A DNA stretch of 64,000 nucleotides, from the NCBI GenBank assembly GCA_034231615.1, contig CM067307.1, positions 7,185,013 through 7,249,012 on the forward strand. Direction: 5' to 3'. Position 1 is the first letter of the stretch. The number at the start of each line of letters is the position of its first letter. The notes beneath the pieces are model-generated. The model was given only the letters and a program-made list of their open reading frames with translations. It was not told the DNA's origin and did no database searches. Below, piece after piece: positions 1-64,000 of this stretch. The position numbers and the translations under genes are program-made. The DNA is from Meghimatium bilineatum. Taxonomy: Eukaryota; Mollusca; Gastropoda; Stylommatophora; Philomycidae.

Positions 1-960
1 GATTAATTTTTCATGTTGGACTCTGTCAAAGGCCTTGCTCTAGTCTATGAAGAAAATATAGATACTTTTTTGGACTTCTATATATTTATCTATAACTAGC
101 CGGATACTCAGTATAGCTTCTCTGGTTCCTTTGTTTTTCCTAAAACCGAATTGTTCTTCACCGACCTCCATGTCTATCTTGTTCTTAATTCTTTCATGTA
201 TTATCTTGAGAAGTATTTTAGTTAGATGGCTCATTAGACTTATTGTTCTATATTCTGCACAGTCCACAGCCCTGGGCTTCTTAGGTAGTGGTATGAATAT
301 TGATGATGTCTTTAGGTATATGGCCTGTTTCGTATATGTCATTGCAAATTTCTGTGATAGTATCTACACCAAACTCATTTAGAGTTTTTATTATGTCTGC
401 TGTTATGTTGTCAGAGCCTGCAGCTTTTCCACATTTTATTGAATTTATTGCATTTTCTATTTCTGATTTAAGTATTGCTGGTCCGTCGTTATTGTGTATT
501 GTGTGTTTTTTGTTCCGTATGTCGTCAAACAGTTCTGTCACATAATCTGCCCATCTTGTAAGTGCTTCTGTTTTATCAAATTTTTCCATTTTTATCTGTA
601 ATGCAGCCACCCCTATTTATAGGATTCGTACTATTTGTCATCTGCCGTATCTCCTTATGCATTGCTTTTGTTTTCTGTTGTATATGCATCTCTATTTCAC
701 TGTATTTTGTTTCTAGCCATTGTTTTTTCGCTGTACTGCACATGTTACGTATCTCATTGCCTATACTTGCGTCGCTTGTGGTATTTTTAGCTTTCTTTCT
801 TTCTGAAATTTTCTCTAATATTTCATCTGTCATCCATGTTTGTTTGTTCTTGTTTTTCTTATTGGTAAATTTTCATTTTTGTTTAAATACTTTTCCTTAG
901 GCTGTCCTATTTATTGTCTATTTTCTCTTCTGGATTTTCCCTTCTGTATTGTTCCATGCA
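1..960 (-). mobile_element. RTE-like LINE fragment, N-terminal part of reverse transcriptase (cut by window edge)
   Basis: Reading from about 960 down to 1, the minus strand encodes the region before and at the start of a non-LTR reverse transcriptase. Visible pieces are a lysine-rich linker (MTDEILEKISERKKAKN), a block with KSEIENAINSIKCGKAAGSD, and the RT finger region FIPLPKKPRAVDCAEYRT followed by EEQFGFRKNKGTREAI. These are classic RTE-type LINE blocks. The frame is broken several times, so it is a pseudogene. Bases 1-110 match 22926-23028, the start of the second minus-strand LINE fragment, so both come from one family. The clade call (RTE/Proto2-like) is tentative. Confidence 0.85.
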
Positions 961-968
961 TTCTATCA

Positions 969-1055
969 TGTTCCACCACAAGAACCCAACTGATGTTCTG
1001 TCGGCTCTGTGATAGAGTGGTTAGCTTGTTCCACAACAAGAACCCAACTGATGTT
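969..1055. repeat. Short direct duplication, unit 58 bp
   Basis: The 29-base segment gttccaccacaagaaccc... at 969-997 recurs at 1027-1055 with one change. Sequence from 1060 to 1324 shows no recognisable gene. Confidence 0.7.
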
Positions 1056-1324
1056 ACTCTTTAGTAAGCGAAGATGTGCATTGTTTTGATACAGTTAATT
1101 AAGTTTGTTATTAGTGAGTGTTCAGATGTTACTTTGATCATCTATGGAATAAACAATCAACTCCACTCATTAACATCTTTGCCGCCTTCCATGAAAAGCA
1201 TGGCAGGTAACAGTGCTACTATTCTTTGCTCCCATTTTCTTTGGTTATTGTTTGGCCTTGGCAACACACGGGTTTGCAAAGTATTAAACTACTCTGCATG
1301 CCTTAGCAAAGACTGCCCATGATT

Positions 1325-1456
1325 CAGCTTCATATAGGGTGTGCAAGAATGACTCCACATCAGACACTCAGCTACATATAGGGTGTGCAAGAGTGACTCC
1401 ACATCATACATCCAGCTACATATAGGGTGTGCAAGAATGACTCCACGTCGGACATC
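1325..1456. repeat. Minisatellite, 44-bp unit, 3 copies
   Basis: Units begin with cagctacatatagggtgtgc at 1325, 1369 and 1413, spaced exactly 44 bases. The following 1457-1723 has no recognised gene; an AATAAA-like string near 1571 has no coding context. Confidence 0.9.
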
Positions 1457-1723
1457 CAGTTTGTGTTTCCAGACTCAGACCACACCGGTAACTTGAACAT
1501 GCGGTGCCGTGATCAGTCTCCATGAAGACACCAACAGTGTAATTCTCGGAGCTCTTGTCCTGTTGTTGATCAATAAAACAAAGTAGAGTAAGGTTTCACA
1601 GAGAAACAGCAACAGCTGGCACTATTGTCCGACAGGAATATGTTGGTAACCCTAATTTATCACCATTAAAAAAACATTAACTAAATATGTCATACTAAAA
1701 TATTGCGTACGTTGTTGGATAAT

Positions 1724-1867
1724 GTGCAGATGACTTATCTAATATTGATGTTTCATACATGTGCAGATGACTTATCTAATATTGATGTTTCATACATGTG
1801 CAGATGACTATTCTAATATTGATGTTTCATACATGTGCAGATGACTTATCTAATATTGATGTTTCAC
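1724..1867. repeat. Minisatellite, 37-bp unit, 4 copies
   Basis: Copies of gtgcagatgacttatctaat start at 1724, 1761, 1798 and 1835 with almost no divergence, so the amplification is recent. Confidence 0.92.
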
Positions 1868-1929
1868 TATCTTCACTAGTCAACGGTGTGATTTTCTTTC
1901 CTGTGACTTTTTTCCTACCATAATATCTG

Positions 1930-2210
1930 TGTTTGCGACTCCTCTCCATCTATGTGTGGGTCTGTGGGCTAACAATTTTCCCTGTGCCTTTTTCCATATA
2001 TGTGCGGGTCTGTGTGTCCACAATTTTTCATTTGTCTCTTCCCATCTATGTGCTGGTCTGTGGGTCAACAATTTCCCCTGTGCCCCTCCCCTTCTATGTG
2101 CGGCTCTGTGGGTCCATAAACTCCCCTGTATACTTCCCTATCTATGTGCGGTTCTGTGGGTTCACAATTTCCTCTGTACCCCTAACCATCTTTGTTTGGG
2201 GATCTGTGCA
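1930..2210. repeat. Diverged minisatellite, about 48-bp unit, about 6 copies
   Basis: Repeating theme tatgtgcgggtctgtgggt followed by caatttcccctgtgcc. Copies differ at many sites, so it is older than its neighbours. Three overlapping open frames across it are by-products of the repeat. Confidence 0.8.
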
Positions 2211-2289
2211 CACACAATTTCAATTTTTCATCCAGCGGCATGCCCTTTATATATCAATTAGTGAGTTATAAAAATGACACCTTTTTGAA

Positions 2290-2520
2290 GCCCGTACTTG
2301 AGTGCAGAGTCTTGTTGAAGACCTTACTTGAGGGCAGAGTCTTGTTGAAGACCTTACTTGAGGGCAGAGTCTTGTTGAAGACCTTACTTGAGGGCAGAGT
2401 CTTGTTGAAGACCTTACTTGAGGGCATAATCTTATTGAAGACCTTACTTCAGGACAGAGTCTTGTTGAAGACCTTATTTGAGTGTAGAGTCTTGTTGAAT
2501 AACTTACTTGAGAGTAGAGT
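2290..2520 (+). repeat. Minisatellite, 30-bp unit, about 7-8 copies, derived from LINE coding sequence
   Basis: Unit cttgttgaagaccttacttg plus agggcagagt, in frame as repeated LLEGRVLLKT. The reverse complement of 22075-22100, inside the RTE-like LINE 3' region, gives the same string (catcttgttgaagacctt...). The array runs straight into the LINE C-terminal sequence at 2520, so it is an expansion of one LINE coding segment. Confidence 0.9.
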
Positions 2521-2690
2521 GGTGGGTAGGCAAGCAAGAGTTAGGCAGAGATACGAGTGGGAGAGTAACATCACGAGATTGGCAGGTGCAGTACAGCAAA
2601 ATGCACCACCAACCTATGAAACAGGATGTTGGAGGTTCGTTGTCAACGGATATGCCCTACAAATAAAACACGCAGCTTGATAAACCCATT
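2520..2690 (+). mobile_element. RTE-like LINE 3' end fragment
   Basis: The plus strand reads RQARVRQRYEWESNITRLAG, the arginine-rich C-terminal block of the same LINE family seen at 21890-23028 and 52228-52530 on the minus strand. It is a 5'-truncated tail whose upstream part has been replaced by the 30-bp array. Confidence 0.75.
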
Positions 2691-3187
2691 ATCACGACTA
2701 CAGTGCCAGGTGCTCGAGATTTCAGTTATTGGTAAGTGAATTGTAAAAATAATTACTTGTATATACATTTTACGCACATACGGACATACTTTGACGACGA
2801 GTACGTGTGTTATAACGACCCACGAGTGGTCGGTTGTAGGTGAGTCTAACCACAGACCAATATTTATATTTAGAAAGTAGTGGTTGAGCACAATATTTCA
2901 GGAATTACAGCTGGTACTGTTTCGTCCAGATCGGCGTCTTTAATGTTATATTAATGACATAACTTTTTAGAATTTTATTTTTCAAATAGCTCTACCAGTT
3001 CTGCTTGTTACTAGTTCCGTTCTGCCGTGCAGTTCTGATTGACTAGCTTCACTAGCTTGGCTAGCTTGACCGAAATTAAAAACATTACAGCCATGACTGT
3101 CTCCATTAAAGACCTTTCAACTGATTTAATTGGGCCCGATTCGTTATGTTTTTGATTATTGTTTGGTCTCGGTTGGTCATTATTTAC
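2691..3187. other. No feature seen
   Basis: AT-rich sequence between a LINE tail and the 33-mer array. I see no convincing ORF, RNA gene or repeat boundary. Confidence 0.6.
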
Positions 3188-4545
3188 ATCAATAATAGCT
3201 TCAGTCAGTTATCATATTACATCGCTAATAGCTTCAGTCAGTTATCATGTTACATCGCTAATAGCTTCAGTCAGTTATCATGTTACATCGCTAATAGCTT
3301 CAGTCAGTTATCATGTTACATCGCTAATAGCTTCAGGCAGTTATCATGTTACATCGCTAATAGCTTCAGTCAGTTATCATGTTACATCGCTAATAGCTTC
3401 AGGCAGTTATCATGTTACATCGCTAATAGCTTCAGTCAGTTATCATGTTACATCGCTAATAGCTTCAGTCAGTTATCATGTTACATCGCTAATAGCTTCA
3501 GTCAGGTATCATGTTACATCGCTAATAGCTTCAGTCAGTTATCATGTTACATCGCTAATAGCTTCAGTCAGTTATCATGTTACATCGCTAATAGCTTCAG
3601 TCAGGTATCATGTTACATCGCTAATAGCTTCAGTCAGTTATCATGTTACATCGCTAATAGCTTCAGTCAGTTATCATGTTACATCGCTAATAGCTTCAGT
3701 CAGGTATCATGTTACATCGCTAATAGCTTCAGTCAGGTATCATGTTACATCGCTAATAGCTTCAGTCAGTTATCATGTTACATCGCTAATAGCTTCAGTC
3801 AGTTATCATGTTACATCGCTAATAACTTCAGTCAGTTATCATGTTACATCGCTAATAGCTTCAGTCAGGTATCATGTTACATCGCTAATAGCTTCAGTCA
3901 GGTATCATGTTACATCGCTAATAGCTTCAGTCAGGTATCATGTTACATCGCTAATAGCTTCAGTCAGGTATCATGTTACATCGCTAATAGCTTCAGTCAG
4001 GTATCATGTTACATCGCTAATAGCTTCAGTCAGGTATCATGTTACATCGCTAATAGCTTCAGTCAGTTATCATGTTACATCGCTAATAGCTTCAGTCAGG
4101 TATCATGTTACATCGCTAATAGCTTCAGTCAGGTATCATGTTACATCGCTAATAGCTTCAGTCAGGTATCATGTTACATCGCTAATAGCTTCAGTCAGGT
4201 ATCATGTTACATCGCTAATAGCTTCAGTCAGTTATCATGTTACATCGCTAATAGCTTCAGTCAGTTATCATGTTACATCGCTAATAGCTTCAGTCAGGTA
4301 TCATGTTACATCGCTAATAGCTTCAGTCAGTTATCATGTTACATCGCTAATAGCTTCAGTCAGGTATCATGTTACATCGCTAATAGCTTCAGTCAGGTAT
4401 CATGTTACATCGCTAATAGCTTCAGTGAGTTATCATGTTACATCGCTAATAGCTTCAGTCAATTATCAGGCTACATTGCACATAGCATCAGTCAGTTATC
4501 ATGTTACATCGCTAATAGCTTCAGTCAGTTATCAGATTACAACAC
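3188..4545. repeat. Large minisatellite, 33-bp unit, about 41 copies
   Basis: Unit atcgctaatagcttcagtca plus gttatcatgttac. Being a multiple of three with no stop in two frames, it gives two overlapping plus-strand open frames of 487 and 481 codons (units IANSFSQLSCY and SLIASVSYHVT). The main variant site is cagTtatc versus cagGtatc; G-type copies come in runs (for example six in a row near 3860-4060), which suggests block duplication. No signal peptide, promoter or homology points to a real protein. Confidence 0.95.
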
Positions 4546-4667
4546 CAATAGTTTCAATGAACTGTGTAATTCGCCTCAGATCATTCATAAATCTCATGTT
4601 TTGAAATAGTGCCTTCCCATTAGGCCATATTTCCTTCTTCTCTTCTTACTCACATGTTCAAAGGGGA

Positions 4668-4765
4668 AGAGTTCACATGTTAACTGAGTTCACATGTTAA
4701 CTGAGTTCACATGTTAACTGAGTTCACATGTTAACTGAGTTCACATGTTAACTGAGTTCACATGT
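4668..4765. repeat. Minisatellite, 17-bp unit, about 6 copies, abutting a LINE 3' end
   Basis: Repeats of gttaactgagttcacat. The adjoining LINE fragment (minus strand) reads into the same string just after its zinc-knuckle-like segment, so the array looks seeded from the LINE tail. Confidence 0.85.
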
Positions 4766-5050
4766 ATGAAGAATGTGTTCTGCAGTCTCTGGGCTCAACT
4801 TCAGTTGCAGTTTTTTCTTGCCAATTTTGAGCTTTCTGAATATGTGAGTTCTAAGTCTATTGTGGTCAGTTCGTAATCTGGATATAATGAACTGCTCCTT
4901 GCGTGACATTTGTTGGCAGGGGTAATTTAGTTTTGCAGTTTTCTGTATCTACTTTCACTTTTTCCAATATTTCACATTTATCAAGTCTTACATTCATTAG
5001 GAAATATTTTATATTCTTTCTAGTGATCCCAATTTGCACGTTTATTCCCA
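4740..5050 (-). mobile_element. RNase H-type LINE, C-terminal fragment
   Basis: The minus strand reads EQFIISRLRTDHNRLRTH, then FRKLKIGKKK and ETAEHILHTC. This matches the post-RNase H block of other LINE fragments here (VVILPLRTEHNRLRNPMY at 8.5 kb, VILLRLRTGHNKMRHHLY at 23.3 kb). It is a short decayed 3' piece. Confidence 0.7.
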
Positions 5051-5075
5051 TGCATACCTGTTAAATGACTCAATG

Positions 5076-5232
5076 AATATGATTCTTCTTCTTCAGCGTT
5101 CATTCTCAAACTCCCGCTGGATCTCTTTTGTAGCAGGACCATGGTCCTATTAGATTTCCAGCAGGATGTAGTCAAGAGAATGGAAATGCGCTGTATCGCC
5201 GTTTTATCTGCGCCAATGGCCCGACACATCCG
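5076..5232 (-). repeat. Interspersed repeat family F, copy 1
   Basis: Reading on the minus strand: ggccattgacacaaat-type start, then ttctctggactacatcctgc, a segment with ctagtaggaccat, gatccagcgggagtttgaga and a gaagaagaa tail. The same order recurs at 48380-48600, 55644-55745, 55757-55890 and 61150-61295. It looks like a short non-autonomous retroelement; I cannot name the family. Confidence 0.8.
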
Positions 5233-5319
5233 TCGTCGGCGGAGAATAAGATTCAGAAAGTCAAAACAGTTAATGTACTTAGTGGAGTGTGGAGTCATTA
5301 GAGAGAGCTAAAATGTGTA

Positions 5320-5435
5320 CTCACTGCGAAAAATCCCGCATCATTTTGTCTCCTGCCATGATGGTGTTGTGGGAAACGAACGGGCTGACCAATTAGCTTT
5401 CTCCCTGGCACAGCCTCGTCGCCATAACAGATAGT
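5320..5435 (+). mobile_element. RNase H-type LINE scrap
   Basis: The plus strand contains GVVGNERADQLA, matching the last conserved RNase H motif of LINEs (GHxGVxGNExADxLA). It is too short to place further. 5436-5700 shows nothing recognisable. Confidence 0.5.
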
Positions 5436-5699
5436 CAGCCTATTGAACTAGAATAAATACTTGAATCTTCTTGAGTCCGCACGATAAGCTTATTATGAGA
5501 TAAATATGAATGAGTTAATATCGAGAATGCGCGATTTGGGAGTGAATATACATGTGGCCCGTACAGAAAAACTAACAAAGATCTCAAAACTAGCACTGAA
5601 CCAACATAGAGCCAACATATATCACGGAGGTGGTGGTGGTTGGATTACTAGAAGCTTTATGGTTTAAAGCGTTGATAAAACCAAATTCGATTAAATTCC

Positions 5700-5995
5700 T
5701 CAGTTGGTGGATCGAGCAGATATTTTGAATGTCCTACAGGAAAATGCACGAACAAATGACAGTATAAGCGACGATGACTCTTGTTACATGACTAAAATAA
5801 AGAGATTTGGTTTAAAATGTGGTGTCGCTAGAATGGAGCGGTTTCGTGGGCAAGAAAGAATGATGGTCAATCAACTGCGTACGGGGACTGTCAGTCAACG
5901 TGTAATGGCGGCTACACTCAAGGAGAGATCTGAGCACCTATGGACTTGATCGGAGTGCAATGACGATGATCCAACGACTAACTAACCAACTAAGT
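5700..5995 (+). repeat. Unclassified coding repeat family X, copy 1
   Basis: An 81-codon open frame starts MVDRADILNVLQENARTND and includes RMMVNQLRTGTVSQRVM and TLKERSEHLW. Next come bases that would read C-S-E-C-N-D-D-D-P-T-T-N. Related copies are at 43040-43337 and 48937-49325. Similarity lies in the protein more than the DNA, which suggests a decayed gene of a transposon or a gene family. I recognise no domain; a terminal CxxC pair suggests metal binding. Confidence 0.65.
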
Positions 5996-6290
5996 TGAAA
6001 GTAGGTTACTTAACCATAAGAGGTATCCACAGAAAGATGTAATGGAGCACCAAAGACCTTACAAATACAGCAGCATTTATGTCAAACTGCGAACGAAAAG
6101 AAGAAGAAGAAGAAGACCATAAGAGATCTATTTTACTTAACTAGAACCAAAACAAAGGGAACAAGACTCTCAAACAATGTTATACATAGTATTACAAGAA
6201 GGAGAAAACAAAGTCTTCAGTTTAACCAAAAGATAACAGAAGTAAAGGAGAGACCAGAAGAACGTGTAATCATAAACTGACTGGGACACA
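5996..6290. other. Repeat-rich, no gene seen
   Basis: Contains a gaagaagaagaagaagacc run near 6100, the kind of tail seen at ends of retroelement copies here. Nothing else is assignable. Confidence 0.5.
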
Positions 6291-6400
6291 GCTTATATAC
6301 TTTTAGATGGCTGACAGAACGGCAAGCAGAGCATATATTTGAATGCCCCGAGTGATGTGTCGCTTGTTTTAATCAAGAATCAAGAAGAATCATTATGTTT
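6290..6400 (+). mobile_element. LINE 3' end with zinc-knuckle-like motif
   Basis: The plus strand reads LTERQAEHIFECPE, resembling the ExAEHxxxECP part of the C-terminal knuckle of RNase H LINEs, and ends with aatcaagaatcaagaagaa. The same ending (aatcaagaatcaagaac) closes a related fragment at 50690-50875. Confidence 0.6.
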
Positions 6401-7424
6401 ACAAGAAGGTCTTTAGGTCCTTGTAGTACGAATATAAATGTTCTATGTGTGTGCTCTTGAGGATACTTAAATACTTGTTCGTTGATGGTGTAATAGTACA
6501 TGTCTCCATTGATCCGTTCTCTGTGACTTGGGTACACAGGGTGAATGTCTTGACGAGATCACATCTTTTGGGGGGATGTGGTTGGTCAAGTACTGAAAAC
6601 TTGTTTACTTGTCTCTGTATCTCGTTGTTAGGTTGTTTTATGTTTTATTTTAACACATCTACCTATTTTTGTTTACCTTGATATTTGCCCTGTATTGCTC
6701 CAGTCACCTACTTCCTGTTTAGGGTTGTTACCCTATACTAGAACATTTATCCCCTGTTTACTTGAGTTGCAAGGCGATTAGGAAGAAGATAAGTGCGATT
6801 ATAACGGACCGTGTTCAATTTCTGTCAGCTGTAAAAGTTATTTCCATTTATTTCATGCTACCAACTTGAAACTAATCCTTAGAGTGTCGGTTAATTTTCC
6901 AACATTTATTAGTCTCTCCACAATCTAATAATGAATAGCGCTGTAAGCTAGTTGATGGTGAGCTTGCTTGCTATCACCCGATTACAGAGTGCAATTTGCG
7001 AAACCACGCCCGGGAAACAACAAAAATCCGAGTCGTGATTTCTCGCTTGACACGACCACTCCTACAGTTGACTCCGCTGTGAGTACATGACGCATGAGTT
7101 AGGGGAGGTTAAGACAGCAAGGAAGGAAACTGGTCACCACACCTAATAGTTTCTGTGGCTTAGTACATGACGAGCTACCTTCATCCTCGACGACATATTG
7201 CTGCCATGGACCTACCTTTTCTTGTAACCTAAGCACAATATAATTCTTAGAGTGTAGGCTTATTTCTCAGCTTTTGCAGTCCTTAGGTACAACGTGGTTC
7301 GGTTCAAAGTCTTATCCCTTTAAAAAAAACTCTCTCGTTAAAGGGTAAGAAAATAACAAGAAATAAGTCAAGAATGTTGCCAATAACAAAGTACATAGCA
7401 AATTAACAACATCCGCAAAAACAG
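6400..7424. other. No gene recognised
   Basis: About 1 kb with no domain-like ORF. A 78-codon frame at 6445-6681 has no recognisable motif. Confidence 0.5.
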
Positions 7425-7453
7425 ACATTTCGACTAAAAATTCTTCCTCCGGA
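7425..7453 (-). ncRNA. Hammerhead-like core motif, copy e
   Basis: On the minus strand tccggaggaagaatttttag is followed by tcgaaatgt. This follows the pattern GA-G/T-GAAG, stem, TCGAAA seen in six other places. It is the weakest match, since the CUGAUGA box is degenerate. Confidence 0.35.
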
Positions 7454-7499
7454 CAAATATACAGTGACAAATATACATCCGCTCGCTAAGGACCTATAG

Positions 7500-8785
7500 C
7501 ATGTCTCATACAAGACATAATACCACACTTGAATATGGTTCAGCTGCGTGGTGTTCTGCATCAAACACCATATTACAAGAACTAGATAAAGTGCAAAACC
7601 AGGCGCTCAGGATGATGCAGGGAGCAATGCAATCTACACCTTCAATAAAGATACAGAAAATGGGAAGAGTACAAACACCTGGCTAACGCAGACACAAAGG
7701 TGCTAATACAAGTAGAAACGTTTAAGTGTATGCCAAGTAATCCAATGAAGGAAATATTCCAAAATCTAGAATGGGGCGACTGAAAAGAAGCAGCTTTATG
7801 CACCAAGCTACATGCCTCCATAGACAACTTACAGACCTAACTGAAGTTGACAGCCCCTTAAAGTATGTTCCAGAACAAACCCCATTGGAGTGAAAGGCAT
7901 GGAATACCAATACACATTCAGACCCATGTGAAAAGAATACTAAGTGAGGACGAACAGAATAGTATGCAGTGAAGGACAGCCACCCTCTGTTTCTTGGTCG
8001 AGGAATATCCACAAGACATATGGGCCGAGTATACACAGATGGGTCTGCACAAATTGCAGTGAGGAATGGAGGTGCAGGTGTATACATAGAATATCCACAC
8101 AAGTCTAGAGATACGATCAGAACACCAACAGGGAAATTCTGCAATAATTATGATGCAGAAATGCAGGCAATTAGGGTGGCAACAAAAAAACTGCCGAACT
8201 CCAATCCTAGCCCACAGCCCGTGGTATTCCAGACAGATGCAAGGTCAGTGCTTCAAGGTCTCCAGTCTGGAAAGCTAACAGACTTACACCACTACTTAGT
8301 GAATTGTCTTACCAGTATAGGGTAACCATGCAGTGGATACCCTCTCAATGTGGAATACCAGGAAATGAAAAATCAGACCAACTGGCTAAGGAAGGTGCTG
8401 CTGAAGACCAACCATATATACCAATCACCTACCATACGAAAAAACAGATAATCAAGTCAATAAGAAAACACAAACACCAACACAAGATGACTATCACATT
8501 ATGAATAGATCCGAACAAGTTGTAATTCTACCACTCAGAACGGAACACAACCGTCTCCGCAATCCCATGTACACAAAATTCAAGATTGGCAACACGGCCA
8601 TGTGCACAAGTGGACAGGCAGCACAGAGTGTCAAACATATACTTTAAGAGTGTTCTGAGCGTGAAACGTTGAGGCAGACATATTGGCCAGAGGAAACAAC
8701 ACTGGAATCAAAGCTCTATGTGCCACTGTATGAACTACAAAAGACAGTGAATTGTGTTAAGGTGACAGAATTACAGTTATAGACA
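7500..8785 (+). mobile_element. RNase H-type LINE, 3' half (RT end, RNase H, zinc knuckle)
   Basis: In order on the plus strand: the RT C-terminal part LEYGSAAWCSASNTILQELD (near 7530-7640); an RNase HI domain with YTDGSAQIAVRNGGAGVYI (8030-8090), the middle acid in NNYDAEMQAIRVA, the aspartate in VFQTDARSVLQGL and WIPSQCGIPGNEKSDQLAKE (8335-8395); then LPLRTEHNRLRNPMYTKF and a C-x-H-C-like segment MCTSGQAAQSVKHIL. At least two frame breaks separate these blocks, so it is dead. Carrying RNase H places it near the I/Nimb group of LINEs. Confidence 0.85.
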
Positions 8786-9740
8786 TGTTTCAAGTGAACG
8801 AAAGAAGAAGACGAAGTGCCTTATACTAGTTCTATCGGGAACTTGCTCAATGAAAAGAAAGTGAGGAGCCATCGCCAAGTGTCGTTTCCACAACAATGTT
8901 TGTGTTTTAATACATGTAATGTTATGTAAGAGCTTATTCTGACATAGAATATTCGAGATGTGTACAGAGATACAATTCCGGGTTTCTTTCATGTGGTACA
9001 TTCATGGTCTGTTACCTTCCAATAACTCTTGCATTACATCACGCATGGTTGGACTCTAGAATATTCCATTATTATTCACCTTATTGGGCACGTGACGACA
9101 TGAAGATAATTTTCCTTAAGGAAAGGTTAACACTCTCCCCCCCCCCCAATAGAAAGTGATTGTATATGCTGGAAGCAGTGCTTTCAATTTATATATAATG
9201 GGTTAAAGATTCAGGAAATGTAACTTTTTTAATGTTAAATTAGCATAATTTTGGAAACTTCGCTGAAAACGTGATGTTTTATGCGACCAAATTGTGAAAT
9301 CTATGGGCATGTCAGTAGGTTTCTATCTACAAAACTAACATAACTATCGCAATGAAATTTGATATACATATAAAGGATAATTGTACCTTTTAGATGACCC
9401 TTTTAAATCCTTGATCAGAGATATGGCTCAAATATTATACTATGTTATATGAAAATAATGTTTTAAAAATGTTAGTAAGGGGTATGGTTAACATAAATGA
9501 CATAAATACATAAACTATTCAATCTGTCGCTGTTCAAGCGCTGCAAATGGTGTGGGGGATAGTTTCCTAATTGTGGGCCAAGTTTGGATAGTATATATTG
9601 AAAACATTTGAGATATCTCATGAATGGCGATAGAAAACATTGGAAAAAGTAGTTTTGAGAAAAATGCAAAAATCTGACTTACAATGCTGGTTTCCTATGT
9701 AAATCTAAACTTAGTAAGCTCCTGCTGCATAGGAATCATC
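8786..9740. other. No gene seen; one C10 tract
   Basis: AT-rich non-coding sequence. A poly(C) run lies near 9139-9148. Confidence 0.55.
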
Positions 9741-10325
9741 CTTATCATGTTTCTTGGTCTCACCGACACTTTTTCCTGCTCTTTTTTATCTTTCTATTAT
9801 ATTTCCTTCTTCGGCTTCTCTTACTCTGGGTCGGTTGATACGCCGAAATATCGTAACATTGTGGTACCCACAGCTGAGTTCTAATTTCTTCAAAATGACA
9901 GTCCTGTCTAGCTTTCCTTCATTGAATACCATAATGAAAACATTTACAGCTAATTCGAATCTCTCTTTTCCTACAAATGTTGCTTTAGGATACCTATCCC
10001 AGATCAGGTGATGGAATGTTTCATGTGAATTGTGTGTCCCACCAGGAAAACACACTTTTTAACAAATTATCACCAGGAATATCCTAAAAAAACAGGTTTT
10101 ATTATTTCTATGACAAAATCAGTCAGCGTATTCCTGTTTTCATTGTGACACCATATCTGTGAACAGCTTATATGTATTCCTTGTATATGTTCCCAAATTG
10201 CCCACAATCCTTTCTTCATAGTCATAAATAATAAATTTCCCACATTTGACCTAATGGCATCTCAGCAGTGACCCGGAATTCTTTTTATTGCTGATTTTGT
10301 TAGTTCTGCTACTCCAATTCCTTTC
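9740..10325 (-). mobile_element. Mutator-like transposase-domain fragment
   Basis: The minus strand reads DAIRSNVGNLLFMTMKKGLW (about 10260-10200), then LTDFVIEIIKPVFLGYS, then GGTHNSHETFHHLIWDRYPK, FVGKERFELAVNVFIMVFNE and a tail RINRPRVREAEEG. This order matches, from memory, a Mutator-like transposase domain widespread in invertebrates (patterns such as AIKPIF, KCLHGKTQNxNESxNNxIW, RxPKxxFVG, FNxG). Stops interrupt the frame. The 89-codon piece at 9786-10055 is its longest open part. No terminal repeats were identified. Confidence 0.65.
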
Positions 10326-10327
10326 TA

Positions 10328-10723
10328 GTGTTAGGATCAGACCGGAGAAGGGAATAATGTTTTTGCAGGATGTGTCGGACAGTGGAATTATAAAGATGAA
10401 AGGTAAGTACAAGTTTAACGCTAAAGATGAAAGGTAAGTACAAGTTTAACGCTAAAGATGAAAGGTAAGTACAAGTTTAACGCTAAAGATGAAAGGTAAG
10501 TACAAGTTTAACGCTATCAGAGGAGGAGGAAGAACCCTGGGACTTAGTCAAGGTATTTGGCTCTGTGTACGCCAGTTATCTCGCCTAGATACCGTGAGTA
10601 ATTCCCAGGGTTTTTCCTTCTCCTCTGATAGAGTTAAATTTGTTCTTACCTTTCATCCTGATAACTTCATTGTTCGACACATCCTGCTTAAACATTATTC
10701 CCTTCTGCAGTCCGATACTAACA
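10328..10723. repeat. Long imperfect palindrome inside a Penelope-like element
   Basis: The left arm 10328-10545 is the reverse complement of the right arm 10599-10723, with a spacer of about 53 bp. Matching blocks in order are gtgttaggatcag, gaagggaataatgttt, gcaggatgtgtcg, gatgaaaggtaagtacaag, atcagaggag and accctggga. The left arm is longer by 93 bases, exactly three extra copies of the 31-bp unit in the next entry. Confidence 0.88.
10394..10516 (+). repeat. Minisatellite, 31-bp unit, 4 copies, confined to one palindrome arm
   Basis: Unit gatgaaaggtaagtacaagt plus ttaacgctaaa. The opposite arm has a single copy, so the expansion happened after the palindrome formed. Each unit holds aggtaagta, a match to the animal 5' splice-site consensus. 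Confidence 0.92.
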
Positions 10724-11480
10724 CCGCGACGCTTTCCAGGACTTGCCTCTGGTTGCCTATAGGAGCGACAAAAATCTGAAGGACATCTTGATCCATAGCC
10801 ACCTTAGGTCTCCTGTTCCCGACCATGTCGTACAGTTCGTTGCTCACGCAGTCGTTGCTAAACACGTCATTATGTGGTTCAGATGCACTCTATTTCATTT
10901 CCAAGGGTCACTTTCTTCATTGATGAGGCCTTTACATGTGAATTCCTTAAAGTAATTTAAGTGATCATTTGTAGACGCCGCGGCAAGCAGTATATCCGGG
11001 AAAGAGGCTTAAGATTCAGCGACCACTTCTGTAACAATCTTCATGCCATCAAGCAGAGAACACCTGCTCCTGTTGTCATGCACGTCAACAGCGATGGTCA
11101 TCGTGGTGTTCTTGATATTCAGGTCACTGCCATCAGATCCTGCACCACCGATGATAGATCTAGGTTCGCTCTAGAAAATCGTCTTATTTTTTAGATGGAT
11201 ACCTTCAAGCAATTTGTACTCAATTTCGACCACTCTATTGTCTAGTTCTTGGTTGGCGTGATCTTTGTCTTTATTCATTTTGTTCCGTCATTTACGTCAT
11301 CTTTTTGTTGGTTTCGTTTCCACCTATATTTACGTTTTTATGTACTTCCTGTTCCTGTGCTTCTGGCACTCACATCCACATTTCGCTTGAACACGATTGT
11401 GTTGTGTGGTCATTTATACTCGTCGTCTTTTGATGTTATGTGCTTATCTTGATAAAGATCTTTTGGTCGAAATATAAATT
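10600..11480 (+). mobile_element. Penelope-like element, RT end and GIY-YIG endonuclease, decayed
   Basis: The plus strand encodes FVLTFHPDNFIVRHILLKHY, then VAYRSDKNLKDILIHSHLR, the segment following the RT domain in Penelope-like elements. At 10961-11194 comes a GIY-YIG-type endonuclease segment: QYIRERGLRFSDHF, VVMHVNSDGHRGVLDIQV and ALENRLIF. The 3' untranslated part (11195-11480) ends with a hammerhead-like motif and is shared with 12549-12935. The element is 5'-truncated and broken in several places. Confidence 0.75.
11448..11475 (+). ncRNA. Hammerhead-like core motif, copy a
   Basis: cttgataaagatcttttggt then cgaaatat. The would-be stem GATC/GGTC pairs (G-C, A-U, U-G, C-G). Hammerhead ribozymes are known in Penelope-like elements, which supports the reading, but the CUGAUGA box carries changes. 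Confidence 0.5.
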
Positions 11481-12177
11481 ATATCCTGTGTTTTGTTGTG
11501 TGTATTATTTCACGTGAGCATCTGACAGTGTTAGTTGTCGTTCAGTAAGACTTCATTACCTGTTTCTAACATAATTCAAACCAGCTTTCGGCATCATGTT
11601 TTTTTGGTTATTCAGGTGTTTCTTGACCGGCGGTAGTAGGTGAAAGGGAAAGGATTATGTAGGTAGGTGATGGCTTTACTTCTCCTTTTTCAACCAGTGG
11701 ACAATGTCCAAGTAGGCTGTATCAGGTCGCATTATCAAAAAGTATTAGAGGTAACTAAGACATAGCGATTTATATGTTAACATGTTGATAAAGGCTTATG
11801 TGGAATATGTTAGTAGGTCTTATATTGGCAATTGGTCATGTGTGAAGTGTGACCTTTACATACCTGGGTCCGCATGACTTTCAGAACATTACCTAATAAG
11901 GCTATACGTCCAGCAAACTTAACCCTTGCCTAAGTTGTCAGTAGCAACCTTGCTAACTGTACTCTAAGCATTGTTGTGCTTTGCAGTGTAAGACATACCA
12001 ACAGAACCAAAACACGCCTTCATACGTGAAGATTTTTTATTATTGTTGTGCTTTTACGTTGGTAACTATTTATATATTTTGTGTCGCATCCCAACACGGA
12101 CCAATGAAATTAATGGTAATATTCGAAAACATGACGTAAAATAGCTTGGTTTGATTTTTCTGTTAAGTCTTAACTCG
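11481..12177. other. No gene recognised
   Basis: Between the two Penelope-like 3' ends. Contains a ctgtatcaggtcgcattatc-type stretch but no domain. Confidence 0.5.
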
Positions 12178-12402
12178 CATTTGGTCGCAGCAATACTAGC
12201 TGGATTCACTGTAGCATAACGTCATTTGGTCGCGGCAATACTAGCTGGATTCACTGTAACTTAACGTCATTTGGTCGCGGCAATTATTGCTGGATCCACT
12301 GTAGCGTAACGTCATTTGGTCGCGGCAATACTAGCTAGATTCACTGTAGCATAACGTCATTTGGTCGCAGCAATACTAGCTGTATTCACTGTAGCGTAAC
12401 GT
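12178..12402. repeat. Minisatellite, 45-bp unit, 5 copies
   Basis: Units start catttggtcgcggcaatact at 12178, 12223, 12268, 12313 and 12358, with a few substitutions. Confidence 0.92.
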
Positions 12403-12548
12403 CACTGCAACCTGGTAACCGTTTTCTACACGAAATGACATAATTCATTCATGAGAATCAATAAAAGGTAAGACAGGTGTAAAACTTTATGAAAATAGTA
12501 CTTTCGCAGGAAACAGAAAATCTACTTATCTTTGTGTTGCGTATCCTC

Positions 12549-12940
12549 AAGCAATTTCTACTCAATTCTGATCCCTCTTTTGTCTAGTTCTCTGTTGGTC
12601 TAGTCTTTGTGTTTCTCCATTTTGTTCCGTCATCTTTTTTGTTCGTTTCGTTTCCACATATATTTACGTTTTATGTACTTCCTTTTCCTATCCTTCTTGC
12701 ATCTCACATACACATTTCGCTCGGACGTGTCGTTATCATTTCTACTCGTCGTCTTTTGATGTTATGTGCTTATCTTGATAAAGGCCTTATTGCCGAAACG
12801 TCGATTATGTCATGTGTATTGTTATTTGTATGATTATATCATGTGTAGTATTGTGTGTATTATTATTTCACATGGGCATCCACCAGTGATAGTGTGCTAG
12901 TCGTCGTTCAGTAAGACTTCATTACCTGTTTACTAAGTAC
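12549..12940 (+). mobile_element. Second Penelope-like 3' end
   Basis: Closely matches 11210-11580: caagcaatttctactcaatt, gttccgtcat, tcgtttccac, tactcgtcgtcttttgatgt, the hammerhead-like motif, and cgttcagtaagacttcatta. It lacks the coding part. The pair could be the 3' ends of two copies or the two terminal repeats of one damaged element. Confidence 0.75.
12774..12803 (+). ncRNA. Hammerhead-like core motif, copy b
   Basis: cttgataaaggccttattgc then cgaaacgtcg. Stem GGC/GCC pairs perfectly and the GAAAC box is intact. Relative to CUGAUGA the first box has substitutions, so cleavage activity is doubtful. Confidence 0.5.
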
Positions 12941-13690
12941 TAATTCCTTCCGGATCATTCTTATTTGTTGTGTCTAGTTCTACCTTTATTCTTTTATATC
13001 ATGAACGAATGCGTTTGCATTTCTGCTATGCCATGGCGGCAACGTTGTCAGTTCCGCCGTTTTCGCCTAATTAGGCCAGTTTTGGACGAGACCGTTTTTA
13101 ACGAGAAAGTTTTATTTTGCAGTGGGTTGCAGTTTCTTGGGATGGCTTTATATATAAGCTATCAGTTTGTTTTTGGGCTATTAAAAGTTACAAATCTTCG
13201 GAATTCGGACTTTCTTTGAGGGAATACTGACTAGAAACTTACGGTATCTTAATGATTACTTGTTATTTTTATCTTAAAGGAATCGGTATTTGTTTGTACT
13301 CGCAGGCAACTTTAGATCAGGAGTTAAAAACGGCAAGAAATTAATCGTTTGTGTCTTTATAACTTATTAACTCGCGGAAATAGAATTTATAGTGCGTATT
13401 AAACTACATGCCATGTTTAAAAATGTGTAACTCCGAAACTATTTTACAGATATGCTTGAACTTTTCAGAAGTATTTTAAAAACGTAGCGACATAATGTTG
13501 AAATATTTGCATCACAATTGAACCAAAAACAATTGTGATAAAAATAATGAAACTGCTGTACACGAAGATTAAGTATGAAATTTGTAATTACAATGAAACC
13601 TGTTTGTGTCTCGATTTCAACTCTGTGCACGATATTAACGTAAATTTGGGTCAAAATTCAAGACTTGTTGGTGGTTAAAGAAACAAGACT
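12941..13690. other. No gene recognised
   Basis: AT-rich. An 84-codon frame at 12965-13219 shows no domain and may be chance. Confidence 0.5.
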
Positions 13691-14515
13691 TAAAGGCCGT
13701 AACCAGAATGTCCTGGCCCCTTAATGGCCGTGCCATTGAAGTAGGTGGTCACAGGATAACCCAAATGGTTTTTGATGCAATACAGATGTTCTTCTTGACA
13801 AAGACAACCTGCAAAGTCACATCAACTCACTATCAAGAATATACACTAAATACAACATGCAGATTAACACATAAAAGGCAGAAACTATGCAGATAACAAG
13901 AACAACAGATCATTTAAACATTCAAATAGAGAACATAATTTTAAAAAAGTCAAAAAAGTTCAAGTACTTAGTAAGTATCTTCACAGAAGACGAACGACTG
14001 GATAGAGAGATAGAAACATGATGTCAAAAGGAAAATTCTGTGATATTTCTGTCACCTCTCCTAATGCACCCAAAAACAGCATGGAAGCTAAGAAACAAAT
14101 GATTTAGAATGCCAGATTTGACAACTGACATCTATACATAAGAGAAAGATCGAAACTTGCGAAATGAAATGTCTAAGGAATGCTATTAGAGTCATCAGAC
14201 TCGACAAAATGAGCAACGAGAACATCAGACAGATAATAGGTATCACATCATGCATCGAATATATAGAGAAACAACAGATAAAATGGTTTGGACATCTAAT
14301 AAGGATGAATGATCAACTTCCCATGAGAGTTTATAACAAGATGGAATAAGGATATAGAGCCATGGCAGACCTAGGAAAAAGTGGATAGACAACATCAAGA
14401 CCATCCTGAATAAACATGATTACACCTGAACCAGAACAACACACCTGACTCTGCAACGCAGACTACATCTCCTTCACAAACCCCTACGCTCAACGGCAAG
14501 TGTTTGGTAGATATG
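13690..14515 (+). mobile_element. LINE fragment, RT C-terminal half
   Basis: Plus strand blocks are KKFKYLVSIFTEDERLDREI (13935-13995), then CLRNAIRVIRLDKMSNENIR, GITSCIEYIEKQQIKWFGHL and a basic tail with ADLGKSG. It shares the RRILG, IRQ and IKWFxH blocks with the fragments at 35960-36345, 41245-41480 and 45720-48215. Interrupted by stops and shifts. Confidence 0.8.
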
Positions 14516-14574
14516 AAAACACCACATGTGATAGACAATAAGATATTCACGGAATCGATCTGCGAGCCTCCTTT

Positions 14575-15083
14575 TTTCCAGTTTCACCTATACATGTCAT
14601 GGCACAGCCCTTACATATGATGGCACAGATGACGTTCTTGGACATACATGTGAAACCCTCTTCAATGGTGATAGTGACTTTAGGGAATATGACAGACGGT
14701 CAGGGTGACATAGGTACAGTTGTAGCATATGTTGCGTTTGCAGCTGATGCCGCGGTGATGATTCGGAACATCATGCTGGTGGATGATTCGGAACATCATG
14801 CTGGTGGATGATTCGGAACATCATGCTGGTGGATGATTCGGAACATCATGCTGGTGATGATTAGGAACATCATGCTGGTGGATGATTCGGAACATCATGC
14901 TGGTGGATGATTCGGAACATCATGCTGGTGGATGATTCGGAACATCATGCTGGTGATGATTAGGAACATCATGCTGGTGATGATTCGGAACATCATGCTG
15001 GTGATGATTAGGAACATCATGCTGGTGATGATTAGGAACATCATGTTGGTGATGATTAGGAACATCATGCTGGTGATGACTCC
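14575..15083. repeat. Minisatellite, mixed 22/25-bp units, about 14 copies
   Basis: From about 14757, units of gatgattcggaacatcatgc plus tggtg or a shorter tggt form, with a second variant gattagg. The 14575-14756 lead-in carries loose earlier copies of catgatggcacag. Confidence 0.88.
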
Positions 15084-15299
15084 GGACCAGTAGGTCCCTG
15101 AGGTTCTTGTCACGTCTGTAAGCATATCTGCGTGTCAGGAAATAAAGTGAATGGGGGGGGGGGTGTTAATTCACCACACCATAGGTCCGTGAAATGCTTG
15201 CTACATTAGGTTAAAAAATGTTAGGGAATAAAAGTGGATGTACTTAGCTCTTTCGCTCCACACCTGCGTGTCATGAAATATAGATGGGCGTACTTAGCT

Positions 15300-15365
15300 C
15301 TGTGGAGCGCGTGGCCTTGCTAGAACGCCGTCCTCAGGTTCCTGAGGTCTCGGGTTCAATCCGCG
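15300..15365 (+). mobile_element. Possible tRNA-derived SINE head
   Basis: gagcgcgtggccttgctaga ... tctcgggttcaatccgcgg resembles a tRNA with a B box (GGGTTCAATCC near 15349-15359). No clear cloverleaf and no 3' body was followed, so this is weak. Confidence 0.35.
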
Positions 15366-15531
15366 GTTGAGACAAGAATTTTTATCTTTCGAAGGTGCAA
15401 TAAAAAATCTTCCTGTACACGTTGTGGCCACAGCTTTTGCAAAGCGGCCTTTATTCCCACAGTCTTAACAACCTCCCTGCACTCCTTAACAGGAAAACAC
15501 GCAGTAATGAAAGTTTTGATGAAAGTATTTA

Positions 15532-15692
15532 GCTCTTTCCCTCCACATCTGCTTGTCATGAAATACAGGTGGGCTCTTTCCCTCCACATCTGCTTGTCAT
15601 GAAATACAGGTGGGCTCTTTCCCTCCACATCTGCTTGTCATGAAATACAGGTGGGTGTACTTAGCTCTTTCCCTCCACACCTGCGTGCTAGG
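15532..15692. repeat. Minisatellite, 41-bp unit, 3-4 copies
   Basis: Units gctctttccctccacatctg plus cttgtcatgaaatacaggtgg at 15532, 15573 and 15614, then a partial. A related unit is at 15241-15305. A G10 tract lies near 15152-15161. Confidence 0.88.
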
Positions 15693-15699
15693 GAATAAA

Positions 15700-16045
15700 G
15701 ATGAAAGTGTTTTTGAGCAGTGACACCCAGTTTGGTCGCACACCAATGACTTCAGCCATCTCCTACGCAGTTCACTTGCTTCGGCTCTGACTTTCTGTAT
15801 CATACTCATTGAGTCACTCTACGCACGGGGACAGACTTGTGACAGTTTTGAGCCTTCGTCACAGCAAACGCCTTCATCGGTTGACTGTTTGATGTTGCGG
15901 CGAAGGCCCCAGTGGCTTCCTGAACTATTCTACCACATAATATGGCGGTAAAGGCCCATACAAACCGTAGTTGGCGGATGACCAATCAATCTCTGTCATC
16001 AACATGTTCTGAGGTGAGTGCATTGACTTCGGTATCAACACTCAT
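15700..16045 (-). mobile_element. RNase H-type LINE fragment
   Basis: Reading down from 16045 on the minus strand: SVDTEVNALTSEHVDDRD, RQLRFVWAFTAILCGRIVQE, ATGAFAATSNSQPMKAFAVT and MSMIQKVRAEASELRRRWLK. These match an RNase H family common in invertebrate LINEs (YTDGSVxRxxRSxWAF, SGAFAxTTSSxTMEV, SDSMSMLRKV). A second copy is at 42735-42910. Broken. Confidence 0.7.
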
Positions 16046-16366
16046 AATTAAGCTCATCGCACTCTCTATTGTGTGTAATAATGGTATTACGAATCTCTTG
16101 AAAAACGCCTGGGACATGTGACCATAATTCACCCGGATTAAAGCCTTCTGGTACTAAAATATGTTTGACAGCATCCTCATCACACCCCATCCACCATATT
16201 CCTCTCTTTTTCCTTTCACGTGAGATAGTACTATATATAGTTGGTGCTCTGTATCAGAACTTACTCTGAGGTATACACGGTCATCGTATTTTTAAAGTAT
16301 TTAGCAATAATGTTTGATGTATGTCTTTTCCATTTTATTTCTCCCTTAGATTCTTCAAGACAAATC
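16046..16366. other. No feature seen
   Basis: Non-coding gap between the RNase H fragment and the 19-mer array. Confidence 0.5.
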
Positions 16367-16800
16367 TGTAATATCTCGTTGGAGAAATAATATCTCGTTT
16401 GAGCAGTAATATCTCGTTGGAGCAGTAATATCTCGCTGGAGCAGCAATATCTAGTTGGAGCAGTAATATCTCGTTGGAGCAGCAATATCTAGTTGGAGCA
16501 GCAATATCTAGTTGGAGCAGCAATATCTCGTTGGAGCAGTAATATCTCGTTGGAGCAGTAATATCTCGTTGGAGCAGTAATATCTCGTTGGAGAAGTAAT
16601 ATCTCGCTGGAGCAGTAATATCTCGCTGGAGCAGTAATATATCGTTGGAGCAGTGATATCTCGTTGGAGAAGTAATATATCGTTGGAGCAGTGATATCTC
16701 GTTGGAGCAGTAATATCTCATTGGAGCAGTAATGATCGTTGGAGCTTTAATATCTCGCTGGAGCAGTAATATCTCGTTGGAGAAGTAATATCTCGTTGCT
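16367..16800. repeat. Minisatellite, 19-bp unit, about 22 copies
   Basis: Unit aatatctcgttggagcagt with variants ctagttg, ctcgctg and gagaag. The minus strand is open across it as repeated EILLLQRDITAPTRYYCSN, a by-product. Confidence 0.93.
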
Positions 16801-17734
16801 GATATCTGTACAATGACAATTTGCTGATTATAGCCTGGTACTTTAGAAGATAAACTGTTCAGTCAACATGAGAGTAGTGCAGCCAAATATGATCTACAAG
16901 TTTGTGCTGAAGTGTTTGAGAATGCTCGTTGCCCACATCGTAAGGTCCAGGTTTCGAAAGATCTGTTTTATCATCGCTGTCACATCTGTTGCGCTGTGGA
17001 TATCCCTGGGACGTGATGTTCATAAGGTAAGCTGACAAGAGTGTGTATAGATTTGAATATAAGTGTGCCAGATGGTTGTAATCCATTGAAATAAAGAATG
17101 GGATAACTCATGCTTTGTTTTGACGTTTGCGCTTGTGTGGAAACTGGGGGCCTGGACTTTAGTTAAGAGCGCAATGAATAGAGTTCAAAGAAGAGCGCCA
17201 CTGTCTTATTTCCAGATATATCTTATAAATCACCTAAGGAAAATTGGGGGATGGACTTAAAACCTGTCTTCTAGAAATAAAAAATTATTGTCATATCTTG
17301 TCTCGATTTCTTACTTCTGTCTTCTATCAAATAATCTTTAGTGGTTGAACAAAAGATGCAGACAAACCGACATAACACTTTTTCCGTTCTGTGACAGACT
17401 CCTAGTTGATAGAGAATACTAGATGTACCATTGTAACATACAGTGTGTTATAGAAGAAGAAGCAGCGAAACGGATAGGCTGACTCTTCGAATACGGATGA
17501 ACAAGTCCAATTAGATACACCGGGAGGTAACAAACAATTTAGCATTCGTAACGGCAATGTAGATAAAACACTAGATACATAATGTCATCAGAACGTAGCG
17601 GCTTGCAGACCTTGCAATTTACTATCAGCTAGTTAACTGGGGATCCAAGATAATGGAAACCATTGGAACGACAAAATTATAGAGTAGTGACCGATTTAAT
17701 TGCGGTCAGGAAACTTGATGGCAAGTCGCCATAT
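16801..17734. other. No gene recognised
   Basis: The minus-strand frame at 16859-17086 has no recognisable motif. No repeat array present. Confidence 0.5.
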
Positions 17735-17935
17735 ATCACAGATAATTAATCAATCAAGTGCCATGCCGAATGGCGCTGTCCATTCATGTTTCTCCACGAC
17801 TCTCTGTCTCTTGTGTTGTCATTAAGCACGGTTGGTAAACTTGTACTGTGCCACAATACTAGTCCATCTATCAACTTCTCTCTTTGTCGTCCTCTCTCTC
17901 TTCTCCCCTTGATCTTTCCAAGTAAATTCAAGAAA
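17735..17935 (-). mobile_element. LINE 3' end fragment
   Basis: The minus strand reads NLLGKIKGRRERGRQREKLI, DGLVLWHSTSLPTVLNDNTR and DRESWRNMNGQRHSAWHLID and then stops. The order GKIKGRRGRGRQR, DNTRDRxxWR, AHxAWHL is the C-terminus of a LINE RT protein. A short ttaattaatc tail follows on the minus strand. Confidence 0.8.
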
Positions 17936-18194
17936 GAAGCCAGAGGACAAATTAAATATTCTTGAGACTAATGGGAACTGAAGCGGTCTGTTCAACGGCA
18001 CCAAATCGACTAGCAACTCTCGTACATGGGTTTTTCCGTACCTGACTAACCGCATCTCCAAAAAAATTTAGATTTTGTCAAGACATTCAAATTGTGCACT
18101 CAAGTCACTGAAAACATACCAATAGAGACAATAACCATTACAACAACAACGAACATCCCGCACAGATATTGAAGTATCCTCAGTAACAACAAAA

Positions 18195-18257
18195 ATATAA
18201 CATCCGTATTAGTTATAAGACCTAATGGCCCTTGTAAAACTAATATGGATGTTATAT
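18195..18257. repeat. Short hairpin: 20-bp inverted repeat
   Basis: atataacatccgtattagtt at 18195-18214 pairs with aactaatatggatgttatat at 18238-18257, with one mismatch and a loop of 23 bases. It sits at the downstream end of the minus-strand LINE copy. Confidence 0.75.
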
Positions 18258-19872
18258 GTTCGTTGCTCGACGATTTGGTTCCGTTGAACGGACTGGTTCA
18301 ATTCCCGTTAGTCTCAAGAATTTGACTTCCTGTGGGTTTTTGTCAGGCTTTAGTATCCGTATTATTGTCGCTGTCTTCCATGAGATTGGAATATTTCCAG
18401 TTTTCCACACGACGTTAAATAATTGTCTGCATAAACAGTAGGATATTTATAGGTACATGTTTTAGAATGGCATAACAGGATATCTGGACCTGAAGGTGTG
18501 TTGGATTTTTTGGCTCACTGCCGAAATTACTTCCACGTACGTGATATCTGCATTTATGTACTGTTCTTCGGCTAATGGTTTACTTTCCAAATCTAGTTTT
18601 TGTAGCAGTGTTTCTCTTCTGAGTGTTTCTAGTTGGGGTGTTTTTGTACGTGCGCTTACTGAATAGAAGTATTCTGCCAGGTCGTCTGCTTTTCTTTATC
18701 TGTTTTGGCTGTGTTGTCATTTAGAGAGGGTATGTTTGCTCTAGGTTTGTTGTTTCTACTAATACAATTAATCTTTCTCCATATCTCTGTTGTAGGAGTT
18801 CTAAAACTTAATGTCTGGCAAAAAGATCTCCCGTGTGCTTCTTTGGCTTTGTGTATGGTTTTATTTGTGTTTCCTAGTATTCTTGTAGTTTAATATATTT
18901 TCTTCTGATTTTCTCTTTCTGGCCTAAGTGCTTTATCTCTGTCTTACCATTTCCGTGCAGGTTTGTGTCCACCAAGGGACCAGGTTTCTTATTTTATTTG
19001 CCTTTCTTTTATCTGTGATATGATGGGGCATGTTTGTGTTTGGGATATTTTTTGAGGATACCTTGAGTATTTCATTGATGAGAGATTATGCAAAAACTTC
19101 CGTTGAGTCTATCTTTATCTTCTCCATGTCCAGGCAGCCTAATGAGATTTTGAACTCTCCCCAGTCGGCTTTTCGCAGGTTAAATGTGGGTCGTTTATTC
19201 GTGGAGTTTATTTCCATTTTACCTTTTAGAGTGATTCTAATTGGTAAATTGTCTGATCCCGCATCCTCCAGAGTTTCTCATCTAGTTGTGAACAGTCTAG
19301 ATGTAACTATACTCAAGTCTAGAAATGAGTCTTGGTCGTTCTCAAATTGGTTGACTCTGGTTATTGAACCATCATTTTGTTGTAGATCAGATTGTTCTAC
19401 TCAAAGAAGTCTACTTACCTTTCACCTGCCAAACTATTTTTATAGCTACCCCATAAATAGTGATGTGCATTGAAGTCGCCAACTGTAACGATGTGGGCTG
19501 TGAGTTTATTTGTTAATTCCGCCAGGTCGGTATCGGTAAAATTTCCGCTAGGGCAGTAGAGGTTTAGAATTTTGATTCCTTCGTTTCTACTTCTTATAGT
19601 TACTCCATTCCTTACAAATTGGTGGTATTAATTATTCCCCAACCGTTTACAATATATTTATTATGCATTATAAATGTTACACCTCCTCTCTTGCTATCTC
19701 TGTCGCTCCGGAGAACAGTGTGGTCTTGAAAATACAATACCTGGCCTCTTTTTAGTCTCATTTCCTGTATGGCATATATTATTATTTCTTCCCTATATTT
19801 CTCCATCAGAGGAGGGAGGTTTAGAACTGCACTCATACAGTTGTGTTGAATTGTTTTAATGTGCTCCATTTT
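18258..19872 (-). pseudogene. LINE ORF2, endonuclease domain and N-terminal RT
   Basis: The longest clean piece (19612-19869) reads IQHNCMSAVLNLPPLMEKYR, then IIIYAIQEMRLKRGQ and RDSKRGGVTFIMHNK. These match the N-terminal blocks of LINE AP-endonucleases (hydrophobic QWN-like start, then QEtrL with the catalytic glutamate, then RGGVaI). Downstream, around 18500-18260, the RT approach segment WKTGNIPISWK is visible. The frame is broken between them and the element ends before the RT active site. Confidence 0.75.
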
Positions 19873-20164
19873 TGCATTAATGATTTATTTTAATATTTGC
19901 GGTGTATTTTATTGTAATTATTTTAGTTTATTTAGTTTTATTCTGGATTGAATTACCTTGTCCTTTTGTCTGAGCTCTCGTGATCTTGTGGGTGGACTAT
20001 CATCTTTATTTGCGTCTCCAATTGTGCCTTGGATGAGTTCTTTTAAGATCTCCAACTCTTGTTTGATTTGCTCTTTCCATGTTTCGCTGTCTTGTTTATC
20101 TTTTGTTCTGTTTAGTTCGCTCCGAGATTATTCTTCTTTATTGATTTTGTAAATCGTATCTGCT

Positions 20165-21240
20165 TTTTAAATTAATTCCTCTGTTTCTTGTTTGATTTCG
20201 CATAACTTTGCGATATCTTTTTCGATTTGTTTGGCCACTGTTTGGATGGCTTTTAGGTTCTTCTTTGTTTCTGATTGTACAGTTTGTTCTTTTTGGTTTA
20301 TTTCTGTTAATGCTTGTAGAGCAGGTGGTGTTTTTACTTTATTCATGGGGTGGGTAACCCTGTTGGCTTTTTTATATTGTATTCGCAATTCTGCCTTCTT
20401 ATTTAGGTATTCTGGGCACACCTGGTATCTAGCGCTGTGGTTTTCTGTATAGTTTATGCACTTTCTATTTACATTTTTTCCCCCTGTATTTCTGATCTTT
20501 TTCAGCCAGAGAGAACTGGTTTAGGGCATGTAGACCTGCGCAGTAGCGACAGCTTATTTTATTTCTACATGCTGTCCTAGAGTGACCAAATCGTTGGCAG
20601 TGAGAGCATTGAGTTATTTCTGGGGTTTGATCCTCTGGTTTTCTGATCTTATTTGAGAAAAAAAGATTTTTTGTGTCTTCTCCATTTATAACCACAATGA
20701 CCACTGAGGTGGGCTGTTCTCCTTTCACTATTCTCTTGGCCGAGATTACAGTTTATCCTCGATTTTCTTTCTGAAGCTGCGACTGTAGGTCTGTGTTCCC
20801 TATATTTTTAGGGATTCCTTTCACGACGATTCTGATAGTGAATTCTAGAATTACAATTTTAATCGTGATTTGGTGCGCCAACGACCTTTTTTGTTCTGGC
20901 TTTCTTCAATTTTCCTCAAAGCTATTCCGTCCTCTTCGTTGTGGCTCAATGTGATGATTAAGTCATGTTTCTGTTTTTTAATGCTCGCTATGGCTTTTTT
21001 TTAAATTATTGATTACAGGGTGCAGCACTGCCGTGATATTCCTGTCAGGTAATGATTTTAAGCTCACTTCTTGGTCATCTGTCTGGGTAGTAAAAAAACT
21101 TAGAATTGGTTTCCCAAATTGAAGCTTGAGCTTTGTCTCAGCAGTGGTCACAGTTGAGGTTGTAAACCCCACTCTGAGGTGCTTCTCAGTGAGGGCTCCT
21201 TGAGGGCATCAGCAAATGATTTGTCTTTTGACAACTGTGC
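20165..21240 (-). pseudogene. LINE ORF1, zinc-knuckle nucleic acid-binding protein
   Basis: The minus-strand piece at 20465-20728 carries CSHCQRFGHSRTAC (20567-20608), a CCHC zinc knuckle, followed by CRYCAGLHALNQF, a second degenerate one, as in Jockey/I-type ORF1 proteins. A lysine- and glutamate-rich coiled segment follows (20167-20421, TEINQKEQTVQSETKKN). An upstream piece (20978-21172) has no named motif. Broken into at least three frames. Confidence 0.75.
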
Positions 21241-21323
21241 CATTATTTTATATTGAGTAATTATTACTTTTACCTGGTGTGGAGAAAACTGTTTTCCTTT
21301 CTCAGACACGTGCTCTTGGTCTT

Positions 21324-21510
21324 ATCCATTCACACCACTCTCAATAACGTACTATCACTTATCAATTCACACCACTCTCAATAACGTACTATCACTTATC
21401 AATTCACACCACTCTCAATAACGTACTATCACTTATCAATTCACACCACTCTCAATAACGTACTATCACTTATCAATTCACACCACTCTCAATAACGTAA
21501 TATTACTTGT
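21324..21510. repeat. Minisatellite, 37-bp unit, 5 copies
   Basis: Unit atcaattcacaccactctca plus ataacgtactatcactt. It lies just upstream (in the sense of transcription) of the minus-strand LINE ORF1 and may be that LINE's 5' region. Confidence 0.92.
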
Positions 21511-21889
21511 CTATGTTTCTGTCAAGTTGGCTCTTTTATCTAGGATATTATTACTTGTTTGTTTAGCTAGCTAACACTGTTCTTCTTACCACTGTCTAGC
21601 ATTTCTGACTATCTTAATAATTGTATGTAATACTCTTATCTAATCGATATTATTTCGATCACTTTAATCTATCACTGGTAGTACAATTTTACTCTAACAC
21701 TTATAAAGGCTAATTATTCCTAATATCTAATCTTTCTACTCCTAGCACTTTAATTTATTTCTAACACTTTTACTTTACCCGAATTGAACTAGACTGGCTT
21801 GTATTAGTTCCGCATTGCTCTTTTGCTATCTCTGGTTTTATTTTTCCTATTACGAGCAGTAGAATCTTGGTCATCTGACTCATAAGACA
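21511..21889. other. No feature seen
   Basis: AT-rich, rich in ctaat/cactt motifs, no ORF of interest. Confidence 0.5.
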
Positions 21890-23028
21890 CCAACTCTCAT
21901 CATCATCAAGTGCCGTCTCCGCAATAAAGGTTGGCTGCAACAGGTCTTCAACATCTCCTGTTTCTTGTGTTGGTAGTTCACACTGCTAGACTGTAATCTG
22001 TCCATCTTGTGATGTTACTCTCCCACTTGTATCTCTTTTCTACCTCTTGCTCGCTTCCCTTTGACTTTACCCTCAAGTAAGGTCTTCAACAAGATGTCAT
22101 GCCTTTTAATGTGTCAAAAATATTTTATTTGCCTGATCTTTATTTCTCTAGAAAGAAATGCTCTTTCTTCCTATTAAGTGTTTTAGCACCTCTTTATTTG
22201 TTTTCTTCTCTTTCCATATTCTCTCTATTCTGCTATACATCCACATCTCAAAGGCATCAATTCTGTCTTCTAATTTTTTGTTTATTGTCCATGTTTCTCA
22301 GCCATACATTAATATAGAATAGATGTAGCATTTTATTATTCTCATTTTTAACTTGTTTGTAATTTGTTTAGATATTAATAATTTCCTCATGTCATTGAAG
22401 GTACTTTTAGCCATTCCTATTGTCCTTTTAACTTCTGTTTCACATCTGCCATCATTTGTGACTATGTGTCCAAGATATTGATAATGTTTTACTTGTTGTA
22501 GTTTCTCTCCCTGTATGTTTATGCTTAGCTCTTGTTCTTCTGTGTCCTTGCTGATTATCATTGTTTTTGTTTTTTTGGATATTTATATGGTCCATATACA
22601 TTACTTGATTTATTGACTTGATCTATTAGTCTTTGTAGTTCATGTTCATTTTCTGCTAAAAGAACAGTGTCATCTGCATATCTAAGGTGGTAAGTTATTT
22701 TCCCATTGATCTTGAGTCCTGGTATTTCTTCTATATTTTTAAAGATATTCACTGTGCAAATATTAAATAGACTTGGTGATAAAATGCATCCTTGTCTTAC
22801 CCCTCTTCTTATTTCTATGTATGGTGAGTAGCTGTTTTCACACCTTATTGATGCAGTATGATTCCAGTATATATTTCTAATTTGTCTGATGTCTTTTCCA
22901 TCTATGCCTATTTCTTGAAGACATTGGATTAATTTTTCATGTTGGACTCTGTCAAAGGCCTTGATGTAGTCTATGAAGCTAATGTAGATACATTCTTGGA
23001 CATATTTATCACCAGTCGGATACACCAA
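21890..23028 (-). mobile_element. RTE-like LINE, RT catalytic core to 3' end
   Basis: Reading from 23028 down: FIDYIKAFDRVQHEKLIQCL (RT domain A/B), RRGVRQGCILSPSLFN, LRYADDTVLLAENEHELQ with the catalytic YADD near 22670, then YQYLGHIVTNDGRCETEVKR and IIKCYIYSILMYG, and, past a shift, the basic C-terminal block with RYKWESNITRWTD near 22040-22000. It ends by a catcatcatc run near 21900. The 156-codon piece at 22558-23028 is the best preserved RT in the window. Confidence 0.9.
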
Positions 23029-23039
23029 CTCTAAGACAT

Positions 23040-23557
23040 CTTAGAATCGGGGCTACAGGCAGATCTAATTTGTATGATTTCCAAAGAGATCCAGTGGATA
23101 CCGTCACACTGTAACATTGAAGGGAATGAAGTTGCATATAGACTGGCCAAAGAAGGAGGGAATTTACCTCAAGAAGACTGTCTGGTCAGTTATGAAGACC
23201 ATCATTAAAGGCAACTATAACAAAAAGTGGAAAGAAGACCACCCCAAATATAATCCAGATGACGGGTATTACTAACTATCCAGAAGAGACCAGGTTATCT
23301 TGCTGCGCCTCAGAACTGGTCACAACAAAATGAGACATCACCTGTACACCAAATTCAAACAGGTACAACTGGCCTTTGTCATTGAAGCCTTGCGAATATG
23401 ACAGCAGAACATATCCTACAAGAATGTCCCTAGTATGCAGACCTGAGAAATAAGACATGACCCACTCCAATCAGCGTTGAACAGAAACTGTATGTCACAG
23501 CGGAAACCCTGAAACAGACAGCAGTCTATATCATAGAATATAACCTGACTGAGTAAT
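23040..23557 (+). mobile_element. RNase H-type LINE 3' fragment
   Basis: The plus strand reads IQWIPSHCNIEGNEVAYRLA (23087-23147), the last RNase H motif, then VILLRLRTGHNKMRHHLYTK (23298-23360) and a decayed knuckle. It meets the minus-strand RTE fragment tail to tail at about 23030. The matching blocks at 8.3-8.7 kb belong to the same group. Confidence 0.8.
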
Positions 23558-23815
23558 GATCTATATCATAGAATCTAGAGTCCCAACCTGACTGAGTAAT
23601 GATCTATATCACAGAATCTAGAGTCACAACCTGGCTGAGTAATGATCTATATCACAGAATCTAGAGTCACAACCTGACTGAGTAATGATCTATATCACAG
23701 AATCTAGAGTCACAACCTGACTGAGTAATGATCTATATCACAGAATCTAGAGTCACAACCTGACTGAGTAATGATCTATATCACAGAATCTAGAGTCACA
23801 ACCTGACTGAGTAAT
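23558..23815 (+). repeat. Minisatellite, 43-bp unit, 6 copies, seeded from a LINE 3' end
   Basis: Copies start gatctatatcacagaatcta at 23558, 23601, 23644, 23687, 23730 and 23773. The LINE sequence immediately before (23523-23557, gtctatatcatagaatataacctg) is a shorter form of the unit. Confidence 0.92.
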
Positions 23816-23889
23816 GATCGCCGAAGAAGAAGAAATGTGGCGGCTACTGACAGAATAATGACTGAATAATGACCAACCGCAACTGATAA

Positions 23890-24262
23890 ATTATCACATA
23901 CAGAACACGTTCGTTGAATGAATGATACACACAGAATTATCACATACAGAACACGTACGTTGAATGAATGATACACACAGAATTATCACATACAGAACAC
24001 GTTCGTTGAATGAATGATACACACAGAATTATCACATACAGAACACGTACGTTGAATGAATGATACACACAGAATTATCACATACAGAACACGTTCGTTG
24101 AATGAATGATACACACAGAATTATCACATACAGAACACGTACGTTGAATGAATGATACACACAGAATTATCACATACAGAACACGTACGTTGAATGAATG
24201 CTACACAAAGAATGATCACATACAGAACACGTTCGTTGAATGAATGATACACAAAGAATTAA
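23890..24262. repeat. Minisatellite, 46-bp unit, 8 copies
   Basis: Unit ttatcacatacagaacacgt plus tcgttgaatgaatgatacacacagaa; the site cgtTcg/cgtAcg alternates between copies, hinting at a 92-bp higher-order unit. Confidence 0.92.
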
Positions 24263-24720
24263 TCTTCTTACACTATCTTGGATATCGTAAAATGTAAAAT
24301 TTCAATCATATTAGAATAACTAAAATTAGATCTATCCATAGGTGATTGCTACATTGTTGTAAATGGTGAGATACAAGTTTTATTTTGCACATTTATTTGG
24401 TAAACTATGCCAACAAATTTGGGACACTTCAATGTCATGAGACTAGGCTTACTGAAATAACATGAAAAATAATAAACATCAGCAAACCAAAATGAATTTT
24501 GCAGTTTTATGTTTTAAATACTGCCAAGATTAATATAGTTAGTGGAAAGTTTTAACGGTACAATGATAGACTAAGTCTCCGTTGTGTACCAATAAATTAT
24601 GTTGTAATTTTTTATTTTTTTTGGGTAATGTGTGCAATTTTGAAATATTGTATGCAGAATTCCACTCACTAAATTATGACGTCATCGTGGGGTAAAATTG
24701 TCAGCCGTATGTGTTCCGTC
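24263..24720. other. No gene seen
   Basis: AT-rich stretch without recognisable coding or repeat structure. Confidence 0.55.
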
Positions 24721-24724
24721 TTGC

Positions 24725-25120
24725 GTTAGAGTTAGATTTTAGGGGCAAGGGTTAGGATTTAGGGTTAGATCTTAGGGGCTAGGGTTAGGATTTAGGCTTA
24801 GATCTTAGGGACTAGGGTTAGGGGCTAGTGTTAGGATTATATCTTAGGGGCTAGTATTATAATTTAGGGTTATATCTTAGGGGCTAGGGTTAGGGGCTAG
24901 TATTAGGATTTAGGGTTAGATCTTATGGGTAGGGTAAGAGGCTAGGGTTATGATTTAGGGGTAGAGTTAGGGACTATGGTTAGGATTTAGGGTTAGATCT
25001 TAGGGGTAGCGTTAGAGACTAGGGTTAGCATTTAGGGGTAGTGTTATGGACTAGGGTTATGATCAGGAGCTACGGTTAGGTGTTATGGTTAAGTACTGAA
25101 GTTAGGGTAAGGATTAGGGT
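24725..25120 (+). repeat. Degenerate TTAGGG-like tract
   Basis: About 400 bases of irregular ttaggg, tagggttagg, gatcttagggg and ggctagggtt, all on one strand. It resembles an old interstitial telomere-type tract, or a simple minisatellite that happens to be TTAGGG-like. There is no run of perfect hexamers. Confidence 0.75.
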
Positions 25121-25323
25121 TGTTTCTTACTAAACATTTTCTGGAGGATAATATTTTATCAATATTCGTCAGAATAAACGAATAAATAACAATTTGTAAA
25201 CATTTTTTGATTAATGTTGGGATTTCGGTTGGTGACTATTTATATACTTGGTGTCGCCTTGTCTATTTTTGGCATGCGAATCCAAGTTTGTAAATATCGA
25301 TCAACGGAAATCCGAACAATAAT

Positions 25324-25515
25324 ACAAAAACCTCACAGAACAAAAACCGCACAGAACAAAAACCTCACAGAACAAAAACCGCACAGAACAAAAACCTCAC
25401 AGAACAAAAACCTCACAGAACAAAAACCTCACAGAACAAAAACTTACAGAACAAAAACCTCACAGAACAAAAACCTCACAGAACAAAAACCTCACAGAAC
25501 AAAAACCTCACAAAT
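25324..25515. repeat. Minisatellite, 16-bp unit, about 11 copies
   Basis: Unit cctcacagaacaaaaa. Because 16 is not a multiple of three, all frames interleave, giving the spurious KPHRTKTSQNKNLTEQ period. Confidence 0.92.
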
Positions 25516-27419
25516 TTGTTCCTGATAAATTATGTTTATAAGGTCCTTATTGGAGACGGTCATGTTTCAGCACATAATCCTCCAACGATTACTATCTACA
25601 TAGTCATATTGTCTACTAGAAGTATTATGTCTGGATGGTGGTTTGTCTGGTAGCACTGATAAGACCCGCATAATTCCACCTTTGGCGTAAAATAATAGAT
25701 TTTACAATAATAGATTCACTATGAATAATTTTATGCCAAATTCTTAGCGGAAATTGACAATTTTTTAATCAAGATCTGTGTACCGTGTAAATGTTCCAGT
25801 TTTGAGTTGTTCAGATGTTGGGGAAAGAGTTTATAAATAGAATTCCTAATGTGAACCGGAAGGCATACATTCAATTGCATTAGCTAAACAAACTTCACGT
25901 GAACTGATATTGTTGAACCGTAACCGTGGACAATAGAAGACATATTCGATATTTGGAAAGCAACCTTCAATTTTAAAATTGAAATAGTAAGATCTGGAAA
26001 ATATCCATTTTTATGTACTATTTTTTGTAACGGACTAGAGTCCTATTTGGAGGCGAAAAGAACTCCTGTTCTGTTTCCCTTGTACGGTCCTTCAGGTAAA
26101 GTAGAGTTTGCCGGACAGATTGTGGCTATTTAAATGGACCAAGGACAATTTAATCATAGGCTACCGAAATTTCCCTCGAGAAGTCATTCCTAAACCAGTG
26201 GCAGTTTGGTAACTGGCAGTTAGGTAAAATAATAAAAATAAAAAAATAATAATAATTAACATTTGGTAATTATCTAATTTTGTTTGTCAGTTCGTAGATG
26301 CCCGATGAGTCCGATTCGTGCACGCAAAGTTCTATTGCAGTGCTTGCAGGAGTGCTGAAGGTTCGGGGTAGGAGAATTTACGGATTTGTCCTTCCGCTTC
26401 TTGCGATTGTGGATTACCCGCAGTGTTCTTTCTTTTTCAAATTTCGGGATGCCAGCAGTGATCTGGGTGTGCCAGACTGAGCGATTAAGCGCTGTAGTCT
26501 CTCAGGATCTAGGATCGATGCTGCAGTGCTTGAGAGAGCTTTTATGTGATCCTTGAAGAGCTTTCACAGTTTGCGAACTGGTGGGATAATCCGAGAGTTT
26601 CAACCCCTGACTAAGTTGAAATGTAGATGTGATATCACAATGTGGGAAGGATCCATGTGCTCGGCGATGTCCAGACAGAAATGACTGTCTAGAAGACCAT
26701 TAGCTAGAAGTGACAGCTGGTGGTTAATTATGGTGTAGGGAAATTATCTACCAGGGAAATGTTGGTATGTAAAGGCTGAAAAGTAATAGTATGGGGATAA
26801 CAGAGATTGGTCAAAATATAAACATATTTCCCGATCCTTCTTTTCTCTGATGTTAGATCTTTAGAAACAGTTAAATGGATTAGCAGCTTGAATAAATGAG
26901 GAATTTTGTGACAGATTTAGGAACCTTCCTGATTGGACTAAAGACATGAGAAACGGACTGTCTAAGAGACGATTGACAAGAGATGTCATAGTATCTGTCC
27001 TGTATGGGACAAACTTACAAGTGGACCAATGGGCGGCTTTCAGACAACCCAGCAAGTTGGGGTCTGGAAGCAAAGAAAAGTTATCTACATTGAATTTTTG
27101 GGGACAGACGGTTGGCAATAGTTCAAGGGTACGATTGTGTCTTCGGTTGTGCGACCTTTCAAGAGAACTAGTTGAGAGTTGTTTTTGGACCGTTCTGGAT
27201 TGGAACGGCGATCCAGAGATTTGGGTCTCAGCCTGAGACTGACTGGGAGTTAGCACCGCTAGATAAAACGGTGGATCGAGAGATTGGAACATAAATTTGA
27301 GATAGGAGCAAACGCTAGCTCAAAGCAAAACTCTAGGGAACTTGGTGGGTATAACTTCCCTAGTTTTTTAAATTTCTAGGTATAGTATCGCTGGCTCAGG
27401 GGTTTCATGGTCTTTTACG
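25516..27419. other. No gene assigned; 26.3-27.3 kb is less AT-rich and may hold an unrecognised element
   Basis: 26298-26480 (plus) and 26861-27292 (minus, 143 codons) are open but show no domain I recognise, and they lie on opposite strands. The base composition of 26290-27280 differs from the AT-rich flanks. Upstream GT92 exons could lie here but I could not find a membrane-anchor exon. Confidence 0.45.
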
Positions 27420-27547
27420 GTACCTATGAATAAAAATATATAAAAAAGTAAATAAAAAACATAAAATAAAACATTTTGAGAATTGTCCTGTTTAGTTTTA
27501 TTGTATGTTTTTAATTTACTTTTTTATATATTTTTATTCATCGGTAC
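27420..27547. repeat. AT-rich near-perfect palindrome, 53-bp arms
   Basis: Left arm 27420-27472 (gtacctatgaataaaaatat...) is the reverse complement of right arm 27495-27547 (...atatttttattcatcggtac), with three or so mismatches and a 22-bp spacer. It could be a small foldback element. Confidence 0.88.
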
Positions 27548-27856
27548 GGTCAGTTTTTCTAGTAACCAGTTTAATTTATTTTGCTTTACCATCACGCCAG
27601 TTTAGCACAGTTCGCACAAAAATCCTACGTATTATTGCAAGTTTGTGCTATTAATAAACAGAAAAAAAATAGATGGGAGCAAGAGAAATCCTCTGATATT
27701 TTAGTTATTTATAGACATTTTAAACAGTTGATATTACAAATATATTTATATATTTAATTAGTTCTGATTATAAATATCTTAAATAGTCAACAGTCATTAA
27801 ACAGCTTTATATTAAAACAAGATATTAGAGGCATCTTAAACAACTGACATTATAAA

Positions 27857-27980
27857 CAGTTGAATAGTTACAATTGCAAACATTTTAAACAGTTGAATAG
27901 TTACAATTGCAAACATTTTAAACAGTTGAATAGTTACAATTGCAAACATTTTAAACAGTTGAATAGTTACAATTGTAAAC
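27857..27980. repeat. Minisatellite, 33-bp unit, 4 copies
   Basis: Unit gttgaatagttacaattgca plus aacattttaaaca. It lies about 160 bases before the first visible GT92 exon, inside what is probably its upstream intron. Confidence 0.9.
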
Positions 27981-28136
27981 TTAAACAGTTAAAATTATGT
28001 ATGGTTAATATGTTAAGGACGCGCATTAAAAATCTGAGCTAATTTCAAAACATTGTTGTATATATCTTATTTAAAAAAGGTCAAAGATATCAATTTTACT
28101 GCCATTTAACGACATATCTTTGTTGTTTTCTGATAG

Positions 28137-28958
28137 GCTGGACGATATTCTCAGTGGAGGCATCGACCAATCAATGAGCGGAAGACATACGCAAAACACT
28201 TTCTTCGTCCACGTGATATCAATATTTACATGTACTCTGCAATTGCCAACTACCATCTTCCCGTTAGTGGCGCCATCAATATTGTCATTACCACTCTAGA
28301 TGCTTCCACATCATCTTTAGATTGTTGTGTGATACTAGACAACAGTACTGTGTTTACTACTAGATCGCAAGAATATTTTTTCTATCACACACTGGACGTT
28401 CCAATATTGTCCAGAATTACGGAGTACATGCACCCACAGATCTACAAGGCGCGTCAGTACGCCTGTGTCGTTCCTGAAATTGGTCAGCACGCTAGTCATG
28501 TTACTTTAACATCCTCATCTTGTTCTTCAGATATCCACGACTATATTCCAGTCCTCTACCCTCAACGGGTACCAGGAGGGCTTGCTATATGTGCAAAAAT
28601 AGCACACAGTGGTGGCCTTGACCCTGAAAAGGTTATAGAGTGGTTTGAACTCCAAAGAATTTTAGGAGTAGATAAAGTATTAATATACGATTTGGGAAAT
28701 CCCGAAAATTTGAACCGAGTTTTTCGATACTACCAAGAAATTGGAATGCTTGACTTGCAGCCTTACGAGTTGCCCGGGGAGCCCGCTAATAGATCTTTGA
28801 TGGAGAAAGTAAAAAATACCTTACAATTTCACAATGATGAGTCAATGTCCATTATTGAATGTCGCCAGAGAATGGCTGGGTACTCTTTCGTTATGAGTCA
28901 CGATCTGGACGAGTTCATTATTCCCAGGAAGAATGTTGGACTAAAACCATTCTTTAAG
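28137..28958 (+). CDS. Glycosyltransferase family 92 (DUF23) protein, first visible exon (274 codons)
   Basis: GT92 enzymes are type II Golgi membrane proteins; the studied nematode member GALT-1 adds galactose to core fucose of N-glycans. The exon opens after a tgatag acceptor (start of exon 28137, phase 0) and ends at AAG before gtaaat. Visible blocks: a beta-sandwich-like N-terminal part (RDINIYMYSAIANYHLPVSG), the fold start LAICAKIAHSGGLDPEKVIE, WFELQRILGVDKVLIYDLGN and, at residues 256-260, DLDEF (28902-28916), the acidic motif that stands for DxD in this family. The preceding IIECRQRMAGYSFVMSHDLD fits the usual DC...W.DxDEF order. Earlier exon(s) with the transmembrane anchor were not found. 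Joined with the next two exons it gives 411 residues to the stop, so it is most of a usual 450-550-residue protein. No breaks. Substrate is unknown. Confidence 0.9.
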
Positions 28959-29759
28959 GTAAATTGTATGCTTTTAATACCTCTGTAATGTCTCTGTAAT
29001 GTTGTTTTGTAAAAGAAGTAACATTGACACAGTTTTGTTATCTTCTATATATGGTCAAAATGACCCAGATGTTATGCTGAAGTCGGAGATGACAGATTAA
29101 AAGATACAGTCTGTAAATCATAGCACGGCGCGTTTTGTTGTCCGGACAGTATCGTGCGGATCTGCAGGAATTTGAGAACTAATGCAGAAGAAGAACTTTA
29201 ATGGTTTATTAATAATGTTTACATTTTGTCTGTCATTTTGTAACCAAAATAAAAAAGCTGGTAACACACAGTCAAGTTTATAAACGAGACAAACTTCAGA
29301 TATATGCACGTTTCTTCCAGGCGAACGAAAAAAGATGAAAATTAAATAATGTTTACATTGTGTCTATGAAGTGCAATACTATCAATGCACATGCAAATTT
29401 GAGAGCTCAAATTTTATATTGAATCGATTTTTATTTATGGTCTTGAAGCATGGTTGGTAAACAAAACAGTTCAAAGTGATCTGTGGTACTGACATATTGT
29501 TTGTGGTAAGAATTAGGCAAATTTCACCAACACCTAATAAAATTAGACGTCCTTGAGTAAATAGACAATTTATAGAAAACAGAAGCAAACAGCAAATACG
29601 TGTATGGCATGTGGTGAGAAAAACAAAATGTGAACATTTAATAAGAGTTGAAAAGATCTACTATCAAGGACATCACGACTAGTAAAAGAAAGAAGACTTC
29701 TGTTCCCCATGGTGTCTAGCGGCATATGTGGATATGACAAGACAAGACGCAAAGATCAA

Positions 29760-30425
29760 GGGACAGTCACTAGTTTTTGAACGTGTGTGTCCATTACTAG
29801 TTTTTGAGCTTGTGTGTTTCCGTCACTAGTTTTTGAATGTGTGTTTCTTTACTAGTTTTTGAATTTGTGTGCCGTTACTAGTTTTTGAGTGCGTGTGTCG
29901 TCACTAATTATGGAGCTTATGTGTCATCTCCAGACTGTGTCGTTACTTGTTTTTGAGCTTGGTGTCCCATCTCCAGACTTTGAGCATGTGTCGTTACTAG
30001 TTTTTTTTAGCTTGGTGTGCCATCTCCAGACTTTGAGCATGTATCGTTACTAGTTTTTGAGCTTTGTGTCCTATCTCCAGACTTTGAGCATGTGTCGTTA
30101 CTTGTTTTTGAACTTGGTGTCCCATCTCCAGACTTTGAGCATGTGTCGTTACTTTTTTTGAGCTTGGTGTCCCATCTCCAGACTTTGAGCATGTGTCGTT
30201 ACTTGTTTTTGAGCTTGGTGTCCCATCTCCAGACTTTGAGCATGTGTCGTTACTTGTTTTTGAGCTTGATGTGCCATCTCCAGACTTTGAGCATGTGTCG
30301 TTATTTGTTTTTGAGATTGGAGTCCCATCTCCAGACTTTGAGCATTTGTCGTTACTTGTTTTTGAGATTGGAGTCCCATCTCCAGACTTTGAGCATTTGT
30401 CGTTACTTGTTTTTGAGTTTCTATT
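29760..30425. repeat. Minisatellite, 51-bp unit, about 9 copies, with older relatives before it
   Basis: Core 29946-30425: cccatctccagactttgagc plus atgtgtcgttacttgttttt plus gagcttggtgt. The lead-in at 29760-29945 has shorter relatives of the same theme (gttactagtttttgag). At 51 bases the unit keeps frame, giving the false ORFs with repeated PSPDFEHVSLLVFELG. Confidence 0.9.
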
Positions 30426-31130
30426 TCGTTACTAGTTTTAGAGTGTGTATGCCATTTCCAATTATTAAACTGTCGTATCTTCACTAGTTTTTGAACTTGT
30501 TCGTCGTCACTAGTTTTTGAGCGCGTGTGTCGACATGAGATTTTTTAGCGTGAGTGTCGTCATTAGTTTCTGAGCGTGTGTGTCGTCACTAGTTTTTTTA
30601 GCGTGGGTGTCGTCATTAGTTTTTTTAGCGTGTGTGTCGTCATTAGTTTCTGAGCGTGTGTGTCGTCACTAGTTTTTTTAGCGTGTTTGTCGTCACTAGT
30701 TTTTTTAGCGTGAGTGTCGTCATTAGTTTCTGAGCGTGTGTGTCGTCATTAGTTTTTTTAGCGTGTGTGTCGTCATTAGTTTCTGAGCGTGTGTGTCGTC
30801 ACTAGTTTTTTTAGCGTGTGTGTCGTCACTAGTTTTTTTAGCGTGAGTGTCGTCATTAGTTTCTGAGCGTGTGTGTCGTCACTAGTTTTTTTAGCGTAGG
30901 TGTCGTCATTAGTTTTTTTAGCGTGTGTGTCGTCATTAGTTTCTGAGCGTGTGTGTCGTCACTAGATTTTTAGCGTGTGTGTCGTCACTAGTTTTTTTAG
31001 CGTGTGTGTCGTCACTAGTTTTTTTAGCGTGTGTGTCGTCACTAGTTTCTGAGCGTGTGTGTCGTCACTAGTTTTTTTAGCGTGTGTGTCGTCACTAGTT
31101 TTTTTAGCGTGGGTGTCGTCACTAGTTTCA
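30426..31130. repeat. Minisatellite, about 25-bp unit, about 25 copies
   Basis: Unit gtgtgtcgtcactagttttt plus ttagc, alternating with a gtttctgagc form; the alternation suggests a compound higher-order unit. It evolved from the same theme as the preceding 51-mer array. Confidence 0.9.
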
Positions 31131-31316
31131 AGCATTTATTCGATTTAAAAAAAAGACCATCAAAATAAATGAGAAAGTCTAGTCAGTATCACCCAATACA
31201 CTCAATACCAACCAATGCTATAACAATATCACTCAATGATATCGCACAGTAATATCACTTTATATAATATATAATATCACACAATACTATTAATATCACG
31301 CAATTTTTTTTTCTAG

Positions 31317-31534
31317 GAATTGATGGAAATACATCAGGACAGTGCCGGATTTTATTTTGATACCGAATTTTTCATCTATAACTGGGGTCCAACCAACCCA
31401 GAGGATGACCTGTCACTTACACGCTACAGAAAAGCTACAAAACCTCATTGGGAGCGTCCTAAATATGTATATTTGCCTCATCGTACGCTTTCCATCCAGA
31501 CACACGAAATTTACCCACTTAAACCATACATGAC
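31317..31534 (+). CDS. GT92 glycosyltransferase, penultimate exon
   Basis: Acceptor ttctag, start phase 0, end ATGAC before gtaagt (phase 2). Reads ELMEIHQDSAGFYFDTEFFI, then YNWGPTNPEDDLSLTRYRKA and ending THEIYPLKPYMT. It directly continues the DLDEF exon (KPFFK then ELMEIHQDSAGF), as expected for the second half of the GT92 catalytic fold, where a conserved aromatic F(x)F/W-G segment follows the acidic motif. No breaks. Confidence 0.9.
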
Positions 31535-31589
31535 GTAAGTAGAAAATAACAGAGGTCACTTTTGTTCCTACACTTGTCATTTCAGTTGG

Positions 31590-32225
31590 TATAGTTTATG
31601 TTATTCACCATAGTATAGTTTAAGTTATTCTCCATGATATAGTATATGTTATTCTCTATGGTATAATTTGTTATTCTCATGGTATAGTTCATGTTTTTTT
31701 CCATCATATAGTTTATGTTATTTTCCATCATATAGTTTATGTTATTTTCCATGATATAGTTTATGTTATTCTCCATGGTATAGTTTGTTATTCTCCATGG
31801 TATAGTTTGTTATTCTTCATGGTATAGTTTGTTATTCTTCATGGTATAGTTTATATTATTCTTCATGGTATAGTTTATATTATTCTTCATGGTATAGTTT
31901 ATATTATTCTTCATGGTGTAGTTTGTTATTCTCCATGGTATAGTTTGTTATTCTCCATGGTATAGTTTGTTATTCTCCATGGTAAAGTTTATGTTATTAC
32001 CCTTGGTATAGTTTATATTATTCATGGTATATTTTATATTTTTTACATGGTGTAATTTGTGCTATTCTCCATGGTATATTTTAATTTATTTTCCATCGTA
32101 TACTTCACGTTATTCTCCATGGTATAGTTGATGTTATTCTCCATGGTATAGTTAATGTTATTCTCCATGGTATAGTTTATGTTAATCTCCATGGTATAGT
32201 TTGTGTTATTCTACCTAGTATAACT
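31590..32225. repeat. Minisatellite, about 24-bp unit, about 25 copies, in GT92 intron
   Basis: Unit ttattctccatggtatagtt plus tatg, with shortened forms. A G12 tract follows at about 32297-32309. Confidence 0.9.
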
Positions 32226-32660
32226 TATGATATTCTTCATAGATTACATCAACATGTAGGGGTCGAGGCTTGAAAAAGTTTTGACAGCTTGTGACAGGGG
32301 GGGGGGGGGGGAGTTGACACAAGTCGACTTCAGCAATACTGTTTTGTATATGCTTATTAAATTGTTTGTGAAACATCCACCCCCTCCCCTCTCGTGTTGC
32401 TGGGACCCGAAAAGAGATCAAATAATAAAAACACTGTTTACTTTCCTTGCATGTTGTAAAATGTGACAAAGAAAGTTACGGGATGGAAATGGCTGTGCAA
32501 TCCCAAATATGGTCACAGTGATCAAGGATCGATGCCGAAATCGGATATATCAAGCAGAAATAGGCAGCAAAGCTGTAAAGCATGACACAACTCATTCAGA
32601 TTTTCGGACTACACCTCGATAATCTGCAGGAGTATTGGAACGAACGCACAAGAAGAAGAT
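32226..32660. other. Intron sequence, possible family F relic
   Basis: 32585-32660 has ttttcggactacacctcgat, then ctgcaggagtattggaacga and agaagaag, resembling a shortened, diverged family F copy. Nothing else assignable. Confidence 0.4.
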
Positions 32661-32664
32661 GTCA

Positions 32665-33215
32665 GCAACAATAGAGACACATTGTATTAGCATAGTAGAG
32701 ACACATTGTATTAGCAACAGTAGAGACACATTGTATTAGCAACAGTAGAGACACATTGTATTAGCTACAGTAGAGACACATTGTATTAGCAACAGTAGAG
32801 ACACATTGTATTAGCAACAGTAGATACACATTGTATTAGCAACAATAGAGACACATTGTATTAGCAACAATAGAGACACATTGTATTAGCAACAGTAGAG
32901 ACACGTTGTATTAGCAACAGTAGAGACACATTGTATTAGCAACAGTAGAGAGACATTGTATTAGCAACAATAGAGACATTGTATTAGCAACAATAGAGAC
33001 ACGTTGTATTAGCAACAGTAGAGACACATTGTATTAGCAACAGTAGAGACACATTGTATTAGCAACAGTAGAGACACATTGTATTAGCAATAGTAGAGAC
33101 ACATTGTATTAGCAAAAGTAGAGACACATTGTATTAGCAAAAGTAGAGACACATTGTAGTAGCAACAGTAGAGACACATTGTAGTAGCAACAGTAGAGAC
33201 ACATTGTAGTAGCAA
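32665..33215. repeat. Minisatellite, 25-bp unit, about 22 copies, in GT92 intron
   Basis: Unit agcaacagtagagacacatt plus gtatt, low divergence, so young. Confidence 0.93.
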
Positions 33216-33234
33216 AGTCTTGAAAACTAGATAT

Positions 33235-33424
33235 GAAATGGTTACAGCTGCAATGTCTGAATAACAGAAACGCTTAAATAATGGTAATAAGACAGAAGAA
33301 ATAGCATCTGGAATACAATATCAAAGTAGATAGGGCCAGTCTGAAGCAAGTCAGCGTATTCAAATATATGGGTATCTTGATGACAGCAGATGGAAGATGT
33401 ATTAAAGAAGTCAAATGTATAATA
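33235..33424 (+). mobile_element. LINE fragment (RT C-terminal side)
   Basis: The plus strand reads FKYMGILMTADGRCIKEVK (near 33357-33415), the block that follows YADD in RTE-type LINEs (FKYLGSIITxDGRxxxEIK). Lies in the GT92 intron. Confidence 0.65.
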
Positions 33425-33565
33425 TAGCTATCTATATACTGTGATCCTTGTTTGCATTGCGTTGTGAGGGATATAAGAGTTCTCTGGAGATGGCCTTCTT
33501 GTGTGCTGTTTATAAGCTTGTTCCTGTAGTTTCTCTGATTTCTGTGGTCCATCTTATACATGGTC
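33425..33565 (-). mobile_element. LINE 3' end fragment
   Basis: The reverse complement reads aagatggaccacagaaat ... aacagcacacaagaaggcca then tctccagagaactcttat and atagatagc. The same string ends the LINE fragments at 36200-36350 and 48070-48215. Faces the previous fragment tail to tail. Confidence 0.8.
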
Positions 33566-34192
33566 TTAAAAACTCTTAGAGTCTAATACTAGACTTCTCC
33601 TTGAGAAGTTCTAGCTTCCCACGAACACCTGTAAGAATAATCCCAGATCAAACATCCGCACGTCCATCTCGACTAACTATGATCGCTGAATTTCTTTCCA
33701 ACTGTCCTTCTGTCCGTTTCTAGCCATTTTTCTGTCCGTCTCACCATCTCACCTGCCAGTCACAAGGTTAATATTATATTCTATCAGGAATATGTCTACC
33801 AGCCTCTCACAAAAGCGCGATTAAGCTATTAGCTTGTAGCACTCCTATTTGCAAGGTGGATGGTCAGTCCGACATCACGTTTCGCATCTCTAGTCATTGA
33901 TGTCCAGTGACGCAGTCAAAGGGTCAACACTTCTTTCAGTGCGGCCACGTCATTAAATCACTCAAGGAGCCAATGGATGACCAGAGTAACTATTGTCGCA
34001 ACTGTCTGTACTAGGAAATGGTGAGAATGGATTTAGTATAAACATGACTAGAACCAGTCCCGCGCTACTACACTGGTACACAGACATATCATTGTCATTA
34101 CATTCTGGACCTTACACAGACACATCATCATTATTACACTCTCGACCCTACACGAACACATCATCTGTGCAAATTGTGCTTCTATTTTCCAG
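33566..34192. other. End of GT92 intron; no other feature
   Basis: A small loose repeat around acattctggaccttacacag (34095-34160) precedes the acceptor ttttccag at 34185-34192. Confidence 0.6.
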
Positions 34193-34388
34193 GTACAAAA
34201 TCTCGTCCCAGCAGGCTGTGCTTCACCATTACCGCAGATGCCCCGACGACGTGTGGCCAACATGTTTCCCAGAAACCATTATTGATAACGTGATGACCCG
34301 TTACCATGACCTCCATGACCGTGTAGTTAAGGTCAGGAAAGCAACAAACACATTACCAACATGGAACGCTGCACATGACAAAAGATAG
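34193..34388 (+). CDS. GT92 glycosyltransferase, last coding exon
   Basis: Acceptor ttttccag; the first G completes the split codon from the previous exon (AC|G = Thr), then YKISSQQAVLHHYRRCPDDV, WPTCFPETIIDNVMTRYHDL and ending LPTWNAAHDKR with TAG at 34386-34388. An HHYRxC block near the C-terminus is typical of GT92/DUF23 proteins (HYRxC...C). Intact. Confidence 0.9.
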
Positions 34389-34476
34389 ATTATCTTCTCC
34401 AGTTTGCATTTAACGAATCAATATACACATGTGTTGTCATCTTACTAATATGTTACCATCCACATGAGACTGAACC

Positions 34477-34482
34477 AATAAA
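34477..34482 (+). terminator. Likely polyadenylation signal of the GT92 gene
   Basis: AATAAA 89 bases after the stop codon, the only good match within 200 bases. Confidence 0.6.
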
Positions 34483-34499
34483 CGACAAGTATTGATATT

Positions 34500-35697
34500 C
34501 TCATGGCAAAGGTCTTATCAGATGCCATAAATGTTAACCAATCAATGAACGATCAGGCTTAGCTAGAAAATGTAACTCGAAACCTCCTTACAATTCCTTA
34601 ACGGGAAAAAATGCAGCATTAAAGGGTTTTTAAAAAAAAACGTATCAGCTCTGAAGCTAGTATTAATTATTATATGTGATTATTCATCATAAGGATCTGA
34701 AACATTTTTAAAACAATTCTCAAAAACAAAAACGCGTAATAGATAGTTGTAATTCTTATTCCGATAGAACGACAAACTGTTTAAGTTATTCTTAGAAAAC
34801 CGACAGCTTTCACAGTTACTGTGATTTCTCGAAATAATCATTGACTGTTTAGAAAACTGTAAACAGAGAATCACATACAGGTGGAAACAATTTAAGAGAT
34901 CACATAAAGAATAAAAACAAGCCTTTACTCAAACGTTGTCCCCGAACCTAGTTATATACAGCATCACATATTCTGGCTGATCCTATTTTTCATATAGTTT
35001 TTCCACAAAATGTAAGCAAATTGACCAATGAAAATATCGAATCAGTCGCATCAGCCAATATTAGTTACTGGGACCAGCAAGTAGGACATATTCTGGAGGA
35101 GAGCACGATAAGACAACATTCAAAGGGAAAAGAAGAAAATTATATCCGCGAACCTTCTTGTCGATACACAGGAACCCTTTGATACGCGCTACAATCATAC
35201 ATGTATTAACCTATACATGCTACAATCACAGGCCAATCATACATGTGTGAATTTATGTTTAGGCATCGTGTTGGAAAATTGGACACATTCAATAAAAAAC
35301 AATCGGTTCTGTCATAGTAGAGATCAACGCATATTAAACGGAACAAACTTTAGTGGAACGAAGTTTACATGTAACTATGGTGCAAATGAACATCAAAACA
35401 TATTATACAAGGGACACAATCAGAAATAATGCAAAAAGTTTTATTGGGACAAGTAATCTTGCATAAGAACAAGAGGAGCGTGAAATGTGATGTCTGTGTT
35501 TGTTGTCCTTGATGTTCACATAAATTCTGCATGATAACTTTTAAGATGCTATAGAGATGTGACTTGGTGTCTATTGTTTCACCATTCCACGCTACCCCAC
35601 ACTCATGCAATGCAAAGAGCGCCATAATATTCTTTGTGCTTCCGTAATGCGCAGATAATAAAACGGCATCATTTTGTATTGCACGCACATTATTTCT
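34500..35697. other. No gene recognised
   Basis: AT-rich intergenic sequence. The minus-strand frame at 35365-35688 (107 codons) has no motif I recognise. Confidence 0.5.
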
Positions 35698-35743
35698 GCG
35701 CGCTACACACTGAGAGAGCCCCCAACCCCAGTGTGTAGCGCGT
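35698..35743. repeat. Inverted repeat, 15-bp arms
   Basis: gcgcgctacacactg (35698-35712) against cagtgtgtagcgcgt (35729-35743), 14 of 15 paired, 16-base spacer. Pairing continues weakly outward through tttct. Could be two abutting transposon ends. Confidence 0.75.
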
Positions 35744-35959
35744 AGAAGAAATTTAGAGTACAGATATTATCAACAGACAATAATTTTTCTGCACTGTAGA
35801 AACATAACAGACTCCTACTTATTTCTCGGGAGACTCAAACCGTCATGTCTGAGTTAATAGCAGCCATGTTTGTTACTGTATGTTGCTGTATGTAGCAGAA
35901 AATACTAGCGAATTGTCATGCGCAGTGACTATCTAAAAAGTGGTGACTATTATGTGCGC

Positions 35960-36345
35960 AGTGACTATTAAAAGTCTGAACGGTGTATTGGAGTCTACGA
36001 AGAATACTCGGAGTGTCATTAAGAAATAGAATTAGAAACGATAACATCAGACAGACAACCAAAACAATACCAGTATTGGAACACATCAAAAGACAACAGA
36101 TCAAGTGGTTCTCACATGCTTCCAGATTACCAACAGATAGCATGCCACAAATGGCCATGACCGATAGACATAACGGTTATAAAGCCAGAGGCAGACCAAG
36201 TAAAAGATAGATCACAGAAATTAAAGATGCCACTGGAACAAGCTTACAGACAGCTCACAAGAAGGCCATCTCCAGAGAACTCTTTCACCCCTGACGCCGC
36301 AATGCAAACAAGGGACACATCGTATAGATAGATATATAGATATAT
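35960..36345 (+). mobile_element. LINE 3' end fragment
   Basis: Plus strand: RRILGVSLRNRIRNDNIRQT, VLEHIKRQQIKWFSHASRLP, YKARGRPSKR, AHKKAISRELFHP, then a (taga)n tail at 36310-36345. Same family as 13690, 41245 and 45720. Short loose repeats gcgcagtgactatt sit just before it (35910-35965). Confidence 0.85.
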
Positions 36346-36440
36346 AGATAGATAGATCATTTTTTTACCCTTGTTATAGTTTCCGTATAAGAATACATTA
36401 ATAATACGAAAATGACAGTTTTAGTTCGAAAAGCGGACTG

Positions 36441-36472
36441 AATCGACGTTTCGGACACAATGATTTCTCAAG
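36441..36472 (-). ncRNA. Hammerhead-like core motif, copy f
   Basis: On the minus strand cttgagaaatcattgtgtcc then gaaacgtcgatt. GAAACGTCG is intact; the first box and stem are weak. Confidence 0.3.
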
Positions 36473-36719
36473 GAAAATACAAGAAAGAGAAGGACACACA
36501 AAAAAGAATACAAATTAGAGCTAAAATAATATATATATTATTGAGTATTACTTTCCGTCCATTTTTTTGCATTGTCTACTTGATATCAACATTATCTTCT
36601 TTTATAACATTCAACTGCATGCCATGTTTATGTACATTTTCACCCTATTTCATTAGAATATTTATAAATTGTTTTCAACTGTTAGTTTTGGAAACCTTAA
36701 TCATTTTTTTCATTCCTTA
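36473..36719. other. No gene; AT-rich
   Basis: An 86-codon open frame here is hydrophobic by base composition and has no motif. Confidence 0.5.
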
Positions 36720-37215
36720 GTTCATTTCTTATCCATTATTTCCTTCTTATCCCTTAATTCTGCTCTATCCATTAGTTCCTTAATGCCTTAATTCTGCTCT
36801 ATCCATTAGTTCCTTAATGTCTTAATTCTGCTCTATCCATTAGTTCCTTAATGTCTTAATTCTGCTCTATCCATCAGTTCCTTAATGCCTTAATTCTGCT
36901 ATATCCATTAGTTCCTTAATGCCTTAATTCTGCTCTATCGATTAGTTTCTTCTTATCCCTTAATTCTGCTCTATCCATTAGTTCCTTAATGCCTTAATTC
37001 TGCTCTATCCATTAGTTCCTTCTTATTCCTTAATTCTGATCTATCCATTACTTCCTTCTTATCTCTTAATTCTGCTCTATCCATTAGTTCCTTCTTATCC
37101 CTTAATTCTGCTCTATCCATTAGTTCCTTAATGCCTTAATTCTGCTCTATCCATTAGTTCCTTAATGCCTTAATTCTGCTCTATCCATTAGTTCCTTAAT
37201 GCCTTAATTCTTATT
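36720..37215. repeat. Minisatellite, 34-bp unit, about 13 copies
   Basis: Unit gttccttaatgccttaattc plus tgctctatccatta, with a variant cttcttatccctt. The theme continues loosely to 37590. Confidence 0.92.
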
Positions 37216-37267
37216 AATTAATTCTGTTCTTACCTATTACTTTATATCTTATCCCATATTTTTTTCC

Positions 37268-37390
37268 TTAATTATCTTTGATCAACTAGATCTTTCTTAT
37301 CTCTTTGATCAACTAGATCTTTCTTATCTCTTTGATCAACTAGATCTTTCTTATCTCTTTGATCAACTAGATCTTTCTTATCTCTTAATT
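37268..37390. repeat. Minisatellite, 27-bp unit, about 4-5 copies
   Basis: Unit ctttgatcaactagatcttt plus cttatct. Embedded in the decayed relatives of the preceding 34-mer. 37390-37836 has only such relatives. Confidence 0.9.
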
Positions 37391-37835
37391 ATGTTGTCAC
37401 CCATTAGTTTATTTCTTTTCCATTATATTTTTTTCTTTGCATTAGTTCCTTTCTTATCCATTAGTATCTTTCTTATCCCCAAAAATTATTTCTTATCAAT
37501 TTAGTCCCTTTCTATCCCAGCAGTTCATTTCTAATCACTTAATTGTTTTCTTACCCGTTATTGCTTGTCTTATCCATTAGTTCCTTTATTTTCGCCAATG
37601 TGTTGCCATTAACCAGTAAGGGAGCAAGCGATGAATGACACTTTGAATTGCTAGTCATGTTCTAAAAGACGGCTAAGAAGGGTTTGGAAGTTGGGCTGTC
37701 TCATCATATTCACGGTCAAAGCCATGCCGAAGTGATGTCCTAAAAAGTATTTTTTTTTTTAAAAAAGCGAATATACTTAAGAGATAGAAATATGCACACT
37801 GTGTTAGAAAAATTAATTATGGAGTGAAAGATTCC

Positions 37836-37836
<1 letters not shown>

Positions 37837-37870
<34 letters not shown>
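37837..37870. repeat. (GA)n microsatellite
   Basis: About 16 GA dinucleotides, immediately before a LINE C-terminal fragment. Confidence 0.95.
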
Positions 37871-37871
<1 letters not shown>

Positions 37872-37970
37872 AAGACAAAGACTAAGATTGCAATGGATAC
37901 ATGATATTGAAGGCTTTTTGAATATGCCACTACAAGAAGCTGAACAGCTTGCACAGAACTGGTAGGTTTA
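37870..37970 (+). mobile_element. LINE C-terminal scrap
   Basis: Plus strand reads RARQRLRLQWIHDIEGFLNM then PLQEAEQLAQNW, the basic block plus LAQDRxxW motif that ends RTE-type LINE proteins; the fragment at 59235-59815 has the same motif. Confidence 0.75.
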
Positions 37971-38014
37971 CATAGTGGCAACGATACAAAATAGCGCAGC
38001 TTCAAAGCTGGACA

Positions 38015-38180
38015 CGGCAGGATACTAACATTTGCGGACGACCTCTCGCTGTACAAGCTTAGCAGAAACAGAAGAGACATGATTGATGGCGTACAGAGTA
38101 ATCTAGAACATTTGTCGCTCTGGTGCACTGACTTCAAGGCAGCCATCAATCCCACCAAGGCAAAGATCGTCTGGTTCTCT
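38015..38180 (+). mobile_element. LINE RT fragment with FADD active-site motif
   Basis: Plus strand reads LTFADDLSLYKLSRNRRDMI, DGVQSNLEHLSLWCTDFKAA and INPTKAKIVWFSS. FADD is the RT catalytic motif; NPTKAKIVWFS is the following conserved block. It belongs to another LINE clade (Jockey/CR1-like) than the RTE pieces. Confidence 0.8.
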
Positions 38181-38450
38181 AGTCACCACGCTTCACTCTC
38201 AGGTCTTGCTTTCTAGTCACCACGCTTCACTCTCAGGTCTTGCTCTCTAGTCACCACGCTTCACTCTCAGGTCTTGCTCTCTAGTCACCACGCTTCACTC
38301 TCAGGTCTTGCTCTCTAGTCACCACGCTTCACTCTCAGGTCTTGCTCTCTAGTCACCACGCTTCACTCTCAGGTCTTGCTCTCTAGTCACCACGCTTCAC
38401 TCTCAGGTCTTGCTTTCTAGTCACCACACTTCACTCTCAGGTCTTGCATG
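38175..38450 (+). repeat. Minisatellite, 34-bp unit, 8 copies, beginning inside the RT fragment
   Basis: Unit ctagtcaccacgcttcactc plus tcaggtcttgctct. The first unit continues the RT reading frame (VWFSSHHASLSGLA), so LINE coding DNA served as the template. Confidence 0.92.
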
Positions 38451-39280
38451 CTGCTCGGTTCTTGCAACACCACTCTTCACTCTCATATCTTGCAATCTAG
38501 CCATAGACACGGAAGAAGACATACATCTTACATATCCTGTCAACTTGTACCAACTCCATGATTGCATTACAAAACAATTCAGCACGATTAAGTCAGATAC
38601 CACTAGCCACTGTGGCTATTTTAGCAAGTCTATTTCTCCATCGTTTCTCCTAACATCCTCGTGGCCAGGTACAAAAGTAAAAGTAGCGAACTAAATCAAT
38701 GGTTCTCAAAGTGAGCCATATGAGTCTTCTCTCCCCCCCCCCCACATTGGGGCCACAGAAACATAATGGTATTTAAGTTCAGTGTCTCAGACAATTTTTG
38801 ATTGAGGGTTTTTCGGATCCACCAAGAGGGAGGACGCACTTTCTCCCATCTCTTCTGGTCACACTATTTCTGTAATTCTCTAAACGTATACATTTGTCTC
38901 TTTCAACACTCTCTTCATCGTTGTGTAGTGTATCCATGCCCTCCCTAATTAATTCGACCCTATCTTTTATTATCACTGTGTCATCCACTATCCCGAACTC
39001 GCCAACTCATCAGTTCTTTCGTTGCCTCTGACTCCCGCATGCAATGAACATATCTAGCTAAATAGATAAATAGATTCATAAAAGACTACTTTAAGTGTTG
39101 TTGAGAAGAGTGGCCTAGTCAGCTCTTATTATGAGATTAAACTTCATTGTGGGGAAACAACCCGATACTGGAAATGCGACGGCTGGGGAAACACGTGGAA
39201 AATGTAAAAATAAACTGAAATAAGTACAAGTGTTATCAATATTGGTAAATAAAACATACTAGCAACGAGGCACAGTGATT
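38451..39280. other. No gene seen
   Basis: Possibly a little more of the LINE up to about 38600. A C10-type tract is at 38731-38740. Confidence 0.45.
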
Positions 39281-39310
39281 GCGACGTTTCGACTAAAAGC
39301 CTTAATCAGG
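39281..39310 (-). ncRNA. Hammerhead-like core motif, copy c
   Basis: On the minus strand cctgattaaggcttttagtc then gaaacgtcgc. First box CUGAUUA has one change from CUGAUGA, stem GGC/GUC pairs, GAAAC intact. One of the two best matches in the window. Confidence 0.5.
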
Positions 39311-39943
39311 ACGAAAGGCAATAAACAGGTATTATGCTTTACTATCTTGTGTGACATGCTCCGATTATCTGTTTGAATCACTGAGCTTGTTTCTTCATCG
39401 CCAAGAGAAAAAAACGGATCTCACTGTTTCTATTCCTTTTACGTATATATTAATTTATAGCTAACAATTTTAATGCTCTTTTTTTACTGATATTCATTGT
39501 ATCAATGCTCCTATTAAAGATCACAATAACGGTCATTGAAGCCATTTGATAATTTTATATCATGTTTATAATGTCCTAAATTGAATTTTTATATCATGTT
39601 TATAATGTGCTAGTTTGATGACTTGTTTTATTTTTATCATGTTATATTTTGATGTGTGTTATATTTTGATGTTGTATGTTATATTTTGATGTTGTGTGTT
39701 GTATGTAGCTGATACATTAGATGTTCAGTATTAGGTCTGTTGATTATCCTCTTCGCACACCAGACACGAAGCTGATACATTGAATCGATGGAATGTAAAC
39801 ATGCGTTTCATTCTGGTTTTCCATTTTAGTTCATTCTGGTTTTAGTTCAAGGCATTGGTAGTTACATTAATCCGTGACCGAACGTCTGTATATGAGACCT
39901 GTCTACTAAAACGTAAACATGAACTAGTTTATTACTGTCGATC
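39311..39943. other. No gene; short loose repeat of tatattttgatgttgtgtgt at 39645-39705
   Basis: Otherwise AT-rich with two related tttttatatcatgtttataatg copies at 39552-39610. Confidence 0.6.
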
Positions 39944-40100
39944 GTCATCATCATCATGTAGCATATCCTGAACAGAATGTAGCAGTCATCACAGCCTTTT
40001 GAAACCTCTGTCGGTCTTGAGCTAGTCTTCTTGCTTCTGTTACTGTCATGTTCAGGTTTCGATGTAGGCTATCGTGATTTCTAGGCAGATACATTCAGTA
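39944..40100 (-). mobile_element. LINE 3' end fragment with (CAT)n/(GAT)n tail
   Basis: Minus strand reads LNMTVTEARRLAQDRQRFQK then AVMTATFCSGYAT and stops; a gatgatgatgacg tail follows. LAQDRxxW/F near a C-terminus is standard for RTE-like LINE proteins. Confidence 0.75.
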
Positions 40101-40214
40101 GTTTGTCATTGCTGCCTGAATCGTTGTGGCTGCTTACCAACTTGTCCCTTGTGCTCCATTGGCCCTATAACTATACCGTGCCTTTCGGATCCACGCCTTT
40201 GAAGCCGTTGTCGA

Positions 40215-40500
40215 ACAATTCGATCATATTTCTTCTCCACCGGCGACCCTGTGTACTAATGAGGGGAACATCCTCCGCCTTCTCCGCCGGCGACCCTGTG
40301 TACTGATGGAGGGGAACATTCTCCTTAATAGAAGCATTACGTAGTTTAACCAGCCAGTCAAGGCTGTTGCCCGGGAGGGGGGTGGCGATGGGGTAGACAT
40401 GCAGGCACGAGGAGCCATACGTGAGGTGGATAGTAGTGGGAGAACCAAATAGGATCCAGGCCTTCCTCCGGGGAGAAAATTACAGCCTCTCACCGTGATG
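40215..40500. other. GC-rich segment with a 57-bp partial duplication
   Basis: The block cggcgaccctgtgtactaat then gaggggaacat recurs about 57 bases on. The minus strand is open (89 codons) and contains LTGWLNYVMLLLRRMFPS. No domain recognised; possibly an upstream part of the flanking LINE. Confidence 0.4.
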
Positions 40501-40654
40501 TACTATCCCTTACTCACTTCAATCCCATCCCCACCCCCTTCCCCAGGTGTACTATCGTTAACCACGATTTTTCAGTAGTTATTCTGTTTGTATTCACAGC
40601 GTAAGCTCTACTTTACTTTCTGACGCTCTTTCTTGCACACTGAGCCATGACAAC

Positions 40655-40990
40655 CCATGGCTATTGGCGGTACTACAGAGGTGGCTATCTACAGTACTAC
40701 AGACGAGGCTATCGACAGTACTACAGAAGTGGCTATCGACAGTACTACATACGAGGTTATCGACAGTACTACAGAAGTGGCTATCGACAGTACTACAGAC
40801 GTGGATATCGACAGTACTACAGACGAGGCTATCGACAGTATTACAGAAGTGGCTATCGACAGTACTACAGAAGTGGCCATCGACAGTATTACAGAAGTGG
40901 CGATCGACAGTACTACAGAAGTGGCTATCGACACGATAGCACTACAGAAGTGGCTATCGACACGACAGTATTACAGATGTGGCTACCGAC
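40655..40990. repeat. Minisatellite, 24-bp unit, about 14 copies
   Basis: Unit ggctatcgacagtactacag plus aagt. Open in all three plus frames and one minus frame because 24 is a multiple of three and the unit lacks stops; the 178-codon ORF is not evidence of a gene. Confidence 0.92.
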
Positions 40991-41244
40991 GGTGCAACAG
41001 GTCTTCCAACTAAACCGTAAATACTACCTGGGGGGCGATTTTCGTGCTATAGATTGGTTTGTAAATAACGACCAATCAAATCTCAACAATAATTTAAAAC
41101 GTAACGAACGTCCGATACGAACACTGTCAATACCCACGGACAATCCAAGCACTATGCACGTAACTCACGATCGAACCATCTAGATGACATCTACTAGAAA
41201 TCGATTTTATTAGCATAATCAATAAAATTATCGATTCACCTTCA

Positions 41245-41480
41245 ACAGGACATGACAACGACAGCACAAGATAAACGTAAACTTGTGACTGCTGAAATGG
41301 CATGCTTGCGCAGAATCCTAGGAATATCGCTAAGAGATAGAGTGAGAAATGAGGACATTAGGCAAAGAACCGGTATCACTCCAATCTTGGAATATATTAA
41401 GAGACAAAAGATCAAATAGTTTGCACACATCAGCAGACTACCATCAGACAGCATACCACAGCATGCTATGCAGTGAAACG
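41245..41480 (+). mobile_element. LINE fragment (C-terminal side of RT)
   Basis: Plus strand reads AQDKRKLVTAEMACLRRILG, ISLRDRVRNEDIRQRTGITP and ILEYIKRQKIK. Same family as 35960 and 45720. Ends abruptly at 41480. Confidence 0.85.
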
Positions 41481-42040
41481 ATTTGCAGTGGAAGAATATG
41501 TTACCTGTTTCTGGTGTTTTGAGTCCACATAGCTTACATCTCTCGTGTCGCCTGTGTGTTCTTCTAAGTGTGTTGTGATATTGAAAAGTAGTCTTCATGT
41601 TACTTCCTTTACTTTGGGCGTTGTTTGTGTACAGTGTAGGGTGGAGAAGATCTCTAAGCAATCTGTTATGGACATAGCCTTGTTGTATTCTGTTAATAAT
41701 TGATGGTTTCTGTGCTGTGATCAGGTGTTAATATATATTTTGTGTTTATTCTTTGATGAGTTGTTAATTTCCCTTAAGATATTGGATGCATTGTTGATTG
41801 AAAGTTGGTATATCATCCATTGTGTGAGGTTATGTGTTTCGTATGGTGCATAAATGGATAATGTTAGTCCGATGTAATAATGTGCTATCATGTATTCATT
41901 CATGTGAGTTCTGTATTATTTCTGATATGAATTTTATTCTTTGCGCTTGAGTTTTGGTTTTTATGTTATGTAATGAGGCTCCTTCTATTTTCTTGTCCTG
42001 TATTTGTGTTTCAGTTTGTATTGCGTGTATGGTGTGTCGA
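41480..42040 (-). mobile_element. Possible LINE C-terminal remnant
   Basis: The minus strand carries RCKLCGLKTPETGNIFFHC (41495-41555), a CxxC...HxxxxC knuckle as in RNase H LINEs, preceded by NTLRRTHRRHE and an NLTQWMIYQLSINNASN segment in another frame. Family not named. Confidence 0.4.
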
Positions 42041-42059
42041 AAAATGAACTGTCGATCAA

Positions 42060-42325
42060 CAAATTCTATGTTGAAGGGATCCCCAACAGAAGAGCATAGA
42101 ATCTGTTGAAGAAATACAACAGAAGAGAATATAATCTATTGAAGAAATACAACAGAAGAGCATAGAATCTGTTGAAAGGATCCAACAGAGGAGCGTAGCA
42201 TAACATAATTATGACTTCCAATGAACGTCGTAAAATATCAAAAAGTTGAGTAAGGTGTGAACCTAGACCATTGTGTGTGAGATGTGAAACTAGACCATTG
42301 TGTGTGAGATGTGAACATGGAACAT
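42060..42325. repeat. Two small tandem repeats
   Basis: About 34-bp unit gaagaaatacaacagaagag, 3-4 copies (42075-42200), then tagaccattgtgtgtgagat, 2-3 copies (42260-42325). Confidence 0.75.
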
Positions 42326-42514
42326 CTTATTTGAGATGTGAACCATAACCATTTAACCATGGTCCATGTTGGCACAGGACAGACAACTAAAGGTAAACAT
42401 CCACCTTTTCGTGACCTATCGACAGAATCATGTCCTTGAACTATCCTATTGCACCTCACTGCGAGACGTAGCTTCGTACTTTTCAATAGCCAGCAACTTG
42501 CGGTAGCTTCATGA

Positions 42515-42755
42515 GATTGTTTGATCCCCAATAGAGTAGTTCATGAGATTGTTTAATTCCCAATAGCGTAGTTCATTAGAGTGTTTGATTCCCAATAGCG
42601 TAGTTCATGAGATTGTTTGATTCCCAATAGCGTAGTTCATTAGAGTGTTTGATTCCCAATAGCGTAGTTCATTAGAGTGTTTGATTCCCAATAGCGTAGT
42701 TCATGAGATTGCTTGATTCCCAATAGCGTAGTTCATGAGATTGTTTGATTCCCAA
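42515..42755. repeat. Minisatellite, 32-bp unit, about 7-8 copies
   Basis: Unit gtagttcatgagattgtttg plus attcccaatagc. It ends exactly where a minus-strand RNase H fragment begins. Confidence 0.92.
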
Positions 42756-42910
42756 ATTCTTCCTTGTGATCTACCAATGAAGACCCATTTGCATCGTATG
42801 AGGCGGAATATCGACCTGTCCGTGTAAATCACAACATCTGTGTTGTCGGCCTGTTCACAGATGAGTGCACTGACCTCAGCATCCACGCTCACATGGCTAT
42901 GTTCTTAATA
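42735..42910 (-). mobile_element. RNase H-type LINE fragment
   Basis: Minus strand reads SVDAEVSALICEQADNTDVV then IYTDRSIFRLIRCKWVFIGR. YTD-R-S is the first RNase H motif (normally YTDGS). Related to 15700-16045. Confidence 0.7.
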
Positions 42911-43039
42911 GAACATGCTTGAGAAAGGCGAGGTTGAAATTAGTTACATTTATTTTCGTGCTGGGGTATGTGGGTGTTCGAGGCAATGAAAGAGGAGATC
43001 AATTCATGGGAAATTGTGGCACAGGGCGCTGGGGCAATG

Positions 43040-43337
43040 GATTGAGCTGACGTTTTGAATTCCATAAGAGAAATAGCACGCGAGGGTGAGGCTAGTGCGT
43101 ATGATGATTCCTTTTCAATCGCCAGGATTAAAGATCAGGGTTTGAAATGCGATGTTGCTAGACGTGAACATTTTGGAAGGCACAGAAGAATGATGGTCAA
43201 CCAGCAGAGGATTGGTACTGTCAGAAGAAGTGTAATCGCGGATACACTCAGGGAGAGATCAGAGCAATATGGACGTGTCCAGTTTGCAATGATGATGATC
43301 CGACGACTAACTAACCAACCAACCAACCAACCAACTA
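43040..43337 (+). repeat. Unclassified coding repeat family X, copy 2
   Basis: Encodes LNSIREIAREGEASAYDDSF, then LKCDVARREHFGRHRRMMVN, QQRIGTVRRSVIADTLRERS; near the end another frame reads CPVCNDDDPTTN before a stop. It ends in aaccaaccaaccaaccaacc. Compare copy 1 at 5700: RMMVNQ-R-GTV-R-V-A-TL-ERSE is shared. Confidence 0.65.
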
Positions 43338-43374
43338 GGCTATGTTCCCTGCATTATCTATTCAGTGCAATGAT

Positions 43375-43545
43375 GGTCTGAACCGCCTCGTGAAAAACCA
43401 TAGGAATAGATATCCATTCCTCACCAGGCGTTATGCCTTCCGAGGCGCAAATCTGTTTAACGGTATGCTAGGCTCGACCCATCCATCACTCGCCTCTCTT
43501 GAGGCTGCTTCCCTTCACACGAGGGAGCTCACTGTGTAATGGATG
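43375..43545 (+). mobile_element. Possible LINE C-terminal remnant
   Basis: Plus strand reads NRYPFLTRRYAFRGANLFNG then MLGSTHPSLASLEAASLHTR. The pattern R-xF-L-R...R-SF-x-R...WN is seen at ends of Jockey/CR1-type RT proteins, but the match is loose. Confidence 0.35.
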
Positions 43546-44130
43546 AAATATGTCAGAACTCCCTCTGAAGTATACACGGGCATGTCACACATCACATCTG
43601 TGAGATATGCTTGAAAAATCAAGGAGAACCATCATAGCCATACAAGGCGTGTTGGTTGTTCACGTTGTATCTTCTTATTTCAATAAGGATTATCCTCTCC
43701 TGTTGTAATGTATCCAATAATGCACCATGCACTTGTTACTGTTATCGGCTTGTCGTCTTTCTTTTCGCGATATACCCCTTTATGCCTTGCAATGTCAGGG
43801 GCTGGAGAGTTCTCTGTAGACGAACTGTTTGTTTGCTTAAAATAATTTATGTTTTCGTAGGTGGTTTTTTTTCTCTATAATCCATCTTTTGCATGGTCTG
43901 CCCCTGGCTTTGTATTCATATCGGCTTTTAGCATTGCGAATTTATCAAACTAGCCTGCTTGTGGAAATAGGAGATAAGAGGCAAATAGGGAAAAAAAGAA
44001 TTAGAATTCAAAAGAAGATTTCGTATAGAAGAATTTAAAAGGAGGGTAGATTTATCTGGTGCATTAGATAGATTTACATGGTATAAAATTTTACTAAAAA
44101 CAGTTTTTTTTTTCGGTAATAGCATATTTG
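43546..44130. other. No gene recognised
   Basis: AT-rich; the short frames at 43656-43880 and 43928-44125 have no motif. Confidence 0.5.
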
Positions 44131-44187
44131 TGTAACCATGACACCGCCTCTAAACCCCTTCCACAATTCACGGGGAACAACTCTTCA

Positions 44188-45080
44188 TTAATCAAAATTT
44201 TGTTGAAAGTGAAAGTTACTTCCTCTTGTTAAAACATTTTTAACAAAAATATAGAGCAATTTGGTTTCTTGGAGATTTCCATAATAAATTACGTCAACAA
44301 ATATAAGTAGTGGGGGGGGGGGGGCACGGCATAACACCATGCCGTGTCGCAGAATCGTGATGGCACGATGTAGCATATCTAGTGTGTTCATGTAGCCGAT
44401 AGCATTGATTGTGACACTGGGCTCCTTAAAATCCAACAATACGAGTCCTTCAAAGTTGGTCAAAGGGGGAATTTTTTTATGTGAGTTTGTTGCTCTTATG
44501 TGCCCCATGATGTTTCCATTGCACCCTAAATGTTTTCCTGCATGGCTCAAAGTGGCGAAAACCCCAATTCATTTCATGCCATTATTTGCTACAGAAATGC
44601 ATCATCCTCTGATGGTAACGCTGCAAATAGTTGAAACTCTACCGCATTCGCTCTTCTTTATGATGTTCAGTAAATATCCGTGGTACCCACCTAGAACACA
44701 TCTCCTGCTACAATTTGATAATTCAAATTGAACAATCATTAGAACTATTCCGAATGACACAGAGCACTGATTACATAGCAAACATAAACTCCGTGAGGCC
44801 AACATATATTGATGCATCAATTTTGATGATGGCTTCTGTCACAACAACTGCCTGATCCTGCAGCGGAAAATCATTTGTTATTTTTCGCTCTTCCCGCAAC
44901 AATCTCACCCATTCCTTCAATGTTGTCTTCGAAACACATTCTCCATCATACACTACCTCCATTATTTGATAAATGTTGGTTGGTCGACATTCTTCGGTTG
45001 CAAGAAACCGAATCACTACTCGATGGCACAATTTGGACGGATTCGTTATCATAAGAGCCATGTTGAAGTCTGCCTGCAAA
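44188..45080 (-). mobile_element. Mariner-type DNA transposon, decayed transposase
   Basis: From 45075 down on the minus strand: the N-terminal helix-turn-helix RVVIRFLATEECRPTNIYQI, MEVVYDGECVSKTTLKEWVR, LLREERKITNDFPLQ; in another frame KLQQEMCSRWVPRIFTEHHK (second HTH/linker, compare CARWVPRxLTxEHK); then HFEPCRKTFRVQWKHHG (compare HFEPESKRQSxQWKH); then VLLDFKEPSVTINAIGYMNT, LDMLHRAITILRHGMVL. So nearly the whole transposase order is present but spread over frames. The DD-D residues are not all legible. Terminal inverted repeats were not identified. A G12 tract lies at about 44313. Confidence 0.85.
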
Positions 45081-45715
45081 TCACACTATGCGTACGTAGA
45101 GAATGACCACATGACCATTTGTTCATCGACAAATACTTATATCAATGTGGTGTCCATGGCTCTCTGAGACAAAAAACGTTCCCGACCCCCTGATCTAAGA
45201 GAATTGTAACGTAACTTTATTCAACTTAACCCGGAAGTGAACTTTGACTGTTTACAATTAAGACCTTGTGACCTACGTACCAGGCACTCAATTCCAAATT
45301 TAAGCGTTCTTCTACTCTTTTATTCTAGTTAGCAATGCTACTAGCTTATGCCAATTTGAGTTCTTACCCGGGGACCCGAACTTTGATCTCCAGCTTATAA
45401 ATGTGCCCTACATTGTGAACGCAAACCGAACACATTCAATTCTGTTATGTTTGTCTATCTGAAAAGACCGTTGGTAAGTAGAGAACCAGCTGCTTTGCTT
45501 GTAATTCTGTGACTATCATCCGCGATTATAAATTATCATTTACTAATTTGAATATACCCTATCATCATCACTGAAATTAAATTAAAATTGCTAATAAAAG
45601 TCGTTAGCCTACACATTCACAAATCAATACTACAATACAAATAAGTAGTTGGTTTGGTTGGTTGGTTAGCGATTTCTGATCATTTCAGAACAATTGCAAG
45701 AATATAATAATATTA
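45081..45715. other. No gene recognised
   Basis: Includes an AT-rich palindromic stretch at about 45698-45742 (aatattataatattattaat). Confidence 0.5.
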
Positions 45716-45719
45716 TAAT

Positions 45720-46159
45720 ATTATTAATATTATTATATATAGTAGACTCCACATATGACAACATGTCAAAAATTCAACATGAAGATCAATATTGAAAAGA
45801 CCGAAATAATGGCAATAGCAAAGAAAGAAAGAAATATCACTATCTCCATCAATAATAAACACCTTAAACTAAACAGGTAGATGAGTTCACGTACTCATGA
45901 AGTATTATATCGAGGGAAGCGAAAACCAGTAAAGAGATACAAAATAGATGCAATAAAACATACCAGATCCTAAGACAGATGAAACGTATTTTCAAGAACA
46001 AAAATGTAAACATAGACACTAAAGTTGCATTATACAAGACTATTATTATTCCATCACTATGCTACCAGTGCCAAACCTGGACAATGACAGCACAAGACAA
46101 AAGAAAAATAGTGACAGCAGAAATGACATGTCTATGAAAAATACTCAGAGTGTCATTAA
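45720..46159 (+). mobile_element. LINE fragment, left part, interrupted by a piggyBac-like insertion
   Basis: Plus strand reads MTTCQKFNMKINIEKTEIMA, then in another frame REAKTSKEIQNRCNKTYQIL, KNVNIDTKVALYKTIIIPSL and TAQDKRKIVTAEMTCL. It stops at agagtgtcaTTAA (46156-46159); the matching LINE at 36005-36045 continues as agagtgtcattaagaaatag. The continuation here is found at 47925. Confidence 0.85.
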
Positions 46160-47928
46160 CCTTTAGCAAGCCAGATTAAAAAATACGAAACGTCTCGCTG
46201 CCACCAGATTCTTTTTTTGAAAATTTGCGTTATTGATGGTGACTGTTTTGAAAATGTGATAATTTTTTGGTTGTTAACCTTTAGCAAGCCAGATTAAAAA
46301 ATACGAAACGTCTCCCTGCCACCGGATTCTTTTTTGAAAATTTTCATTATTGATGGTGACTGTTTTGAAAATGTGATAATTTTTTGGTTGTTAGAGATAT
46401 TTAAATAATATTTGCACATATAAATAAAGAATTGAATTATGCATATATTGGTGTAATTTATGTACGTGTGTGTGTGATACCAGACGTATGAGAAAGTGGT
46501 AAAGACGTTTTTCACAAAAAACATATATTTTATAACAAATAAAGAGGGAAAAAATAAGGAAAAAAAATAACTTACCTTACATATCGAATTCCTTGGCAAC
46601 ACTGTCAACTAAATCACGTAAATCTGTTGTATTTATGTTCTTTCACTGCGAAATTATCAAAATATAGCCGGGGGAACTGTATAAAACATGTAGATTTGCA
46701 GTAAAATCGTTCTCTGAGCTTAGGCCTAGAGTTATTTTTTCTGCCACTTCAAAATATTCGATATCAAACGTACAAGTCCCCAAACCAGCACGGCATTCTG
46801 TATATTCACTGCTGTGAAACTAAATAACCTAATAATCCATGATTCAATCCACGATTCAATGTTATTTTATTCGAAATACAATGAAATAAAGGTCTGTAAA
46901 ACCAATCCATCATCATGGCATCGTACCGGTGTACAGATGTGGTCAGATTAATTGCTCTTAAACTTTTACGAATAGCCAGCCATTCTCAAAAACGATCATG
47001 TCGGAAGTGGGGGATGTACCGGCTTCGATTGCGCATGTCCCCAGCTATGTGCACGGACTGTGGTACGTGTAAATCTCACGATAATCTCGCTGGGTGGGAC
47101 GGCCCGCCATCAGCGCGCGCGGCCATTTTGTTTTCGGCGGCTGGATATCATATCGGCTTGGTGAAGGTTAAAGATATTTTAATAATATTTGCACATATAA
47201 ATAAAGAATTGAATTCTGCATATATTGGTGTAATTTATGTACGTGTGTGGGTGTGATACCAGACGTATGAGAAAGTGGTAAAGACGTTTTTCACAAAAAA
47301 CATATATTTTATAACAAAGAGGGAAAAAATTAGTAAAATAATAACTTACCTTACTTATCGAATTCCTTGGCAACACTGTAAACTAAATCACATGCAAATC
47401 TGTTGTATTTATGTTCTTTCATTGCAAAATTATCAAAATATTGCCAGGGGAACTGTATAAAACTAGTAGATTTGCAGTAAAATCGTTCTTTGATCTTAGG
47501 CCTAGAGTTATTTTTGGTGCCACTTCAACATATTCTATATCAAACATGTACACGTCCCCAAACCGCATCACATTCTGTATATTCACTGCTGTGAAACTAA
47601 ATAATTCATGATTCAAGCCACGATTCAATGTTATTTAATCTAAATACGATGAAAGAAAGGTCTATAAAACCGATCCACCATCATGGCATCGTACTGGTGT
47701 GTAGATGTGGTCAGATTAATTGCTATTACATTTGTACTTTCTAACTTGACATCTTTACAACGATCATGTCGGAAGGAGAGAATGTCCCGGCTTCGATTGC
47801 GCATGCCCTGAACTATATACAGGCTGTGGTAGGCCTATTTCGCACAATGTATCATTGAGCGAGTGCACCCGACAACAGTAAACAGCCGCCATCTTGATCA
47901 CGCTTAACCAAAGTGCAGTGAAGATTAA
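46156..47928. mobile_element. piggyBac-like non-autonomous element with TTAA target duplication and internal tandem duplications
   Basis: TTAA at 46156-46159, then terminus cctttagcaagcc (46160-46172). The left end (118 bp) is duplicated: a second TTAA-cctttagcaagcc starts at 46274. A right terminus ggcttggtgaagg then TTAA is at 47155-47171; its reverse complement matches the left end at 11 of 13. A second internal copy, lacking the left end, follows (47172-47924) and ends gcagtgaaga-TTAA (47925-47928), where the host LINE resumes. The two bodies (46391-47154 and 47172-47900) match closely over most of their length. No transposase is encoded. Confidence 0.8.
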
Positions 47929-48215
47929 GAGATAGAATTAGAAATGATAACATCAGACAGATAACCAAAAAATACCAGTATTGAAAGTGGTTTTCACACG
48001 CTTCCAGACTACCGACAGTTAGCATGCCACAAATGGCCATGGCTGATAGACATAACGGTTATAAAGCCAGAGGCAGACCATGTAAAAGATGGATCACATA
48101 ATTCAAAGAAGCCACAGGAACAAGCTTAAAAACAGCACACAAGAAGGCCATCTCCAGAGAACTCTTCCACCCCTGACGCCGCAAGGGACACAGCGTATAG
48201 ATAGATAGATAGAAT
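47929..48215 (+). mobile_element. LINE fragment, right part, resumed after the insertion
   Basis: gagatagaattagaaatgat continues the LINE interrupted at 46159. Then cggttataaagccagaggca, aacagcacacaagaaggcca, tctccagagaactcttccac and a (taga)n tail at 48198-48215, the same ending as 36345. Confidence 0.88.
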
Positions 48216-48379
48216 TAAATTATATATTTATATTATGAAGTGACTCTACTTAAAACTAATATCAACTGAATTGAGCATTTTCAATGTTGGAAGGGATAAA
48301 CAAGCTGTGCTTTTTAGTCCATGCAAGTACCAAGTTGTTTCATCTGAGCTTATACAGGGGGCCGGTACTTAAGTTTTCA

Positions 48380-48600
48380 ATCAGGCCAGTATCGCTGAAG
48401 ATGGATGTGTCGGGCCATTGACACAAATGAAATGGCAACACAGCACATTTCTATTCTCTGGACTACATCCTGCTGGAAATCTAGTAGGACCACTGTTTTG
48501 CTACAAGAGAGATCCAGCAGGAGTTGAATGAATGCTGAAGTTTTGCTACAAGAGAGATCCAGCGGGAGTTGAATGAATGCTGAAGAAGAATCAGAGCAGT
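48380..48600 (+). repeat. Interspersed repeat family F, copy 2
   Basis: Plus orientation: gtgtcgggccattgacacaa, ctctggactacatcctgctg, ctagtaggaccactgttttg, gatccagcaggagttgaatg. The last 47 bases (ttttgctacaagagagatcc...) are duplicated in tandem at the 3' end. Confidence 0.85.
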
Positions 48601-48690
48601 AAAAAGTCCACTACTGGTTTAAACATAAATAGGTCAAAGTGAATTATCAATGGTGTGCATGATATGGTAGCAACAAAAGAGAAGAACAAA

Positions 48691-48721
48691 TGACGTTTCG
48701 ATTTAAAAAACCTTCATCTGG
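48691..48721 (-). ncRNA. Hammerhead-like core motif, copy d
   Basis: On the minus strand ccagatgaaggttttttaaa then tcgaaacgtca. First box AGAUGA has one change, stem GGUUU/AAAUC pairs over five bases, GAAAC intact. Confidence 0.5.
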
Positions 48722-48936
48722 ATGAAAAACAAGGAACAAATAGTACTGAACCTATGTGAGAAGACGTAAGGATAGAAGAAAGAAAAAAAGGAGAAATAAA
48801 ATAGCCAGGAGGAGAGTGATGGGTAAAATATGAGGTTAGGAAGATTGTTAAAGAGCTGCAAATAAATATGGAGGGAAATTAATTAACTAGATGTGAAGAA
48901 GTTAACTGGCTTTGCTTCTAAAAAATCTTATGGGCA

Positions 48937-49325
48937 GAGCAGACGTACTCGATGCTTTAAGAGAGTGCACAATTTGATGTCAATGAGCATGAGTCAGTAT
49001 TGAGAAAGTGTGAATTGGGAGTAAGGATCTGCGTAGCACTGAGAGAAGATCTCATCAAAATTTCAAGAGTAAGGATCTGCGTAGCACTGAGAGAAAATCT
49101 GATAAAAATTGCAAAAGCTGAGAGAAAATCTGATAAAAATTGCAAAAGCTGAGAGAAAATCTGATAAAAATTGCAAAAGAATGCTCAACCAACACAAATC
49201 AGGAGCCTACAGCCGCTACACCCTGAGAGATTTACTGAAGCAGAGATTTGAGCACATATGGATATGTCCGATGTGCAAAGACGATAATCTAAACAACCTA
49301 ACATATGAAGGGAGACATATGGGAT
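48937..49325 (+). repeat. Unclassified coding repeat family X, copy 3, with internal tandem expansion
   Basis: Encodes GRADVLDALREC, then LGVRICVALRE repeated with variants (RICVALREDLIKI, RICVALRENLIKIAK), then KRMLNQHKSGAYSRYTLRDL, LKQRFEHIWICPMCKDDN. It aligns with copy 1 over its whole length and ends in the same CPxC-x-DD pair. The expansion at about 49030-49170 is a minisatellite (about 30-45 bp unit) inside the coding part. Flanked by similar sequences at 48815-48910 and 49345-49445. Confidence 0.65.
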
Positions 49326-49329
49326 GATG

Positions 49330-49857
49330 AGGAGACAAACATGGCAGGGAGGAGAGTGATAGAAAAATTATGAAGTTAGTGAGTTGTTTAAGTATGGTAG
49401 AGAAATGAACTTGGAGAGGAATTTTTTAACCTGTCATAGAAGAGGAGAAAAAGAGGGAAGATCACTTCAAAGAAGGAAAGAAATGCTTGGAGGGATAACG
49501 CACCTGAAACTGGTAATTACACACTTAATCTCTTAGCATGGGCATGGCTGAATCAGACATATATCACAGACCTCAGGACCAGTTTGTCCTGTTCAGAAAA
49601 TGATGCTTTAGTGAGCTTAATTGAACAGACATATTTATTGCCCAGCTGCTGCTTTAATTACCTGTCTCCTGTCATTGATGGAATGCTCTAGAAAATAAAA
49701 CCCTTGCAGGGCAAACTTATTAAAACTTTCTACTATTATGTGTATGTATGTATATATATTGAGTGCATGCAGTATTTTGAACAAAAAACTGCAAAATTCA
49801 TTCTCTCTGTGGATTACTTTTTATTGCACATTTAACGTAATACAGTACGGATATACG
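49330..49857. other. No gene; imperfect direct repeat flanking family X copy 3
   Basis: 49345-49445 (gggaggagagtgatagaaaa...) resembles 48815-48910 (aggaggagagtgatgggtaa...). The remainder is AT-rich. Confidence 0.5.
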
Positions 49858-50052
49858 GTTGTAAAGTAAAGATAACCCCTATCATTTATTAATGCTGTAG
49901 GTATGTGAGGTGTTAACAATCTCACATTTCAGTGGCTCTGTTATATGAGGGTGGCAGCCATCGCCTTCCTTGCAGTATTTACTTCCCGGATTAATCCGGT
50001 ACCCAATTGAGACTGGGTAGATCTGGGAGCCGTTGTGATCTGAAAAACATTG
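49858..50052 (-). mobile_element. tRNA-derived SINE, 5'-truncated copy
   Basis: Reverse complement contains gatcacaacggctcccagat, gggtaccggattaatccggg, aagtaaatactgcaaggaag and ends taataaatgataggggttat then ctttactttac. Same body and tail as 60461-60655 and 61421-61680; the tRNA-like head is missing. Confidence 0.85.
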
Positions 50053-50312
50053 ATTGGAAGATATAATTTAACTTGTTATAATATGATTGAAATTCTATAT
50101 TAGCCATATTTAGATCATAAGCAAATTAATGTTTTGTAGACTGCACTAACTTGTTCAATGTGATGATAATTTGTCAATTTATATCGCAGCCAAAAATTAT
50201 TCAGTCCAAAATGAACAAGTACATCATTAACAACATTGTAACACTCATTGGTTGGAAGATATAGGTTTAACTTGTTATAATATGATTGAAATCATACATT
50301 AGCATAGGTGAC
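50048..50312. repeat. Dispersed direct repeat, about 65 bp, two copies
   Basis: attgattggaagatataatt ... gttataatatgattgaaatt at 50048-50110 recurs at 50247-50312. Confidence 0.8.
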
Positions 50313-50680
50313 AACTAGTACGGATTTTCCGTATTGATACAGATTTTACGCCACACCCCCCCACACCCCCCCCCCCGAACCTCCCACATTTTTTAATTTT
50401 TTTTTTACTTTTCATTTAATGTTAATTTTCCTAGTAATTATTACTAATGCAGAGTTTTTTTGTTTTTTCATATGCACATATTGACTGCGCACAAAAAAAT
50501 TGGAGTTTATTTCAGGGATTTTTTTAGCGGTGCTAAATACAGACTTGGGGTGCAAAGGGCACCGCACTGTTCTCAGCGGACCTAGGGTTAGCAGAAAATC
50601 ACGTAAAACCGTAGTTGTAACCTTTGATAACAGTTACCATGTTGTTCCGACAGGCTGACGTTGTGCTTGAACTAGTTAAC
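50313..50680. other. No gene; C-rich tract
   Basis: Cytosine runs at 50347-50375 (ccccccccc type). Otherwise nothing recognised. Confidence 0.55.
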
Positions 50681-50689
50681 GGGCACGGC

Positions 50690-50875
50690 GTGGGTGGGTG
50701 GAACAACAAAGAAACCTGGCACAAGGGCCAGAGTTGTGCCCTGATGTCAGTGTCTGTTTCAGTGGCGTTAGACTCGAAACACCATTGAGTTGGATGGCTG
50801 CTGGAACAGAGGGCGGAGCACTTATGGGAATGCCCCACGTGCTGTGAGGCCAGTTTCTAATCAAGAATCAAGAAC
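50690..50875 (+). mobile_element. RNase H-type LINE 3' end
   Basis: Contains cagagggcggagcacttatg then ggaatgcccc, reading AEHLWECP-like, and ends aatcaagaatcaagaacaac, the same ending as 6290-6400. Confidence 0.55.
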
Positions 50876-51085
50876 AACAAACTAAATCACATAAAAATAT
50901 ATCTACTAATTCACACAACAAACTAAATCACATAAAATGTATCTACCAATTCACGCAACAAACTAAAACACATAAAAATATATCTACCAATTTACACAAC
51001 AACTAAATCACATAAAAATATACCAGGTAGCTACTAATTCACACAACAAACTAAATCACATAAAAATATAGTTAACAGTTCACAA
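50876..51085. repeat. Minisatellite, about 41-bp unit, 5 copies, following the LINE 3' end
   Basis: Unit caacaaactaaatcacataa plus aaatatatctactaattcaca. The first copy begins directly at the LINE terminus (caagaacaacaaac). Confidence 0.88.
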
Positions 51086-51100
51086 AACAGACTGAACAAA

Positions 51101-51130
51101 CATTTTGACAATAAGGTCTTTATCAAGAGA
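51101..51130 (-). ncRNA. Hammerhead-like core motif, copy g
   Basis: On the minus strand tctcttgataaagaccttat then tgtcaaaatg. Stem GAC/GUC pairs as in copies a and b, but the GAAA box is altered. Confidence 0.3.
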
Positions 51131-51504
51131 AATACATATCTACTCATACCCTCACTCACTCATATCCACGCTACTAGATCATGACACCGGTGTTTAAAGA
51201 AAGACTTTGTGATGTCTTCAAGTAGATTCTTTTATCAGATGATATCTGTTGTATAACCTCAAATGTTGTCTTGTTATCTGTAACTTGACTCACGTGGACT
51301 TTGGTATGGACACAGATATATAGCCTATATATTAGGGTTACATATACATGTAGTTGCATTATAAGACTGGCTAATCTTCTGGCTTCTGTGTGCATTTTCT
51401 GGAGTAAGCAACGTGGTTTGTAGTTGAATGTTAATTCTGCTTTGGATTGTTACTTAGCTAATAAGTTGGTAAAGTATCCTACTCAGGATGTGGCGGTCAA
51501 CTCA
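51131..51504. other. No gene recognised
   Basis: The minus-strand frame at 51174-51395 has no motif. Confidence 0.5.
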
Positions 51505-51665
51505 TCTTTTTTTGACTTCAGTGGTTTTATAGACAATGTAATTATTATGCAACAGGTTGCCATTGCTTTCTGAACAATTCAGATGCATAATTGTCTATGG
51601 TAGGATTTGATCCTGATACCTTGGCTATCCGAAACATGCTTTGAATCTCTGAACCACACTTAGTT
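51505..51665 (-). mobile_element. tRNA-derived SINE
   Basis: Reverse complement starts gtgtggttcagagattcaaa and has ggatcaaatcc as B box, followed by a body with gaaagcaatggcaacc. The order resembles the other SINE (B box, then gaggaaatggctacctccc) but the sequences differ, so it is probably a second family. Confidence 0.55.
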
Positions 51666-51829
51666 AGACTGCAAATTAGTTCTATTATCAGCTAATTAGG
51701 TTGTGGGTTTGTTAAAATGTGAATTAGTTATGTTGTTGATTAATTAAAATTAATTATAATTATAATGTGATGTTCAAGAGTTAGATAGGTCATAGTGTTA
51801 TGTCTTATAATGTTAGATCATCAGGTCCC

Positions 51830-52040
51830 TTTCTCACAGGTATCCCTTTCTCACAGGTATCCCTTTCTCACGGGTATCCCTTTCTCACGGGTATCCCTTT
51901 CTCACAGGTATCCCTTTCTCACAGGTATCCCTTTCTCACAGGTATCCCTTTCTCACAGGTATCCCTTTCTCACAGGTATCCCTTTCTCACAGGTATCCCT
52001 TTCTCACAGGTATCCCTTTCTCACAGGTATCCCTTTCAAA
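51830..52040. repeat. Minisatellite, 17-bp unit, about 13 copies
   Basis: Unit tatccctttctcacagg, two copies with acggg. Almost perfect, hence young. 51670-51829 is AT-rich filler. Confidence 0.95.
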
Positions 52041-52227
52041 TTTGACATAAATCCACATTTCAACCAATTGACATTTATCAGTAATTTCATATTTATTGAT
52101 GAAGACCTGTTTGTTAAAATGTCGATGTTGTGTGTTATCATTAGTGTTGCGAGTGATTAGCAAATCTTCATTACCCTGTTCCAAGATCCACCTGGGGATT
52201 GCAGTTTTACTGCTGTTATTACCTATT

Positions 52228-52530
52228 CATCATCATCATCATTGAATGACGGCTCTGCAACGAAGGTTGGCTGCAACAGACCTCTAACATCCTCTGTCTC
52301 TTTTTTTGGAAGTGTACTCTGCTAGACTGTAACCTGTCCATCTCGTGATGTTTCTTTCCAACTTGTATGTCTTCCTACCTCTTGCTCGCTTAACCTCGGG
52401 CTCTTTTTTCATACGAAGTATTGTTAGAACCTCTTTGTTCGCTTTTATCTCTTTCCATGACATTCTCCCTACTTTTCTATATATCCACATCTCAAAGGCA
52501 TCAAATCTGTCTTTTAGTTGTTTTGGTATA
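52228..52530 (-). mobile_element. RTE-like LINE 3' end with (GAT)n tail
   Basis: Minus strand reads MWIYRKVGRMSWKEIKANKE, VLTILRMKKEPEVKRARGRK, TYKLERNITRWTGYSLAEYT, then stops before a gatgatgatgatgaa tail. The 68-codon frame is intact. It is the tail of the LINE family at 21890-23028. Confidence 0.88.
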
Positions 52531-53382
52531 TGTTATCTAATTGTTTTTCATGATACCATGGTTACTGGTGCGCTTCTCAGCCTGATATCTCTGACTTCAG
52601 CAATAGTGATTGCTTGGGCAGAACTGTGGTCCTCGATGTCATGGATGGCCTGACCATTCTTAGTTTCCAGCCTCTATTGGCTGGACTACGCCCCATCTCC
52701 ACTTCAAGGAGTTAGCCTCAATGGAGAGTTGTTTGTTTATTATCCTTGTTTGTGAACCACAAAACCTTCGTATAAAACTGTGAAACAGACACAACAATGA
52801 GTATACAACATGCTAACAAGGTCAAGTACTAATTCAAGCAGATTCCAAGACACGATGCGTGCTCTCTTACAGTAGATTAGATAATATCTAGTCATTGACC
52901 TGTTATCTGATCAGCTACTGGGGAGATCTCAAGTAAAAACACTATCAATGCAGTTTGTTTGTATTCAAATAGCTCAAATTAGAATGAGAAAAACAGGGAC
53001 TACACATGTGTTTAGTCTGAAGTAAACACATGTATTGAATTTAGCATTTGTACATTTAAAGAAACTAAAAAGCTAGTATTTTTTCTTTGACTATCAGCAT
53101 GCTACTGGTGAGTATATCAGCATGCTAGTGGTCAGTATATCAGCATCAGTATATCAGCATGCTAGTGGTCAGTATGTCAGCATGCTAGTGGTCAGCATCA
53201 TGCACAAAATCTGGACTTTTTCAGATTTGTTCTAGTACCAATTTCCAGACAATGGATTGACTCAGGGATTGCATTTGTTCTCCCTAAAGCAGCAATACTC
53301 ATATTTAGATTGGAAACAGACAACAACAGATTCAAACAGGATAGCAATGCAACCAAAATATAAATTTCATGTATGTTTTAGT
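52531..53382. other. No gene; short repeat of cagcatgctagtggtcagta at 53090-53205
   Basis: About four imperfect copies of the 23-bp theme. A 5' CRAT exon could lie in 52.5-54.2 kb but I cannot identify one. Confidence 0.5.
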
Positions 53383-53481
53383 TAGTTAGTTATTCCTTTA
53401 GGGCCAAAGACGGCACATAGGGCGGATCCCATAGATGTCCATGTCCATTGTGTATGTCTTGGTGTTCCATGTCATGGTGTA

Positions 53482-53523
<42 letters not shown>

Positions 53524-53587
53524 GCTATGAACGGACATAATTGGAGAGATCTGCCCTATGCGCTAACTTCAGCGTTTAAAGGAAAAT
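53383..53587. mobile_element. Possible MITE with about 40-bp imperfect terminal inverted repeats
   Basis: Left end ttattcctttagggccaaag acggcacataggg against the reverse complement of the right end (ttttcctttaaacgctgaag, cgcatagggcagatc). The centre is a (TG)n(TA)n microsatellite at 53478-53522. Confidence 0.55.
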
Positions 53588-53699
53588 GAATATGTATATA
53601 TATATATATATATATTAGTATATAAAATATTATATATTGCACTCACTTTTACAGTTCATACTACAGTGAGATACATGCCTGCAAACGTAAATGTATTTG

Positions 53700-53872
53700 A
53701 TGTATTTGTGCAGAAAATTTCTCCGGTTTCATTAAGAGCACCTGTATTTGTACAGAATATTCTCCGGTTTCATTGAGAGCACCTGTATTTGTACAGAATA
53801 TTCTCCAGTTTCATTGAGAGCACCTGTATTTGTACAGAATATTCTTCAGTTTCATTGAGAGCACCTGTATTT
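53700..53872. repeat. Minisatellite, 41-bp unit, about 4 copies
   Basis: Unit ctgtatttgtacagaatatt plus ctccggtttcattgagagcac. Confidence 0.88.
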
Positions 53873-54279
53873 ATCTTTTTTCTTTACCTTTAGTGTGGTT
53901 CTCTTTCTCTAGAATATGACAGAATTTGAGATCAAAATACATTTAGGAGTTCTTTTGTTCTGAAATAAATGGGAATATTTCCAGGACACTCACATTTCTA
54001 CGTCCATTCAAAAAATTTTCCAACCTCTTGTACCTCATATCTACTGTAAATTTTATTGTAATGAAAAAAGAACTCTCGCAATAATTTGCTAAAATATTAA
54101 AAGTTAGTAACAGAGTCTTCTGGATATGAAATACAACCTAGAGAAATTGCACATAGGAAGTAAAAGCCACATGCTCATAAATCCCAGGGATTGAAACGGC
54201 TAAATTCTAAGAAATTAAAGATTATTGCATCATCATTTTATGGGTTTTATTTAACAACCATTACTTTTTGTTGTTTTAG
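53873..54279. other. Sequence before the first visible CRAT exon
   Basis: AT-rich; ends with the acceptor tgttgttttag at 54269-54279. Confidence 0.6.
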
Positions 54280-54471
54280 ATTCGGGCCGCAAGTAGTTTG
54301 AGCAAGATGGTGGTGGAAGGGCAGCAGCGTATCATTCCTAAAGGTCGAACATTCTCTGTCCAGTACTCATTGCCTAAACTGCCAGTTCCGGCTCTTGATC
54401 AAACGCTCAAGAAATTCCTGGACAGTTGTCGTCCCTTGTTAAGTGATGATGAGTACAAAACTACACTGGAG
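54280..54471 (+). CDS. CRAT: Carnitine O-acetyltransferase, first visible exon (64 codons)
   Basis: CRAT reversibly moves short acyl groups between CoA and carnitine in mitochondria and peroxisomes. The exon follows a good acceptor and reads in phase 0 IRAASSLSKMVVEGQQRIIP, then FSVQYSLPKLPVPALDQTLK and KFLDSCRPLLSDDEYKTTLE before gttggt. LPxLPVPPLxxTL is the signature of the N-terminus of the carnitine/choline acyltransferase family. The five exons join in phase into 205 codons and match CRAT rather than CROT or CPT (WLSEWWxxxAYL, EYLGGKPLCMxQYY-like). Translation may start in an earlier exon carrying a mitochondrial presequence, or at ATG 54307 (aagatgg context). The catalytic histidine lies beyond the window. 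No breaks. Confidence 0.9.
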
Positions 54472-54544
54472 GTTGGTCACTTTTTAGCCACAGTTTTACT
54501 TTATTCTCTTTCATATAGCCATATCTGTAAACTTTGATACAACC

Positions 54545-54585
54545 AATTCCATTCTCTGGACTGTATCCTGCTCAATAACTGGAGT
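54545..54585 (+). repeat. Family F scrap
   Basis: ttccattctctggactgtat then cctgct matches the centre of family F. Confidence 0.6.
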
Positions 54586-54694
54586 ATGAGAACATACATG
54601 AAAAAAGAAGATTTGATTGCATTAGTTTCTCTAATAATATTAGGCAGTCTGTCTCTGCCCCATTTATTTTGTTTATATGTTAAATTTACAGATG

Positions 54695-54900
54695 AATTTC
54701 AGACCTCTTTTGTCATCTTATATTTCTCTTTTGTCATCTTATATTTCTCTTTTGTCATCTTATATTTCTCTTTTGTCATCTTATATTTCTCTTTTATCAT
54801 CTTATATTTCTCTTTTGTCATCTTATATTTCTCTTTTGTCATCTTATATTTTTCCTTTGGCATCTTATATTTCTCTTTTGTCATCTTATACGTCTCCTGT
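54695..54900. repeat. Minisatellite, 21-bp unit, about 9 copies, in CRAT intron
   Basis: Unit tttctcttttgtcatcttat plus a. Pyrimidine-rich, open in several frames because 21 is a multiple of three. Confidence 0.93.
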
Positions 54901-55149
54901 GTAACAATGGAAGATGATCATGTCTATACTCTGTTTCTCTTGTAGAATACTGAAAAATGACCATCCTTTCATGATGTGTTACTTTGTCACTCTTACATGG
55001 ACACATGTTTATCACTCTGACATGGACACATGTTTATCTCTTTGATGTCGATATGTTTGTCGATCTCATGTAGGTACATTTGTTCCTTTGAGATGGGTAT
55101 GTTTGTCCCTCAGACATGGGCTGGGCACATGTTTGCCTCCCTGATATTA

Positions 55150-55560
55150 GATATTCTCTCTAGATACTCAGAGATTAGAAAGGAGGCGGTCTATAGGATC
55201 ATGTGACAGTATATCTCTGGGTGGCTTCTACTCCAGATATTAGAAAGGAGACAGCTTGTAGGATCATGTGACAGTATATCTCTGGGTGGCTTCTACTCCA
55301 GAGATTAGAAAGGAGACAGCTTGTAGGATCATATGACAGTATATCTCTGGGTGGCTTCTACTCCAGATATTAGAAAGGAGACAGCTTGTAAGATCATATG
55401 ACAGTATATCTCTGGGTGGCTTCTACTCCAATTATTAGAAAGGAGACAGCTTGTAGGATCATGTGACAATATATCTCTGGGTGGCTTCTACTCCAGATAT
55501 TAGAAAGGAGACAGCTTGTAAGATCATATGACAGTATATCTCTGGATGGTCTATACTACA
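55150..55560. repeat. Minisatellite, about 65-bp unit, 6 copies, in CRAT intron
   Basis: Unit ccagatattagaaaggagac then agcttgtaggatcatgtgac, agtatatctctgggtggctt, cta. Confidence 0.92.
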
Positions 55561-55643
55561 TAAGGTAGAAGAAGAATTACCAAGAAACACATCTATATTC
55601 GAAACAAAATCATCTATTTATTTTTGATGTTATTTGTTTGCAT

Positions 55644-55890
55644 TCATTCTCAAACTCCCACCGGATATTTCTTGTTGCAGAACAATGTTCCTGCTAGATT
55701 TCTGCAGGATATAGTCCAGAGAATGGAAATATGTTGTGACAGAGAATGGAAGACAGATGTGTTGGGCCATTGACACATATATAAAACGGCGACACAACAC
55801 ATTTCCATTCTCTGGACTACATTTTGCTGGAAATCTAGTAGGACCATTGTCCTGCAGATCCAGCGGGAGTTTGAGAATTAATGATGAAGA
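55644..55890. repeat. Two family F copies head to head (long inverted repeat) in CRAT intron
   Basis: 55644-55745 is a minus copy (cattctcaaactcccaccgg ... agtccagagaatggaaatat); 55757-55890 is a plus copy (gtgttgggccattgacacat ... gatccagcgggagtttgaga). The arms of about 100 bp can pair across a short centre. Confidence 0.85.
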
Positions 55891-55956
55891 AATGAGATAA
55901 ATAATACAAATGTGTATTCTATATATAAATATCTTTGACAACTATATTTATTGTAG

Positions 55957-56037
55957 GCTGTAACCAGATTTAGAAACACAGAAGGTCCAACTTTACATAA
56001 ACTTCTAGAGGAGAGAGCACAGAATGAGGTCAACTGG
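55957..56037 (+). CDS. CRAT: CRAT exon 2 of those visible (27 codons)
   Basis: Acceptor attgtag, phase 0 at both ends: AVTRFRNTEGPTLHKLLEER then AQNEVNW before gtatgt. Corresponds to the F-x-x-GxGxxLQxxLxxRAxxxxNW segment of the family. Short but intact and in phase with both neighbours. Confidence 0.92.
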
Positions 56038-56114
56038 GTATGTGATCATTGTTTTCAGACATTATTGTTTTTTTTTATTTCTCTGGACAATTATCATTTG
56101 TCAAACATGTTTGG

Positions 56115-56255
56115 TTGGTGAGAGTAGGGATGTATTAGTGGTGAGAGTGGGGATGTATTAGTGGTAAGAGTAGGGATGTATTAGTGATGAGAGTGGGGAT
56201 GTATTAGTGGTGAAAGTGGGCATGTATTAGTGGTTGGAGTGGGGATGTATTAGTG
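56115..56255. repeat. Minisatellite, 23-bp unit, 6 copies
   Basis: Unit gagagtggggatgtattagt plus ggt, in the CRAT intron. Confidence 0.9.
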
Positions 56256-56344
56256 TTGACGCTAAGTAATGATTTCTAACTCCGCAGATAGTGAATTCAT
56301 TTTGTGGTCAGAAGATTGCAACAGGACAGTCTGACTAACGAGTA

Positions 56345-56870
56345 TTAACCTTTAGCACTCTGCATTAAAACTAAGTAACTTTCCCCTGCCACTGCATTGC
56401 TTTTGACTTTATGCGCTATTTATGTATGGTTTTAGGAATATACAATAATTTTTTTGAAACTTTTTGTATGCTTTTTAATGAAAATAAAGAAGTGCTTACT
56501 GAATGTAAGTATGTAGGTTTTTATAGTGTATATGTGATATGATAGAAAGATTAAAAATGAAAAAAAAAAAACAAACGTAAGTGACTCACCTATTCTTGTT
56601 CAGTATAGTCAATGCAGGATATAATGAATTGCTACTAAATGCCTAGGCATATTCTATTTCTGATGTCATTACATAACTAAACTAATGTGCTCGTAATATC
56701 TTCTGTGAAAACAAACAAAATATGTCAATCTCACAAACATTATCAGCTAGATCTCATATTCCTACATAAATATTGCTCACAATTACGACCTTCTGGCTAA
56801 GTTTCTAGTGCTGAAGGTCACGTTCTAATGTCAGGAGTGGAGTATGGGAGCTTAAACCCTCCTCTATCTT
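56345..56870 (+). mobile_element. Diverged relative of the piggyBac-like element
   Basis: TTAA at 56345-56348 then cctttagcactctgcattaa. It follows the same order as 46160-46800 (cccctgccact, ttgactttatg, tgaaactttt, aaaataaagaa, acgtaagtgactcacct, atgtcaggagtgg). The right terminus is not clear. Confidence 0.6.
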
Positions 56871-57004
56871 TGATTTGGTGGAGAAACAACAGTTTCAAAA
56901 ATAATTGATCGTAGGGACGTGACAGAAGGCCACAGACAGACATGATAATCAACATCACATGGTATGATCTATAAGATAATCCTTATTGCTGAATATGCTA
57001 TGAC

Positions 57005-59220
57005 TTGTTGTTGATCATAGTGGTGTGGTTGATTATAGTGTGATGTGGTTGATTATAGTGTGATGTGGTTGATTATAGTGTGATGTGGTTGATTATAGTG
57101 TGATGTGGTTGATTATAGTGTGATGTGGTTGATTATAGTGTGATGTGGTTGATTATAGTGTGATGTGGTTGATTATAGTGTGATGTTGATTATAGTGGTG
57201 ATGTTGATTATAGTGTGATGTGGTTGATTATAGTGTGATGTGGTTGATTATAGTGTGATGTGGTTGATTATAGTGTGATGTGGTTGATTATAGTGTGATG
57301 TGGTTGATTATAGTGTGATGTGGTTGATTATAGTGTGATGTGGTTGATTATAGTGTGATGTGGTTGATTATAGTGTGATGTGGTTGATTATAGTGATGTG
57401 GTTGATTATAGTGTGATGTGGTTGATTATAGTGTGATGTGGTTGATTATAGTGATGTGGTTGATTATAGTGTGATGTGGTTGATTATAGTGTGATGTGGT
57501 TGATTATAGTGTGATGTGGTTGATTATAGTGTGATGCGGTTGATTATAGTGTGATGTGGTTGATTATAGTGTGATGTGGTTGATTATAGTGTGATGTGGT
57601 TGATTATAGTGTGATGTGGTTGATCATAGTGTGATGTGGTTGATTATAGTGTGATGTGGTTGATTATAGTGTGATGTTGATTATAGTGTGATGTTGATTA
57701 TAGTGTGATGTTGATTATAGTGTGATGTTGTTGATTATAGTGTGATGTTGATTATAGTGTGATGTTGATTATAGTGTGATGTTGTTGATTATAGTGTGAT
57801 GTTGATTATAGTGTGATGTTGATTATAGTGTGATGTGGTTGATTATAGTGTGATGTTGATTATAGTGTGATGTTGTTGATTATAGTGTGATGTGGTTGAT
57901 TATAGTGTGATGTTGATTATAGTGTGATGTGCTTGATTATAGTGTGATGTTGATTATAGTGTGATGTTGATTATAGTGTGATGTGGTTGATTATAGTGTG
58001 ATGTGGTTGATTATAGTGTGATGTGGTTGATTATAGTGTGATGTGGTTGATTATAGTGTGATGTGGTTGATTATAGTGTGATGTGGTTGATTATAGTGTG
58101 ATGTGGTTGATTATAGTGTGATGTGGTTGATTATAGTGTGATGTGGTTGATTATAGTGTGATGTGGTTGATTATAGTGTGATGTGGTTGATTATAGTGTG
58201 ATGTTGATTATAGTGTGATGTTGTTGATTATAGTGTGATGTTGATTATAGTGTGATGTTGATTATAGTGTGATGTTGTTGATTATAGTGTGATGTGGTTG
58301 ATTATAGTGTGATGTGGTTGATTATAGTGTGATGTTGATTATAGTGTGATGTTGATTATAGTGTGATGTGGTTGGTTATAGTGTGATGTGGTTGATTATA
58401 GTGTGATGTTGATTATAGTGTGATGTGGTTGATTATAGTGTGATGTTGATTATAGTGTGATGTTGATTATAGTGTGATGTGGTTGATTATAGTGTGATGT
58501 GGTTGATTGTAGTGTGATGTGGTTGATTATAGTGTGATGTGGTTGATTGTAGTGTGATGTGGTTGATTATAGTGTGATGTGGTTGATTATAGTGTGATGT
58601 GGTTGATTATAGTGTGATGTGGTTGATTGTAGTGTGATGTGGTTGATTATAGTGTGATGTGGTTGATTGTAGTGTGATGTGGTTGATTGTAGTGTGATGT
58701 GGTTGATTATAGTGATGTGGTTGATTATAGTGTGATGTGGTTGATTATAGTGGGATGTGGTTGATTATAGTGTGATGTGGTTGATTATAGTGGGATGTGG
58801 TTGATTATAGTGTGATGTGGTTGATTATAGTGTGATGTGGTTGATTATAGTGTGATGTGGTTGATTATAGTGTGATGTGGTTGATTATAGTGTGATGTGG
58901 TTGATTATAGTGATGTGGTTGATTATAGTGATGTGGTTGATTATAGTGTGATGTTGATTATAGTGGGATGTGGTTGATTATAGTGTGATGTGGTTGATTA
59001 TAGTGGGATGTGGTTGATTATAGTGTGATGTTGATGATTATAGTGTGATGTGGTTGATTATAGTGATGTGGTTGATTATAGTGTGATGTGGTTGATTATA
59101 GTGTGATGTGGTTGATTATAGTGGGATGTGGTTGATTATAGTGGGATGTGGTTGATTATAGTGGGATGTGGTTGATTATAGTGTGATGTGGTTGATTATA
59201 GTGTGATGTGGATGATTAGA
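57005..59220. repeat. Very large minisatellite, 17/20-bp units, about 110 copies, in CRAT intron
   Basis: Main unit gtgatgtggttgattatagt; the 17-base form lacks three bases (gtgatgttgattatagt); some copies have gggatg or gattgtag. The 17-mers are clustered around 57660-57980, 58200-58260 and 58330-58470, pointing to block duplications. 2.2 kb in all, the largest array in the window. Confidence 0.96.
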
Positions 59221-59234
59221 CGATGATGTAGAGA

Positions 59235-59815
59235 AGAATTACAATGGCAACACTGAAACGTGCATAAATGAAAAATCTTTGCCAAGGTACCAGCAGCAAA
59301 GCCAAACTATGTATAATCAGAACCTGCATATTTCAAGTCGCAATATACATTTGTGAAGCATGGACATCAAATGAAATAATAGCAAAGAGAATCACTGCTT
59401 TCGAAATGAGATGTTACAGAAGAATTTTACGTATACCATGCACAGCTAAAAAGACAAATCAAGAAGTTTTAAGATCAGTAAACATTGAAGAGGGCTGGCT
59501 CCTTAACAACATCCTAACAAGAAAGATGTGTTTTTTTGGCCATTTAAAGAAATATAACAACATGGAAAGATTAATAGCTGAAGGTAGAGTTAATGACAAC
59601 AGGGAAAGAGGGCGCCAAAAACGATGATTGTGCAGTGATATATCAGATTGTTTAAACATGTCTCTATCTGTGGCAGGCCAACTTGCCCAGAATTGCAGAG
59701 TGTTCAGAGAATCCATAAGAAATACCATGTTGTGGAAAGAATATATCACATGAGAAAAAGTTGATGATAATGATTTTCTTGATAATAATGATGTTTTTGA
59801 TGATAATGATGTCTG
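59235..59815 (+). mobile_element. RTE-type LINE 3' end with (GATAAT)n-like tail
   Basis: Plus strand reads IRTCIFQVAIYICEAWTSNE, IIAKRITAFEMRCYRRILRI, PCTAKKTNQEVLRSVNIEEG, FFGHLKKYNNMERLIAEGRV and NDNRERGRQKR, a stop, then DCLNMSLSVAGQLAQNCRVF. The tail is gataatgat repeats up to about 59811. The order AFEMRCYRRILRIPWTA...FFGHV...EGRV is the C-terminus of RTE/L1-like LINEs. A 119-codon frame (59268-59627) is open. Confidence 0.88.
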
Positions 59816-59846
59816 TACTAAAGTGTTTTTTGTGATGACACACCAG

Positions 59847-59965
59847 CTGTCTGAGTGGTGGAAGTATTGGGCTTACTTAGATGTCAGAGTACCAGTCATT
59901 GTCAATGTCAGCCCAGGAATATTTTTGCCCAGGCAGACGTATCGAGGGCTGAAGGAACAACTTGA
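59847..59965 (+). CDS. CRAT: CRAT exon 3 of those visible (119 nt)
   Basis: Acceptor cacaccag, start phase 0, ends GA before gtaagt (phase 2). Reads LSEWWKYWAYLDVRVPVIVN then VSPGIFLPRQTYRGLKEQLE. LSEWWxxxAYLxxRxPVxxxxSPGxxLP is highly conserved in CRAT. Only about 31 bases separate the acceptor from the LINE tail upstream, yet the exon is intact. Confidence 0.93.
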
Positions 59966-60061
59966 GTAAGTATTTCTATAAATTACTTGAATGAGCTTCC
60001 ATAACTGTTTATCATCATTTAATTCTTAATGTGTACTTGTTGTTTGCAGTCTAAGAAGATT

Positions 60062-60240
60062 GAAGTTCAGAACATTGATGAAATATCTGAACATTATTTC
60101 AAAGTTAGAACATTGATGAAATATCTGAACATTATTTCAAAGTTAGAACATTGATGAAATATCTGAACATTATTTCAAAGTTAAAACATTGATGAAATAT
60201 CTGAACATTATTTCAAAGTTAGAACAATGATGAAATATCT
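60062..60240. repeat. Minisatellite, 38-bp unit, about 4-5 copies
   Basis: Unit gttagaacattgatgaaata plus tctgaacattatttcaaa. Confidence 0.92.
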
Positions 60241-60460
60241 CAACATTGTTGCCCAAAACATCCGTCTTCAGCACATATTTTTGGAACATTATGCCCTCAT
60301 ATTCCTAGGTTTGAAAAAGTAGCAGCCCCATGGCCTTATATGCATGATTTAAGCAGTAAGCAAAGAGGTTTGGGGTGAGCTAGTTATCTGTCAGATCATT
60401 GTTGCACACGGAATACACATGTAGGTGCTCTGATCTCCCTGTGAGTATATCTACAATTAA

Positions 60461-60655
60461 GGGGGCCGGTTAGCACACTGACTTTGCATATGAGTGATCC
60501 TGGGTTCATTCCCCAGTTGAGGCGGAAATGTTTTTCAGATCACAACGGCTTCCTGCTCGAGCCAGCCTTAAATGGGTACCGGATTCATACAGGGAAGTAA
60601 AGACTGCGAGGGAGAGGAAATGGCTACCTCCCTCATAGGGGCCCATCACATAGGT
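60461..60655 (+). mobile_element. tRNA-derived SINE, full head
   Basis: gggggccggttagcacactg gives an A-box-like start; gggttcattcc (60502-60512) is the B box; the body has gatcacaacggcttcctgct and tactgcgagg-type gactgcgagggagaggaaat. Truncated just after cctcatag. Confidence 0.85.
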
Positions 60656-61149
60656 TTTAATCACCCAAACTGCATGCAGAAATTGGATATGTCATCCTGA
60701 AATATGTTATCTGTCAATGTATCCACATCCATTGAGTCTCTAGTCAATTATACAGTTTTGAGGACTCAACAGGAATCAACCTTCACTAGTGTTGCTTTTT
60801 TTGATGTTTTTCTGTTATTTTCATTGGATGTTGACTCAAAATTAACCGATAATCATGTGGAAAGTCACATATTGTTTCTTTTGAATGATGATGCCAGATG
60901 AGTCCACAGGACTGTATAATTGATGAAGGACTCACATCAAGCAGGTGCTCATTACGAAAACTTGCTGATATCCACATTCAATTCACTTGAATATAGTTTT
61001 CTTTGATGCAAGCCTGTCTGCTCTTTTATTATCATAAACACCTGCATGTCCACAGCATTAGATGCCTGAGATGCTCTGCAGGTTGGAAGCAGAAATAAGT
61101 GTTATCTAACCATATAAATACCAGCTGTTTTAAATCTTTTACAATCTAA

Positions 61150-61298
61150 GTCAGATGTGTCTGGCCATTGATGTAAATAAAACAACATATTTCTGTTCTT
61201 TGGACTACATTCTCCAAGAAATGTTTCGAATATGACCATTGTATTGCTACAAGAGATATCCAATGGGATTTTGAGAGCGAATGCAAAAAAAAAGGTCA
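61150..61298 (+). repeat. Interspersed repeat family F, copy in CRAT intron
   Basis: gatgtgtctggccattgatg, ttctttggactacattctcc, gaccattgtattgctacaag, ggattttgagagcgaatgc and a poly(A) run. More diverged than copy 2. Confidence 0.75.
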
Positions 61299-61420
61299 TC
61301 TTTTGAAGCAAGGGCTGAGAATCAGATAACTCTCCTAGCGAATGAAATAAAGATGTCTCCAAGAGCCATTCGAGGGCTTAACATCACCCTCAACTTTTAT
61401 TCTTGTGCTGAATGTATCCT

Positions 61421-61680
61421 GTATTAGTGGTTAGCACACTGGCTTCGCATATGAGTGATCCTGAGTTCATTTCCCAGTTGAGGTAGAAATGTTTTTCAAA
61501 TCACAATGGCTCCTGGGTCGACCCAGCATTAAATGGATAATGGATTAATCCAGGAAGTAAAGACTGCGAGGGAGAGGAAATGGCTACTGCCCTCATATAG
61601 CAGAGCCACTTAAATGTGAGATCGCTAACATATCACACCCCTACAGCATTAATAAATGCTATGGGTAACTTTACTTTTAC
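61421..61680 (+). mobile_element. tRNA-derived SINE, near full length
   Basis: gtattagtggttagcacact then ggcttcgcatatgagtgatc (tRNA-like head), gagttcatttccc as B box, then the shared body (gatcacaatgg-type, gactgcgagggagaggaaat, gagccacttaaatgtgagat) and tail taataaatgctatgggtaac then tttacttttac, matching the minus copy at 49858. Confidence 0.88.
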
Positions 61681-62011
61681 TATCCTGTTTATTCACCCTA
61701 TTGCAGCAATACACCCGTTCACAACAGCTATTGCAATAATCCACCCGTTCACAACAGCTATAAAACTGCAGTATTGTTTCTAGATACAACATACAGGTTT
61801 TACCTATAAGCAGAATTACATCATCATCATGTGCATCATAAACTCACATTTGACTATTTATAAGATAATGATTAAATATAATTTTGTCAAGTTGGTTGCT
61901 GATCCAGCGGTCCATGGGCTCATGCCCTTTGATTTTGTCAAGTAATAAGTGAGTTTTTGTTTCATATGTTTGTTAATTTTTATATAATTTTGTTTCTATT
62001 TTACTGAACAG

Positions 62012-62065
62012 GTTTGCTGCAAAGTTCATTTCTGGTGTATTGAATTACAAGCTTATATTGGATGC
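62012..62065 (+). CDS. CRAT: CRAT exon 4 of those visible (54 nt)
   Basis: The acceptor ctgaacag is followed by G that completes GA|G (Glu), then FAAKFISGVLNYKLILDA, donor gtgagt. Matches the family block FAAKLIxGxLxFKxMID. Split codon GC|T at the end joins the next exon. Confidence 0.93.
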
Positions 62066-62104
62066 GTGAGTTCCATCATACTGTGTAACTGTTTTGTGAA
62101 TCTC

Positions 62105-62460
62105 TGTTCTATGTGACACGTGTCTTTTCTGTGTGTCACTGTCTGTTGCGTGCCTGTGTTCACATGTCTATTCTGTGTGTCCACATGTCTGTTCTGTGTG
62201 TCCACATGTCTGTTCTGTGTGTCATATTATATTTTGTGTCACAGGTCTGTCCATGTGTCACATGTCTGTCCTGTGTGTCATGTCTGTTATGTGTGTTATG
62301 TGTCTATTCTGTGTGTCATGTGTCTATTCTGTGTCATATGTCTGTCCTGTGTGTCACGTCTGTCCTGTTTGTCACATCTGCAATGTGTGTCACATGACTA
62401 TTGTGTTTGTCACATCTGTCCTGTTTGTCACATGTCTGCCCTGTATGTCACATGACTGAT
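62105..62460. repeat. Diverged minisatellite, about 20-bp theme, in CRAT intron
   Basis: Theme gtgtcacatgtctgttctgt with many length variants. Cysteine-rich open frames in all three plus frames are by-products. Confidence 0.85.
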
Positions 62461-62659
62461 TCATCTGCCCTATGAATAGTTTGTGTTTCATGAAGCTGAT
62501 TATGTGACATGATTGATGTGTGTCATTTGCTGAGTCTGTTCTTACACAACGTGCACTCTGTTTATAGATAAGAAAGTCCTTGAAAGTACACAATACAACT
62601 GAATAATGATTAAACCTTTCTCATGGTGTCACACAATGTCCGTGGAACAATTTTAAAAC

Positions 62660-63078
62660 ATATCTCTAATTAGAAATACCTTTGGGTCATTGTGTGCACC
62701 TCTCTCACATTAACAATACCTTTGGGACAATGTGTACACTTCTCTCAAATTAACAATACCTTTGGGGCAATGTGTACACTTCTCTCAAATTAACAATACC
62801 TTTGGGACAATGTGTACACTTCTCTCAAATTAACAATACCTTTGGGACAATGTGTACACTTCTCTCAAATTAACAATACCTTTGGGGCAATGTGTACACT
62901 TCTCTCAAATTAACAATACCTTTGGGGCAATGTGTACACTTCTCTCAAATTAACAATACCTTTGGGACAATGTGTACACTTCTCTCAAATTAACAATACC
63001 TTTGGGGCAATGTGTACACTTCTCTCAAATTAACAATACCTTTGGGGCAATGTGTACACTTCTCTCAAATTAACAATA
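62660..63078 (+). repeat. Minisatellite, 40-bp unit, about 10 copies, resembling the next exon's 5' boundary
   Basis: Unit caaattaacaatacctttgg plus ggcaatgtgtacacttctct. Sequence across the next CRAT acceptor (63372-63432: caagcaatacttgtggggca, atttttacactttactctcc-ag-tcaatcactacctgtgg) follows the same order, about one and a half units long. Confidence 0.93.
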
Positions 63079-63413
63079 GATTTTACAAGCCCATAGACAG
63101 CGGGGAGGGGGGTTGTGCCAAATGATGGATAATTAAAACTCCTTCCTTAGCGATTTTTCATAAATAACATCATCAAACTTTTACCAACAAGAGAGACTTG
63201 GACATAAAATCGAGTAAAAACCTTTTTATTTTTAATTTATAATGTAAAACCCCCTTTTTACTGAAAATTTGTATACTGCCCTTGACCTTTGGAATAACTG
63301 TGGGACAATATTTACACTTCTATCTTTGTCAAAACAATTCCTGTCATTCATGTTTACATTTTTCTCATAGTCAAGCAATACTTGTGGGGCAATTTTTACA
63401 CTTTACTCTCCAG
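63079..63413. other. Intron sequence between the array and the exon
   Basis: Includes decayed relatives of the 40-mer at 63293-63400 (gggacaatatttacacttct). Confidence 0.6.
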
Positions 63414-63582
63414 TCAATCACTACCTGTGGATACACTGGGAGGTAAGCCGCTGTGTATGGCCCAGTACTATCAGCTGCTGAATGCATGTAGAATACCTGG
63501 ACTTAAGACAGACAGTCATGTTTGTATTGGACCTAATGAGCCTAGTCAACCCAGACATATCACAGTCATTCACAACAATCAT
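63414..63582 (+). CDS. CRAT: CRAT exon 5 of those visible; gene continues past the window
   Basis: Acceptor tactctccag; T completes GC|T (Ala), then QSLPVDTLGGKPLCMAQYYQ, LLNACRIPGLKTDSHVCIGP and NEPSQPRHITVIHNNH, ending in phase 0 before gtaagt. LPxEYLGGKPLCMNQYYxxLxxCRxPGxxxD and HIxVxxNxxFF are CRAT family blocks. Next exons, including the catalytic His and the CoA-binding part, are outside. No breaks. Confidence 0.93.
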
Positions 63583-63745
63583 GTAAGTCCAGTCATCTAT
63601 AGCGTATCAGTCAACTTAAATATATCGGCCATCTACAACAATAATGTAACTCCAGTCATTCTGAACAGATCAGTCATTTACAACAACCATATAATACAGT
63701 CATTCTGAACAGATCAGTCATTTACAACAATCATGTAACTCCATC
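63560..63745 (+). repeat. Tandem copies of the exon end and its splice donor
   Basis: The exon end gtcattcacaacaatcat-gtaagtccagtcat is followed by ggccatctacaacaataatg-taactccagtcat, then gtcatttacaacaaccatat and gtcatttacaacaatcatgt-aactcca. Unit about 50 bp. Only the first copy has a full gtaagt donor. Confidence 0.85.
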
Positions 63746-63786
63746 TATTCCATTCTGAACACATCATATCATCTCATAACTGAACT

Positions 63787-64000
63787 GTTGTCTAGATTGT
63801 ATGTATCATTTTTTGAACTGTTGTCTAGATTGTATGTAACATTTCTTGAACTGTTATCTATATTGTATGTAACATTTATTGAACTGTTATCTAGATTGTA
63901 TGTAACATTTTTTTGAACTGTTGTCTAGATTGTATGTAACATTTCTTGAACTGTTATCTATATTGTATGTAACATTTATTGAACTGTTACCTAGATTGTA
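63787..64000. repeat. Minisatellite, 33-bp unit, about 6-7 copies, running off the window
   Basis: Unit gaactgttgtctagattgta plus tgtaacatttctt. Confidence 0.92.

Follow-up and report, generated by a model that had tools for sequence, protein, structure and literature searches.

Hammerhead-like motifs in repeat ends of Meghimatium bilineatum and their probable origin in Penelope-like elements

Described hammerheads and the layout of the motif

Minimal type I hammerheads of Penelope-like elements (PLEs) and Terminons were reportedly described by Cervera in 2014 and by Lunse in 2017. The available parts of PMC7761336, PMC6155905 and PMC7229834 describe PLE hammerheads that lack helix III. The available text of PMC11167929 gives a tested example, PAc/Poseidon of Anolis carolinensis, in which the cut lies 26 bp past the start codon and RNA ends at the cut were not found. 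Animal retrozymes also carry a type I hammerhead within a retrotransposon, but as small tandem monomers with canonical hammerheads (PMC7229834, in part).

We analysed a 64,000-nucleotide stretch of contig CM067307.1 (hereafter the window), in which an initial annotation had listed seven hammerhead-like motifs. The layout of the motif is a short stem I, a CUGANGA-type box, one extra base, a short stem II and GAA-ACGU-C, with no loop III. The copies fall into four repeat-end families (A to D), for which profile HMMs were built from genome copies; A, B and C were trained without window sequence, while the training set of D includes window copies 11448 and 12774 (copies are named by their first position, Table 1).

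The layout equals that of the tested Anolis hammerhead; the hammerhead-like description stands. As we read the printed PAc sequence (PMC11167929, in part), it has CUGAGGA, an extra U, stem II next to GAAACGUC and stem I CCU/AGG, a reading that accords with the published cut position. Shared features are the CUGANGA box, the single extra base that precedes stem II, a stem II running straight into GAAACGUC, a 3-bp stem I (families B–D here, not A), the lack of loop III and a position in the region common to tandem units. PAc differs in retaining C3-G8, whereas families B–D have U3-A8, and in the position of its motif, which overlaps the start codon. In the genome studied here, a tandem array on contig C2 has RT matches spaced by approximately 3.3 kb, in many cases by exactly 3304 bp, and in the unit read from it (L051) the motif stands in sense, 193 bp past the ORF and before the next unit's ORF.

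By description, PLE and Terminon minimal type I hammerheads share with this motif the missing helix III, the pseudo-LTR position, tandem copies, thousands of copies per genome and proposed dimers (PMC7761336, PMC7229834 and PMC6155905, each in part). The finding is therefore real yet of a kind already described, and not the hidden new RNA family first suggested. We conclude, with a probability of about 0.83, that the motif is a minimal type I hammerhead of PLEs, located in the repeat end (pLTR) between the end of the ORF and the next unit.

Table 1. Motif copies, repeat ends and ORF remnants in the window (HMM E values computed for the window alone; CM, covariance model)
Feature	Position	Strand	Support	Remarks
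Family D motif copy, best preserved	12774..12803	+	CM E 7e-11	stem I AUC/GAU, UUGAUAA, stem II GGC/GCC, GAA-ACGU-C; every hammerhead core position retained, U3-A8 replacing C3-G8
Family D motif copy	11448..11475	+	CM E 0.008	box, stem II and core bases retained; H17 = A; helix III letters ACGU changed to AUAU (still self-complementary); stem I without its first pair
Family A motif copy, position 8 changed to U	39281..39310	-	HMM E 4e-36 (39143-39327(-)); CM E 5e-7	C3 with U8, unpaired
Family A-like motif copy, U4 changed to A (CAGAUGA)	48691..48721	-	HMM E 1.3e-6 (48687-48742(-)); CM E 4e-7	
Family B motif copy	36441..36472	-	HMM E 8e-6 (36412-36513(-)); CM E 0.015	UUGAGAA, GAAACGUC; core bases retained; stem II unclear, omitted by model
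Family D motif copy, G12 changed to A	51101..51130	-	HMM E 3e-7 (51056-51140(-)); CM E 0.15	
Family A motif copy, heavily decayed	7425..7453	-	HMM E 8e-4 (7362-7461(-)); CM E 4.5	CGGAGGA (U4 changed to G); GAAAUGUC
Family C motif copy	52093..52126	+	HMM E 6e-12 (52094-52194); CM E 0.07	U3-G8; G12 changed to A
Penelope-like ORF remnant	10558..11242	+	tblastn E 9e-82	residues 459-687 of L051 ORF, GIY-YIG region included; 3 stops within 10832-11242
Possible second ORF-end remnant	12516..12584	+	tblastn, weak, E 0.1	residues 665-687
Repeat end (pLTR), family D, around 11448	11330..11629	+	HMM trained on this copy	
Repeat end (pLTR), family D, around 12774	12665..12973	+	HMM trained on this copy	
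Family A tail without motif	6610..6756	+	HMM E 5e-28, model 158-308	starts 3 model positions past predicted cleavage site
Penelope-like ORF fragment	14559..15123	-	tblastn pieces, best E 1.6e-11	residues 525-615; split by a tandem repeat

Association with Penelope-like coding sequence

Two of the window copies had been placed in a Penelope-like context, and this was borne out: 11448 and 12774 lie 206 bp and 190 bp, respectively, past remnants of an RT/GIY-YIG ORF (the second remnant being weak, E 0.1). To approach the association from the other side, places were chosen by the RT gene alone, and eight of 150 scored RT matches were read. The motif stood in sense at the expected distance in six of the eight, one lacked it and one was still inside the ORF. 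These six represent few lineages, i.e., four near-identical places, one other and one from the L051 array.

The ORF has the domain order expected of a PLE, RT followed by a C-terminal GIY-YIG, in matches that are under the Pfam cut-offs: RVT_1 at E 2.6e-4 (L042) and 0.019 (a piece of L051), and GIY-YIG at E 0.0016 and 0.0068. Neither the whole L051 ORF nor the fragments L011, L007 and L027 gave an RT match in Pfam, and PDB searches gave no relative. The sole NCBIfam match was a weak one to a group I intron endonuclease (E 0.011), and the predicted structure of the ORF (pLDDT 29) was unusable. Beside its layout and copy number, the motif's pLTR placement in sense next to RT + GIY-YIG is observed in family D (L051, six of eight RT-chosen loci and the window) and, more weakly, in family B (2 of 5 loci).

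The other five places had been taken for the ends of further related elements. They do match repeat-family ends, but among 11 ten-kb loci of family A, PLE coding sequence was near only one, in opposite orientation, and none was found in sense upstream. Of two ten-kb loci of family C, one has PLE coding sequence antisense and the other an ORF 1.4 kb downstream. Upstream of the motif, family A homology also ends within about 525 bp, the duplicated pair L028/L029 aside. All of this would suit families A and C being non-autonomous, retrozyme-like or SINE-like elements with a PLE-type hammerhead that depend on PLE proteins for their movement, which we consider a tentative possibility. However, 5' truncation accounts for the missing coding sequence equally well, and in none of 30 three-kb loci does an array of tandem repeats with a period of 500 or less run across the motif, as it would in a retrozyme.

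On contig C1, all 14 neighbouring pairs less than 5 kb apart, among 92 places listed, are divergent. Tandem units and head-to-head inverted copies of PLEs have been described (PMC3846280, in part).

Core positions, stems and the predicted cut

The hammerhead consensus positions listed in the available part of PMC3088659 served as the yardstick for the core. Positions U4 G5 A6 N7 A9 G12 A13 A14 A15 U16 H17 are all present in the six RT-chosen motif copies and L051 and, within the window, in 12774, 11448, 36441 and 39281; U4 is missing in 48691 and 7425, and G12 in 51101 and 52093. The 3-8 pair is C-G in family A and U-A in families B, C and D. Across 24 distinct rows, there were 13 UA, 9 CG, 1 UG and 1 other, so 23 of 24 have a standard pair, in a search whose pattern allowed only Y/R.

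Substitutions in the first box had been read as a sign that most copies are inactive. This argument fails because U3-A8 (as in TTGATAA) in place of C3-G8 is a published natural covariation that is active in vitro (PMC3088659, in part). Here the abundant family D type usually has U3-A8, and so do near-identical copies of it that lie next to open RT frames. To judge by their sequences, the window copies are nonetheless relics of four families: 12774 alone retains all core positions plus stems I and II, and five of the eight lack another core base beyond the U3-A8 exchange.

The motif departs from the strict rule that no mispair or extra base stands between A9 and stem II (PMC3088659, in part), with an extra A after A9 in 30 of 30 rows (where the pattern fixed it) and in the RT-chosen copies. 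Nor is there a helix III closed within a single molecule, GAA-ACGU-C being loopless and its ACGU self-complementary.

Compensating stem changes had also been claimed. Stem II does form in most copies, but its changes mostly reflect G-U tolerance: with 72 distinct cores (from 100 of 191 matches listed), pairing was not in excess of that with re-dealt 3' halves, 759 of 2000 of which reach the observed mean, since G-U pairs join the arms in any case. Of 8 pairs, 3 show two-sided changes (equalled by 217 of 500 shuffles), as do 16 cells (equalled by 8 of 500), and the stem changes track family lines. Of 192 cells, 83.9% are paired; shuffles give 80.8%, with the observed value attained in 12 of 500, and slid registers give 13–46%. 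For one stem II pair, counts of A/G against T/C give an odds ratio of 3.4 (p 2e-4), on which we do not lean, given the relatedness of the copies and the use of a different pattern for each sample. For stem I, all three pairs are present in 0 of 17 family A loci; in family C, full stems number 3 of 6 both in the proposed register and in one shifted by a single base. Between two RT-chosen pLTRs, identity was 20/28 in the core versus 93/159 in the flanks, without clear excess and with the stem shifted by the aligner. Dimers predicted by RNAcofold were rejected as support, as they mostly fold otherwise than as a hammerhead.

The near-absence of stem I in family A is one of several observations that would suit a conserved retrotransposon-end signal, used for protein binding or the start of reverse transcription, that looks like a hammerhead but does not cleave. 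Another is the lack of Rfam matches, which the initial annotation had proposed as a check: scans of the window, a single family A copy (L009), four repeat ends of family D and positions 39240-39350 found no hammerhead. A genome search with RF02276 gave no match, its controls being equally silent. Insertion ends give no sign of the predicted cut either. Three insertions (window 6610, L044 and L035) start 0–9 bases past it and other truncated copies start elsewhere; on contig C1, among the matches listed, 7 of 48 copies are without the six bases before the cut versus 2 of 15 six bases on, a low-power count that shows no excess, and insertions starting at the cut were set aside as evidence. PAc HHR mutants, moreover, leave in vitro insertion unchanged (PMC11167929, in part). 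Against such a signal, the families differ from one another in position 7, the 3-8 pair, the stems, loop II and H17, where a hammerhead allows change (a distribution partly imposed by the search patterns), and the layout is that of a motif that does cleave (PAc). We consider the non-cleaving signal unlikely.

If the motif is a PLE hammerhead, then an RNA carrying two pLTR copies would form a shared helix III from the self-complementary ACGU of both motifs, and stem I from the 5' flank of each motif and the 3' flank of the other. The RNA would then be cut after GUC or GUU, perhaps aided, as in Anolis, by the element's own protein, and cutting would divide multimeric transcripts into unit-length pieces. 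A more speculative extension, to our minds rather unlikely, is that abundant, young PLE lineages here settled on a U3-A8 hammerhead with a loopless ACGU helix III that needs two pLTR copies to come together, in one RNA or in two, in order to work. In that case the ribozyme would act as a sensor of complete tandem templates, and the otherwise different short families A, B and C would all present the motif to one protein machinery as their common handle. The function of the hammerhead in PLE transposition is called unknown in the available part of PMC7761336, and thousands of copies, several families, tandem arrays and near-identical U3-A8 copies provide material for studying it.

Detection and controls

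All seven places of the initial annotation are present in the window, and each matches one of the four family HMMs, although the flanks add little at 48691 because the match there is mostly core. Under a strict definition (TGATDA, a stem of at least 3 pairs, CGAAA[CT]G), 2 of the 7 places qualify, versus a mean of 0.02 (maximum 1) in 300 order-1 shuffles. The family HMMs gave 0 matches at E<=0.01 on the reversed sequence and five shuffled windows. Genome-wide, there are 69 strict sites and 4,142 matches to the most abundant motif type, versus 0 for reversed patterns. That the motifs are look-alikes picked by chance from common T-rich, A-rich composition, as the few strict places and the weak covariance-model scores of 7425 and 51101 might suggest, is refuted for the motif by these counts and the empty HMM controls, and we regard it as highly improbable; for 7425 alone, chance is possible.

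Starting from a short motif noticed by eye, several old retrotransposon families that Rfam missed could be recognised within a single window. The covariance model (35 positions, 30 genome copies) ranked window positions in the order 12772, 48689, 39280, 11449, 36442, 52093, 51103, 11785 and 7421, the last four at E 0.07–4.5; 11785 is outside the eight copies, three of which are thus reached only at these values. One of the three, the family C copy at 52093-52126(+), had been overlooked in the initial annotation and was found by this model.

Motif copies in the window and the genome

The hammerhead-like motif copies in the window are a real, readable trace of four repeat families (A-D) of an already described kind, at least two of which are Penelope-like elements (PLEs). 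The core idea of the initial annotation, a recurring hammerhead-like motif at repeat-element ends with two copies in a Penelope-like context, holds.

All seven places which that annotation named are present where it located them. Two of the seven fit a strict motif definition (0.02 expected), and profile models of the four families match all seven plus an eighth at 52094-52194(+), with no matches in reversed or shuffled control sequence. No window sequence went into training the models for A, B and C; 11448 and 12774 are among the training copies for D. The same eight places are recovered by a covariance model of the core (35 bases), three of them weakly, at E 0.07-4.5.

Motif copies (named by start) and other features of the window
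Feature	Position (strand)	Observation
Motif copy	7425 (-)	U4 lost
Motif copy	11448 (+)	Core bases kept; AUAU replaces ACGU; first stem I pair broken
Motif copy	12774 (+)	All core positions kept, with stems I and II
Motif copy	36441 (-)	Core bases kept; stem II not clear
Motif copy	39281 (-)	G8 lost
Motif copy	48691 (-)	U4 lost
Motif copy	51101 (-)	G12 lost
Motif copy, eighth	52093 (+)	G12 lost
Decayed ORF	10558-11242	Upstream of 11448; matches residues 459-687 of the ORF of L051, a locus elsewhere in the genome
Repeat without hammerhead box	46156-46393	CGAAACGTCTC in two 117-bp tandem units
Other retroelement coding fragments	22558-23040 (-), 7963-8325 (+)	RVT_1 E 6.6e-24, RNase H E 1.2e-7
Tandem repeat in PLE coding remnant	14754-15079	Grown within the remnant
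Tandem repeats, all	1-64000	89 repeat-finder rows
Longest tandem repeats	57006-59218; 3184-4556	20-bp unit, 115 copies; 33-bp unit, 42 copies
Possible glycosyltransferase family 92 gene exon	28137-28988 (+)	E 1.2e-11

The pattern YTGATRAAGNCN7GNCGAAACGTCG has 69 matches in the 1.6 Gb of genome searched, and none when read backwards. Families were defined by cutting out 30 loci around the first of these matches and grouping them by their flanks: A (CTGATGA in most boxes, then GTCGTCTGTC), B (GTCGATTCTG), C (GTCGATTTGTG) and D (GTCGATTATG). Exact matches to the family D form TTGATAAAGNCCN4GGNYGAAACGTYG number 3,552 across the genome; freeing positions 7 and 8 and allowing C, G or T at position 3 raises this to 4,142 (controls 0 for both). 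Among the 100 listed of the 4,142, the box varies at position 7 (A, C), position 8 (G twice) and position 3 (G twice); the pattern held positions 4-6 fixed.

RNA structure and stem changes

In hammerhead numbering, the core reads 3-UUGAUAA-9 or CUGAUGA, an extra A, stem II (3-5 pairs in the copies tabled), G12 A13 A14, ACGU and H17. Over 24 distinct rows, from families that are not independent and a search pattern that held several positions fixed, 83.9% of cells are paired vs 80.8% in shuffles (12/500 reach 83.9%), and in slid versions the figure is 13-46%. Two-sided change occurs in 16 cells (8/500 shuffles reach this). The claim of strong compensation is not borne out: stem II pairing is no higher than after re-dealing its halves, and neither the pairs with two-sided change (3; 217/500) nor the further pair types (9; 413/500) exceed shuffles.

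Positions 3-8 in these rows are UA in 13, CG in 9, UG in 1 and other in 1; at the third pair of stem I, 6 rows have GC, 5 AU, 5 GU and 8 other combinations. A three-pair stem I is found in 3/5 B, 3/6 C, 2/2 D and 0/17 A loci, and sliding its register by one gives three pairs in 3/6 C and 1/17 A loci.

Penelope-like coding context

The L051 locus is a single unit in an array of tandem copies, whose reverse transcriptase (RT) matches are spaced ~3.3 kb apart (many 3304 bp), with an open frame of 687 codons listed for many of them. In the unit read, an in-frame stop lies directly ahead of this frame, which contains stretches resembling RT (E 0.019; 2.6e-4 in a relative) and, at the C-terminus, GIY-YIG (E 0.0016). 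The motif follows in sense, 193 bp past the frame end and ahead of the next unit's frame. In the window, the end of this ORF also recurs as a weak remnant (E 0.1) ahead of 12774.

Loci were also chosen by RT, independently of the motif, by taking rows 2, 12, ..., 72 (every tenth of the first 72, counted by eye) of 150 scored RT matches and 201 bases at the expected motif place in each. The motif is there in sense in 6/8, a sample covering few lineages. Four of the six copies are near-identical with TTGAAAA; the two others, one of which belongs to the L051 array, have TTGATAA. The motif is absent from the 201 bases of one other locus (L057), and those of the last (L052) are still inside the ORF.

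Of the ten-kb loci of family B, 2/5 carry ORF sequence in sense upstream of the motif; in the 11 loci of family A and the 2 of family C, PLE coding sequence was found only in opposite sense or downstream. At one locus (L035, 3063-4100), a 48-bp ORF piece within PLE coding remnants is repeated about twenty times.

Known hammerheads and predicted cleavage

According to two reviews (PMC7761336, PMC6155905), PLE hammerheads without helix III lie in pseudo-LTRs, their role unknown. In the template printed in PMC11167929, we read the motif of PAc, an Anolis carolinensis PLE, as CUGAGGA, U, stem II and GAAACGUC, with CCU/AGG as stem I, which fits the stated cut 26 bp past the start codon. On this reading, an extra base and a loopless ACGU are common to the copies here and a tested PLE hammerhead. 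The same paper reports that PAc RNA is cleaved with protein present, that C3G or G8C abolishes cleavage, with partial recovery in the double mutant, and that insertion is independent of RNA cleavage.

The initial annotation had taken substituted boxes such as TTGATAA as signs of probable inactivity in most copies. This does not stand: PMC3088659, also our source for the hammerhead consensus used to judge membership, describes U3-A8 as a natural covariation with in vitro activity. None of the titles listed in our literature searches, which are little guide to the published record, concerned a PLE form carrying U3-A8.

Cleavage itself is predicted from a motif whose layout, place and copy number are observed. 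The ACGU parts of two copies would pair into helix III, so that tandem transcripts could be cut into units, and the element protein may help. Insertions beginning at the predicted cut show no excess on contig C1 (7/48 vs 2/15).

On the same contig, family D repeat ends <5 kb apart are divergent (-/+) in 14/14 neighbouring pairs among 92 places listed, and in 8/8 in a second, overlapping listing of 100 places. Head-to-head PLE copies are described in PMC3846280, and the divergent pairs could reflect initiation at both target nicks.
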